Origin: Chloranthus sessilifolius
Lineage: Eukaryota; Streptophyta; Magnoliopsida; Chloranthales; Chloranthaceae
Assembly (NCBI GenBank): GCA_021018995.1
Contig: CM037593.1
Span: forward strand, 9,824,088 to 9,888,087
Direction of reading: 5' to 3'
DNA length: 64,000 nt
Shown in pieces: positions 1-64,000 of this stretch. Within the stretch, counting starts at the first letter, position 1. Each line of letters starts with the position of its first letter. Both the position numbers and the translations under genes were made by a program. A model generated the notes under the pieces. The model was not told where the DNA came from, did no database searches, and saw nothing but the letters and a program-made list of their open reading frames with translations.

Positions 1-1790
1 TAAAATTCATATTGGGTAATCCACCTATTGCAAACTCAATTTGTTTCTCACCATCGATTGTTGTTAGAAAGAATTTTTTTTGGCTTTGGATTCTTTTCCA
101 CAATCTATGATTCTAGTTTACGGTTTATAAGCGGGTTAAAATAAAAACTAACTACATTTTTAGGGTTTGAATTCTATATTCAGATGTTCTGCTATAGTGT
201 TGTATAATAAATGGCATGAGCTTATAAATGACAAGAAAGTTATTTTAATTATGTAAAATAGATTTGTATAAATGGGAAGAATATTTTTTTGTGTTTCAAT
301 TAATTTTCTTTCTTCTTTATCATTAGAAAATCAATTAAAAGATTTATTTATTTATTATTTTATTTTTTACGTTTGATGCAAATATAGATCGTGTGACCTA
401 TCAGACCTTTGAATGTAAACATAATAAAGAATGTAATTTTTTTACTTGTAATCACACGATTGATCGGCAGTCACAGAAATTGATTAATTTAGTTTTAAAT
501 TTATATTCTCTAATATTATTTTATATAATGGATACATAAAATGGAAAGTTCGGAATAGAGACATTTTGTTGGTCCCTTGTTTCTTGTTTAAAGTTCGTAT
601 TGGGTAATCCACCCATTGGAAGCTCAATCTTTTTCTCGCTATCGATTGTTGTTGAAAAGAATTTTTCTTAGCTTTGGCTTCGGCTTCTTTTCCATAATCT
701 ATGATTGTAGGTTAAAGATTACGAGGTGGTTAAAATAAAAACTCAACCATTAATCCCAGTCGCTCCATTCGAAAAATATATATGAGTTTTTAGCATATAC
801 CCTATGGTTTATCATTATATATAAATGGCACCCCTATTTCACTTATTTCTAAATAACAACTTGAATTAATGTTTGTTAATTGTCATCTCTAGAAAACCAA
901 AGTGCAAATACCCAACACGAGTAAAAAACAGTGTAGGTGATAATTGCACTTTGCTTTTTTTAAGAGATGACCCTTAACATAACAATAAATGAAGGTGTTA
1001 TTTAAACACAAAATGCAAATTAGGATATTCTTTATAAATATATAAAATTTATTTTAAAAAATAGATATATATATATATATATTGAATTTAAATATTATTT
1101 CGTTTGTGAAGCCCTAATCTTTAGGGTTGATTATTGTTAGATATTTTTGCATTTGTGAAACCGTAACCTTCACTTTGACGATGGGGTATATTTTGCATTT
1201 TTGAAACCCTAATCTTTAGGGTTTAAGATTAATTTTTTCCTTTGTTTGTAAATAATTATGAAAATCTGTAAATTTTAGGATTAGTAGTTATACATGACGA
1301 ATTACGTTTCTCACAAATAACATATTGATTGAATTATCTGTTTGAATCGAAACGTGATTTTTTATCTGTAAATTTATTATTATATATCGGTTTTGTATGT
1401 GTAAAGACATTTTTCCATCATAGATTGATAAAAAACTTACCTAGCACAGAATTTGATTCACTGATTAACCCTCTTGACTTGTACATTTGAAGGTTTGGGT
1501 CTGCCTTAACCCACACTTATCCAATCCAATCAAAAAATGAAAATCTCATCTCCACTTGATCTGCTTCGGAGATTCGAGAAACCACCGTAGATGCAACGAT
1601 ACGCCAACAACCCACATAAGCTGCAAAAGTCTTTCCATTCTATCAATAGAAGGGCCTTCCATCTTACCATGGCTATCTAGTCATTGACCCCGCACGCAGT
1701 GGTTGGATCGCAAGATGAGTGTGGCAGGTTGCTTGCTTGGCTCATGAATCATTGCACTGATCAGAGGGTGTTCGTAGTGACTAAAGATAG
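1..1790. other. AT-rich non-coding DNA with a duplicated block
   Basis: No coding region is recognisable here. A block of about 145 bp at 1-145 is repeated in direct orientation at 596-740 with moderate divergence; both copies contain GGGTAATCCACC and ATCGATTGTTGTT. A second short repeat, CCCTAATCTTTAGGGTT, occurs near 1112 and 1208. A (TA)n run lies near 1064-1082. The stretch is probably the left flank or outer part of the MULE-like element that follows, but no terminus could be fixed. Confidence 0.5.
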
Positions 1791-1794
1791 ATGA

Positions 1795-2110
1795 CATTAT
1801 TGATAAGTCATTATCAGTCTTTTATAAGCCTGTATCATCCATTTATTAGTCAGTTGCTTCTCGAAGACATGATGCGTCTTTTATAAGACCGTATTATCCA
1901 TTTATAAGGCAGTTGCTTCTGAAAGACATAATCAGATAAGCCTTTTATAAGAGTGATGTCTCTTCGTTACGCAGCTTCTTCTTTAAGACATGATCAATAG
2001 TTTCTGTATGAGACGCATCGTAGTTTGTATATAACACTATGATGTACATTCGTTAGACAGTGTCTTCTTTAAGACATGATTAGTGTTTTCTTTAAGACAT
2101 TAGAGTTTAA
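1795..2110. repeat. Degenerate tandem repeat, about 60-80 bp unit
   Basis: Four or so diverged units share CTTTTATAAG, CATTTATAAGGCAGTTGCTTCT and a closing AAGACATGAT. It lies just upstream of the transposase region. Similar subterminal arrays are common in large MULEs, so it may be a subterminal repeat of the element, which is inference. Confidence 0.5.
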
Positions 2111-2224
2111 TAATTTATTTCCTTTTTTATTTGACTTTTATATAAGATGCATCGTAGAAGTATGAAAGAAAATATTAGGATCACCAATTAATTGTTCGTG
2201 GTTGTATTCTCCGTACCAATCCGA

Positions 2225-2430
2225 GTTGGATAATCCTTATATATGTAAGCTTCACTTGCAGATGCGTTATGGGTACTAACACAATTATACTAGTATGTCA
2301 TTATAATGGGCTATTTAATCTTTATAGAGTTGGATAATACTTTATATATTAATATATGTAGGCTTTGCATACAGGTGTATTATGAGTACTGACACAGTTA
2401 TACTAGTATGTCACTGTAATGGGCAATTAA
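2225..2430. repeat. Two tandem copies of a ~100-bp block upstream of the transposase
   Basis: Copy 1 (about 2225-2325) and copy 2 (about 2331-2430) both run from GTTGGATAAT through TATACTAGTATGTCA to AATGGGC. They end just before the first transposase-like coding segment at 2451, so they may lie in its promoter or 5' leader. Confidence 0.65.
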
Positions 2431-2450
2431 ATATTTAAGGAAATAATACG

Positions 2451-5400
2451 ATGTATAGTGACGAAAAATTTAAACAGACACCGATAAGCCAAGATACAAT
2501 ATATAACGAATTTATAGGAAAGATGCATGACTTGTGTAACTCAATATCAGAGCAAATGGATCTAAGGTTTAGATATAGATACCAAACTATCGAATGGAGT
2601 TTTGTTTTTGACATAGACAATGAGACTGACTTTCATGACATGATGACCCTATGCCCTATTGACTGTCCTCACATTGTCCTATATATTTTTGAAAAAACTG
2701 CGGAGTCAAAAAGTTGAACGAGCATAAATGAAAGGAAAGTCTGGAGACAGGAATATTAGGGAGGTATGTGCTGGTAGATTATAAGTAAATGTAATTAAAT
2801 TTGTTTAATAGTCAAGCATTTCATGCTTTATGTTGCTTATTTGGTAGTGAGAAACCCAACGGTTGGCAAAGTAAAGGAGTTGGATGTAATGAACGACACA
2901 ACCTCTACTTAGACACAATGAAGAAATGGAGGAAACAGAGACATTTAGGTAAGTCGATGAAGTTATATGTTTGTGTTTTTATTTAATATTAATTGAAAAA
3001 TTGTCAATAAGTTGATTGATATATACTGGTATGCTTTCTATCGTAGAATTGCTCATGACCGCATGTTTCCTAATTCAAGAGTCCATCAAACTCACCGATC
3101 GTGCTATCAATCCGACCCATGACAGTGAGTATTTTACATAGTTTTTTTATATGGTTTGTAAATTATTTTCTTATACATATAGTACTCAACCTCTCGCAAT
3201 GCTTATAATTTAGTTTTTCGCCCCTGTTGCTGAAGAAAAGCGTGAACGGAGTACCAATTTTAGGTGGGTTGGTCTCCCATTTTCTTCGAAAAAGAACGAG
3301 TTTTATTAATAAGGACTCGTATCCTTTGGTTGATACTTATGAGTAATTTTATAATTCCGAGCATTCACGTCTATTTCCACATCCTCTCCCCAATACTCAT
3401 GTAGAGGTAAATGTAATTGAAGAGGGGTAAGTATATAAAGACTCAAATTTCGTAAAAAATTCTCCGCCAATTCAGAGGTGACTATGAATTGAATTTTTGT
3501 ATGATTATGTATAATATTATAGTCATATCTCACGTATGAGTGACACATTGTATATCTATTTTAATTGAAGGAATGAGAGTGCTCCGCCATCAAAGACATG
3601 GGGTTTCGATTCAGTTAGTACCCATAATTACAGTATCGAGAAACTATCAAGAAACGATGAGATTACTGAATATACGGGCTCAGCTAATGACTCGAGTTAT
3701 TCAGTTAGAGTAGGATTCCAGGGACGAATTATTGAAAATAAATCAAAAGATATAGACTTCGAAATTGAAGATGATAACTTAGAAGGAGAGAGTTCCACAA
3801 GGAAGTCAGGATTTGATAGGATTGGAAATACATCTTTGACTGTCAGAAAAACTTTTTCTTCTTGAGAAGAATTTCTCACTGTCTTGATGAATAATGTTGT
3901 GTTGGAAAACTTTCAATTGAAACCAAGAAAGATAACTAAGAGGATTGTTGCTGCTAGATGTGCAGACAATATTTGTCCATGACGTATTCGCGCGAGTATG
4001 GACAACATCGGTGACAATTCTTTCATAATTAAAATAATGAATCCCGAGCACAAGCACGGTCCACTTAGTGTAGCTATACAAAAAAAGGGAGGTCATCAAC
4101 AAACCTCAAGTGATTGGGTAGCTTCTAAAAAAATAAATATGTTGAAGGATGCTACTGATTATGTGTCTGCCAAAATTATCTCTAAAATCCATAAAAATTA
4201 GGGGGTTATAATAAGTTATTGTAAAGCATGGAAGGCGAAAGAGATAGCTTGGCTAATATTAGGGGTGGTTGGGAGTCATCTTATGCTAATCTCCTTTCAT
4301 ATATTACAAAATTGCGTAGATCCGATCCCGATACCTTCACGAAATTACAATGTTTGTATGATGACTCATTCCTTAGATTTTTTTGGGCATTCAGCCTCTT
4401 TATCGATGGATATAGAAGAACATTGAGGCCCATAATTTCGATTGATGGGATACACTCAAAAGGGTAAATTTCTCTGCTCGATGCTAATTGCGACAGCTGT
4501 TGATGGCAACAACAGTTTGTTCCCCATTGCTTTCGCTGTAGTTGATGGTGAAACAAAAGATGCTTGGGAATGGTTTCTTCGATGTCTTCAAGAAGTGATT
4601 ATGAATGATGATAGAGCAATTATCATAATTTCAGGCTGTACGGATGTAATTAGATCGATTATTCCAAAAGTATTTCCTAATGTCACTCATAGTTTTTGCT
4701 TCTTTCACATTGTCAAGAACTTCAGGGAGAAGTTTAGGAATCCGACTTTATAGAGTCAACTCTAGCCTATTGCTCGGGAATATACCGTAAAAGAACATGA
4801 TGAGCTAATGAAGAAACTTGAGAGTGTGAGCCCTGCTGGTGTAAAATATCTTCGGCAGAGTGAACCATGGAGGTAGTCTAGAGCGCTCTTCTCTAGTCAT
4901 AAATATGATCTTCTTACTACAAACATGTCTGAGTGTTTGAACAAAATCCTAGTTCATGCTAGAGGTCTACCAATAATAGCCCTTATTGAAACAACGAGGA
5001 AAAAAGTTGTCCAACTTTTTCATGATAGAGCTATAAAAGGTCAGAAGATGTCGAAGGGTTTAACCCTACACGCATTTGATATCTTGGAAGAGGCTGACGA
5101 AGTAGCTAGGTTTTGTCAAGTTCTACCATCATCACCCATTGTTTTTGAGGTATCAACGTCAACATTTAAGTACAATGTATATTTAGATAAGAGGTCATAT
5201 TCTTGTCATTATTTTGACGTTCTGGGCCTCCCTTGTATCCATGTCATGGCTGCCATTCGTTGAAGTAATGCAGATTCATCGATATATTGTAAGAAATGGT
5301 ATACATCTGTACGGTATTATGAGATAAATAGTAAGGTAATCGAACTGACTCTAGACAAATCTCAATAGCACGTCAAGCATGTTAGTCCTATTGTTCACTC

Positions 5401-5533
5401 GCCTCACTGCAGGAACCCCCCAGGTCGACCACGAAAAAGAAGGTTGAAATCCGTACTTGAAAAGAAACGAAGAATGCATTATACAACTTGTAAGCAGGAG
5501 GGACACAATCGGTCAGCTTGTCAAGGACCATAG
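2451..5533 (+). pseudogene. MULE (mudrA-type) transposase, decayed
   Basis: Remnant of a Mutator-superfamily transposase. In order: an N-terminal PB1-like part (2451-2717, ending in PHIVLYIFEK); a DNA-binding zinc region (about 3850-4130, RIRAS followed by FIIKIMNPEHKHG where the family has an H-x-C); the ISYCKAWKAKE segment near 4205; the MULE catalytic core (4290-4750) with IISIDGIHSKG, DGNNSLFPIAFAVVDGE and HSFCFFHIVKNF; the NMSECLNKIL segment (4925); a SWIM-type finger (about 5185-5255, ending PCIHVMAAI); then PPGRPRKRR and a zinc knuckle ending at the stop at 5531. Decay is plain: frame changes near 4262 and 4465, several in-frame stops (for example 4751 and in the 4755-4880 stretch), and IISG where the second catalytic Asp (IISD) is expected. 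In both the SWIM and the knuckle one Cys reads Tyr. The gene probably had introns before 4000. Confidence 0.88.
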
Positions 5534-5539
5534 TAAAAA

Positions 5540-7660
5540 AAATGCAAAACAAAATAATTAATTTTTCTAAGTGAGATACTTCTTGCAATAAGTAGAGTGT
5601 TCAATCTTAACAATGGTGAGGAATGTATAAAACATTGTACTATGTAGCTATTGTACCTTGTTATTATATGGATGATCCACTGCGTTTCTTTAGATCTTAT
5701 GTTTAATATATGTGTCATTCGCTGGAATATTTACAGCTTATCTTAGTCCATAATGTTTGTAATAAGTTCTCTTATTTCTCATGTAAATTGATTACTATGT
5801 CTCGCATCGATCCTTTAATGTAATATTTAGTTCTTGAATTTTACTCATGCAGGGGACAACTGAAGTTTAAAGTTTTATTTTAACTCTCATATAAGTCATT
5901 TATTGTCTGACAACAGTATTTTATTGTCTTATACTAGCTCTTACAATATCTGATGCTCTTCATGTTCTTACTCATATGTCTGAAGGTGGATCTTGTTTTA
6001 GATCATTAGAAGACTCCTTAAAAGTAAATGGGAAGTTGACGACAGACACAATCGTTGAACTTGACAAGGACCACACTCAAAATAATGCAGAAAAAAATTA
6101 TAGAAATTTCTAAGTGACGAACTTATTGTAATAAGTATGGTACTTGTTATAATAAGTAGGGTACTGAAGGAGAAAAGTGGTAAAAAATATATAAAACATT
6201 ATAATGAGTATATCGTTGGACAATGTATAACTTCTATGAGTCTCGTATTACCCATTGTACGACCATCGTACTTTATTATATTATTGGATAATCCATTGTT
6301 CTTTTTCTCTAATGTATAATGTATGTGGATCTTTGTATAGTCTCATATCAGTAATTTATTATCTAATATCAGTCATTTATTATTTGCACACTGTCACTTT
6401 ATAGTTTTTCACCTTTACCCATGCATGTCACAATATAGTTTATATTAAATATTAGTCTAATATCAGACATGTACTGTCTCACAACAATACTTTATTGTCT
6501 GATATCAGTCCTTTAATATTTTCACATCAGTCATTTATACATTCAGATTACTCATGCAGGTCAAAATGTAGTTCAATACTGAAAATGAGTATGATATCAG
6601 TCATGTGTTGTCTCACCACAGGACTTTATTGTCCGATAATAGACCTCTAATGTTCTCACATCAGTCCTTTAATGGTTCATAATATTATTTCAAGTGAAGT
6701 ACATGTCTGATATCAGTCATGTAGTGTCTCACATCATTACATTATTGTCTGATATCATTCCTTTAATGTTCTCACATTAATACTTTAAAAATTCAAATTA
6801 CTCATGCAAGTCAGAATATAGTTTACTGCTGAAAATCAGTCTGATATCAGCCCTATCTTGTCTTACAACAATACTTTATTATTTGATATCAGTCATTTAA
6901 TGTAGTGACATTAGTCCTTTTATAGAATCAGATAACTTTACTCATGCATGTGACAATGTAGCTTCAAGGTAAATATGAGTCTGATATCAGTCTTGTCTGG
7001 TCTTACATCAGTACTTTATAGTCTGGTATCAGTCCTTTATTGTCTGATATTAGTCCTGTGATAATATACTCTGAAACTAAATATGAGTATGATATCAGTC
7101 CTTTACTGTCTCACAACAGTTCTATATTGTCTAATATTAGTCCTCTAATGGTCAAATATCAGAAACATTAAATGACTAATATCAATCCTCTAATGGTCTG
7201 ATATCAGAAACATTAAATGATTGATCTCAGACCATTAGAGGACTGATATCAGTCATTTAATAAATCAGATAACTTTACTCATGCATATAACATTGTAGCT
7301 TAAAGGTAAATAAGAGTCTGATATCAGTCTTGTCTGGTCTCACATCAATTCTTTATGGTCTGATATCAGTCATTTAATATTTTAGATAAAATTAGTCATG
7401 CTTGTGATAATGTAGTTTAAAGCTAAATATGAGTCTGATATTAGTATTTTATTAAATGTCTGATATCAGTCCTTTAATGCTCTGATAAATGTCTGATATT
7501 AGACCATTAGAGGACTGATATCGGTCATTTACTGTCTCATATAATTACTTTATTCTCTGATTTTAGTCCTCTAATATTCTTATATCAGCCAATTAAGCTA
7601 TTAGAATGTCTTATATTGATATCATATCAGTCCTATAACATCTTCCAATCTTTAAAAGTA
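5540..7660. repeat. Array of imperfect CTGATATCAG palindrome repeats (left part)
   Basis: From about 5880 onward the sequence is dominated by short variants of TGATATCAGTCCTTTAATG, interrupted by ATGCAGGT and AAATATGAGT phrases. The core CTGATATCAG is a perfect palindrome. Inverted pairings are frequent, for example around 7185-7260 where TCCTCTAATGGTCTGA faces TCAGACCATTAGAGGA. No gene is recognisable in the stretch. It continues inside the Ulp1 gene's intron (8490-9240). Confidence 0.8.
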
Positions 7661-8559
7661 AAAAAAAAATGGCAAAACGATTGAAGCAAGGAAAGTGGAA
7701 AGTTGATGAGGATGATCGACAAACAATCAAAGGAGCAATGAACTATCACAAGTTAGGATGATGGTACAGTCACTTAAGCAGTGACAAGAAAGAGCTCCTC
7801 CTCCAACAAAGTTGTTTTAAATTTTTATGATTGATTAGTGAATTCGTCACCCAATCCGGACAGCTTGTACATGCCATTGTTAGAGGCTTCAATCTGGAGC
7901 ACAAGACATTCTCCATTGGAGAGTATGTTGTTATGTTAGTCCGAACAGACGTGAGGAAGATTTTAAGCTTGAAAGTTAGCTCCCTTTCAACATCAGCAGA
8001 ACCTTCAGTGCCGGAAGATCCTGAAGGTGTAGCAACTTTCAAAGAGTGATTATTTGGGCAAGTGGCAGTCGAGCAATCAATCACCAGAGATCAAATAGAA
8101 TCAGCCCTTGATTCACCTACCCTAGCCGATGTTGACTTCATCCGGCTTGCAAACTTGTACATGTTAGCGAACTTTCTCCTTCCCGACATTTGCCATACGA
8201 TCGATTGGGAATACATCTATCTCGTGAATGATCTTCGCATGTTCAATGGCCACAATTGGAGGGATGTGGTTTACGCTTACTTGATAGATTTCACACATGC
8301 AGTCACACGTTCCCTAGGTGGTAAGAGATATTGTGTGCTAGGCTGTACTATTCTGTTATATGTATGGGCATTCGAGCATGTTCCTCAAATTTCGCAGGGT
8401 AAAGTGAAGAATGCATGTAAAGAGTGGCCAATGCTCTTGAAATATATGCCACTGAAGATTTCGCGCGCCAATGCGAACTTCTATTTTTGAAAGTTTCAAA
8501 AGTTCGAGGTACTATTTTATGAATAAGATCATTTACTGGATACGGAATATGTAGTTTTA

Positions 8560-9240
8560 TATTTATATCTGTTAGGTCAGTCATTTACTGACTCTTATAA
8601 GTCCAATAATGTTTGTGATATCAGACCATTAGAGGACTAATATCAAACATTTAATTTTGTGCTGATATCAGACCAAAATAGGACTGATATTAGACATTTA
8701 ATAAAGTGCTCATATCAGACCATTACACACCTGATATCAGACCATTAGAGGACTGATATTAGACATTTAATTTTGTGCTGACATCTGACCATTAGAGACC
8801 TGATATCAGACATTTAATCAAGTACTGATATCAAATCATTAGAGGACTAATATCATATATTTAATAAAGTGCTCATATCAGACCATTAGAGGAGAATGTC
8901 AGCCATTAGAGGACTGATATCAGTCCTCTGATGGTCTGATATCAAACCATTAGAAGCATAGGGTATCAGACATTTAGTAAAGTACTCATATCAGACCATT
9001 AGAGGACTGATATCAGTCCTCTAATGGCTAATATCAGTCCTCTAACCTGATATCAGTACTTTATTAAATGTTTGATATCAGGACTGTAATGATCTGATAT
9101 CAGACATTTAATAAAGAGTTTATATCAGACAATAAAGTTCTATTGTGAGACTTGATGTTAGAGATTTAATGCAGTACTGATATCTAACCATTAGAGGTCT
9201 GATATCAAACATTTAATAAAGTACTGATATACATTTGTCT
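8560..9240. repeat. CTGATATCAG palindrome array inside the Ulp1 gene intron
   Basis: Continuation of the upstream array, now mostly with phrases such as CAGACCATTAGAGGACTGATAT. It sits between the DUF1985 exon (ends 8490) and the acidic exon (from about 9250). At 8996-9027 there is a perfect 32-bp palindrome whose left half is CCATTAGAGGACTGAT, and a near-perfect second copy lies at about 8903-8934. Confidence 0.85.
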
Positions 9241-9599
9241 GTTACTGTAGGTTGTCACTGAAGATCTTGAGCCACCTAAAAGACCTGAACTTTAAAAATC
9301 GAGCAGCCCAAAAAAGGTACCAAGGAAAAGAGAAATAGAAGAAGGAGATGATGAGTGTATAGATAGAGAAGGCAATGAGGAAGAGAAAGAAGATGATGAC
9401 ATCTTGCTAGAATTGAAGCATTAGAAGTCGATGCGAGGTCGATTCATCCCCTTATCGCACTCGTTGGGAGGCAAGGTTACTTGATCCAAGTCCTCAGACA
9501 ATAAAATTTGTTATTATTGGGACGTGTTAAGACACTTGAGGCCGCATTAGAAGCATATGAGAGCTCTGAGAATGGAGAGGACCGAGAGGAAGGTGAGAG

Positions 9600-9815
9600 T
9601 GGAGGAAGTAGAGAGTTTGAGAGAGATGGAGAGGGCCATGAAGAGAGAGTGGGGGAGGGCAGAGAGGGAGATGGGACTGAAGGGAACAGAGATATTGAAA
9701 GAGATGGAGAGGGCCAAGAAGAGATAGTGGGAGAGGGCAGAGAGGGAGATGACACTGGAGGAAATGGAGAGTTTGAGAGAGATGGAAAGGGCAAAGAACA
9801 GAGAGTGGGAGAGGG
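9600..9815 (+). repeat. Three in-frame ~75-bp coding repeats (acidic linker)
   Basis: Three copies of a unit reading roughly ERDGEGHEERVGEGREGD occur in frame in the linker of the plus-strand Ulp1 gene. The repeat is Glu/Gly/Arg-rich and probably disordered or coiled. It keeps the reading frame, which supports this strand and frame as the coding one. Confidence 0.75.
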
Positions 9816-11475
9816 AGTTGAAACAAGGATAACCGAAGTAGAAGAGAGAAGAGAAATGTTTGCGAGAATTGTTGAAGGAGAATAGGTATTTATTTCGAAT
9901 TAAATGTAGTTGTCCATGCAGTCCGCTATCTATTTTTACGCGACATCAGTCCTTTATCTATAACGCCTATTGACCCTTTACTAACATTGGGGTTTGTTTA
10001 AATGTAGGTTTCAATGAAAATGCAGACACGTGCAGCTGAGGTCAGCATTGCTCTGCAACGTCCACTACAGGTAAAAAAGCATAAGCGAGATGGTGACATG
10101 ACTACCTTGTCTACTAAAAGGCTAAGGACTAAGCTGAAAAAGCAAGCCGAAGTAAAGCAGAAGAGAGAAAAAGCGTCTGAAGTTATCGGGAAGCCAAAGA
10201 AAATATTGACACAAGCTGATGCCTCATTAGATGAGGCCCAGCTAGCTGCCAATATTTGGCAAAAAATTGATGAATCCAAGAAAATGGGAGTTACAACGAG
10301 AGAGGATAGAGTTGATTTTGCCGCTTTCTTTTGGGGCTTGTCGGACTCAGCTAATAAGTAATATATCTTACTTAATCAAGTTGAAAGTTAATTTGCCATT
10401 AATCTGATGACGAATCTCTCACAAATCTGATAATTCTGAATTTTATAGCTTGCTGGTGACTAAGGTTGAGGAGCTTCAGATAACTATCACGCTTATTAAG
10501 AGTCTTAGGCCTAATAGGGAGGTGGAGGATGATGTGCTTAACGTAATAATGATGGGCCTATATCGAAAATACAATTCGCATATCGTGTATATTCTATCGG
10601 CTATGTTTGCAGTGAGCACTCCTCTTGCACACTCATTTCCTTGGGTCCTACAAGTTGTGGCTGGTAATTATTAAATGAGTGCATCTCAATGCAGGAATTA
10701 TTAAAAGAAGAGGTGCTGAAATATGAGGAGGCTCAAGAAAATGACTCGATATACCGTGAAATTAATGAGGAGCGATAAAAAATAGCCGTTTGGGCTGGCG
10801 ATGAAAGGTTTCATCATTTTTGCCTTCCTTTTCTCAGCAAACCCTACTACAAAAATGTGGTTGCGCGTTGTGCAACAGTAACTGTAATTTATTTTTTCGA
10901 AGAAATTTATTATTCACTACTCATATAATTAGTATTCTGTAATAAGAGTGACCCTTCGCTAATCACGACTTAGACATTATATTTATAGGTTTTAATTCCA
11001 TTGCAGCGATTCTGGCTCCCACTATGCGTTAGCGCACGTCGACTTCAAAGATAAAACAGTTTTTCTACAAGACCCATCGGCGGATCAAGATTTCAGCATG
11101 TGAGAAAATCACGCATGCTTTGGTAAGCAAATAAGTTGGTCTTTTAATCTAATAATTTATTTCTCATTTATAGGTTATGTATTATGTGTTTATGTACTCA
11201 TTTTATTTTAGTTCTCCCATCTCCCACGGCTTCTATACCTAAATGGACAGGACAATGCGCGTGAGAAAACTCTATCGTGGCCTGTATTCTTCTCTAAAGA
11301 TCTCTCAAAACAACATCGAGGGTTGGTGGATTGCACACTATTCATCCTGAAATACATCGAAAACATAATGGTCGGGGGAGAAGGTAAGTTCTGATTTAGA
11401 GCGGAAGAGATAGATGCTTTCTGAATGCAATGCGTGTCAAATATTCTAACGTACCAACCTGATAAGAGTCGGTAA

Positions 11476-11880
11476 TGTTATGTTGTTTTCGACAAATTGA
11501 TAGTGGATGGCAGTTGTTTGTGAATTTGTTCAGTTTTATGCTAAAGCTATGCGTTTGTGGGTGGCAGTGGTTTATGAATTTCTGAATTTGTATGATGAAT
11601 TTGTGAATTTATCGATAACAATTAGTTTTATACTTCATTATGTCTGCTAAGAGTAGTTTCGCCAGAAACAGATATGTTTATTTCATTAATGCAGGTATTT
11701 ATAAATAGAAATTGAAAGACTTAGATGTTTCACTGCTTACATATTACAGGTACTTATGATATTGATGTTGCATATATTTTAATGGAATTCGTTTATCAGT
11801 CCAGTTGGCTCATTGTTAATTAACGAATTTCATATGGCTAAAGCCTTTATCTGCTCGAGAGTAAGACTCATGTAACAGAA
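11476..11880. other. Non-coding DNA after the plus-strand Ulp1 gene
   Basis: AT-rich sequence with short repeated phrases (GTGGATGGCAGTTGTTTGTGAATTT and variants, near 11510-11600). No gene is recognisable. Confidence 0.4.
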
Positions 11881-11889
11881 ATAGGGATT

Positions 11890-12495
11890 TTGAATGACTT
11901 GGTCTAGTATGAGTCATCTACTGACTCTTATGAGTCCAAGTAAGACTCATGTAAGACCTGTAGGCTCTACATCTGATGGCCAACTAGATCAGAGAAGTTC
12001 TAGTCTGATAACAGTGACGTAGCAATAAGCAATTTTCATGACTGGGTCTGATATGAGTCATTTACTGACTCTTATGAGTCCAAATAAGTCTCATATAAGA
12101 CCTGTCAGCTCTAAATTTGTTAGTCAATGACATCAGTCATGTTTAACACTGCAGCCATTGATGTAGCAATAGACAATTTTCATGACTGGGTCTAATATGA
12201 GTCATTTACTCACTCTTATGAGTCCAAGTAAGTCTCATATGAGACATGTGGGCTCCAAATCTGATAGCCAATGACATCAGTCGCGTTAAACACTGCGAAC
12301 ATTGATGTTCCAACTTATGATTTTGCATGACTTGATCACATATGAGTCATTTAATGACTCTTATGAATCCAAGTAAGTCTCAAGTTAGACATGTAGGCTC
12401 CAAGTCTGTTAGTCAATGACATAAGTTAAGTTATAGTCATGTAACAGTGATGTACAATTGGAGATTTGGCATGACTGGATTGAATATCCTCAAAT
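11890..12495. repeat. Tandem repeat, ~143-bp unit, four copies plus a partial
   Basis: Units begin at about 11897, 12040, 12183 and 12330, with a partial copy from 12472. Each contains GAGTCATTTACTGACTCTTA and AAGTAAGTCTCAT followed by a stretch with GATGTAGCAAT. The inner GAGTCATTTACTGACTC is itself a near palindrome. The array separates the two convergent gene sets of the element. Confidence 0.85.
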
Positions 12496-12830
12496 TGAAA
12501 GAAGACTCCCTGGTTCACACACAGACATATATATGCATGATATATACCTCAGCTTCTATTAGAATACCAGAAATTTGCTTCACTTTTTCCTTAAAGTTAT
12601 TGAGACCCATCAATAATTTTAGATAATTTTAATCATCTCATCTATCGCATTTGTTGCTTGTATATCCAAAACAGTCAAGCAAAAATTGAAAAAGTTTGTA
12701 GTAGTACGCACCTTTACAATAATATGGTAGTAGACTACATTTACTTCAACAGATGACTTTCGCTTGTAATATCACAAAATTATTAAACAATCATACATAA
12801 AGCTAACCAAAATATGTCGATAACCCTAAA

Positions 12831-13357
12831 TCAAGGAAAGCTTCCTTTTCCTTTATTGCTTATTGACGTAGTCACCTCAAATTTTTTTGCGAGCTCTTCA
12901 TTCTCCACCGTCACTTTTATTTTTAAATCATCCCTTTCAATGTTCTCCAACTTCGACGTCGGAGCCGGGGTTCGAGAACTTTCATCCAACCAGCTAAAAT
13001 ACCCACATTAATAACATGTAAAGTACTTACGTCCGAGATTCTTTAAAGAGTTTGAAACTCACACTGTTGTTTGCTTCTGACAGTAGCAAAGAGGATGAGC
13101 ATCGTCCAAGTGAACCGTTTCATAGTTACCGACAGTCCGATTTACGATTCCCGAACATTCGTCCTTCTATATGAAGAACCAATAACAGTAACACTTATAA
13201 TATTTACGATCGGGATTCTTGTCAGAGTTTGAAACCCGAAGCACTGTTGATTTTTTATAGTAACATAGGGGTACACCCTTTTCATTAGCAGTCTTCTTTT
13301 ACGGACAATCTTTAATCTAATGTCCACGCATTCCACAACCAAAATACACATCCATTT
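12831..13357 (-). pseudogene. Double GRF zinc-finger protein with a CCHC-like knuckle, decayed
   Basis: Read on the minus strand, an acceptor-like TTTATACAG (about 13360) is followed by EDEMDVYFGCGMRGH and IKDCP, a CCHC knuckle whose first Cys is Tyr. Next come two GRF-type zinc fingers: PLCYYKKSTVLRVSNSDKN then PDRKYYKC (about 13275-13145), and PLCYCQKQTTV then SNSLKNLGRKYFTCY and CGYFSWLDE (about 13100-12975). A charged, probably coiled-coil tail (LENIERDDLKIKVTVENEEL) leads to a stop at 12831. The (K)NPxRxYYxC pattern is the GRF hallmark; GRF fingers bind nucleic acid. Several in-frame stops are present. It lies about 300 bp downstream of the minus-strand Ulp1 gene and may be a separate gene or extra 3' exons of the same unit. 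Confidence 0.72.
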
Positions 13358-13651
13358 CATCTTCTCTGTATAAATATTTGAGATATAATTGCAACTAAAT
13401 TAAACATACAATAAAGAATAAATGCGATAATAACAAATGACAATATAAGTGTAATTTAATTGAAGAATACTTTACAGAAAAGAATAAACTTAGAATTGCT
13501 ACATGACAGTGCAAGTCAAATAAAGTCTTAAGAACTCATAGTTCAGTTCCAAAAAATATATTTTATTCTTGATAAACTACTGTGTGTTTGATGTGATAAG
13601 AAAAAAGTAGCATACGATACAAAAGACTAGATCATTTTATATCAAAATTTG

Positions 13652-16600
13652 TCAAGGTTTAGTTTCTCCTCTGAGTAACTCTAGCATAATCCTATCTCTA
13701 AAGTAAGGCATATGACATTGGTCAAAATCGAAACTAAGCTCACGAGATGCATAGTCAATATACTTTATCATAAAGACTCCGCAATTAAAGTAATTTGTTT
13801 GATGTGGGATAGCAATCGGTCTAGTAAACGACCAATCTCTGACCTCGATATTGTCGTCACCTTGTTGAGCTAGGATCTTAAAAAAGACGTTTTTCTGTAT
13901 TTAAGAATGCTCAAATTTTATTAAGTTGACATACAACAATAAAGATCTAGAGTTGAATGATATACGTGCCAATATGTTTATAATGTCCGGACAACGGATA
14001 CTGTCACTTTATCTACTAGACGAGTCTAAATACTCAACTTTCCTCTCCTTCATATATAATATGAATAAAGACCAGTGATAGTCTCTATTGATGGAAAGGT
14101 AAATTTGTTAAGTGGAGTTATGTTTTAGTTAAGACGAGTGGCAGACTCTAGCAAAATTATAAGTACGAAGGAAGCACATAAAATTTATCCAATTACCTTC
14201 TCACATTCACTTATTTTATATCCTAGTGTCTGGGGTGAGGTTCAAGCGATAAAGTTTTGTTTGTATCGGATTCGTCTTTAGCCAACAATTCTTTCAGTTT
14301 TGTTTAAACAAAATATGAAATGGGTTTAGGAAATAATTACAAATTATAGGAAGTGAAAATGAAAAATTAGACTTTTACGATAAAATAAGTTGAGAAGAAA
14401 TGACTCTTTATAAATTTCTTTTTATGATCGTTCTCTCGTTTCTTCATCAAGATAAAGTATGCGTTAATTGCATATACAAATAAAGTCACATATCACCCTA
14501 ATGGATACCAATAAAGATATGTACTTTTCAAAACAATAGGATCATCGGACTGACTGACATCAGATGACCTATGGATATCAGACAGACAACTCTATGAATA
14601 TAAGCATGTGTGCCTCTTAAAATATTGGCCTTACCTCACTATCAAGCCAATTAGTACCATAAACTGAGAACAAGTTTTTTGTCGTGATAGACAGTCTATC
14701 AGTCACGTGAATCTCACGTTTGTAAAGCCACATAGATTGTTAAGAGAAGAATTGAATTGCATTAACAATAACTCAATAACTTTTAAAAGGGCAAAATCCT
14801 ACTCCACGGGGCCATTATTAAGAGCTTTATCTATATCATATTTATCACTCTGTGTTAATGGTTTCATAGGCCAGTGGAAACCATCGTAGTCCTTCTGTAG
14901 ATAGAGCACACATACAAATTAACAAACGTTCGATTAAGCTTAACATATATGTTGAACATTTACGATGAGTTAATTGACCGTTCACCTTCATCTCACCCTT
15001 TGGAGGTGGTCTCTTGGTTGTATTTCTTACACCAGTCCTTTTTCTCTGCGACCTTTCCTGCATCTATATCCTACGATTAAATCGTTGGAAACTTATACTC
15101 TTAAAGACATAAAAGTTATTAATTTCACCATTTACAGAGATCACCTTTACTTCTTTTTCGGAGTTGTTTTTGAGGGTTCGTTTATTACCCACTGTGGAGG
15201 TACATGTGTTTGGGAGTGGACATTTGGAAGATTGACCTTGTGGAGTTGATTGGCATGTTGATGTCTTCGGTGGTAATGGGGTATGCGAAGAATCCTCAAA
15301 ACTATTTAATGATGCCATTTGCGGAGTAGCTCGGCCTCTTAAACTAGCCCACACTCGCTTATAAGTATCCATTACGCCCACTGACTTTGTTTCACTTTTG
15401 CCAAGTGGTTCTTTGTTATTATTATCAGGTATTCATGTAACTCTGATTTCCTCTATAGATTCTTCTTTCATCTTTCCGATAAATTCTCTATCTTCGTCTT
15501 CTTTCATGGACGTTTGATCGGCTAACATCTCTGAAATTCGCATCATTTCATCGGTGACAACAACGAAAGGCATATGCTTTTCATTATCTACATTAGTGAT
15601 TCCCACCTCATCTTCTTTCGAGGATGCATGTATCGGATGATCATCCTTATTGCCTTCGAATGATTCATGAGGCAATTCACTCTCATCTTCTGCAAATATT
15701 TCTTCACAGTTCCTCTTCCCATCATCAATTATCTTAGAATAGTACGGGGGTCAATAGTGATCGACTCTAATTTCATGGGCATACATGCATTTTGACTAGC
15801 CTTATTTCTTTTACTAGTAGCTTGAGGGACTGGCACATTTTTCTTACCCTTCACATCACTATCTCGAGGGACTTGGATTTTTCCCTTGTCCTTCATGTCA
15901 CTATCCCGAGGGACTTACACTTTTTTCTTGTCCTTCACATCACTATCTTGAGGGACTTGCACTTTTTCCTTGCACTTCGCATCACTACCCCTCGGTGAGT
16001 TAGTTGGAGGACTTATATTTTTGGAGTCATTCTTTTCAATAAAACTACTCATTCTTTTCACATCTTTATTACAATTGAGAGAGGATTTGAAATCATACTC
16101 TTTACGTTGGCCCTGATTTACAGCAGTAACCTATTAGTTAGATTTTTAAGGCATTATAATAAATAACAATAATTTTTATTAAGTAGCTTACCTTCAAAAT
16201 TGTTATCTCCAACTCTAATAATTTTAAGCTCTTTCTTAGATCACTGTTTAACTTCTTCTGTCTTCGCATTTGATGAACAAGTTTGTTGTTGGACTTCTCC
16301 AACGCTATCATGCAACTACCTTATTCTTTGGAAGACATTTCTAGGAGTTGAAGACAATTGAATTCACAACCAACATAATCATTAATCCTATCCTAGATCA
16401 CATCTTCTAATAATTCACGATCAGTGAATTCAAATTTTAGAATTATCTGTGGATATGTTACCAGGAGGGTGAGACCAAGTTATAAGAAGAAGCAACTTCT
16501 TCATTTACTCACAGCTATAAAATGGAATTGGTTGAGGTTGACACCAATAATACCTTAGGATTATTAAGCTCCGTAAGGTAATACTTTCGATGATGAATTT

Positions 16601-17357
16601 TTTACAGAGGTATACTTCATATATCTTGAAAAATTATCGATAATTGAAGTCGGTGCTATGGTCGGAAAGTGCTCGTATGCCCAAATCTAAAATAAATTAC
16701 AAACTAAAGATTTGTTAGGGAATGTGTATTATGCAGTAAACAAGGTACAAATTGATAACGTTCGCAAAGAAAATAGCTAACCTGTAATGCAAAGGTACAT
16801 CCATCAAGATTGTTATGCACATCACTCATCTTAAAATTTAAAACAGCAGATCGAAGGGAGTTTAACAAACATGAATGAGTAACCCGTCCTCATGCAATTA
16901 TGTTAAAATACTCAATATTATAAACTAATCTCACGTACATCTCTTTAATTATCTTGGAGTTATTCAGTATCATGAATGTCGCAAGAATATGCAATAAGGT
17001 GAGACGAGTAAAATCGACTCTCATTCTCTATACTAGCAACAGTCACTGCCTTTTCTATCTCACCAACACTAATACTCCCTACCCGACAAAAATATTTCAT
17101 ACAAAATAAATTAATATCTTCATTTTTGACATTCGGATCTTTCCTCAGAGTTTCAGGATAATTCCAACATGTTTAAGACCAAATAAAATGGATATTTCTA
17201 ATAAGGGAAAACCAACAGTACGCCCGCCAATGGAGAACCTCTCAGACCCATAATCAAAATTTTCTATTAATATGTATATCGGCTCGTTCATTATAGGAAT
17301 ATCTATTAGACGAAGAAGAGGCTTCATTGTAGTTAAACTAAGAGTTTCGAGCTCCAC
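13652..17357 (-). pseudogene. Second DUF1985/Ulp1-type C48 peptidase gene (minus strand), partly decayed
   Basis: Paralogue of the plus-strand Ulp1 gene. From the 5' side: DUF1985-like N-terminus (17357-17145, SERFSIGGRTVGFPLLEI then SILFGLKHVG), continued near 17030-16770 (DFTRLTLLHILATFMI, NNLDGCTFALQ) and 16690-16560 (IWAYEHFPTIAP). A charged linker follows with a 16-residue repeat (VPRDSDVKGKKNV-like, 16000-15800), an acidic part (15675-15433) and a basic part (KRTGVRNTTKRPPPKGEM, about 15040). The peptidase domain has NLFSVYGTNWLDSE before a GTAAGG donor (about 14640), His at 14077-14075 (RDYHWSLFILYMKERK), Asp exactly 17 residues later (14026-14024, YLDSS) and the Cys at 13783-13781 (YFNCGVFMIKYIDYASREL), ending PYFRDRIMLELLRGETKP at the stop. 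The triad is complete, but in-frame stops lie between Asp and Cys and elsewhere, and the usual DCG is NCG. Confidence 0.82.
15800..16005 (-). repeat. Four to five 48-bp in-frame coding repeats
   Basis: Each unit gives VP(R/Q)DSDVKDKKKV on the minus strand, within the linker of the minus-strand Ulp1 gene. The unit length is a multiple of three and keeps the frame, so the expansion happened while the gene was read or is at least compatible with it. Confidence 0.75.
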
Positions 17358-17699
17358 AGGCGATAAAACAACTATAAGAGTAAAAACCCTAAGGATAGAA
17401 CATGCAATTCTATCCTCCTGTGTATAATTTATAATATTACATTATAATTAATTTATGAACATGTGTTAGAAAATTTTCAAATAAGCAAATGCACTTACAG
17501 TTTATTATGAGCGTATTCAGCCACAAAATCGGTTTTAGAGAAATATGACTCTTTAAAAACTACGACAGTCTCATAACAAACCTAACATAAATCGTACACA
17601 AAATCAATAAATATACTTATAACATTAAACAGATTTTCCTAATATTAACTGTCATTTTTCCTAATAAACAGATTTCCCTAATATTAATAACATAAACAG

Positions 17700-18100
17700 T
17701 TTATCGTGAGTGACAAAGTATATGACGAAAATATCGTATATGAGATGAAAATGGTCTTATATGTGACGTAAATGATCTTAAATGAGACAGAAATAGTCTT
17801 ATATGAGACGGAAATGATCTTATATGTGTCCCCGATCAGTAATTATCTCTAAAAATAAGCATTTATGAGTTTAGGGCAGCATTACTACCTTTCTATCTAC
17901 CTCAAACATGCATTTAATACAAAGGTTGAGCATTCAGGGCAGCATTTACTATATTTCTATCTGCTTCAAACAACTCATTCATTAAAACAAAGATTCAGCA
18001 TTTAAGGCAACATTACTACATTTGTGTAAAGCTCAAACAAGTCATTCACTAAAACAAAGGTTGAGTATTTATGGAAACATTACTATAACAGTATTTTATG
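17700..18100. repeat. Two short degenerate repeat tracts upstream of the minus-strand Ulp1 gene
   Basis: At about 17705-17825 a ~25-bp unit (ATATGAGACGGAAATGATCTT) recurs four to five times. At about 17860-18090 a ~70-bp unit with GGGCAGCATTACTAC, CTATCTGCTTCAAACAA and TAAAACAAAGGTTGAG recurs three times. They lie 5' of the minus-strand gene, mirroring the repeats 5' of the transposase at the other end. Confidence 0.65.
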
Positions 18101-18479
18101 AGTTGCTCTTATCAGATTATCGGACGGCTGGAGATGTGCACTCATAAAAGTTTAGATGTACGTGATCAGAAGAAGATGGGGCGTCGACAGAGTTGAAGGT
18201 TTACAGAGACGGCAGCAACAGACTTCTCCTAGTTGCTTCACAAAAATTAGCAGCAAGAGATGAGGGTTTGCAGATCTCTGTTCATTGCTTTAAAAAAGAT
18301 TCATATATTCATAGAGTTCAAATAATAGAACAACACTCGAGTTTTATAGTACCACAAAATGAAGAGAAGATGAAGAGAACTTACTCGTCGGCAAGAAGAA
18401 GATGAATAGAAGAGAAAACACTAGCCTTCTTTGATAGTTATGGAAGGATGGGTCTTTTAGTAAATTTCTGTTAGGGTAT

Positions 18480-19098
18480 TTTGGTCCTCTAATAAGTTAA
18501 CTTAAAGAAAAGAAAAGACATGTGCAAATTTTTTAGACCCTTCCAGGTAAATAACAAAAGAAAGTTTAGGGTCAAGACCCCGCTGGGTCATTTCCATAAA
18601 GTTGAGACCCCGATGGCTAGATTACAAAGAGTTCGGACCCGACTGGGTAATCCACCCTTATTTTTTTTTGGAGTTTTATTGACAATTAGCCTCCTATCGG
18701 GACATTGGTCAGTTTTTAAACTCTTTCCCATGCAATTAACGACTATAAATGGAACATATCTTACGTGAAGAACCAAGCATTGTATGTGCATTGAATATAG
18801 CTTACTTAGCCATACTATGAATGTTAGTGCTAATGCTCATCAATATTTCAGAATCGTCTAACTTTTTCAGGAGATCTAGACCATCCATCGCATAAACTAC
18901 CACAGACCGAGAGCCGACACTTCAACAAGCTTGTGTGCCACTGACAGATACATGATCAAGGTCGTATGGATCATGTTGTAAGGGTTGCCCAATCGTCATG
19001 ACTCTTGGGATCTGGGCCACCCAAGATTGTGGCCTTCCGTGTGGACTGTCTAGATTCAAAGAAGTCTATAGTTTTTGGCCTAGTGCAAATAAAAGGGT
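18480..19098. other. Intergenic DNA without a recognisable gene
   Basis: At 18540-18660 short phrases of the type GACCCCGCTGGGTCATTTCC recur (three diverged copies of GACCC...GGGTAA). The rest shows nothing I can name. It may include the right edge of the MULE-like element. Confidence 0.4.
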
Positions 19099-19107
19099 AT
19101 TCATATT

Positions 19108-19271
19108 ATTATTTTGGTGTAGTGTTGTGGTTGGGTTCTGTTAGTTAACCCTCGTCATTGTAGTTGGTGTTCTCTCACGCTGCTCCGCAATTATGATAGG
19201 TGTATGCGTGCTTGCTTTTTAGTTTTCGAGGCTGTCTCGGCCGCATGGCCGTATTAAAAAAAAAAAAAAAA
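19108..19271 (+). mobile_element. 5'-truncated retroposon (LINE-type) 3' end with poly(A) and target duplication
   Basis: A 164-bp insert ends in GGCCGTATT and a run of 17 A. It is flanked by the 9-bp direct repeat ATTCATATT at 19099-19107 and 19272-19280. A short 3' fragment, a poly(A) tail and a target-site duplication of this size are what 5'-truncated L1-type insertion leaves. The family is not identified, and a SINE is possible. Confidence 0.6.
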
Positions 19272-19284
19272 ATTCATATTTGTT

Positions 19285-20285
19285 TTGTCATTTAAGAAAA
19301 AAAAAGAAAGGCATTTTAATAAATGAAAAAAAATGAGATTAGAGAACAAAAGTGGTGTCACAAAGACAGAAACCCCTCCCCCTCCCACCTGTCTTTTTGA
19401 ATTCACCCTCGAAAAAAAATATTATATTATATTTTAGAGAAAATAAAATTATTAAAATAATCCATCTAAGATACTGAATGTTTTTCAACTCCGCAACCAC
19501 CTCAACCGTTGGTTTTATTTAAAAAGAATAAGAAAGAAATAGTCGTATAAAAAAAAAATAGTAATGGAACCTGAGATGAAAGAAATGAATCAACAAAGGC
19601 ACTTTAGAAAAGCATGCCTCAAATTTCAAACATTTTTTTGCCTATTATACGAAAATGAAACGTTTTAGCCAAACACGCTTTCACGATTTTTAAGACTTTA
19701 AATGGGTGTAGGGTACAAATTTCTTCCCACATGTTAACAAAAGTAGCATTTGTGAAGGTATGTTCATACCCTCGTCGTCTCTATCATTCACCATTTTCCA
19801 TGAACATAAAAATCACCTAAAAATCGGATTTCGACCCCCAAATTTCTCAAAAACCATTCACCAGTTAAATTTGATTATCTATTTCTCCCCCCAAATTTTG
19901 TATAGTAAAACCAAAAAATCCTAAAAATTTCTCACAAATTGCAGCTCCTTCCCATGAAATCCAGAACAATTCCTAATCAAAATAGATCAAGGAAATGTCC
20001 TAGAAATCAAGGCTCCTCACCTGTAAATCAAGAACAAACCCTAAATCAAATTGACCAAGAACAAGCCCTAATCAGAGTCCAATAATCAACACAAAATGTC
20101 CTTAAAAAATGTCAAAGATCATAGCTTTCACAACGAATCACGACCATAAAAAAGCCCTAGAAATCAACAGTCTCTGTGAATAGGGTTTTTGATAAACGCA
20201 ACTGTGGGGATTTTTTAGGTTCTTTTAGTTCTATAATTAAAGGCCTTTGATCTTGAAATCAATGGTTGTGATTGTGTTTATGGTT
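19285..20285. other. Intergenic DNA without a recognisable gene
   Basis: AT-rich with A-runs, and a stretch near 19930-20170 rich in the phrase AATCAAGAACAAACCCTA and variants. No coding region or element could be supported. Confidence 0.35.
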
Positions 20286-20288
20286 TAA

Positions 20289-20650
20289 GCGGTTTTACAA
20301 GTCTTCTTCCTTTTTCGTCGGAGATCGTCTTCTTTTTCTTCCTTTTTCGTCGGAGATCGCTGGAACGATGGGTTCTTAAGCGGTTTCACAGGTCTTCTTC
20401 TTCCTTTTTCGCTGGAGATCGCTGGAACGATGGGTTCTTAAGCGGTTTCACATGTCTTCTTCCCTTTTCGCCGGAGATCGTCTTCTTCTTCTTCCTTTTT
20501 CGCTGGAGATCGCTGGAACGATGGGTTCTTAAGCGGTTTCACATATCTTCTTCCCTTTTCGCCGGAGATCGTCTTCTTCTTCTTCCTTTTTCGCCGGAGA
20601 TTGCTGGAACGATGGGTTCTCTTCACTTTTAATGCTGGAATGATAGGTTC
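20289..20650. repeat. Minisatellite with CTTCTTCCTTTTTCGCCGGAG units
   Basis: Units of roughly 45-90 bp alternate TTTTCGCCGGAGATCGTCTT with GCTGGAACGATGGGTTCTTA and AGCGGTTTCACA, in about four higher-order copies. A minus-strand reading frame across it is Lys/Arg/Glu-rich but follows the repeat, so I do not call a gene. Confidence 0.8.
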
Positions 20651-20847
20651 TTTGCCCTTTTCTTTGACACTTTCATACAAGGGTATAATGGTAAAGTCAT
20701 GTATGAAAATTTATTTGCATGCGGAAGAAATTACTATCTCACACCCTTTACAATTTCCAAAATGCGTGAAACCCTTTAATCTAAAACGTTTCTTTTGGGT
20801 AAGCGCAGAAACATTTACAAAAGGGGCATGTCTCTCTAATTGCCACT

Positions 20848-21761
20848 TAGGGCTGTGCAGAAACTGATCCGAACCGACCAATCCGATCGAAACCGACCTA
20901 AATTTTGGTTCGGTTTCGGTTTTGGGACATATCGGTTCAGTTTCAATTTTGAAAAATAGAAACCGATAGTTATCGGTTCAGTTTCGATTTTAACGATAAA
21001 AAATCGAAACTGAACCAATAAGAAACTGATAGTGGTGCAACACGGCTGCATAAGTACATAGTGCATACAAAACTTAGGTTGCAAGCAAAGAAGTTTGTTT
21101 TTCCCTTTTGAAATCTTATATTCTCATGTGTTCTTCTATTGTTGGAAGAATCATTTAAGTTAAAGGCTTTGGGGAGTGATAATAGGTTTAAAGGATGTGT
21201 ATTTATGAGGTTTTAAGACCCCATTTTGTTTAATTGTGACTTCTGTATAATGTATTTGAATGTATGATTTTGAGTTTTCTTAGGACTCCCTTTGTAGTTT
21301 GTATTTGTGTTGATTTAGGTTTTGGGGTTTTGCATTTGGGATTTTGGTTTTCTGAATTGATCTCATATATTTGTCATTTTTTATTTAAAATAAAATTATA
21401 TAGAAAATATCCATCGATCTGGACTGTCCGATTGGTGCATTAATTTATGATAAATATTTTTAGCCATCTGATCAATCACCTACTTTTGAATGGTTAATAG
21501 CGAATCAGCGATATAGGCAACAACTTACAGAGTCTTCAATGGTCTGACCCTATGAATTGACAAGGACTTCCTAATAAAAATAAATAAAAGATTGAGGTTT
21601 AGAAACCGAAAATCGACTGAACCGATAGTTATCGGTTCGATTTCGGTTTTGAACCTTATCGGTTCGGTTTCAGTTTCATAAAATAGAAACCGATAGTTAT
21701 CAGTCCGGTTTCGATTTTGCCTCAAAACCGACCCGACCCGACCGACCCGATAACACCCCTA
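20848..21761. mobile_element. hAT-type non-autonomous element (914 bp)
   Basis: Left end TAGGGCTGT and right end ACACCCCTA form short inverted ends. Flanks are TTGCCACT (20840-20847) and CTTCCACT (21762-21769), 6 of 8 alike, as an old 8-bp hAT target duplication would be. Both subterminal regions are rich in GGTTCGGTTTCGGTT and its complement, typical of this kind of plant hAT element. A related locus at 34427 carries TTTCCACTCAGCAC without the element, which supports the right border. No transposase is present. Confidence 0.68.
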
Positions 21762-21885
21762 CTTCCACTCAGCACAGAACAACACTCACCTCTCAGTTTT
21801 CTCATCTATTTGTCTTTTGTTTTTTCCACTACAACACAACAGCATTGTAGTCAATAAAAAAAGGTTTTGCCCAGTTTAATGGTGC
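21762..21885. repeat. Dispersed repeat, copy 1 (other copy at 34427-34550)
   Basis: About 124 bp from TTCCACTCAGCACAGAA to CCCAGTTTAATGGTGC recurs at 34427-34550 at roughly 85% identity, same orientation. The family is unknown. Confidence 0.7.
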
Positions 21886-21892
21886 CCTCCAC

Positions 21893-21923
21893 CGTGGGTT
21901 GGCCAAGAGGCCTTGTGAGGTGG

Positions 21924-21963
<40 letters not shown>

Positions 21964-22588
21964 AACTAGGGGTTACCCGAACGGGTCGGGCATCAAGTCA
22001 AGTTAGCTTGAGTGCCTTCAGATGCTATCGGGTGCACCAACGGGCAGTGTTACTTTGGCACTTTTACTTTTGGGATTTTTGTCGTGTAGATAGTTGGCAC
22101 ATGGACACTTTTCCAATAGCATGAAACTTTTAGATATATATAAAAATGTCAAATAATATCATCAAAATACTCATCGTTTTGACAATGATAAATGAACTTC
22201 ATTTAATGAAAAAATTGTATAAAGTTTAGTAATTACTAAATAAAAGATTTGGGCCATTGAAAATTATTTTTATGATATAATATACTTTTATTTAGGTTTA
22301 TGACATATATTATATATATATTTTATTATATATCTTAATTCGCTTTCTAGGATCTTCAATATTTTTTTATATATGTTTTATTTATTTATTTTTATTTTTT
22401 TGAAGGCCGTGCCGCCGTATTAGAATCTTTAGAAATTGGCGTGTCAAACATTTATTGGCACATTGACATTTGACACCCATATCACATGTCTAGGAAACAC
22501 TGTCAACGGGTCAGGTTGGGCATTTGCGATTTTCTTATTAGGCAACTAAAATTTTGACCTGATTGGACCCGACCGGTTGACAACCCTA
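21893..22588. mobile_element. hAT-like element, left end missing, with (ATT)n
   Basis: The right end reads GGTTGACAACCCTA, the reverse of TAGGGTTGTCAACC. The part 21893-22110 (GGTTGGCCAAGAGG, GGGTCGGGCATCA, GTGCACCAACGGGCAGTGTT) matches 39857-40050. An (ATT)n microsatellite sits at 21925-21962. No left inverted end is visible where homology begins, so the copy is probably truncated. Confidence 0.5.
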
Positions 22589-22879
22589 GTATAAGGAAAA
22601 GTATCATTTATATGATTTTTCGCATGCCCTTTTCAAGAAAATGTGCACAATTATAAGTATGTTTATGTGCTATGCAATAAATGTATAAATAAATAAATGC
22701 AATAAACATATATCAATATAAATTATCTTTTATCGCTATTCCATAGGTTTCTCCACATGAACGAGCTTAAAATTTATCTCCCCGATTCTTTGCTGACACT
22801 ATAGATCCCACACCAGCCTGTAGGCATCAGAGACAATTATTCCTGAGAAGCTGAACTTCCTCTTTCTTAAACTCCTACG

Positions 22880-23257
22880 TAGGGCTGTCAATGGGTCGGG
22901 TTCAGTGCAAGCCTAGCCTGGCTTGAGTCAGATTTGAGCTCAAATACAAATCCCGAGCCTGAACGCACCCAGGCCGTGCCTGGCATGATTTTTTATCTAG
23001 GCTGGGTTCGGGCCTCACTTTTAGGATAAAAAATAATTGGTCCGGTCAAAGCCCGGCCCGATCGGCCCAGCTAAGCCAATTTACTTTAAAGAAATAGGTT
23101 GGTTGGCCCAAATCCAGCTCGACCCAAACCTGGTTCAGGTTGGCTTTAGATTAAGTAAAATTAGCCCAAGCCAAAAAAGATCAAGCCTGAGCCCGGCCCA
23201 AATTTCTATCCAGGGTGGGTGTGGGCCTAGTTTTTCTGATCGAAAATGATTTCTGAT
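22880..23257. mobile_element. Insert with 9-bp target duplication and a one-sided hAT-like end
   Basis: The insert begins TAGGGCTGTCAATGGGTCGG and is rich in GGCCCGGCCCGA-type phrases. It is flanked by the direct repeat ACTCCTACG at 22871-22879 and 23258-23266. The right end (TGATTTCTGAT) does not mirror the left end, so the class is uncertain even though the insertion itself is well marked. Confidence 0.62.
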
Positions 23258-23729
23258 ACTCCTACGAGGTTAGCAATGGTTTCTCAAACTAGAACACAAC
23301 TCTGTAAATGTTGAAATTTATCACAATGTCCTAACATTATTTGGAAAGTGTGTGTGCAACACTTGGGCACAATCCTTCTATACTCCATGTGGAAGGTTAA
23401 TTGCACGTACACCCGTATGCGCCCGTTTCAACTTACCGTATTTATTTCGGAGATTGCGCGTGCCACCCATAATGCGCAATTAGGTTCAAACTACCATTTT
23501 TGGCACCCGAAACTCTTAAAAATGGGGCCTCCAGCCACAATTTCGAAAGGAACACACATTGACAGAGAATAGTTATTACTCTACTCGAATTAATTACATT
23601 GGAATTTAGGCCTAATTCTCCCTTAGAAAATATCAGGCAATGTTCACTGACTTTTGAATCAAAACTCCACCTTCCTAAGTCGTGGTCCTCGAGAGATGAG
23701 CCTTTCAGATGTTAGAGAACTGTCACAAT

Positions 23730-24463
23730 TAGGGCTCTCCATAGGTCGGATTAGGGTGAGGTTGGGGTTCAACCCGGCTCTAACCTATTCAGGCTGGCTT
23801 TCCAAAATTTTCAGCCAGCCCCTAATCCGGGCTGCGATGTACTCAGCCCAAGTTGGCCCCTATCGGGCCGGGCCGGGCTTGGGCATTTTTTGGGGATTTT
23901 TTTCAACTATTTTTTTTTTTAATAAAATTTAGTTTAACTATTTTTTTCTAATAAAATTTGGTTGGATTTTGACTCTTTTTTTTCTAATAAAAATTTAAAA
24001 AATATTAAATAATTATATTAACATTATAAAGGCTCATGTACATGCTTTTACTCAAATATTTCATTTTAGTTTGTTGCACAATGATTATAACGGACAATAG
24101 TTGCACAATGATTATAACGGACAATAATTAATCTCAGGGCAATTAAATAAATTATATTTAATTAAAAGAATTATTTTTTTTGTAACTTTAACAAGATAAA
24201 TATATAATATATATAGGGCATTTAAGTAAATTATATTTAATTAAAAGATTTTTTTTTATAACTTTAAAATGATAAGTATATATATATATATATCTGGGCC
24301 GAGTGTTGGAACACTCAACCCAAGCTCAGCCCGGATTGATCCGGATTGCAACATGTTTAGCCTGATTCGAATATCGGGCTGGGTTTGCTTGATAGAAAGT
24401 ATCACTTTTTTCGAGCCGGGTGCGGGTCAAAATCCGGGTCAGCCCGGCCCATTGAGAGCCCTA
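23730..24463. mobile_element. hAT-type non-autonomous element (734 bp)
   Basis: The left end TAGGGCTCTCCATAGG and right end CCATTGAGAGCCCTA are inverted. Flanks GTCACAAT (23722-23729) and GCCACAAC (24464-24471) agree at 6 of 8 positions, both differences being C/T. GC-rich subterminal parts surround an AT-rich middle with a local 80-bp duplication (24130-24290) and a (TA)n run. No transposase is present. Confidence 0.75.
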
Positions 24464-24654
24464 GCCACAACCCCTTAAAGGATCGAATTTCTAAGTTGTA
24501 CTGTCGGCATGAACTCATGAATTTTACACTAAGTGCGGAAGAAATTAATGAAAGTCGACCAAATTTTCCAAGGTAAAATGAGTTTGATTATCTTCCACAA
24601 AGTGACCTAATTGATAACAATACTTTTATCGGACAACATATTGGCAAGACACTT

Positions 24655-25752
24655 TGATACACAAACTAACACAATGCAAATATGATGGGCTGAGATTAAT
24701 TGTGAATTAATATGAATAATTAAAATATGAATTATCCAACAAGTGATCACAGAAAATAAAGAGAATTTCAATTAAATAATTTTGATCTAGCCTAAAATAG
24801 TGTTACTTACGCTCCCTATAAGATCTATAAGTCTAGGGTTCTTAACGAACAACTTGATCTCCAACAGTTTAGGACTTTGAACGAGCTCACAAGTGGTTCT
24901 TTTGAATCTATGAGGAATTAACAACAAATGGATTTTAGATATTTATAAATCAAATGGCTCAAATAGAAGAAATCTCGTATTAGAACAGTTGAACGATCTT
25001 AGGTTAGGTTATGGAAAAATCGAACAAGCAAAACACGCAATCAATTCCAGATCTTATGAATAAAAATAACTAGAAAATTATCCAAAAACTTACACGTAAA
25101 ATGAAGATAAAAGTAGATAAGAAAGATATAAAAGTTAGTCTCGCACCAAACCGAACGCGAAAAAAGGAATCGCTCTTCCAAGTTTTGAGAGAATTGTACC
25201 ATCGAAGTAAACTTTGATAAAAGCTCTCAATTTGTAAAAGCAATTTTTATTAATCATTCACTACTTAAAATTGTATTTACAATGCCTTTATGCAGGCAAA
25301 CAAACTCTACTAAATATAAATTCGCAATAAGAAAGTCATCAAACAATTAAACCTCTAAAACAACAAGTTTTGCCTAAAAATTCGTAATTCTGTCAACTTG
25401 CAGATGAAACTCACGGATGTCCGTCTTCTTTTCACGAACGCCCGTCCAATGTTTACGGGCGTCCGTCGTCTATGATGTATACAAAACAGAAAGCATCAAA
25501 ATCACAGATATCCATCCTGACTTTATGGACGTCCATGGAAACGGATGTCGTAAGCACGGATGTCTGTACTTCAATTCTTTAGAATGCCTTCATTTTTCAG
25601 TTAGGAGCCTTCGAGATATTTTCACACGTTTTTTTCACCTTCTATAGATCATAAGCGATTCTTTAAATCGGATGTCCCTGTCAATTACGTACGATAAGAA
25701 ATTCTCTTCGGTAATACAATCTCTCTAGTATTTGAAACACTACTTCACGACA
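24655..25752 (-). mobile_element. Gypsy LTR fossil (about 1.1 kb, minus sense)
   Basis: An LTR copy that reads, in its own sense, from TGTCGTGAAGTAG to GTGTATCA. The same sequence recurs in plus sense at about 44590-45470 plus 48265-48562, where it ends just before a primer-binding site. It is broken from its own element: the integrase remnant beside it (25780-27245) points the other way. Moderately old from the divergence of the copies. Confidence 0.7.
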
Positions 25753-25779
25753 TGCAAAATGCGTTAAACAACTGCATTT

Positions 25780-27245
25780 TGCATAGGACTGGAGTGGAGA
25801 ATTGGGTTGCGGACGCCCTTAGTTGTAGGGTGGCGACGTTGCACTCAATGAGTGTTGGGGTGACTAGATTCGAGTGTTTATTAGTATCCTACGTCTCTAG
25901 ATTTTGAAAAAGAGTACGCCTCTCTCGTGAGTGACCAGCCTGAGAGAGTGTGTCAGTATACCCTACAGGATAGGTATTTATTTTTGAAACACTGCTTGTA
26001 TATTCTCCAAACTTTTCTATGAGATTTTCTCGTTTGAGAATTACACGGTAAAGGTGTCGCCAATCATTTCGGTCGCGACAAGACCGTTGTATTGGTTGAG
26101 GATAGGTTTTACCGGCCCAATCTCACACAAGATGTTGCCAAGATTAATTATCAGCCAATATTATGTTTGGCAATTGACAAAATACAGGATTGCATACACA
26201 TTTACCTGTGCCACATACTCTGCGTCAAGATATTTCTATAGACTTTGTGTTAGAGCTTCTTAAAATTCTCCGAAAGTATGTTTGATGTTTGTTGTGGTGG
26301 GCCCTTTCTCGAAAATGATCCACTTTATAGCTTGTTCGAAAATCTCAGATGCAAGTAATATTGCTAATTTTTTCTTTAATAAAGTTGTTCGTTTGCACGG
26401 TTTGCCTAAAACCATAGTGTCGGATAGAGATATTAAGTTTGACAATTATTTCTGGAAGACATTGTGTCCGAAAATGAGGACTAGGCTTCTATTTTCATCG
26501 GCATATCATTACAAACCGTTGGGCAAACTGAGGTTGTTAGTCGGAGTTTAGGAAATCTCTTGAGGTGTCTTGTAGGTGAACATGTTAGAAGTCGATTCTA
26601 TCATACCTATCGGAGAGTTTGCATATAATAATTCGATTAATAGAATCACAGGGATGAATCCATTTCAAATTGTGTACGGTTACAAACTTAAGACACTCAT
26701 AGATCTTATTCCGATATTAGTTCATCAGAGGTCGTCAGAGTCTGCATCTGCATTTGCACATCACATTCATGAACTTTATAATGAAATTAAAAGTATAAAA
26801 ATATGAGTAATGAAAAATATAAATTTTCTATAGATTCTCATCGAAGATTCAACGAACTTCAAGAGGATGATTTTGTAATGATTCTAAATAGACCTGAACA
26901 TTTCCCTCAAGGAATTGCTAAGAGGTAAGAGGCTCGTAGTGCTAGACCCTATAGGATTTTAAAACGTGCCGGTCTTAATGATTATGTCCTAGACTTGCCA
27001 CAAGATTCGGGGATTAGTACGACTTTCAATATGGAGATTCTCGCTCCGTTCTATGGCTATGTAATTACACCACCTAATCCTTTTAAACCTTTCACACATA
27101 GATCTAAATCTCAGTTTCAGTTTCGTTCACCACCCGAACCGTAAATTGGTTAAATTTCGGTCAAATTTTTGAAAATTTTCAGTAATTTTTGAAAATATGC
27201 ACTGAACTTTGACGAACTTGATTGAATTTTTTTGAACTCTTTCCC
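25780..27245 (+). mobile_element. Gypsy (Ty3) integrase fossil
   Basis: Fossil of the integrase region of a Ty3/Gypsy retrotransposon: the end of RNase H, the zinc-binding part, the catalytic core (NFDVCCGG-like start, HGLPKTIVSDRDIKF) and the C-terminal part (MNPFQIVYGYK). It is broken in many places. It matches the reverse complement of about 42000-43470 at near 88-90% by eye. Confidence 0.8.
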
Positions 27246-27249
27246 ATTG

Positions 27250-27820
27250 TAATCCAATTAGATGGCTTAAAACTACCTTCTAAGGATCTGCCAAGTTCCA
27301 AGATCAAATGTAATCGCACCGGAAAGAAAAAACTACCATCTCGACCATCTTTTGATATCCTTTCTTGGCACCAAAAAGAACGAAGCGAGAGAAATCATTT
27401 AAAGAAATAAACTTTGAATGGTAGGAAGAATAAAAAAACAGAATTAGGGTTTAGGGTTTAGGTTTTGAATAATGAGAGAGAACAAAAAAAAAACCTGGAG
27501 ATTGAAAGGATGGCGTTGGTGAGTCCTCTGCTAAAGTGGAAGATGAGAGAGGTCTTTGGAAGTTGCCGTGTTGAGAGAGGAGAGGAGAGGTGATGGAGTT
27601 AGATTCCTCTTGGTTGGAATACTAGGTAGAGCACTGTGGAGTTTTAGGGTTTTAGAGAGGGTGGCCGCCATGTGGAAGAAGAAGACATGAGCTCGGGCTT
27701 TGAACTAGGTCACTGACTCACTGAGCGTTCTAGCAACTTCTATTTTCGGTGATTCTTAGTATGTACCACGACGAAAACCATTGACTTTTACTTATTTGAA
27801 AATCATTAACTTATTTGAAT
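27250..27820. other. Intergenic DNA without a recognisable gene
   Basis: Contains GGGTTTAGGGTTTAGG near 27448, a purine-rich stretch at 27580-27700 (GAGAGAGGAGAGGAGAGG) and nothing further that I can support. Confidence 0.35.
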
Positions 27821-27823
27821 CAG

Positions 27824-28063
27824 AATGGAGATTGTTTTTTGCTCTCATCATAGCCGCCCTATAAGACGGCCTATCAATCAAACGGTCAGATGTTAATTTC
27901 AAAAGGCACGTGACACTAAAAGTTGAGGTCAACTCATTTGCTCATTATTTAGGTCACTTTTGGAGATGTGTGCCATGTGGAATCAACATCTGATCGTCTG
28001 ATAGGCATGCCATGATCTTAAGATTGATCGTAAGGACGATTGGAGCAAAAAATAATCTCCATT
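27824..28063. mobile_element. MITE with inverted ends (240 bp)
   Basis: The left end AATGGAGATTGTTTTTTGCTC is mirrored at the right by GAGCAAAAAATAATCTCCATT. The middle is short and has no coding region. The target duplication is not clear (TGAATCAG against GTCAAACAG), so the superfamily is open; Mutator or hAT are both possible. Confidence 0.65.
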
Positions 28064-28149
28064 GTCAAACAGTCAATGATTGTCATCGGTAAAAAAATTG
28101 TGTGATAATTACTAATAAACGGGTGAGAAAATCATAATTATAAAAAATT

Positions 28150-29088
28150 ATATAATTGCTGACAATATCATGTGTATTGGTTGTGTGGTATTTGGTCGCC
28201 GACGACGCCCTGGGAACGAGGGGTTTAGGACCCAAAGGTGACTCGGTATTAGTGTGCATATGTGTGAGCCATATTGGGGCAAAGGCGGGGCGGTGCATTG
28301 ATATGCCAAGACGTATGGCCTCGAATAGTCAGTTAAGTGAGTCGAGCTCACATGATGGGTGACACCTTAGAAAGTCATGTGTCGGTTCACTCGGTTGAGC
28401 GGGACATCTTGGCCGGTCGGACTTCGGGTAGCTCTTGTGTTAAGCCTGATGGACTTAGTGGAGGGCTACATGGGACACTATAGTGTGCGTGGCTTGTTGC
28501 AAAGGCAAATATAAGGTACTGATGGGCTTGTAGCTCGACAAGGTCGCCTCAAGCTAGTGATGATGGACAACGCTTGCCGCAGGTTAATGAGATATGTTTG
28601 TGAGGTACATTGGATACGATAGTGCATGTTGACTTGATGCAAAGGTGTTCATAAGGGTTCCATATGGATCAGTTGCTCGGTAAGATGTCGGTGCCTCGAG
28701 TAAGCGATGGCGATCAATGTTCGTGCCAAGTTGGCATGGATCTTGGAAGCGACATGGGACGCGATTATGCATGTTGCCTCTGACATAGAGGTGTACACAT
28801 GTAGCGGTTTTCCTTATGACTCGGGAAGGAGGACCAAAGCCTTAAATGATGAGTAATGGCACGGGAGGGCCAGTCACACAACTTGGTTTGGTATGGTCGG
28901 AGAGTCATGTTGGAATGGGACAACGTAGGGTGTGGCATGCCACTGTTGAGTGTGGGAGACTTGTGTACGAGGCGCATGGGGAAGCAAGTAGGCAAGCGTG
29001 TTTGGCTGCGTAAGACATGGAAGTTCCGGCATGGTTGATGCTGTTGCTTGACAGGCTAGGGATTTGCGTTCATGCCTAAGGGCATGTG
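28150..29088 (+). mobile_element. LTR fossil with primer-binding site, GC-rich, three internal subrepeats
   Basis: About 940 bp, much richer in GC than its surroundings, ending CCTAAGGGCA and followed at once by TGTGGTATCAGAGTTA, a primer-binding site of the initiator-Met type. It holds three subrepeats of about 140 bp (from 28469, 28608 and 28753, each starting CAT(G/T)GGA). Only a short leader follows before other DNA at about 29240, so this is a 5' LTR or near-solo LTR. The left border is approximate. Confidence 0.65.
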
Positions 29089-29315
29089 GTATCAGAGTTA
29101 GTTTGAGTGGTGTCTAGCCTTAGTACAGAGATATTGGGGCGCCGCACTAGGTGCGCAACGTGAAAACCTGCGGCCTCGTGGCTTAGAGTCACCATTGATC
29201 GGGTCATCAAATTTTGTACATGTAGCACTTGAGGTGTACAAGTTAGGTCATGAACTTTTGGTGATCAATCTTAATCTGCTTTTATGATAAAACATTCAAC
29301 TTGTAGCCTCTGTTT

Positions 29316-29545
29316 TAGGGTTGGCAACAGGCTGGGCTTCAGACTGAGCCCTAGGAAAGACTGAGTTGGTCTGATTCCAGCCAGACCCGAAAACAATCCA
29401 TGTCAGGCTTGGGCTTAATGAAAGGCCCGAGTCCAAAAGCACTCGAGCTGAGCCTAGCCTAATTTTTAGTTCGAGTCAGGCTCAAGCCTAATTTTAGGAT
29501 AGAATATTATCACGCTTGTGAAAGCCCGGTCCTTTGACAGCCTTA
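29316..29545. mobile_element. hAT-type MITE (230 bp) with 8-bp target duplication
   Basis: The left end TAGGGTTGGCAAC and right end TTTGACAGCCTTA are inverted. Flanks are CTCTGTTT (29308-29315) and CTCTATTT (29546-29553), 7 of 8 identical. The body is rich in AGGCTTGGGC and AAAGCCCGG phrases. No coding capacity. Confidence 0.75.
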
Positions 29546-29549
29546 CTCT

Positions 29550-30000
29550 ATTTCGTCTTGATACATTTTTAGCCATATAGAGTGAGAGAATTAATTTCTC
29601 ATGTGGACGATTTGGAAGGAAAGAAATAGACGGATTTGTGAAGTAAAAAATGGTCACCGATGAAGAGAATTACTGATTGCATAGCCTCATGCCCAGAGCC
29701 AAGCACCTAAAAGCAAGTTAATTACTTTGGAAGTTCTTTAGCGATCCTGATCAGATGGTGGAATCGTCCAACGCTTTGAATGAAAAGACAGGTTGTGCAT
29801 TTGAATCAATAGGGTGCAATGTGACACCCAACCCAAGGATCGAGTGCCAAGGCAATTTGCTCAAGGTATTATGCTCAGGCGATGTGAGTGTTTGAGTGCA
29901 CGGCTCACTGCGTGCACTTGAATGCATTGCCCCATTTTCCATAACTATCATTAGAAAGAAAAAATACAGTCCTAGGTTTCATATTAGCAATGTATACAAA
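29550..30000. other. Intergenic DNA downstream of ARL8
   Basis: No recognisable gene or element. It lies beyond the likely ARL8 3' end. Confidence 0.35.
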
Positions 30001-30009
30001 AACAGTAGA

Positions 30010-30506
30010 AAAAGGGTTCAACTTGATTCTTTTATTACTTATATGTTATTTAGAGAATAAATGATAGGAACAACTCTCCCTAGGGTTTATAGTTCTCGAC
30101 TTCTCCCTTTCAAAAGTAGAGTACATGTCAATTTGCTGTGAAAATTGACTTTTACAGATCAAGGTTGAATAAAAAGTGTCATAACAGTACGAAGCCCTCA
30201 ATCCAAATTCCAAACAATGCAAATGCATAGATAAAAAATGCTATTCACACCAATACATAAATCAGATCAGCTCTCAACAGAAATACAAATAAAATAAAAA
30301 CCCTAAAGTTCTTCGAGTAAGAGGAAAACATTCATAGTATGCGAAACAAGATAAAAAGAGGAAGGACAACGGTCAGACGATCAGAATCCCGAATAGTCAA
30401 GATCAAATATCACCACTAACAACAGTGCAACCTCTAACTCTTCAGCAGATACAAAAAACAGCATATTCACCACAAGGAAGCTTTTCGTCTTTGAAGTTCA
30501 AACTTC
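30010..30506 (-). other. ARL8: Probable ARL8 3' UTR
   Basis: The sequence after the ARL8 stop codon (read on the minus strand) is AT-rich with no further coding. A minus-strand AATAAA-type signal (TTTATT at about 30028-30033 on the plus strand) gives a plausible poly(A) site near 30010, for a UTR of about 490 nt. The end is inferred. Confidence 0.4.
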
Positions 30507-30624
30507 TTAACTCTTTGACTTTGAATGCTTCACAAGCCAATCAATAACAGAGTCAATGTTGGTCGAGTTCTTGCATGAGATCATGAAGCAGCAAACTTCT
30601 CTGTCAGTAATTGATTTCAACCCC
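30507..30624 (-). CDS. ARL8: ARL8 exon 6 (last coding exon)
   Basis: 118 nt. The first base completes a Met codon, then [20 protein letters not shown] through [12 protein letters not shown] and TAA at 30507. SCK is the G5 box. Acceptor TTTTTTTTGCAG. Confidence 0.96.
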
Positions 30625-33600
30625 CTGCAAAAAAAACTCATTCTAAGTGCTTTACTTTATAAATGATTACTCTATATGACAAATTCCGTAAAATAATGCA
30701 AACAACATCAGACTGGTCAAAAGGCTAATCGATCCTATGAAATTTGGAAACGTTTTTAGCTTTGCTGAATGGGATCAAATCCAACTCTTTTTTCTTTTTT
30801 TTTTTTCCGTTTTCTTATTGTGTTCATTCCCTTCAATTTTCAATTAATCCCTTACTTATTACAAATGCCTTACTCATAAGGGTGAAACTGGGTCACTCAC
30901 ATTTGATCAGTCAAACCCTGTTTAGAGAGAGCTTCAGGCTTGTCAATTTTATTTCCAAGTACTAGCAATGGGATTCCACTCAATGAGGGCTTGCCCAACA
31001 GGTCGTGAAGTTCACTTTTTGACATGGCCAAGTTGTCACGGTCCGCTGCATCAACAACATACCTACAAGACATATAAAAAAATCAGGCCAACAAAAGACA
31101 GCTTGTATTTACTTTACGATGTAATTGAGATATCTACTCAAAGGAGAATTACAACATGGTCTTGGTGGTGCTTATAATTAATAATATTGGAGTCTCGCAC
31201 CAACTTTAGGGATTGCAAAATGCATTGAGTCAACCAAGACCCTACCAGATCGAACGTGATTAATAAACCTGGCTCGAGATTAGGTCCGGGTCTATTAGCA
31301 ATACCCCACTTTCATATATAATATAAAATATTATTTTCTAATACTTGTTTTTAGCTTTCTATGCCTCTCTATTCTTGTTCGTGATCTTTCAAACATTAAA
31401 CTTTCTACCAAAATCCTTCTTTTCATTCATGTTCCTAACTATTTGTTTATACAAGCATGATGAGAAGTACAATGCTAAATATTATACATAAGATATGTTT
31501 TAATAGTGTAAGCATGAATTTTGGGCTGGGTCCCATCTAAATGTTAAGTCTCTGAAAGAGACATTACTGAGACCCTTAATCTATACTTTATAGCCCTAAA
31601 GGATGGATATTTAATATGTTTTATGTAGTTTTAGTGATTTACAGGTCTGGAGATAGGCTACGCATAAAATAGCCCAAGAATCAGGAAAAAAAATGTGACA
31701 TTCGTGTGACCTTAGGGCATCCAGAACTTATCCCGGCTTACAAATCCATTGTGACCCCTTGTTATTTCACTCAAAGTTGTAAAGCTTGTTATCTTCTTTC
31801 CAATGCAGCAAAAATCGCATCAATTCGAATTCGCAATCAAAAGTCATGGCCGAAATACTAGGGCAGAGCATCTGGCGAATTCGCCCAAGCGACTTCGAAC
31901 TCGCCCGGGCAACCAGAATTCAAATTTCAACTAATTAAAAGTCGCATTTGAAGGTTTTATGGATTAAAAGTCGCCTAGGTGACTCAAAAAGTCGTCCGGG
32001 CGAGAATCATGGTGGAAGTCCTCTTTTGCACGGGATTTTGACTTCTATATCTTAGACAATAAACCCTGGAAGGGTTACAAAGCCTATAAATAGTTATTTT
32101 GTTTAAGGTTTCAGGAGTTCGACTTTTTGCTTTAGAGAAGTTTCTTTTTATTTTCTTTTTGGAAGCATCAGAAGCTAAAAGAGAGGGTAGACTAAAGCTA
32201 GAAATTCAACTTCACTTTTGGGATTTATTTAATGAACATTCATATTTCTTTATTTTGTTTGTCCTTGATCATGTTATGCTAATTTGTTATACCATTAGAA
32301 TCTAAAGAACTCCATCTAATTGAATATTCATAGATCAGATATAGGAATTGTTTATTACTGCTGAGTCACATATTCCAGATCCCTTATTAGGATCTCAATA
32401 ATGTAAGAGCAATAAACAATTAAAACCCTAATAGAGTCCAACCCTACCATTCTTATGTTTGATCTGTGAATATTCCTTCAAATGAAGTTCATTAGATCCT
32501 AATGCTATAATAAATTAGCCTAACATGATAAAGGACAAACAAAATAAAGAAATATGAATGACGTTTATTAAATAAATACCGAAAAGTGAAGCTGAATTTG
32601 TAGGAACAATCTTTAACTTTAATCTACCCTCTCTATTAGCTTTTGCGTGCTTTCAAAAAGAAAAGAAAAAGAAATTAATCTAAAGCCAAAGGTCGAACTC
32701 CCGACCCTAAACAAAATAACTATTTATACGCTTTGTAACCCTTCTAGGGTTTCTCGTCTAAAATATAGAAGTCAAAATCCCAAAATCCCATGCAAAATAG
32801 GACTTCCGTCGCGATTCTCGCTCGGCGACTTTTAATCCGTAAAACCTTCAAACTGGTCGCTCGGGCGAGACTTTTAATTAGTTGAAACTCGAATTCCGGT
32901 CGCCCGGGCATGTCTCAAGTCGCATTGGCGAATTTGCCAGATACTGCCTCTGGATTTCAGCCATAACTTTTGAAAACGAACTCGGATTGATGTGATTCTT
33001 GCGGCGTTGGAAAGAAGACAACGAACTTTACAATTTTGTGTGAAGTAGCAATTTTGCATGTCCAATGTTTCAGGGGTCAAAATGGAGTTGTAAGTTGGGA
33101 TAAGTTTTGGATGCCCTCAGGTCGCACGAATGTCACTTTTTTTTACTCTTGGGCTATTTTATGCTTTCCTTATCTGCAGACCTATAAATCACTCAAACTA
33201 CACAAAACATATTAAATACCTATGTTTTAGGGTTATAAAGTATAGATGTAATGTCTCTTTCAAAGACTTATCATGCAACCTGAACATCTTACTTAATAAT
33301 TGGAGATGCCCAAGGCGTACCAAAATAGATAACAGTGCACCTTACATAAATTTATGTTTAAAACACAATTTTGGTTCTCGTGTTTTATGGTCTCAATCAA
33401 AGTTCAAAATTTTAGTTTTCCGGGACATATCAACCAGCTCCAAAACGGATAGGTATCGGATGAAACGTATCATTTTGGACAACACATTGGTATGTATTAG
33501 GCGATAAGTACCAATATATTGGTCGATACATTCGAATGTATCGGCCCGACCTCCCTGAAAACCGATATGTATTGTTTTCGTCCGAAATTTTGAATGATGG

Positions 33601-36600
33601 TCACAATATCATTTATTCAACTATTACACTTATAATTTACAATAATTTTGTTACAAAAAGTTCAAAATACTCCTAGTATTAGCAGATTCTCTCATTCATG
33701 GTAGTTAGCGCAACATTATAGAAATCGTCATAAGAAACCAAATAGCCAGCGGTCTATGCAACAACGACACTATGGCACTGCTATAGCACGTTATAACCGC
33801 TATTATTAAGTGTTAATGGGGTAATTCTGTCATTTTTTTTAAATTTAAGAGGGCTTTTATGTATTTCCAGTATTTTTTTTTTAATTTAAGAGGGCTTTTA
33901 TGTATTTTCAGTCGTGTTTAAGGTCATTATGTAAAAAAATAATAAATTATTCTCATGCAATGCAATCGTATTGCGAAAACCTAAAAGCCCTCATTCTCGG
34001 CCACTCTCCTCAACAACCCTCTTCCTTGACAGCACGAAATTCTCGACGGCTCTCTCTGCTCTCTCAGATTTCTCGAGAGTTGAAGCTCTCTCTCTCTCTC
34101 TCTCTCTCTCATGAAATATGTCATCAGATAGAGCTCTCTGCTCTCTCCTCTTGGGCAGACAGCTCTCTCAGTCTTCCCTCTCTCTTTATATCTCTCATCA
34201 GATTTCTTCTCTATTTTCTCATCTCTGATTTCTCGTGTCACAACAGAAAACAGACTTCCTGGCAATTGGCATTTGCCAGTGAGATATTTCAACACTAATG
34301 GGCCAGGGAACTCATTAAATCTGACAAGAACAACAAATTTGATGTATGTATTTTATTTATTTTAATTTATAATGTATATGTTCTGTTTTTTCCACTTAGC
34401 GATAACATATTTATCTTTCTTTGTGTTTCCACTCAGCACAGAATAACAGTCTCGTCTTTCAGTTTTCTCATCTATCATTTTTTGTTTTTTCCACTACAAC
34501 ACAACAGAACAGTAGTCAACAAAAAATGGTTCTTCCCAGTTTAATGGTGCTGCACTGCTGGCCCCCTAATTAAAATAATCACAGGCAGGGGCAACACCAT
34601 TTCTATTAATTGCCCAGTTTAATGGTCCTGTACTACTGCCCACTTAAAATACATGCAGAGGTAGCACCCTTCCCCCTTGAAGTTAAAATAATCACAAGTA
34701 TTAATTCATGAAGGTCTAATTAATTAAGTTATTAAACTGATAATTCTTATTTTCTTTTATTTTTACATTTTCAAGCATTAATTAATGGATGAAACAATGA
34801 GTTTGTCTTCTGTGAACTCAAGGAAAGACCCAGGTTGGAAATATGCTTATCTTAAGGGTCATTTTTTTTATCGGTAAATTATCTCAAGGATAATTGATAA
34901 TTGATATTTCATATTTGTTGATATTTTATGTTTATTGATAATTGACTTATACGTATTGATATTTGTTATTTTGCTCACGCCTACAACCTTAAATTTTCAA
35001 TAGTCAACATTAGAACGATGCCTGACAGTTAAGTTCTCCATAAAAATTTTAAAATAGAAAGAAGTGATTAAAAAATTTTAAAAAAGAATAATAATGTAAA
35101 AACATTTATTAAAAAATAGCCACACCATGGTGAGGCTATTATGTAGTGACCTTTGTCGCCACGCCCTTATTGTGACGCCATAACAACCTTGCCCTCATTT
35201 CCTAAAATACGTGTGAGTAATTCAAAAACATGAAAAACCTATTGCTTTCAGCTTGGATCAATATCTCTGACCATACAGGACCCAGCCCGTTAATAAGTGA
35301 GCTGGTTTAGTTGGGACCGGACCTACCCGAACTAAACCTGCCCCAAAAATCCCAAATGGGTCTGCTTATTGTACTTTGGGCCAACCAGATCTAATAAATT
35401 TGGCAGTCCTGTGTCCAAAATCTACGCCTGGTTGTTAAATGGGTCAGTTCCATCCTTATTTGATTGGTTCATTTGTGAACCAATTTGTACTATTCAATCA
35501 AATGGGAGCCTACTGGTTCATAGTCTACAAAATCTACCAACCCAATGATCCTATCCTACAACTAGTACTTTTGGATGGTCAATAAGGTCATAGGCAGCAG
35601 TTCACTGGCCAAATTGTAGGGTACAATCAGCACAGTGTGATTTTTGGGCCCTGGCCCCTTCAAGAGTTGGGACATCATAAGTTTAAATAAAATAAAGCTA
35701 TCAGTTCCAAACATCAAAATTAAATGAAGCAAAACAAGTACGCAAATAAAACAGTATAATATCAGTAAATTTCCATTCAAAGAGGATGAATATAAGCGAA
35801 AAAGAGTCAATACATATAAATAAAATCTAAAAGACTGGACAATTCCACGTAAATTGATTCTTGTAGTTTAGTAAAAAGTACTTCTTTTGATAATTTGAGA
35901 TTAAGCTTAACTCTGGTTCAAGGGTTCTTGTGGCAGACAAAAAAGTATTGGCGAAAAGAAGATAAGGCGTGACGAGGGTGGATAAGGCTTACTGCAACCA
36001 AAGTACTTCCATTTAATGATAAAATCTAAGAGTATAAAAAAAAAAACCTTAATACCTTATTATACATCATTAATGTGGGGTCAAGTAATCTGGTTTTATA
36101 AGTTACGAGTTATGACAAAAAAGGAGTACATAATTGCAAGTAAATCTCATACAAAACATGTAAGAAAACATGAAACACAACCATCAGTGATAAGTTCTTA
36201 AAGCATTTACATTGAACTTCTCTAACAAATAGGTCGACCAATATGATACTATTAGGTTTTTACTAATTTATTAAAATCCAATAAACTTCATGTGCATTGC
36301 ACGAAAAATTGCAATTTTATTTTGTTAGAGACAGAGAAATATGTAGTGATAATTGTATTTTGCACTTTGGCAAAAGCTAGGGCTTCTGACCAAAGACAAA
36401 CAACATTTTTGCAACAAAATGACAATGGGTAGCATGCCCTACCATCATAGACCATGACAAGATTAAGTTGATGTCAACATCGATCTGCTTATTTCTAGAT
36501 TAACTGGATAATGTTGCTGAGTGAACCATTGAATATAATCGAATACCAAAATACATGATCAAAACACATTCATCTGTTATCTAGAAACTCAAGTCTCACG

Positions 36601-39600
36601 AGACTGGTATATGAGAACAAATTGTGGATGCACTTATGAAGAGTACTAGTTTAAAGTTCAGACCTCCATTAGCTTTCACAGATCTATTACCAACTTATAC
36701 CCTGCAAAGGAGCATGACAGCATGTAAACTAATTTAGTAGTTCTCTGATCTTCTTCCACCATGCCTGATCAAACCAATCTCATCATTGCCACAAATAACA
36801 ATAGAAATAAGCTGATCGGTTTACACATGGACACTACACACCAGCCCATAGAAATTCCTGTGTAAGGATGGAAGGCTCATATTTACAAATTATAATTTAT
36901 CACCTCACAATTGTACAGCATAGTTCTCTACATGGGAGTCAGCATGTACCACTCTTTTTCTCCCCCCTTCATCTTTAATGGATTTAGAGGGAGTAGCGGT
37001 GGAATCGTTGTGTAATTAGCATTAGTATCAGCATATACAACATTTTTCTCTACATAGGAGTCAGATTGTACCACTCTTTTTCTTCCCCCTTCATCTTTTA
37101 TGGACCTTATGGGTTTTGCTGAGCTTTAGAGGAAATACGGGTGGAATGGTTGTGTAATTAGCATTAAAGTCAGCACGTACCGCTCTTCTTCTTCCTCTTC
37201 CATCTTTTATGGACCTTACGGAAAATGCTGATAATGACTGGGGAGGATATCGTAACTCATCGAACTCCAAGGGGTTTCACATTTTAGGTCCTTCATCTAG
37301 AAATGTCAACATCAGCTGATAGTTTCCAAACCGTGAACCGGATCCAAATAAAATCCTAATGGTTTTCAATCGTTGATGATGCCGATATCGAATGATGAGT
37401 TTTACTGTACTGATATCAGGCTTTTCAAACTTGTATCATCTGAGACAAGTTTGTATTGGATGGTACAAGACAATACGTCAATGTATAGGAGCTGAACGAT
37501 ACAGGCTCTGATACCAAGATTTTAGACCCTGACCATGCTACGTATTCGACTTACACTGAAATTACTCCGTATTGTTATGATTACTCTCAGCTGATTTGGG
37601 AATACTTGTATTAATTCCATTCTATTCACAAAGATAACCTCTGCCACTAATAAAGGAGCCACAAAGAATTTTTAGAATCCAAATTTTCAGGAACATACCA
37701 AATGCGTAAGGGTTTATTATAAACTCATTCAAAAAAGATTCAAAATGACTAGATTTCTCTCCAACAAGCTTCTTCTAAAATGTACGTCATGGATGATGGA
37801 TCTTTTTTTAGAGCCCCTTGAGAGCTGACGGTTGTCAACAATACATCATCAGCTCACAGATTTTTTTTATTTTTTATTTGGTTTTATGAGTACATCAGCT
37901 TGACAAATGTTATAGGTTTCTCTTTTCCTAACTTATATTGCATGTTTTTCCCTTATTAGTGGTGAACCAATCGTTGTAGATAAGCCCACGAGCATCTTTG
38001 TATGTTAACACAAACAGAATGTTATATAAATTCGTTAATTTTGAATTAGGTTTAAGCATATCTTCTGAAACTCCAGTCTTCTCCTTTGGTCCTGTGCATC
38101 CGGTGGCATCTCAATCAGTTGAGCTCAGATTCTATTAGGATTCCTTATTCAAGTTTGGAGTGGGAATGTCTTGAGCCATCTAAGAAGCACAGTGGAACAG
38201 CTTTTTTTCTTCCTTTTACTTCTATTATTGCTCATCAGTACACTTCTATTGTCTCTCATCATAACACTTCTACAATTGCTCATTATTACATAATTCAAAA
38301 TTAACTAAAGTGAAACAGGATGGGGAAAATCAAGACAGACCAGAGTCCTAGATTTCCACTCAGGAGGTCCGACTTACTTATAAGCATGGAAAAGATGAGC
38401 TTTATTTAAAATAGACGCCAGCACGTAAAGGTCAGCACATTTTCCGATTAAAGACCACGACTTTCCCAATTCCCACTTCAACCTATGTGAACATCTCCCT
38501 CATAGCTTTGAAGTTGGAGCAAATATTTGGCTTATCTTAGAGGTGATATGATTTTTTCTCCCTTTCAGTAATTTTAATTTCTGGAGGCCATAAGAACCGT
38601 ACTTAAGAAGAATGAAGGTTTCATTTCCATAGATGCAATTCATTTAGTATTGTGATTCATGGATGGCTGGTTCTGCAAGGGTACAAGCAATACACCCCTT
38701 CTATCCCACCTTTTTTCTAGACAGATACTGGTTGACATAGATATCAGGAACACAGTCCGGTGGTTGAAGATAAACAAATAATGTTAAATTAAAAATTTAT
38801 CACAAATCTTACTGTATTTATAGTTGCAGCATGGGTCTGGGCTTCTGATATAAAAAAGAAGTATCAGGTTAAGTCAATGGCAGTCTAGGTCTTTAGGACA
38901 CAGGTTTTCAGTGATTTTTGCATGTTTCTTCTATTCTTATATCAAGGGAAGAAAATTCTTAAAATTACTAAAATTTTCAAAGAAAAGAGGATGTTTGGAT
39001 GCATGCACAGAATATTTCTTATCCAAAACGCAGTTGCGATGAATCAGCTCTCATGAATAAATCACCTCAACTGCATTTTGGAGCAGATTTACAAGTCAAA
39101 ACAATATTTTGGTCAACATATAAATAGATCAGGGGCTCCTATTCACAAATGAATCAGCTCCATTTTTTAATTCATTAGGTAATCTGGGATTGAACCTAAA
39201 ATCTCAAGGTTGTGTCATCATGGACCTTCCAGTTGAACTACAGACCCGCTATTCCCTCCTTGAGAGCATGTTTCCCCCACTGTCACGATTACAATGCGCC
39301 TCCTCAAGAAGAATAATGCAGATGTATATTTTTTTGGTCATTTAAATTAGTGCTATTCTATAGAGGAAATCTAATCGGCACGTACTCCAGAAAAAGAAAC
39401 AGAAATCTACAAAGTGTGTACACCAGATTATTAAAAATAATAATAATAGTTATTATTATTAGTCGTAGTTGCAAATTTTCCTTCAGGTGTTCAAATATAA
39501 GGGCTTCAAAAGAAAGAACCCTTAATTATTCCCATTACTCTGTTAAGGATATAGATATGGAGTACAATAATATTGTCTAGTAAATTTACATTTAGGTATA

Positions 39601-42600
39601 CATTTTAACTAAAAATCCACACAACCATCCATTTCTGATAGGAAGCCGCTTTTTCAAGAACCATGTTTTGCCTGTATAAATTCTACAAAAGTGACAGATT
39701 TTTATATTAAATAATCCAACAAATTAGATAATTCTTGCAATTCAGCAGCAGTGTACTCATTGGTATCGATTAGGGCTGTCAACGGGTTGGGTCGACCTGA
39801 TACCCGACCCGACCCGATATTTAACCGGGTCAGATACATAAACTTGACTTGTCGAGTCGGGTTGACCAAGAGGTCTTGTCAGGTGGGTGTATATATATAT
39901 AGTATATTTTACCTGGATGGGTTGGGGTTTTGGGTCGGGCATCAGGTCAGGTCGGCTTGATCGCCATCGGGTCTTGTCGAGTGCACCAACGGGCAGTGTT
40001 ACCTTGGCACTTCTACTTTTGGAATTTTTGTCGTGCCAACACTTGGTGGCACCCGACAGGACCCGATTGCCCATCAATTCCCCCCGGGTTAGAAGAATTC
40101 ATCTCCGATGAATATTGGCCGTGATACTGCTCGAGGATATCCGGATTAATCTGTTGGAACTCTTATTTTGTGATCCACGTATTCTCTGAATCTGGCTTAT
40201 TCTTCCACTTAACAAGATACTTTTGAAATCGCCCTTAGTTTGTAGACACAATCGGATCTTCAAAAATATCCTCAGTTATCACACGAGAAGGACGTGCAGG
40301 CAGATGTAATGGAATAGGGAGGGAAACAGAGATAGTATCTGATGTGGAAGCATGGAACAAAATCTCGGCCGAGAATTCAAATTCTCGACCAAAATGACTC
40401 GGTTTCAGCCCCCACCGAAACGACATATTGGGTAAATTTTGGGTAGAGGTTGATATTTTTAAATTATCGCCGGAAATTTTAAATTATCGGCCAATAATTT
40501 GAAAATTCAATTTATCGGCCGATAATTTGAAGTTTCCGGCGATCATTTGATTTTTTTTTCAAATTTTTTTTAATGCTATAATTTTTTCCTTTCTTTCTCC
40601 TCTCCTCCAGTTTTTTTCCCACCTTTTCCCCCCTTGCTTCTTTAATCCCAGAAAAATAAAAAATTGGAGGAGAAGAAGGGAAAAAAAAAAGACCTACCTG
40701 GTTGTTGCGCCCTAGCCCCCCGGAAGGACTTCTATAGCCCGTTTTTTTTTTCCCTTTCTTCTTCTTCTTCTTACTCCGGTGAAAGTCATTTACACACAAA
40801 AAGGTGTTCAAATGATCATAAACCTCAATGGCTTAAGATGTGGGTGATCTGTAAAGTTAGGGAGACTTAAGCCATCTGATTTCAGTCATAATGGACCCAA
40901 AAATATTTTTTTATGGAGATTTAAGTCATCTGATTTGTGGAGTTAATATCAACCATTGTTTTCAATTTAATGGCTGATATTAAAGACCATTAATCAATGG
41001 TTTAAGATGGGCCCTAAAGGTACAGATTATAAAATTGGTTTAAGATGGGTTGTGTTTTTAAAAATTGAAACCCATAATTTTTAAGGAACCGACTCTTATG
41101 ACCGTCATTGGTGTTTAAATGATCTTACACCATCAATGGTTTAAGATGTGGGTGATCCGAACCATCAAAGTGACAGATCATATATTGAAGTGTAACATGC
41201 CTAAAAATAGTATATTAAGGAGATCTAACCATTCGATCCATTGACTATAATATCACCCGTTGCTTTTAGTTTTAATGGCTAATATTAAAGTTCGTCATTC
41301 GGATTGTTGACATCCACTTATCCGCATATTTCATTGGGCTGAGATTGCCATTCCAATTAGGGAGATTTAAGTCATCTTATTTCAGTCATGATAGATCCAA
41401 AAATATTTTTTTAAGGGAGATTTAAGTCATCTGATATTTTAACCCAAAAATATCAACCATTGTTTTCAATTTAATGGCTGATACTAAAGACCATTAATCA
41501 TTGGTTTAAGATGGACCCTAAAGGTACAGATTTTAAAATTGGTTTAAGATGGGATGTGCTTTTAAAAATTGAAACCCATAATTTTTAAGGGACTGACTCT
41601 CTTGACTGTCATTGGTGTGTAAATGATCTCTTACACCATCAACGGTTTAAGATGTGGGTGATCCGAACCATCAAAGTGATAGATCATATATTGAAGTGAA
41701 ACATGCCTAAAAATAGTAATTTAAGGAGATCTAAACCATCCGGATCCAATTACTATAATATCACCCGTTGCTTTAGTTTCATCAATCGGATTGTTGACAT
41801 CCACTTATCCGCATATTTCATCGGGAAGGGATTGCCATTCCAATGATAGATTGCTACTTGGACAATTTAGATTGATAACCGATAAATCAAAATTCAATGG
41901 TGTAAGATAAAAAAGACATTGTAGGGAAATTTAAGCCATCATAAATGGCCAAAAAAGGCATTTTACGCAGTTTTAAGCCATCTAATTGTGGACTATAATA
42001 TGAAAGAGTTTAAAAAAATCAAAAAAATAAAGTTTGGTCAAGTTCGGCAAAGTTCTAGCATATTTTCAAAATTTACCGAAATTTGACCAATTTACAGTTC
42101 GAGGTAAATGAAACCGAAACCGAGATTTGGATCCATGTGTGGAAGGTTCAGAAGGATTAGGTGGTGTAATTGCAGGGCCATAGGACGGAACGAGAACCTC
42201 CACATTGAAAGTCGTACTAATACCCAAATCTGGTGGTAAGTCTAGTACATAAGCATTAGGACCGGAATGCTTCAAAATCCTATAGGGTCCAACACTATGA
42301 GCCTATAACTTCTTAGCAATTCTTTGAGAGAAACGCTCAAGTCTATTTAGAACCATCACAAAATCACCCTTTTGAAATCCTTTGAACCTTCGATGAGAAT
42401 CTGCAGAAAATTTATATTTTTCATTACTCACATTATTTCTTCTTTTAATCTCAGCATGAAGTTCATGAATGCGATGTGCAAAAGAAGATGCAGACTCTAA
42501 CAACCTCTGATGAACTGATATTGGAATAAGATCTATAGGTGTCCTAGGTTTGTAACCATACACAACTTGAAAAGGATTCATCCCTGTGGTTCTATTAACT

Positions 42601-45600
42601 GAATTGTTATATGCAAACTCTGCGACAGGTAAGATGGAATCTCAACTTCTAACATGTTTACCTACAAGACACCTCAAGATATTTCCTAAACTCCGATTAA
42701 CAACCTCAGTTTGCCCAATGGTTTGGGATGATATGTCGATGAAAATTGAAGCCTAGTCCCTATTTTTTGCTACAATGTCTTCCAGAAATAACTGACAAAC
42801 TTAACATTTCTATCCGACACTAAAGTTTTAGGCAAACCGTGCAAACGAACAACCTCATTAAAGAAAAGTGTAGCAATATTACTTGCATCTGAGGTTTTCG
42901 AACAAACTATGAAGTGAGCCATTATCGAGAAACGGTCCACCACAACTAACACCGAACATGCTTTCGGAGGGTTTTAGGAAGGCCCAACACAAAGTCCATA
43001 GAAATATCTTGGTACGAAGCATGTGGCACAGGTAAAGATGTATACAACCCAGTGTTTTGCTTTCATTGTTTTGCCAATTGGAATACACGACATTGATTGA
43101 TAATCTTGACAACATCTTGTGTGAGATTGGGCCAGTAAAACTTATCTTCAACCAATGCAACAGTCTTGTCACGACCGAAATGACTGGCGACACCTCCAGC
43201 GTGTAATTCCCAAACAAGAAAATCTCGTAGAGAAGTGCGGAGAATGCACAAGCAGTGTTTCAAAAACAAATACCTATCCTGTAGGGTATACTTACACACT
43301 CTCTCAGGCTGGTCACTCACGAGAGAGGCGTACTCTTTTTCAAAATCTAGACACATAGGATAATCATCCAATAAATGCTCGATTCTAGTCACCTCAACAC
43401 TCATGGAGTGCAATGTATCCACCCTATGGCTAAGCGCGTCGGCAGCCTTCCTCATCCATTTGCATTTCATAGTTGTGTGTCATCTTAGAACCCGAGTAGC
43501 GAGTCTTGGTCACCATGGACACAAATGTGCATGTCAATGCTCTTAAGGGAATCCAAGCCTTGATGATCACCATGAATGAGAGGTTAAATGCTATGGAGGA
43601 AGTCCAACGGTTTTGAATGCCTCTAATGGTGAGCTTCTCGACTGCTTGGATCGGTTAGAAGGAGAAAAGGAACAACATGACCGACGCAATGGGCATATCG
43701 GTCCGCGCTTTGAGCGCGACGGTCGGTTTGAGGGTCAGAATCGGAATCAAAGAGAAGTGGTTCATCGCCAAGATGACTACGACCCGGATGAGAAACTCCT
43801 CAAGAATGTACGAGTTGAGTTTCCGACCTTCGATGGAAGAATGGACCCTAAGGTCTTCCTCGATTGGGTCTCCGATATGGATCACCACTTTGAGTGGTAT
43901 GGTATGGACAATGAGCGGTGTGTTAGACTTGCCAAGATGAAGCTCATTGGCCAAGCTACACTCTTTTGGGTCAACGTCGAGCGTATGCATGCGAATGCGG
44001 GTCGTGCTCTCATTACCCATTAGGAGGACATGAAGGAATGACTTACGGAGAAGTATGTCCCTTTATCATACTATCAACGCCAACTTAATCAATGGCAAAA
44101 TTTACGCCAAGATAGTATGCCTGTGATTGAATACATTGGCAAATTTGAGTTCATGATGAGAGCCAATGTGTCGGAAAATCCTCAAGTCACTCTTTCTAGG
44201 TTCCGCACCGGATTGCGAATGGAACTACAAAAGGAGTTGATCTCCCACCCCGTTGACACTCTTGAGTGGTGTTAAGCCGTTGTGCAAGACCTTGAGTGGT
44301 ATTTAAAAATAACGTGGTGAGACGATTTGAGCCGTATACCGGTGGCCATAGAACCAGAGAAGGAAGGCTTAGTGCCAAGAACCCACCTCCCAAACCTATA
44401 CGACCCACTCCTACAAATGTAAGGTTTGACAAAGGGAAAGTGTAGTGGGTGAATCCTCAAGGGGTGACACTCAAACCAAGTTTTATAAATGTTATGGGCT
44501 TGGCCATTTTGCCGCTGAATACCCAATTCTCCACTCCGACCTTATGTTTTAGTACAAAGGTGAACTCTTAAGTTGTTCAACCCATTTTGCATGTCGTGAG
44601 TTCAACTACTTTTGGGAGCTCAAAATTTAGGGCGGCCTCATGATCTGAGAATAAAATAAATTCTTACGGTAATAAGTAGTGTTTCAAAAACTAGAGAGAT
44701 TGTACTACCGCATAGAATTCCTTACTGTACGTAATTGATGGGGACATCTGATTTAAAGAACCACCATGATCTATCGAAGGCGAAAGAAGAGTACGAAAAT
44801 ATTTTAAAGGCTCCTAACTGAAGAATGAAGGCGTTCTAAAGAACTGAAGCACGAACATCCGTGCTCACGGCATCCGTTTCCATAGACTCCGTAACATTAG
44901 GATGGACGTCCGTGATTTTGAGGCTTTCTGTTTTGTGTACATCGTAGACGACGAACGTCCGTGAACAGAGAACGGATATCCATGAGCACAAGATGGAATC
45001 CGTGAGTTTCGTCCGCAAGTTGACGGAATTACGAATTTTTAAGTAAAGCTTGACGTTTTAAAGGTTTAGGACTTTTTTTATTGTGAACTTATGTTTAGTT
45101 AGGGTTTGTTTGCCAATATAAAGGCATTGTAAATACAATTTTAAGTAGCGATAGGTTAATCAAAACTGCTTTTACATATTGAGAGCTTTTATCAAAGTTT
45201 TCTTTGATGGTGCGATTCTCTCAAAACTTGGAAGAGTGATACTTCTTTCCACGTGCGGTTTAGTGCAAGGCCAACTTTTCTATCCTTCTTATCTACTTTT
45301 ATCTTCATCTTACGTGTAAGTTCTTGAATAATCTTCTAGTTATTTTTATTCCTAAGATCTTAAATTAATTGTGTGTTTTGCATGCTCGATATTTTCAAAA
45401 TTTAACCTAAGATCGCTCAACCGTCCGAACACAGGATTTCTTCTATTTGAGCTCTTTGACTTTGTTGACTCGAAAAGTTTGGAATCGGGAACTCTTTCTT
45501 CTTCCACTTGACCTCAAAAATCAAATAAAATAAATTAATAAAAAGAATTAAGAAATGAGACTATTTATAGTGTCTTTTTTTAACAAAACATACTCTAAAT

Positions 45601-48600
45601 AGGACTTAACAAATTTACTCTAAATAGAATTTAAAGTCCTAAGTTATGTCAGACACCTAGATACATAGATAACATAATTAGCTACCTAGGTGGCTAGAAA
45701 AAATACTTAGCCACCTAGGTGGCTAGAAAACATACTTAGTCACTTAGGTGGCTAGAAAAATATACGTAGTTATCTAGGTTGCTAGAAAAGATACTTAGCC
45801 ATCTAGGTGGCTAGAAAATATACTTAGTCACCTAGATAGCTAAAAAACATACTTAGCCACCTAGGTGCCTAGAAAAACTATTTAGCCACCTAAGTGGCTA
45901 GAAAAATATACGTAGCCACCTAGGTGGCTAGAAAATATACTTATCCACCTAGGTGGATAGAAAAAATACTTATCCACCTAAGTGGTTAGAAAAACATACT
46001 TAGCCACCTAGGTAGCTAAAAAAAATACTTATCTACCTAGGTGGCTGAAAAACATACTTATCCACCTAGGTGGCTAGAAAACATATTTAGCCACCTACGT
46101 GCCTAGGTGGTTATGAGAAAAGACTTGCGTACGCAAGAATAATCTTTTCTCAATCTGCGTGATGGCGAAAACTTATGCATCTCTCACAGCCATTCATTTC
46201 ATGAAAACTTTACGGGAACCGTAGGATCATAACTTCTATAATCGCTACCGTAAATCTATAAATAGGAGATCCTTCCTCATTACCAAGGAAAGAAAATTCT
46301 AAGACGAGACCTCTGCCGAAAATATCTCCGACTCTTCTGATAAAAGACTTTAGGGTATCTCCGAAATTCTGGCTATTCTTTTTTTTTTTTAAAAGTTGAC
46401 GGGAGGAATAAGTTAGGGTTAAGACATTTAAAATAAGGGCTACGGCCCTTACCTAAAAGTGATAGCTTAGAATAAGAGCTACGGCTCTTATCTAAGTAGA
46501 ATTTATGATTGAAATTTGGGATTATGCGTTACAACTCATACCCAATTTCTTATGTACTTAGAAATAATTAAGCCATATGGGTACGACCCTGGGCATAACT
46601 CCTAGTACATTCGAATTGCAAACACAAATTTGACATATATACAGGTTGCAATCACTAACCCAAAGAACGATTTCGGACTATGACACCCAAAATATTCATT
46701 TACGACGACTCATTTACCGAATCTGAATCGTGTCCCGAAATTAGAGTTTTCCTCACGGTTCGGCTCATCACTCCCTCAAATGAGGGTTTAGACCTCAATC
46801 TCGAAATCAGAAATTCTTTCACAATGTACTTGTTGACTTTTGGTCAAACGATCGTAATGCGAGATCGTAACGAGATCCAACAGTGGATTTATTGCATATT
46901 GACTAGATCTTGTAATTTTGGTCAGATCTAACGGTGGACTCATTGACTTTTGGTCTAACGATCATAATGTGAGATCGTAACGAGACCCAACGGTAGATTT
47001 ATTGCATATTGACCAGATCTTGTGATTCTGGTCAAATCTAACGGTGGACTCGTTGACTTTTGATCAAATGATCATAATGTGAGATCGTAACGAGATCCAA
47101 CGGTGAATTAATTACATATTAACTAAATCTTGTGATTCTAGTCAAATCTAACGGTAGAATCGTTGAGTTTTGGTCAAATGATCATAATGTGAGATTGTAA
47201 CTAGATCCAACAGTAGATTTATTGCATATTGACTAGATCTTGTGATTTTGGTCAGATCTAACGGTGGACTTATTGACTTTTGATCAAACGATCATAATGT
47301 GAGATCGTAACAAGATCCAACGGTGGATTTATTACATATTGACCAAATCTTGTGATTATGGTCAAATCTAACGGTGGATTCATTGACTTTTGATCAAATA
47401 ATCATAATGTGAGATCGTAACGAGATCCAACGGTGAATTTATTGGATATTAACCAAATCTTGTGATTCTGGTCAAATCCAACGGTAGACTCATTGACTTT
47501 TGGTCAAACGATTATAATATAAGATCCAACAGTGGATTTATTACGTATTGACCAGATCTTATGAATTTGGTCAAATCCAATGGTGGAATAGTTGACTTTT
47601 GGTCAAATGAAAATACCGTGAGATCGTAACAAGATCCAACAGTGGATTTACCATACATTGACCAAATCTTAGGATACTTATCAAATCCAATGGTAAAATC
47701 ATTCTAAAATCATCTATGATCATCAAACTTTAAGGAATTTAGCGATATTTAACTCATGATTATACACTATCACTGAAAGTGATAACTCCTTTGATAACCA
47801 GTTGCCCGAAGAATGGATTTGATATTCGAACTCATCTTTGAGACCAGAGAAAAAGAATTCGTTTTGAGACTCGTCCACGAGTTTCTTGCTCCAGTAATGA
47901 TTCGTGCTTTTCGATCAAATAGAATCGGCTTTTAGATGAGGGGTTCTCCCATCCGTCGTCCCCTATTTCATATTTCTCAAATCTCCGATGAAGATAATCT
48001 ATTATGCATCTATCCCATGACCGATTGAAGATGTCGATGAAGACTTAGAATTAGAATTTTAGTTTTATTTATTTCAAAGATGTAATTACGTTATTTTTTA
48101 TTTAGTAGCTTTTAATCAGAGGTATTCAATTTTAATGTAATTAACGGGGAATCAATTACAATACCCAGAAGTGTAAGGCCCTCCATTTTAATAAAACTCT
48201 CTCCTAGCGAGGGGAAATTTGTTATGATTGATTTGTGTTAGATTTATATCCTATGCAAATTTGTTGTTTACAGACTTATAAATACCTCGAATCCATTTAT
48301 TGTTAATTCTGCATGGATTCGAAAGAACCACTTGTGAGTTCGTTCGAGGCCCAAAACTATTGGAGATCGAGTTGTTCGCTAAGTACCCCAGTCTACTAGA
48401 TCTTTATAGGGAACGTACGGCAAAAGTAACACTATTTTGGGCTAGATAAAAATTGTTTAATTGAAATTCTCTTTATTTTCTGTGATAACTTGTTAGGAAA
48501 TTCATATGAATTCACAATTAATCTCAGCCTATCATATTTGCATTGTATTAGTTTCTGCATCAAATTTGGTATCAGAGCTATGCAATGTAGTCAAATGGCA

Positions 48601-51600
48601 TATGCGACTCTATGCGATGGCATAGGGTCATTGCACATGCAGGTCGCATATGTCATTATGTCATGGCATTAAAAAAAAAAAAACCAAAAAATCCTCAAAA
48701 ATTCCCGAAGTTTCCCATATTGAAAAGTAATATGTTTGTGTTAATTTTGTGCTCTATTAATTTTTTAGTGTCTAGAATGAGAAATAAAAGTATATAATAT
48801 AAGTATATAACCTACAAGTTGGAAGGTAAAATATAAAAAATAAGTTCAAATAGTACAAAAATAAAGTGGATCATACAAAAGAAAAGGAAAGAGACTCAAA
48901 ACATACCTTTGAGAGTTGTGGTATGCATTAGGAAGAGAAACCTCCTATTAATAGGGCATGGGTAAGCCTAGAAGCCAAAAAAAAAAATCAATGTTGGAAA
49001 AGTATGTCATGGCATACACTCTATGCGACGACGTACTATTGCATATGTGATGGTATGCCATGGCATACAATTGTATGCGATGGCATACTTCCTGGATCGC
49101 ATATGCCATCATGGCATATGCGATCGCATAATGGCATATGCGATCGCATATGACAATAGCTCAGCTATGATTGATTTGTTTTAGATTTATATCCTACGCA
49201 AATTTGTTGTTTATAGACTTATAAATACTTCGAATCCATTTGTTGTTAATTCTGCACGGATTCGAAAGAACCACTTGTGAGTTCGTTCGAGGCCCAAAAC
49301 TGTTGGAGATCTAGTTGTTCACTAAGAACCCCAGTCTACTAGATCTTATAGGGAACGTACGGCAAAATTAACACTATTTTGGGCTAGATAAAAATTGTTT
49401 AATTGAAATTCTCTTTATTTTATGTGATAACTTGTTAGGAAATTCATATTAATTCACAATTAATCTCAGCCCATCATATTTGCATTGTATTAGTTTCTAC
49501 ATCAGATTTGGTATCAGAGCATTGCAATGTAGTCAAATGACATATGCGACTCTATGCGATGGCATAGGGTCATCACACATGCGGGTCGCATATGCTATTA
49601 TGCCATGGCATAAAAAAAAATATCCAAAAAATTCCCAAAAATTCCCAAAGTTTCCCATATTGAAAAGTAATATGTTTGTGTTAATTTTGTGTTCTATTAA
49701 TTTTGTAGTGTCTAGAATGAGAACTAAAAGTATATAATATAAGTATATAACCCACAAGTTGGAAGGGAAAATATAAAAAATAAGTCCAAATAGTATAAAA
49801 ATAAAGTGGATCATACAAAAGAGAAGGAAAGAGACCCAAAACATACCTTTGATATTTGCGGTATGCATTAGGAAGAGAAACCCCCTATTAATAAGGCTTG
49901 GGTAAGCCTAGAAGCCAAAAAAAAAAATCAATGTTGGAAAAGTATGTCACTCTATGCAATGACGTACTATTACATATGCGATGGTATGCCATGGTATACA
50001 ATTGTATGCGATGGCATACTTTCTGGATCGCATATGCCATGATGGCATATGCGATCCACCGCTTTCTGATGGCATATGCGATCGCATATGACAATAGCTC
50101 GGCTATGTCAGTTTAAGATCGTCAGTGTACATAGAGGTTCTAGGTTTCATTTTCGATTGTGTCTTGCATCATTATGGATTCCTCAAAAGTCGAACCCCTT
50201 ATTAATGAACTTGCAACTAAGTTGACTACGAGTCAGGCAGATCTCCAAGCCCAGATGCTTGATCACCATATTGAGTTACAAAATCAATTGCTTGATCAAC
50301 AAGCCCAAATGAGACTCTAGTGACCCGTGTCGAGGAAATAAATAGCGTTATCACTGATGACCATTTTCGAGTCCACATCAACGACCGTAGAAGAGATGGT
50401 CCTCATTGACGCAATCTTCCACCCAATCAGGACGACAAAATCAAGAAGTTCGTCAAGATGGATGCTCATGCTTTAGATAGAAAAAGACAACCTAAAGTCT
50501 ATCTAGAATGGGTGACTGGAATAGAAACCTATTTTGATTGGTATGCCATGTTCGAGGAGCGCAAAGTCATGTTTGCCAAGGTTAAGCTTATGGGTCAGGC
50601 CAGGCTTTAGTGGATGGGTATAGAGCGTCGTGGACAATTTCAAGGTCTCCTTCTCATTTTCACGTGGGCAGACATTAAAATCCAACTGAATGAGAAGTAT
50701 GTTCTTCTTTCCTATGATGAACGTCTTCTTGATCAATGGCAATCACTTCGCCAAGGGAATATGTCAGTCACAGAGTACATTGATAAATTTGAGGACTTGC
50801 TGTTCCAGGCTAATGTGGATGAACAAGACAAAGTTACCTTGTCTCGATTTCGAATGTGCCTTCACCCATAATTGCAAAGGGAACTTATTCCATATCATGT
50901 TACCGAACTAGAAGAGTGTTTATCTAAAGTGGAGCAGTCAGAACAATACCTTAAAAGCCCCCAAACCAAAACGTTTCGATGCTAGTGGGTTTAGTTACAA
51001 GTCTAACTATTCTGAGTCTAAGCCTAATGTCAATACCCATTCGGCTAGGTCCAATTCACTTGCCACGCCGGTGACTAAAGCTAATAGGGGTAAGAATCCA
51101 ATGTTAGAGGGCCCCAAGGGTAGGGGTCAAAACAAGTGCTACAAGTGCCATGGCTTTGGATATTTTGCAGGACAATGCCCTTCCCGAAACTTGTTCATAA
51201 CAAAGGAAAGTGAAGATGAACAGGAAGATGGGGAAGTAGAAGTTTAAAATCCCGAATCGTTCCTTAGTGATGAGGAGGATCATGTAAGGGAACAGACCGT
51301 AACTTGTCTTAGGGAAGTCTCCTATCTCGTTGAGGACGATAATGCCTCGCAGGCTCTTGTGGTTAAGTGTGCTCTAGCCCAATCGAAGGAGAGTAGCGGC
51401 TGGCGTAGGGATAGCATCTTTTATACTGTAGCAAAGTGTGGTGAGAAAGCTTGTAGAATCATAGTCGATAGTGGAAGTTGTATCAATGTTGTTTCAGAAA
51501 GCACAGTTTCTCGCTTGGGACTCTCACTCGCGACCTTATAAAGTAGCATGGGTCGACTCGTCTTCAATCCCAGTTTCACATAGTTGTTAGGTTCTTATAC

Positions 51601-54600
51601 AGTTTGATTCATATAAGGACACCTTATGGTGCGATGTTGTGCCTATAGATGTTAGGCATATCATCCTTGCGAGGCATTGGTTGTACAATAAGGAAGTTGC
51701 ATTGTTTGGGAGATCGAACGTGTGTTCTTCATTCACAAAGGAAATAAGATTAAGATAAACCCTTTACATCCTAGAGCGCCTACCGTGAAAACAAGAGAGT
51801 CAAATGATAAAGGCCTGGTTGAGAGAGAGAAGACAATTAAGGTCATTATTGTTAGCCCTTTAGAGTTTGAACAAGGTGTTAAGGAAGAGGACATTGTCTA
51901 TGTTCTTGTTACAATGGAGTCACCCAAAGAGTCGAGTGTTAAGTTTCCGAAAGAGGTTGGACCTATGATGAGGGAGTTTCAGGATCACTTTTCCACGGAC
52001 CTACCGAATGAATTACCACCTTTAAGCAGGGCCAGCCCTGAGAATTTGGGGGCCCAAGGCGAGCTCCTAACATGGGCCCCCTCATTCATATTAATTTTTT
52101 TTTTTAAATTGCCACAATTCTTTTTTTTTTACAAATAAAATAATACTCGATGCTTTTAGCTTACAAATATCTCAATATTCTATTCTATTGTTTATAATTT
52201 GAAAATGCAACATACAAATTAACGAAAGCATATATTGAAGAAACATGCAACACAAAAAAGAGAAAAGAAAAATGGTAGAATGTACCCGACGGATCGAGTA
52301 ACCCAACCATTAACATTTTTTATTATTTTAATTGCCATTGAATCTTTAACTGCCATTTTTTAGCATTTTAACAATCTCGAAAAGTTTCAAAAATAGGTTC
52401 ATTGGATAAGTCTCGTCGAATAGATCAAAATTGATAGGTCATGCAAAAAATGGAATTGTAGCGAGCCTAAAATTGCCATTTTAAGTTATGGTCATTTAAT
52501 AATAAAAATTTGTGTGTATATATATATAAGGGTACCTCTAAACGCGCCCACATCCCAGACCCATTGAAAACCATTGAATCCTTCGAATCATATGATGAAG
52601 ATCATTTTTCACCCATATCTTTCACTCAATACATCTTGAGGTCATGGTGCACCCATCAAATTGTCGGTTTGTGATTTAACCTATCATAGATCCCAAAAAA
52701 TGGCCATAAAATCACATTTGAGCGTGATGTGTGTCATATGATTCAAGGGCATTTTTAGGGAATTTGTGAGACATAGAATAAAAAATTGACCGTTTGATAC
52801 GTGGGTCATGATCTGAAGATCTATTTTGTGAAAGATATGTATGAAAATAGATTTCCATCATCTCATTCAAAGGAATCAATGGTTTTCAAGGGGGCTGGTA
52901 CATGGGTGCTTTTGGAGAACACATGGGCGTGTTTAGAGGTACCCTATATATAAAAGGATTTGGTCAAACAAATCTGGTTCGATCAAAATTGGGCCAAAGA
53001 ATCTATTGGGACAATACATATGGTGGGCCTGGCCCAGTGAGGCCAATGACCCAACCAATGACCTGCACTGTCCCAGCCGAGACCCGATCAATGACCCATT
53101 AAAAAAAATGCAAATATGGGACCTGAGAAGAGTTGAACCCACAACCCATTGGGTAAAAAGTAAAGCAACAATAGTCACTTAACCAACAAAGCAATTAAAT
53201 TGATTCAACGCTATTGTACATTAAAAATTATATTAAGCAACTGAGCTTAATTTGGGGGCCCGAGGAAACCGCCTCTTGGACTTTGGCCCAGGGCCGGCCT
53301 TGCCTTTAAGGGATATTCAACACGCCATTGATTTGATTCCCAGTTCTACTTTACCTAACTTGAGACATTATCGCATGAATCCATCCGAACATTCGGAGTT
53401 GAAAAGGCAAGTTGATGACCTTCTCTAGAAGGGAAAGTAGGAATCCATGTGTCAGCGCTACTAACACCCAAGAAAGTTGGGTCTCGAAGGATGTGCGTCG
53501 ATAGTCGCGCCATAAATAAAATCACGGTTAAGTATCGATTCTATATACCGTGGTTGGACGACATGTTGGACATGATAGTTGGTGCCACAATATTTTCAAT
53601 TTTTTATTTGAAGAGTGTATACCATCGAGTTCGTCCCGGGGACAAATGGAAAACTGCCTTTAAAACCAAAGATGGTTTATATGAATGGTTTGCCATGCCT
53701 TTCGAGTTCTCAAATACCCCAAGCACATTTAAGCGGATCATGACGCAAGTGTTGAGGCCTTTTATAGGCAAGTTTCTCATGGTTTACTTCGATGATATCC
53801 TGTTTTATAGCTGTGATAAGGAACAACACTTAGAACATTTAAGGCAAGTTTGTTTGACTTTCTGAGGAGAGAAGTTATACACAAACCTAAAGAAGTGTAC
53901 TTTCATGACGACTAGTGTTGTTTTCTTAGGGTTTGTCATAACTTCTTAGGGTTTGCCGTAACCCTGAAAAGGTCAAGGTTATTATGGAGTGGCATAAGCC
54001 TAAGAGCATTCACGGACTCCCATATGCCAATAATTTTTTTCCATGGTTATTGACTTTGATTATTTATTACGAACTTAAAGTTGTTTTTTAATGTTTGTCT
54101 TACTGCTTGAGCATGTATAATTATCAATTGATGGATCATGGATGTTAATATCACTTAATTGTCGATATCCAATTAGGAGTGCAAATTAAAACCGAATCCC
54201 AAAAACCGACCAAAACCCAAGCCAGCTCGAAACCGACTGAAAACCAACATCGAACCAGTTCGGCCCGTTCAGTTTCGGTTTCGATAGCTGAAAACCAAAA
54301 ACAGGGGGGAAGGATGAGAAAACCGACAAAAAATCAAAGAAAACCGAAAACTTAAAACACCCAAAAAAAATTCTTCAACAAAATGAAAGTTTAAAAAAAA
54401 AAAAGGATAAAGAAAAACCAAAAACCGAACCGAACCGACCGAAACCGAAATTTGATCGGTTCGGTTTCAGTATAGACCGGTGGGAATTTCGGATAAACAA
54501 AACCAAAACGTTTCAGTTCAGTATAGCAGGAACCAACCCGAAAACCAAAGTTTTGGCTTTGGTTCGAATTTACACCCCTATATTCAATAGTACATTATAA

Positions 54601-54633
54601 TGGTAAACAAATACGCTAAAAATTAAAATTTAA

Positions 54634-54687
<54 letters not shown>

Positions 54688-57600
54688 TTAATGGCTTTCG
54701 GCATTTTCAAGGAATTTTCCTTTTTTACCGACTTTGTCACTTGCCGTCTTAAACGTGTATCCATACTTTGTCAATATGGATCTGATGTTTTCATGTGAGC
54801 TTTCTCAACGGTCTATAGCTCAAATTAAACTGGCCTTTCTCCCAATATGTCGAAAGAATTGAAGGCTGTTAATATGTGATTGACAACTGGAATATTTACT
54901 GGTGCTTAGGCGCCAATTCAATGCGAATACAGTTCAGTATGAAAAAATTGGGCGGTGGTAACATTACTTCCAGAATGCGTGATTTTGAGTCTTTTGTGGA
55001 TGATCGTAAACTTATGGATATTCTGATGGGAAGAGAGCATTTTACCTAGTCCAATCTACAAGAAAACAAAATAATGTGTCGATTGGACATTCTAAATACT
55101 TCATCATGGGAGGACCATTTTCATAATATTCTGTTTGCTGGCTTGTCTCATCCTGTGTTGGACCACATCCCGGTTTTACTTCATTGCTCGACATGAAGAG
55201 AGTTTGTCCCTTCTAATTCAAGAATATATGGCTTGAGAATGAGACCTTCGTAGGGCTGATCCATGCCTGGGGGACAACGCAATATTCATAACTACGTTAA
55301 AGAAGCTCATAATGGAAATCAATAAGTGGATTACTGAGGTTTTCAGTCAAGTGGGGAAATTTAAAGAAAAGTGCTTAATGACCTTCAAATCAGGGAACGA
55401 TGGGGGGAACTTAGGTCTCTCTCCTTGGCGATGAAGAGGGGCTATCTTAAAAATCCATATGAACAGAAATGTCTCAAAGAGGAGAAGAGGAGATATCATG
55501 ACATAGAAGGCTAGAGTCAACTGGCTACAAGCAAGTCACAAGAACACTAAATTCTTTCACATGACGGTGAATGCTCGACAAAAAGTGAACACCATCCAAC
55601 ACATTACTCTGAATGTGCGTAGGATCGAAGATACTGAGGTGGAAATGGTTAACTTCTATCATCGTTTGTACAAAGATGATGGTTGAGTGAGAGTGGTTCC
55701 AAAGGATGCGTTGCTTGAGTCCATATCATTTGAGAGGCATTGAATTTGGAAAGAGGTTTTGAGGATGAAATCAAGATTGCACTTTTTTACCCTAGCAGGG
55801 ATAAAAGCCCCGTGTCCATATGATGCACCATGGAATTCTATAAGGTGTTCTGGCCACTACTTCAAGTTGACCTTCTGCAGTTTTTTTCATGAGTTCCATA
55901 GCAAAGCACATGTTGGGAAGACTCTCAACTCTACGTCACCACCCTCATAATTAACCGTCTATGTGTGGGGTGGGGGCCTGGGGTCCACTGAAAAATTATC
56001 TCCTCCTTCTCAACGGGTTTTTGTTCAAGGATGACAAATCCTCGATAGGCCCATCACTACACACACAGAGATTGATTTGAGATACACATGCAAGTAATCG
56101 GGCATTATTGAAAAATCAATATGGAAATAGCTTACGACAAGGTGGATTGGACTTTTCTATATGCTTGGTTGTATGGGCTTTGAGCACAGATGGAAAAGAT
56201 CATTAAGGGCATATGTTATTCTTCAACTTCGTTCTCCATTCTTACCAACAACATGCCAAAGGGTTATTTTTAAGAGCTCCAAGGGTCTTCAACAGGGTGA
56301 TGCCCTCTCTCTGATTTTGTTCGATATAATGGCTAAACTCTTAGCATGTTGCTTGAAAAGGGTTCCGAGCTAGGTAACTTTAATGGCTTTTGTGTCGCTT
56401 CAAACAGGCCTCACGTTACTCACCTTTAGTATATTGCTGACACTATGATAAGTTGTGGCTCTAGCCAACTGGAACTCAATAGTTTAAAGGAAATTTTGAA
56501 ATGTTATGAGGCCCTGTCCTGGTAGAAAAACTACCTTGTTTAGAATTTGCATGATGATATGCTTCTTGCCAGTCTCATTTTCTCTATTGCTTGTCGATGA
56601 ATAGGGTTTAGGGTAGGGTTTTCTTCTACTTATCCAGGGCCCGAGCTACCTTTGTGTATCAGAAAACCAAGATATGCCCTTCGGGGTCCAGTGGTGGAAA
56701 GCTTTGGGAGTAACCTCGCTACTTGGAAGGTAAATTTTTTGTCAATTGGGGGATAGGTCACACCATTAAAGCAGCTCTATCAATTCTTCCTGTCTACTAC
56801 ATTTCTATGTCCATGTGCCCTAAGAGCACCGTTGACAAAATGGAAAGATTAGAAAGGAAGGAAAGAATGACAAGAAAAAATATCATCTCATCAATGGGCA
56901 TCAGCCAATTAGCTAAGGAAAGAAGGGGTTTGGGAATTACTATTTAGGAGGCTCAAAGAAATGAACCATGTTCTCATTGCTTTGGAGAATTAGGGAAGAA
57001 ACTGAGTTGTGGTGGGTACTAAGTCTTTCAGATAGATATGGTGATGAAAAGCAGTTGGAGAATGGCTCTGTGAGGTTTCGTTAAATCGTCCTTTGATAAA
57101 TGCACTCGTTTCAAATGAGAGAGTGGTGATCAAATTTTCTTTTCGGATAATGCATGGCAGGGTGAGAGCTCACTTTGTTAGATTTTGAACTCATTCTCAA
57201 ACGTGCGTCAAAGAGAAATTGGACTATAGCTGAGGTGGCCACAAATGTTGATTCAAGAACTGTGTGGTATATCCAACTTGCAAACACCTTAGAGAGAGTG
57301 GATGCAATATGCTTATTGGACTGTTGTGTATTGGGAGGGGTTTCAACAAGCAGGGGAAATGAAGATGAGAGAATTTGGCCTTTGGAATCCAAAGAAGTGT
57401 TCACTGTGAAGTCTTTCAATAGATTTATATGTTGAAGACCACTGAGATCTTGTGATTGAGTATCCATCTGGAAGGTACATGCACCCCTAAAGGTGTTTTT
57501 TTTCTGCTGGACCGTGGCCTAGAACAATATCCTCCCCATTAACCATCCTCAACTTGAATCAACAATCTTGTTGATCACTTGCTGCTACACTGTGGCCATG

Positions 57601-58705
57601 TTATAAGTTTTGGGAAACTTTCTTATCGGTGTTTGACAGTTCTTGGTGGATGCCATGGACTTTTGTTGAGGCTTTCACTCCTAGGACAGGGACTCCTTTA
57701 GTGAGGCTAATCGTGTCCCAGTGGCGCTCTAATGTGATCGGAGACATCAATGCACATAATGGGTGTGGTTAGGAGGAACAGAGCCTTCATGATTAGGTGG
57801 TCTGAAAGGGATAAGTTTTTAAGGAGGGTTTCAGCTGAGAAAATCACAGTTTGCTGGTACAATGTTGGTGTGTTAAGTCCTTAGTTCCTATCTGGACTAT
57901 TTGCTGTCAGGAGGTATTTTTGGGCTACCATTTTTGTACTGCTCGTGTGTTAACTTTCTATTTGTTTTTCTGACAATTGGGTCAGTTGGTAGGTCTGCTA
58001 ACCTGCTTTCTTTCTTTCTTTCTTTTTTTTTATGTATCTCCTTTTGATTAATAAATTTTAATTTATCAATTAATAATAACACTAATACATAATAATGATA
58101 AAAACCTACACGAATTGCCGAATTGTAATCATTTAAACCCCTGTAAAATCAAAGTAAGACGACATCTTGTGCAGGGAAAAAAAGTTAAGCAAGTAAGAAA
58201 CATACACAATGGCAGAGACTGCACGACAGTAACGCTCCCACATGCTCCGAAATCTGGGTTGACCTCCAAGATCCCACAACTTTATTGTAACATTTCCTTT
58301 AGTTACCTTACGCATATTGAATCCAACCTGTAGAACACATTACATGCAAAAGCAATGCATCTTACCATTAAACATCATAATAGCTTGCAATCCTAACATT
58401 TCACAGAAAGATATAAGACATTCTACAACTAGGATGCCATCTGATTTACGGGTATACAATAAGAACATATCTGCATTCCTTGGCATGACAAGATTACTCA
58501 CAGTGGGAATCATGTCTTCACTATATCCACCAGTCTACAAAGGAGATCCAAAAACCAGTGTCTTAGCATGTTTTCATAACGAATATAGCTGCTAATTTGA
58601 AGATATAATGAGTTTTTACTTACTGCAACAACATTGACAAGTGAAGTTTTTCCGGCATTCTGAAGCCCTATCAAAGAGAGCTCCATTTCTTGTTTGAAGA
58701 AGAGG
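30507..58705 (-). CDS. ARL8: ARL8 small GTPase gene (exons 2-6), with a 27-kb intron
   Basis: ADP-ribosylation-factor-like GTPase 8, a small GTP-binding protein of endolysosomal/vacuolar membranes. Exons: 58705-58624, 58534-58502, 58327-58206, 31062-30901, 30624-30507. Joined, they give 517 nt in one frame, starting [15 protein letters not shown] and ending [10 protein letters not shown]. All GTPase boxes are present: GLQNAGKTS (P-loop), the Thr of IPTVGF (switch I), DLGGQ (G3), NKID (G4) and SCK (G5). Introns have GTAAGT, GTGAGT, GTATGT and GTGAGT donors and TAG, CAG, TAG and CAG acceptors, of 89, 174, 27,143 and 276 bp. The giant intron splits a Val codon (GT|G), and the protein is continuous across it. 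About 12 N-terminal residues (plant form near MGLWEAFLNWLR) are missing; exon 1 was not found to 64000, so intron 1 exceeds 5.2 kb. No stop or frameshift: the gene looks functional. Confidence 0.95.
30901..31062 (-). CDS. ARL8: ARL8 exon 5
   Basis: 162 nt: [20 protein letters not shown] through [20 protein letters not shown] to LTDQ. NKID is the G4 guanine-specificity box. The acceptor is TCTTGTAG after a T-rich tract; the donor is GTGAGT. Confidence 0.96.
31545..33270. repeat. Giant foldback: two ~850-bp inverted arms with a tiny loop
   Basis: The left arm starts TAAGTCTCTGAAAGAGACAT and the right arm ends ATGTCTCTTTCAAAGACTTA. The arms pair through TAAAATAGCCCAAGA, GGGCATCC, CGCCCGGGC, CCTATAAATAG-like and ATTTCTTTATTTTGTTTGTC blocks right up to about 32360 and 32410, leaving a loop of a few tens of bases. 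Identity is roughly 75-80% by eye. No coding region and no clear target duplication. It lies in the ARL8 giant intron, 480 bp from exon 5 on the transcript's downstream side. It may be a foldback transposon. Confidence 0.85.
33275..34425. other. ARL8 intron DNA with a (CT)n microsatellite
   Basis: A (CT)n run lies at about 34086-34111 inside a pyrimidine-rich stretch (34040-34240). A reading frame there follows the repeat, so no gene is called. A 38-bp direct repeat, TTTTTTTTAAATTTAAGAGG and beyond, occurs near 33833 and 33877. Confidence 0.5.
34427..34550. repeat. Dispersed repeat, copy 2 (other copy at 21762-21885)
   Basis: Same family as the copy at 21762. Here the left neighbour is TTTGTG rather than the hAT element, so this locus shows what the other one looked like before the hAT inserted. 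Confidence 0.7.
34560..36915. other. ARL8 intron DNA without a recognisable element
   Basis: AT-rich. At 35270-35430 there are GGGCC/GGCCC phrases like those of the hAT-related repeats but without clear ends. Nothing else could be supported. Confidence 0.35.
36920..37235. repeat. Tandem repeat, ~125-bp unit, about 2.5 copies
   Basis: Units share GTACCACTCTTTTTCTTCC, CCTTCATCTTTTATGGA and GTGGAATGGTTGTGTAATTA followed by GCATTA. It lies in the ARL8 giant intron. Confidence 0.7.
37240..39765. other. ARL8 intron DNA without a recognisable element
   Basis: AT-rich with only short phrases of note: a self-complementary AATAATAATAGTTATTATTA at about 39435-39455. No gene or bounded element is visible. 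Confidence 0.35.
39771..40055. mobile_element. hAT-like repeat with a left end only
   Basis: It starts TAGGGCTGTCAACGGGTTGG, with GACCCGACCCGA and GGGTCGGGCATCA phrases, and its right part matches 21893-22110. No mirrored right end is seen; the sequence runs into the Gypsy fossil that follows. Confidence 0.5.
40040..43490 (-). mobile_element. Gypsy chromovirus fossil: integrase to chromodomain, with a foreign block inside
   Basis: Minus-strand remains of a Ty3/Gypsy element: zinc-binding part of integrase (about 43470-43070), catalytic core (about 43000-42770), C-terminal part (42580-42060) and a chromodomain (about 40250-40085, [16 protein letters not shown]). Between about 40440 and 42000 lies unrelated sequence including a tandem duplication. 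Broken in many places and old. The integrase part is an inverted copy of 25780-27245. Confidence 0.78.
40859..41835. repeat. Tandem duplication of a ~490-bp block
   Basis: Copy 1 is about 40859-41350 and copy 2 about 41351-41835. Shared phrases include GGAGATTTAAGTCATCTGAT, TCAATTTAATGGCTGATA, TTTAAGATGTGGGTGATCCG and TTGTTGACATCCACTTATCC. Identity is about 90% by eye. No coding region. It lies inside the foreign block within the Gypsy fossil. Confidence 0.85.
43500..44545 (+). mobile_element. Gypsy gag fossil
   Basis: A retrotransposon gag-like region ([19 protein letters not shown], then [18 protein letters not shown]) ending in a zinc-knuckle remnant (KCYGLGHFA). It faces away from the integrase fossil on its left and runs into the LTR on its right. 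Broken in a few places. It is related to, but not the same family as, the gag at 50170. Confidence 0.72.
45655..46110. repeat. Minisatellite of about fifteen 29-30-bp palindromic units
   Basis: Consensus ACTTAGCCACCTAGGTGGCT followed by AGAAAAAT. Each unit contains the 18-bp palindrome TAGCCACCTAGGTGGCTA, more or less intact. Units differ at a few positions, so the array is not recent. Confidence 0.92.
46829..47700. repeat. Tandem array, ~110-bp unit, eight copies
   Basis: Units begin TTGACTTTTGGTCAAACGAT at about 46831, 46940, 47054, 47164, 47273, 47384, 47495 and 47591, each with GAGATCGTAACGAGATCCAA, CGGTGGATTTATTGCATATT and GACCAGATCTTGTGATT. TTTTGGTCAAAC and its neighbours are locally self-complementary. 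Confidence 0.92.
48225..50105 (+). repeat. Tandem duplication of LTR end plus leader (two ~940-bp copies)
   Basis: Copy 1 is 48225-49167 and copy 2 is 49168-50105. Each has a 338-bp LTR-end block (48225-48562 and 49168-49504; 16 differences counted, about 95% identical), the primer-binding site TGGTATCAGAGC, and a leader rich in GGCATATGCGATCGCATA-type palindromes. The junctions share CTATG/TTATG, fitting unequal exchange. Confidence 0.82.
52027..53302. mobile_element. hAT-type element nested in the Gypsy fossil (1276 bp)
   Basis: The ends are CAGGGCCAGCCCTG and, read inward from the right, CAAGGCCGGCCCTG (12 of 14 alike). The flanking 8-bp duplication CCTTTAAG is perfect (52019-52026, 53303-53310). 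GGGGGCCC phrases follow both ends. It has no transposase. It itself hosts the Mutator-type MITE at 52530-52944. Confidence 0.93.
52530..52944. mobile_element. Mutator-type MITE with long inverted arms, nested in the hAT (415 bp)
   Basis: The left end GGGTACCTCTAAACGCGCCC pairs with the right end, read inward GGGTACCTCTAAACACGCCC, and pairing continues through TTGAAAACCATTGA and ATATCTTTCAC to give arms of about 150 bp. The flanking 9-bp direct repeat TATATATAA (52521-52529 and 52945-52953) fits the Mutator superfamily, though the site is low-complexity. Confidence 0.88.
54174..54580. mobile_element. hAT-type MITE (407 bp) with 8-bp target duplication
   Basis: The left end TAGGAGTGCAAATT and right end AATTTACACCCCTA are inverted. 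Flanks TATCCAAT (54166-54173) and TATTCAAT (54581-54588) agree at 7 of 8. The body is full of AACCGAACCGAACCG-like phrases, as in the element at 20848. Confidence 0.78.
54641..54683. repeat. (TA)n microsatellite
   Basis: About 43 bp of nearly pure TA, between the hAT MITE and the LINE. Confidence 0.9.
54940..57965 (+). mobile_element. L1-type LINE, ORF2 remnant, decayed
   Basis: Remains of the second ORF of a plant L1 LINE. The endonuclease end is seen at 54970-55185 ([45 protein letters not shown]). A linker with RRYHDIEG follows at 55480. The reverse transcriptase lies at about 56130-56480: [21 protein letters not shown] and a degraded catalytic box YIAD-TMIS where YADDT is expected, so one Asp is lost. 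Further on come [20 protein letters not shown]-like sequence (56740) and a zf-RVT finger remnant (DHLLLHC, about 57570). Many stops and several frame changes; no poly(A) tail is clear at the 3' end. It lies antisense to ARL8 in the giant intron, ending 240 bp from exon 4. Confidence 0.85.
58206..58327 (-). CDS. ARL8: ARL8 exon 4
   Basis: 122 nt: [20 protein letters not shown], then [20 protein letters not shown] and the first two bases of a Val codon. DLGGQ is the G3 box. Acceptor TTCTACAG, donor GTATGT, which opens the 27,143-bp intron. Confidence 0.96.
58502..58534 (-). CDS. ARL8: ARL8 exon 3, a 33-nt microexon
   Basis: Exactly 11 codons, [11 protein letters not shown], in phase 0 on both sides, with acceptor CTTTGTAG and donor GTGAGT. 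It carries the switch I Thr, so it cannot be skipped without losing function. Confidence 0.94.
58624..58705 (-). CDS. ARL8: ARL8 exon 2
   Basis: 82 nt: end of a Ser codon, then [20 protein letters not shown] and SLVNVVA. It contains the P-loop. Acceptor CTCAATTTCAG, donor GTAAGT. The preceding exon with the start codon is outside the window. Confidence 0.95.
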
Positions 58706-59023
58706 CTGAAATTGAGAGGAAAAAGCAAGTCAATCCATTTATATTGAAAATTATATATGTCCTGCTGTGCTGGTTTGAGCTTAAAAATTGTGGTTTTTTT
58801 AAGCTTATTATAAAACCTTCTACTGATTATGTATTACACACTAAATATAAATTTTAAAAAACTTCCACTAATTTTGGATGGTATGGGTAGAAACAAGCAT
58901 GACTCTCGTGAAACTTAGATCGGCAATTTAACAATCTATTTCTTCAGAAAATTCATATTCTCAAATCAAAATTTAGTCTTTCCTATAAACTGATAAAAAT
59001 AAATATCAAGAATTTATGGAGCA
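58706..59023. other. ARL8 intron 1 DNA next to exon 2
   Basis: AT-rich, no recognisable element. The bases just right of 58705 give the exon 2 acceptor on the minus strand. Confidence 0.5.
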
Positions 59024-59348
59024 TGATAATAAATCCAACGGGCCTAACTCAACCTCGCAAACCCGACTTGTAAGGTGAGGTTTGCCCAAGATATGAAGAG
59101 CACAAGAAGGGCCAACCACAGCCGATGTGGGACAAATCCAACACGCCCCCGCACGTGTTGGCGAGATTGAGTCAAATCACGTGAACAAGAAATGGGTGAC
59201 GTGGGGAAAACGAACGGCTCTAATACCATGATAAGAAATCCAACAGGCCTAACTCAACCTCACAAAACCGGCTTGTAAGGTGAGGTTTGCCCAAGATATA
59301 AAGAGCCCAAGTAGGGCCAACCCACATTCGATGTGGACAAATCCAATA
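59024..59348 (-). mobile_element. TRIM retrotransposon (325 bp), looks whole
   Basis: Two 120-bp terminal repeats (5' LTR 59348-59229, 3' LTR 59143-59024, minus sense), each starting near TTGGATTTGTCC and ending TTATCA. After the 5' LTR comes the primer site TGGTATTAGAGCC (59228-59216); before the 3' LTR is the purine-rich GTGCGGGGGCG. No coding region, as usual for terminal-repeat retrotransposons in miniature. Repeats are roughly 90% alike, so it is fairly old. No 5-bp target duplication was seen. Confidence 0.8.
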
Positions 59349-60841
59349 AAATTATAAAATACAGAAGAAAATAAGGAGAAGATGAAAGAGAGAAGAAGAA
59401 AATACCCGTATTCTGAAGAAAATGTATAAATAAGATTACAAATATAACCGTGAGCCATTACAATTAGTTTAGATAAATAAGATTATAACAATTGGTTTAG
59501 ATAACTGATGTGTAGTAGTTATCAAATAGCAAACCAGAAACAATGTGGGAAAGGCATCCCATGCAAAAATAAAAAAGGTAAAGGCATCCGCATGCAAAAA
59601 GAAAAAAGGTAAAAAAAAATACGCAAGACTGAAGAAATGCAGAAAAGAAATCTACATGATTAGAATAGAAGGCCAAATAAATGCAGGATACGAAAACCAC
59701 ATAAATTATTAAAAATCAAAGAATATGTGAGAGATGACAAGCACATGAATTATAAAAGGCCAAAGAAAATATGGGAAACGACATCCACATGAAAATAAAA
59801 GGCCAAAGAAAATGCAGGAAAAGACATCTACATGAAATATAAAAGGTCATTAAAAACCAAAGTGGAAAATACATCCACTAAGTCAATCAATATGGAAAAT
59901 ACATGCACATGAATAAAAAAGGCATCTCTTATTAAATGTAAAAGAGATGAAGAGAAAAAAAGTGAAAATTACATAAACCAATTCTTCTATGTAGAAGAGA
60001 TGAAAAAAATATGAAAATTACATGAATCAATTCTTTCATGTAGAAGAGATGAAAAAAAATATGAAAATGACATGAATCAATTCTTTCATGTAAAAGAGAT
60101 GAAAAAAAATGAAAATATGATGGCATAAGCAATGTCATGATCGTGACCGATTTGAACGCACAGAGCCCATCATGGTTTTGATACCAAGTTAAAATTATAA
60201 AATACAGAAGAAAATAAGAAGATGAAAAGAAAATAAGAAGATGAATTAGAGAAGGAAGATAGAAATATAGAATAGAAAATTACCAGATAACCGTGAGTGG
60301 GTTACAATTGGTTTAGATACATAAGATTATAACAACTAGTTTAGATAACCGCGTAGTAGTTATCAAATAAGGTGCACGTTAACCGATCACGACCATAATT
60401 TCTACCTATTACACTCTATCGAATGGGAGATGACAACCATATGAATTATAAAAGGTCAAAGAAAAAATATGGGAAAAGACATGGAAAGCCAAAGAAAATG
60501 TAAGAAAAGACATCCACATGAAATATTAAAGGTCATTAAAAACCAAAGTGAAAAATGCATCCACTAATCAAATCAATGTGGAAAATGCATCCTCATTAAT
60601 AAAAAGTCACCTCTTATTAAATGTAAATTCTTCCATGTAGAAGAGATGAAAAAAAATATGAAAATTACATGAATCAATTCTTTCATGTAGAAGAGATGAA
60701 AAAAAAAGTATGAAAATATGATGGCTGAAGCAATGTCAGGATCGTGACCGATTTGAACGCACAGTGCCGATCATGGTTTTGATATCAAGTTAAAAAATTA
60801 TAAAATATAGGAGAAAATAAGAAAAAGATGAAAGAGAGAAG
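59349..60841 (-). repeat. Two tandem blocks of LTR-element leader, with inner 50-bp repeats
   Basis: Blocks of about 845 bp (59349-60190) and 600 bp (60191-60790) share AAAATTATAAAATACAGAAG, ATAACCGTGAG, GTAGTAGTTATCAAAT and GATCGTGACCGATTTGAACG. On the minus strand each ends with AACTTGGTATCAAAACCATG, a possible primer-binding site. Inside are repeats of TTCTTTCATGTAGAAGAGAT with GAAAAAAAATATGAAAATTA (59970-60115 and 60625-60710). Probably fossil remains of an LTR element of unknown family. Confidence 0.6.
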
Positions 60842-61381
60842 TGTTAGATCAAATAAATATTAGGCAATCAATTTTCAATCAAGATTAGGGGCATACCTCG
60901 TAGATGAGAATGATCGTGGAGAATCCGATGAGAAAAGTCTGATTTCGATAAGCGTCGTTCGTCTCGTAGATGAGAATGATCGTGGAGAATTCAATGAGAA
61001 TAGTCTGATTTCGATAGGCGCCGTTTGCCTATAGCTTGAGGACAATACTATCTCGCTTCTATCTCCCTCGATATAATGGGCGTAATTTCATTGAGCGGAG
61101 ATGAAGAGGGGACGTTGTCCTCTATTATAGCATACCCTTGAATCCTAACCCATCAAGGATTTAAGGGAGAGGTGTATTACTAAAAGATTGGGATTGGCTT
61201 ACCACAAACCAATCAAGTTGAAACCAACTCCTTAAGTTGCGTGGAGTGGAATCACGTAACAAGGAAATCCCAAAGTCTTTTAGTCAATCATGTTTTAATT
61301 AAAATAGAAAAAGGGTAATGTTATTGTGTGGATCACAAATACCCAACAATCTCCCACTTGAACCACACAATAACTTTAATA

Positions 61382-61413
<32 letters not shown>

Positions 61414-64000
61414 TTTTTATAAAACAAAAGAAAAATAATGAAAAACGTCATGATTGACCTAGTTCAGAACGGATGGCCATCCTTTAAAGTTTTGTAAAAA
61501 CATTGACTTTCAAGATTTCGATGTAACACACATTCTCCCAAGTTCAATAACAATCTTAATGTCGGATCATGAATGTCAATAATGTATTATTTCTTCAAAT
61601 CTCATTATGACAGTTTCATGGTCAAGACACTAATATCATCAATAAATTGGAGAGCTCATTTTGGTTTTAGTGATACCAGGAAATATACACTTTAATGCAA
61701 CTTCTTGTGTATATCCCCTCATTCGTCTTGCTTCATATCCTAAGGTAAGTTGTCCTGATATATTACGGTATACGCCATGTGAAAATCATCACCCACCTAT
61801 CAGGACAAAAACTATACAAACCGTGGTACCTAATCACGATAGCTCAAGCAACCTTATTTGAGCACTTATGCTCCCAGGCAATAACATTGCATATGCACAA
61901 ATCATCATAATAATGATTATGGTACCAAAATAAATGCATTAATAAAGTATAATATTTTGCAATAAAAGTATCATAAAGGAAGATAAAGCATTGTGGAAAT
62001 AGAAGCTCTCACTCAAATAAAGTCCTCAAAAGACTCTAATATCCTCAATCTGGTCACCTCAATTTAATTGAATATACTCATCATTAGTGAATTTGATGTT
62101 GTCCTTTATTCCTGACTCTCACTGAATGTCTCATTTTCAAGAAAGTTGATATAATTAGTTTCAACGGCTGTAATTAAAATAAATTATTTACTAGAGAACC
62201 ATATCCAACACTAATAGAAACTAAAGTAATAGTCAAACTATTACCTAGAGGAGTAAAACTATAAATCACTCTAATAAGTCTAACATTAGTAATAAAACAT
62301 GTCCTCAATAAATAGAATTTGTCCACAATTTCTCCTCATTGCCAAATAATAGCTTTTCATTCAACCTGGGGCTCCTTTTGCTGATTAGTCCTTCCTTGCT
62401 GCTTCTTCTTCATAATATTTTTCCATAAGTAATAATCTTTCTTGATATGACCTTTCTTCTTGCAGAAGTGACAGCCATCATCATCGTTGACCTTAACTGA
62501 TTTGAGCTTGGAGTCTTTCTTAATTCCTTTACCATTGTGAAAGTTTTGGTTCTGACCCTTGTTCTTGAAATTCTTCTTGTAAGCTGGCTTATAAGCCGGA
62601 TTATAGGGAGGATTGTGGCCAAAATTAGCAGACTCAACTTTGTTTCCACAAAGCCTCTCTTCTTCGATTACGCACATGAAGATCAATTGACTCAAGTCCC
62701 ATTTATCCTTCTGAGCGTTGTAATTGACTTTAAAGGTATCAAATTGCTTAGGAAGAAAAGCAACAGCTAGATGCACTACGGCATCTTCTTCGATTGTAAT
62801 TCCTTGTTCTTTAAGTTTCATAGCCAACATGGACATTTTAAGAATAAATTCTCGCACACTCCCGTTTCCATCATATCGCATATTGACCAATTGCACTACG
62901 TAGCCATACTGTAAGGACTTTACTGTTCCAACGAACTGGTCTTGGATGATCTTCAACAATTCTTTGGCTGTTTTGGTAGTTTTAATACTACCTCTAATGG
63001 GTTCAGTAATAGAAGCGCGTATGATCATCATTGTCATACGATTTGCCTTATCCCAACGAGCGTATTGTGTCTTCTAAATTTCAGTGGCATTGGACGGTAA
63101 AATTGGCTTGTCCTCCGAGAGAACAAAGTCATAGTCCATATATCCAAGGGTTAAATCAAGACCCATTCGCCAGGTGTTATAATTGGTGCCATTAAATTTT
63201 TCAATACTAGTCATCTGTTAGTGTAAGACTGATCTGTCCATAGCCGATATGATAAATAATGACTATCGGCACATTATTCAATTAGAATTTTATAAAATAA
63301 AAATTTATACCCGGGGTCGAGGTTGAAATAATCAGAGTGTAAACAAGCATGTGCAAAGGAACATTCACTCTGAGGGAGAGACTTCACTCATTGTCTCAGC
63401 ATCACCTTTGGGCAGAAGCTTTGACTTATCGTAAGTCTCCCTAAGTTGTGTTTAGGAACACACATAGACCTAGTCAAATGTATTTTCGGTTTGATTGAAG
63501 CTATCCATCAGCTTAGGCCAGAAGTATCGCTCTTCTCTCACCTAGACACACATGACTATTCTACTCATTCTATCTATATGAATTTTTAAAATCAGCTTTG
63601 ATAAGAAATAGTAGTTCACATAGACGAATGCACATGCAATCTTAATGAAATTGGATTTCAAAATTTAAGGATAACATGTCCTCCATAGATCGGTCACCTT
63701 TGGGCAGACTACAAAACTACTTTGGCTACGCATCCCGAAACGATTGTTTTACCATTCTACCTAAACCCCTTTGTAGATAGAACTAAAGCTCTTAGGCATT
63801 CTATCATGTCATTAGTTCAATATTTCATACCCTAAATACGTTCACATACCAAGTTTAGGAAAAAAAGAGTCATAAAGTGAAGATGCACATGCAGTAACTA
63901 TGAATAATGACATGATAGTATAAGAGTATTCATACAGAATATTCAAAAGGGGTCAAAAAAAAATTATTTGTAAAATAAAACAAATTTATGACCTTTAAGT
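60842..64000 (-). mobile_element. Copia-type gag-only LTR element (3' part in window)
   Basis: Minus-sense element: 3' LTR at 61348-60842 (507 bp, TGTTGGGTATTTGTG to GATCTAACA), preceded by the polypurine tract AAGTGGGAGAT. Upstream is about 1 kb without coding, then gag (63214-62357), then leader to the window edge; the 5' LTR would lie outside. No pol region is present between gag and the 3' LTR, so it looks like a non-autonomous derivative. A (TA)n run sits at about 61382-61407. Confidence 0.8.
62357..63214 (-). mobile_element. Copia-type gag fossil of the element above
   Basis: Gag of the Ty1/Copia type (UBN2 family): FNGTNYNTWRMGLDLTLGYM at the start, LVNMRYDGNGSVREFILKMS in the middle, and a zinc-knuckle region (CHFCKKKGHIKKD) near the end. 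Nearly whole, with about one or two breaks. Confidence 0.85.

What the first reader, a model, noticed from the sequence alone, without database searches (positions are those of the whole stretch)
31063..58205. A 27,143-bp transposon-filled intron in a conserved small-GTPase gene (ARL8)
Exon 4 ends in the first two bases of a Val codon with a GTATGT donor, and exon 5, 27 kb away, begins with the third base after TCTTGTAG. The joined protein is continuous ARL8. The intron carries Gypsy fossils, a LINE, hAT elements, MITEs, a giant foldback and several tandem arrays. Introns this long are rare in most angiosperm genes, and the gene should still be spliced across it since no lesion is seen in the coding parts.
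Basis: partly seen in the sequence, partly recalled or inferred. Interest (0 to 1): 0.88.

Follow-up and report, generated by a model that had tools for sequence, protein, structure and literature searches.

The report
Transposon-swollen intron in plant ARL8 gene
A conserved plant gene (ARL8) appears to be interrupted by a 27,000-letter intron that contains old transposons; this is a clear example of a well-known kind of intron growth rather than a new phenomenon, and splicing across it has not been shown.

Summary
The core observation holds. On the minus strand, ARL8 exons 2-6 join into an unbroken 171-residue small GTPase. Intron 4 (58205 down to 31063) is 27,143 bp, GTATGT...TTGTAG, phase 2, without N. 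The position is conserved: 10 of 120 listed homologues carry an insertion at this junction, and a Musa protein repeats an exon-5-sized unit. The intron holds two Gypsy remnants, a foldback and tandem arrays. The LINE rests on one sub-threshold hit; no hAT transposase domain was found. Exon 1 (13 N-terminal residues) was not found in the window; upstream lies a Copia-type gag element, so intron 1 is at least 5.3 kb or exon 1 is lost. 'No lesion' is shown for exons 2-6 only.

Best explanation: a conserved spliceosomal intron enlarged by insertions and still spliced. Longer introns are published for angiosperms (101,025 bp in an MSH1 gene), so surprise is low. No transcripts, reads or relatives' genomes could be consulted; the window's own assembly could not be searched. 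New member of a known kind; interest about 0.2.

The parts
58624..58705 (-). ARL8 exon 2 (82 bp; [27 protein letters not shown])
   Evidence: translation and splice sites
58502..58534 (-). ARL8 exon 3 (33 bp)
58206..58327 (-). ARL8 exon 4 (122 bp), ends in GT of a Val codon before donor GTATGT
31063..58205 (-). intron 4, 27,143 bp, GT-AG, phase 2
   Evidence: position conserved in plant ARL8
30901..31062 (-). ARL8 exon 5 (162 bp; holds the NKID motif)
   Evidence: repeat of an exon-5-sized unit in Musa protein P0002
30507..30624 (-). ARL8 exon 6 (118 bp to and including TAA)
31546..33269 (.). giant foldback, arms about 0.8 kb, 78% complementary, about 0.5 kb inside the acceptor end (outer limits approximate)
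   Evidence: inverted match 31569-32351 / 33257-32446; arms aligned further out
40121..45463 (-). Gypsy remnant with H2C2 (43236-43066), rve (42964-42725, below Pfam cut-off), SH3_Tf2-1 (42368-42186) and chromo domain (40240-40121); reverse copy at 24.9-27.3 kb, 83-84% identical
   Evidence: outer limits approximate
43928..44218 (+). Retrotrans_gag fragment, opposite in strand to the surrounding Gypsy remnant
40857..41779 (.). 424-bp direct repeat pair, 90% identical, lying between the SH3 and chromo pieces
45666..46106 (.). 29-bp tandem array, about 15 copies
46832..47670 (.). tandem array, 110-bp unit, about 7.5 copies
48223..50107 (+). two head-to-tail units read as LTR plus leader, each with an exact match to a tRNA-iMet-type primer-binding motif (48567, 49509)
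   Evidence: motif recalled
50572..53940 (+). Gypsy remnant: Retrotrans_gag 50572-50838, RVT_1 53467-53940, with about 1.2-1.3 kb of other sequence between 52.1 and 53.4 kb
   Evidence: extent of the interruption judged from the ORFs
57400..57534 (+). possible LINE 3' remnant (zf-RVT, below Pfam cut-off)
   Evidence: E 0.011
60842..63073 (-). Copia-type element upstream of exon 2 (open gag stretch 63073-62357, polypurine tract near 61355, 507-bp putative 3' LTR 61348-60842), presumably inside ARL8 intron 1
   Evidence: LTR and PPT recognised from recall

Best explanation
This is a conserved phase-2 GT-AG (U2-type) intron of ARL8 that has been enlarged to 27 kb by transposon insertions, tandem-array growth and a foldback, and is still removed by normal splicing of GTATGT to TTGTAG. 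Shown: exon order, splice sites, frame, conserved position, repeat content. Inferred: that the transcript is spliced, that exon 1 exists upstream of 64000, and that the intron is silenced as heterochromatin without blocking elongation (as in IBM2-dependent genes). Unspliced or prematurely ended transcripts would give a GTPase cut 23 codons after exon 4, lacking the NKID and SCK motifs, so the gene needs the long splice to work.
For: Canonical GT-AG ends and exact phase match. Among the 120 listed homologues, 16 aligned in one piece with an insertion of 4 or more residues; the 16 insertion sites lie within about one residue of one of the window's four junctions, 9 of them at residue 79/80, i.e. 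this intron (8 intron-like, 1 a repeat of an exon-5-sized unit in P0002). Of five proteins that align in several pieces, two (P0063, P0066) have an insert at 80 and three look like repeated or fused copies. All 92 of 92 positions that are at least 97% conserved in 89 clean proteins are kept, 62 before and 30 after the intron. In a simulation of drift at half the K2P of 0.064 between the two LTR-leader units, all 92 stay unchanged in 0.2% of 4000 runs, or 3.8% at half that rate. The Pfam matches in the intron that pass their cut-offs are all domains of retrotransposons.
Against: No transcript or read evidence. Exon 1 was not found in the window. For exons 5-6 alone the drift simulation is not decisive (13% and 37% of runs unchanged), and 5 of the 6 residues that differ from the commonest residue lie there, two of them nearly private (M92 in 0 of 89, G102 in about 1%). 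The simulation ignores insertions and deletions, starts from the window's own sequence, and assumes the two LTR-leader units were identical when they arose inside this intron.
Confidence: 0.82

Rival explanations
1. The locus is a decaying ARL8 copy: exon 1 or the promoter is lost or cut off by the upstream Copia-type element, and another ARL8 paralogue does the work. The exons are intact only because the damage is recent.
For: Exon 1 (MGLWEAFLNWLRS in P0005 and P0063, LL for FL in P0066) was not found by short motifs in 58706-64000 or in the six frames of the window; a Copia-type gag lies upstream; exons 5-6 carry two nearly private residues. Drift of exons 5-6 alone is not excluded.
Against: All 92 highly conserved positions are kept; no stop, frameshift or splice-site loss in exons 2-6. 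Such a record over all five exons is unlikely under drift since the LTR-leader duplication (0.2% or 3.8% of runs). A first exon more than 5.3 kb upstream is unremarkable in a gene with a 27-kb intron.
Confidence: 0.1
2. Assembly artefact: the block 31-58 kb, or part of it, does not lie between the two exon groups in the plant.
For: Repeat-rich sequence with a reverse Gypsy copy at 25.8-27.3 kb (84% identical to 42.0-43.4 kb) and repeated LTR units is the sort of place where assemblies err.
Against: No N in the window; the Gypsy and LTR copies differ by about 6-18%, so long reads would tell them apart; the two exon groups share strand, order, phase and frame.
Confidence: 0.05
3. The two exon groups belong to separate transcripts (gene split in two, or joined only by trans-splicing).
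For: None direct; the read-through product would end 23 codons past exon 4.
Against: Each half lacks GTPase motifs found in the other, both halves are conserved, and they lie in order on one strand. Splitting of one gene into several is a known annotation error caused by long introns in grapevine.
Confidence: 0.03

Closest known systems
TE-expanded introns of Chloranthus and magnoliids (PMC8626473; passages seen)
   Same: LTR elements named as the major contributor to long introns; 876 of 2,184 orthologues exceed 20 kb in C. spicatus; introns above 40 kb are discussed
   Different: species of the window not known; ARL8 not named in the passages seen
MSH1 long introns in orchids and gymnosperms (PMC10487979; passages seen)
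   Same: conserved plant gene with TE-rich giant introns, longest 101,025 bp in V. planifolia (Vanilla, genus name recalled)
   Different: a different gene; many introns enlarged
Heterochromatic TE introns needing IBM2/EDM2 (PMC7145194 rice passages; starts of abstracts)
   Same: TE-bearing intron inside a transcribed gene; failure gives early termination in the intron
   Different: chromatin state and dependence on IBM2 not testable here
Extremely large introns of Arabidopsis (PMC5575664; passages seen)
   Same: mainly made of transposons and spliced out, shown by RT-PCR up to 11,602 bp
   Different: 27 kb is more than twice as long
Camellia sinensis ARL8 protein P0066
   Same: a DUF4283 stretch (E 7.5e-14; link of DUF4283 to retroelements recalled) annotated at the same intron position of ARL8
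   Different: another sequence; probably an annotation that reads part of the intron as exon (inference)

Membership tests
ARL8 subfamily of ARF GTPases | closest sequence match among ARF-family proteins is ARL8 | tested here: met
   ARL8A/8B entries (two deposited as ARL10B/C) at 258-262 bits, ARL1 next at 114 bits; plant ARL8 proteins up to 95% identical. The sister paralogue Arl18 was not tested.
ARL8 subfamily of ARF GTPases | nucleotide-binding motifs [21 protein letters not shown] (motif roles recalled) | tested here: met
   all present in the joined translation
ARL8 subfamily of ARF GTPases | N-terminal segment MGLWEAFLNWLRS | tested here: inconclusive
   not found in the window by short motifs; would lie beyond 64000
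U2-type spliceosomal intron | GT-AG ends, frame kept, conserved position | tested here: met
U2-type spliceosomal intron | spliced transcript | not testable with these tools
   no plant RNA data at hand
TE-expanded plant intron | transposon sequence inside the intron | tested here: met
   two Gypsy remnants by domains, LTR units; total TE share not measured
TE-expanded plant intron | shorter intron at the same position in relatives or ancestor | not tested
   no plant genome DNA in the collections used; the homologues give position, not length
IBM2/EDM2-dependent heterochromatic intron | H3K9me2 and non-CG methylation over the intron, early termination without IBM2 | not testable with these tools
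   would need bisulfite, chromatin and mutant RNA data

The most novel reading that the evidence does not exclude
The 27-kb intron acts as a chromatin-controlled switch: when its Gypsy-derived heterochromatin is intact, full-length ARL8 is made; when it is relaxed, transcripts end inside the intron and give a truncated GTPase without its NKID and SCK motifs, tying vacuolar traffic to transposon silencing.
Probability: 0.08. Interest if true: 0.5.

Novelty: new member of a known kind. Interest (0 to 1): 0.2.

Why it matters
It is a clean case of a short, conserved gene (about 0.55 kb of coding sequence) that seems to tolerate an intron some 50 times its coding length, useful as a test locus for how plants transcribe and splice through transposon-rich introns. 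It does not change what is known about intron growth.

Tried and rejected
hAT: no transposase domain in six-frame Pfam scans of the whole intron at E up to 0.01, nor in a laxer scan (E up to 1) of the three minus-strand frames of 34.5-40.0 kb; non-autonomous hAT elements were not tested. A DNA_binding_1 hit (E 0.0018, below its cut-off) was taken as chance. Host genes nested in the intron: no non-transposon domain above cut-off. Rfam: 0 matches in the window at gathering scores. Exon 1: the motif search gave three incidental short hits (59983, 62906 minus strand; one NWLR in a + frame near 16525), judged unrelated by their context; a strongly diverged exon 1 would be missed. Recursive splicing: three AG|GTRAGT/GTATGT-like sites on the sense strand (near 56425, 49848, 48908), not compared with chance and not pursued. 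Intronic polyadenylation: AATAAA is equally frequent on both strands (34 and 34), so no hint from that count. Species identification with the Copia-type gag gave only three unnamed relatives of 37-50% identity among 171 candidates. The stretch 20.0-28.2 kb, minus strand, gave no Pfam hit in three frames. Target-site duplication of the foldback: none recognised by eye. Conservation counts and the drift simulation drew on the 89 of 120 listed proteins that align as one piece without gaps from residue 1 to at least 168; the other 31 were dropped, and the 120 are the best of 3,679 matches, so conservation is measured on close relatives.

Full report
Observation. On the minus strand the exons are 58705-58624, 58534-58502, 58327-58206, 31062-30901 and 30624-30507, with introns of 89, 174, 27,143 and 276 bp, all beginning with GT and ending with AG. 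The joined sequence reads through to TAA and gives 171 residues. Among solved structures the five best sequences are ARL8A/8B entries (two deposited under the names ARL10B and ARL10C) at 258-262 bits; the next, ARL1, scores 114. Plant ARL8 proteins match at up to 95%. The window contains no N.

Missing first exon. Complete plant ARL8 proteins begin MGLWEAFLNWLRS or nearly so before LFFKQEM (P0005, P0063, P0066). That peptide was sought by short motifs in the six frames of the whole window and not found; three incidental short hits had unrelated context. The 5.3 kb upstream of exon 2 instead hold a Copia-type gag (PF14223, E 3.8e-14), a polypurine tract and a putative 507-bp 3' LTR. Intron 1 is therefore at least 5.3 kb long, or exon 1 is gone, or too diverged for the motifs used.

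Is the intron position real? Of 120 listed homologues (those that bear a name are land plants), 16 align in one piece with an insertion of at least 4 residues. Their insertion points are at residue 27/28 (5), 38 (1), 79/80 (9) and 134 (1), matching within about one residue the four junctions predicted from the window. One of the nine, Musa P0002, repeats a 54-residue unit that is exactly the size of exon 5. Five further proteins align in several pieces; two of these (Zingiber P0063, Camellia P0066) have an insert at residue 80, and three look like fused or repeated copies and were set aside. So 10 of 120 show an apparent intron remnant at the position of the 27-kb intron. The Camellia insert matches DUF4283 (E 7.5e-14), which I recall as a domain frequent in plant retroelement proteins. 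A eukaryote-wide study mapped intron positions in Arl8 and its sister Arl18 (PMC8358228, passages only), but its figure was not available to me.

Intron content. Six-frame Pfam scans with X at stops found: on the minus strand an integrase zinc-binding domain, an integrase core (below its cut-off), an SH3 domain and a chromo domain between 43.2 and 40.1 kb; on the plus strand a gag at 43.9-44.2 kb, and a gag at 50.6-50.8 and reverse transcriptase at 53.5-53.9 kb. A reverse copy of the first Gypsy lies outside the intron at 24.9-27.3 kb, 83-84% identical. Two head-to-tail LTR-plus-leader units at 48.2-50.1 kb each carry an exact iMet-type primer-binding motif (motif recalled) and differ by K2P 0.064 over 934 aligned sites. 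The foldback and tandem arrays are as described. The LINE is supported only by a zf-RVT hit of E 0.011, below cut-off. No hAT transposase domain was found. The total share of transposon sequence was not measured.

Is the gene still used? All 92 positions that are at least 97% conserved among 89 clean proteins are unchanged, 62 before and 30 after the intron. Simulated drift at half the K2P of the LTR-leader pair (substitutions only) leaves all 92 intact in 0.2% of 4000 runs, or 3.8% at half that rate; for exons 2-4 alone the figures are 1.3% and 11%, for exons 5-6 alone 13% and 37%, so the downstream half does not prove selection by itself. Five of six residues that differ from the commonest residue lie downstream of the intron. 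Reading on from exon 4 meets a stop after 23 codons, before the NKID and SCK motifs, so function needs the splice.

Comparison with the literature. [quoted passage not shown] spicatus: there 876 of 2,184 orthologues exceed 20 kb, mean intron length is about 3.35 kb, and introns above 40 kb are discussed (PMC8626473, passages). An MSH1 intron of 101,025 bp is reported in V. planifolia (PMC10487979, passages). In grapevine, TEs make up about 80% of expanded intron space, and long introns cause split annotations (PMC3058033, passages). In Arabidopsis an 11.6-kb TE-rich intron was confirmed by RT-PCR (PMC5575664, passages). IBM2 is needed for proper mRNA through heterochromatic introns at dozens of rice loci, and its loss in Arabidopsis causes early termination in such introns (PMC7145194, passages). 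One search for ARL8, Arabidopsis and intron gave six papers, none of whose titles or abstract starts concerns a long ARL8 intron.

Verdict. A conserved intron enlarged by transposons is the best explanation. It is a good specimen, not a new kind, and transcript, long-read and upstream evidence are still missing.

Noticed in passing
window 60842-63219, minus strand: Copia-type element with a 238-codon open gag stretch (PF14223), polypurine tract and putative 3' LTR, but only about 1 kb and no ORF of 90 aa or more where pol should be: it looks gag-only and non-autonomous. Its three listed relatives are 37-50% identical and unnamed.
   Followed up: partly
window 4436-5263 and 8050-8490, plus strand: MULE transposase (E 1.7e-16) and SWIM domain, followed about 3 kb on by sub-threshold DUF7745, DUF1985 and plant-mobile-domain matches, amid dense tandem repeats with a TGATATCAG core at 6.3-9.1 kb: possibly one large gene-carrying MULE.
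   Followed up: partly
window 48223-50107: LTR plus leader duplicated head to tail (units of about 943 bp), each with its own primer-binding motif, in front of a Gypsy gag: an unusual tandem LTR arrangement.
   Followed up: partly
window 37516, minus strand: A third exact match to the 12-base iMet primer-binding motif, in the intron but away from any recognised retrotransposon domain; perhaps the trace of another LTR element.
   Followed up: no
window 25808-27274 and 41969-43444: Inverted Gypsy copies, 84% identical, flank a 14.7-kb block that contains ARL8 exons 5 and 6; recombination between them would invert the gene's end.
   Followed up: no
protein P0002 (Musa balbisiana): The annotated ARL8 protein contains an exon-5-sized unit of 54 residues twice in tandem: exon duplication, perhaps mutually exclusive exons, in banana.
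   Followed up: no
window 43928-44218: A gag fragment on the plus strand sits inside a minus-strand Gypsy remnant, in a 1.2-kb stretch missing from the copy at 25.7-25.8 kb.
   Followed up: no
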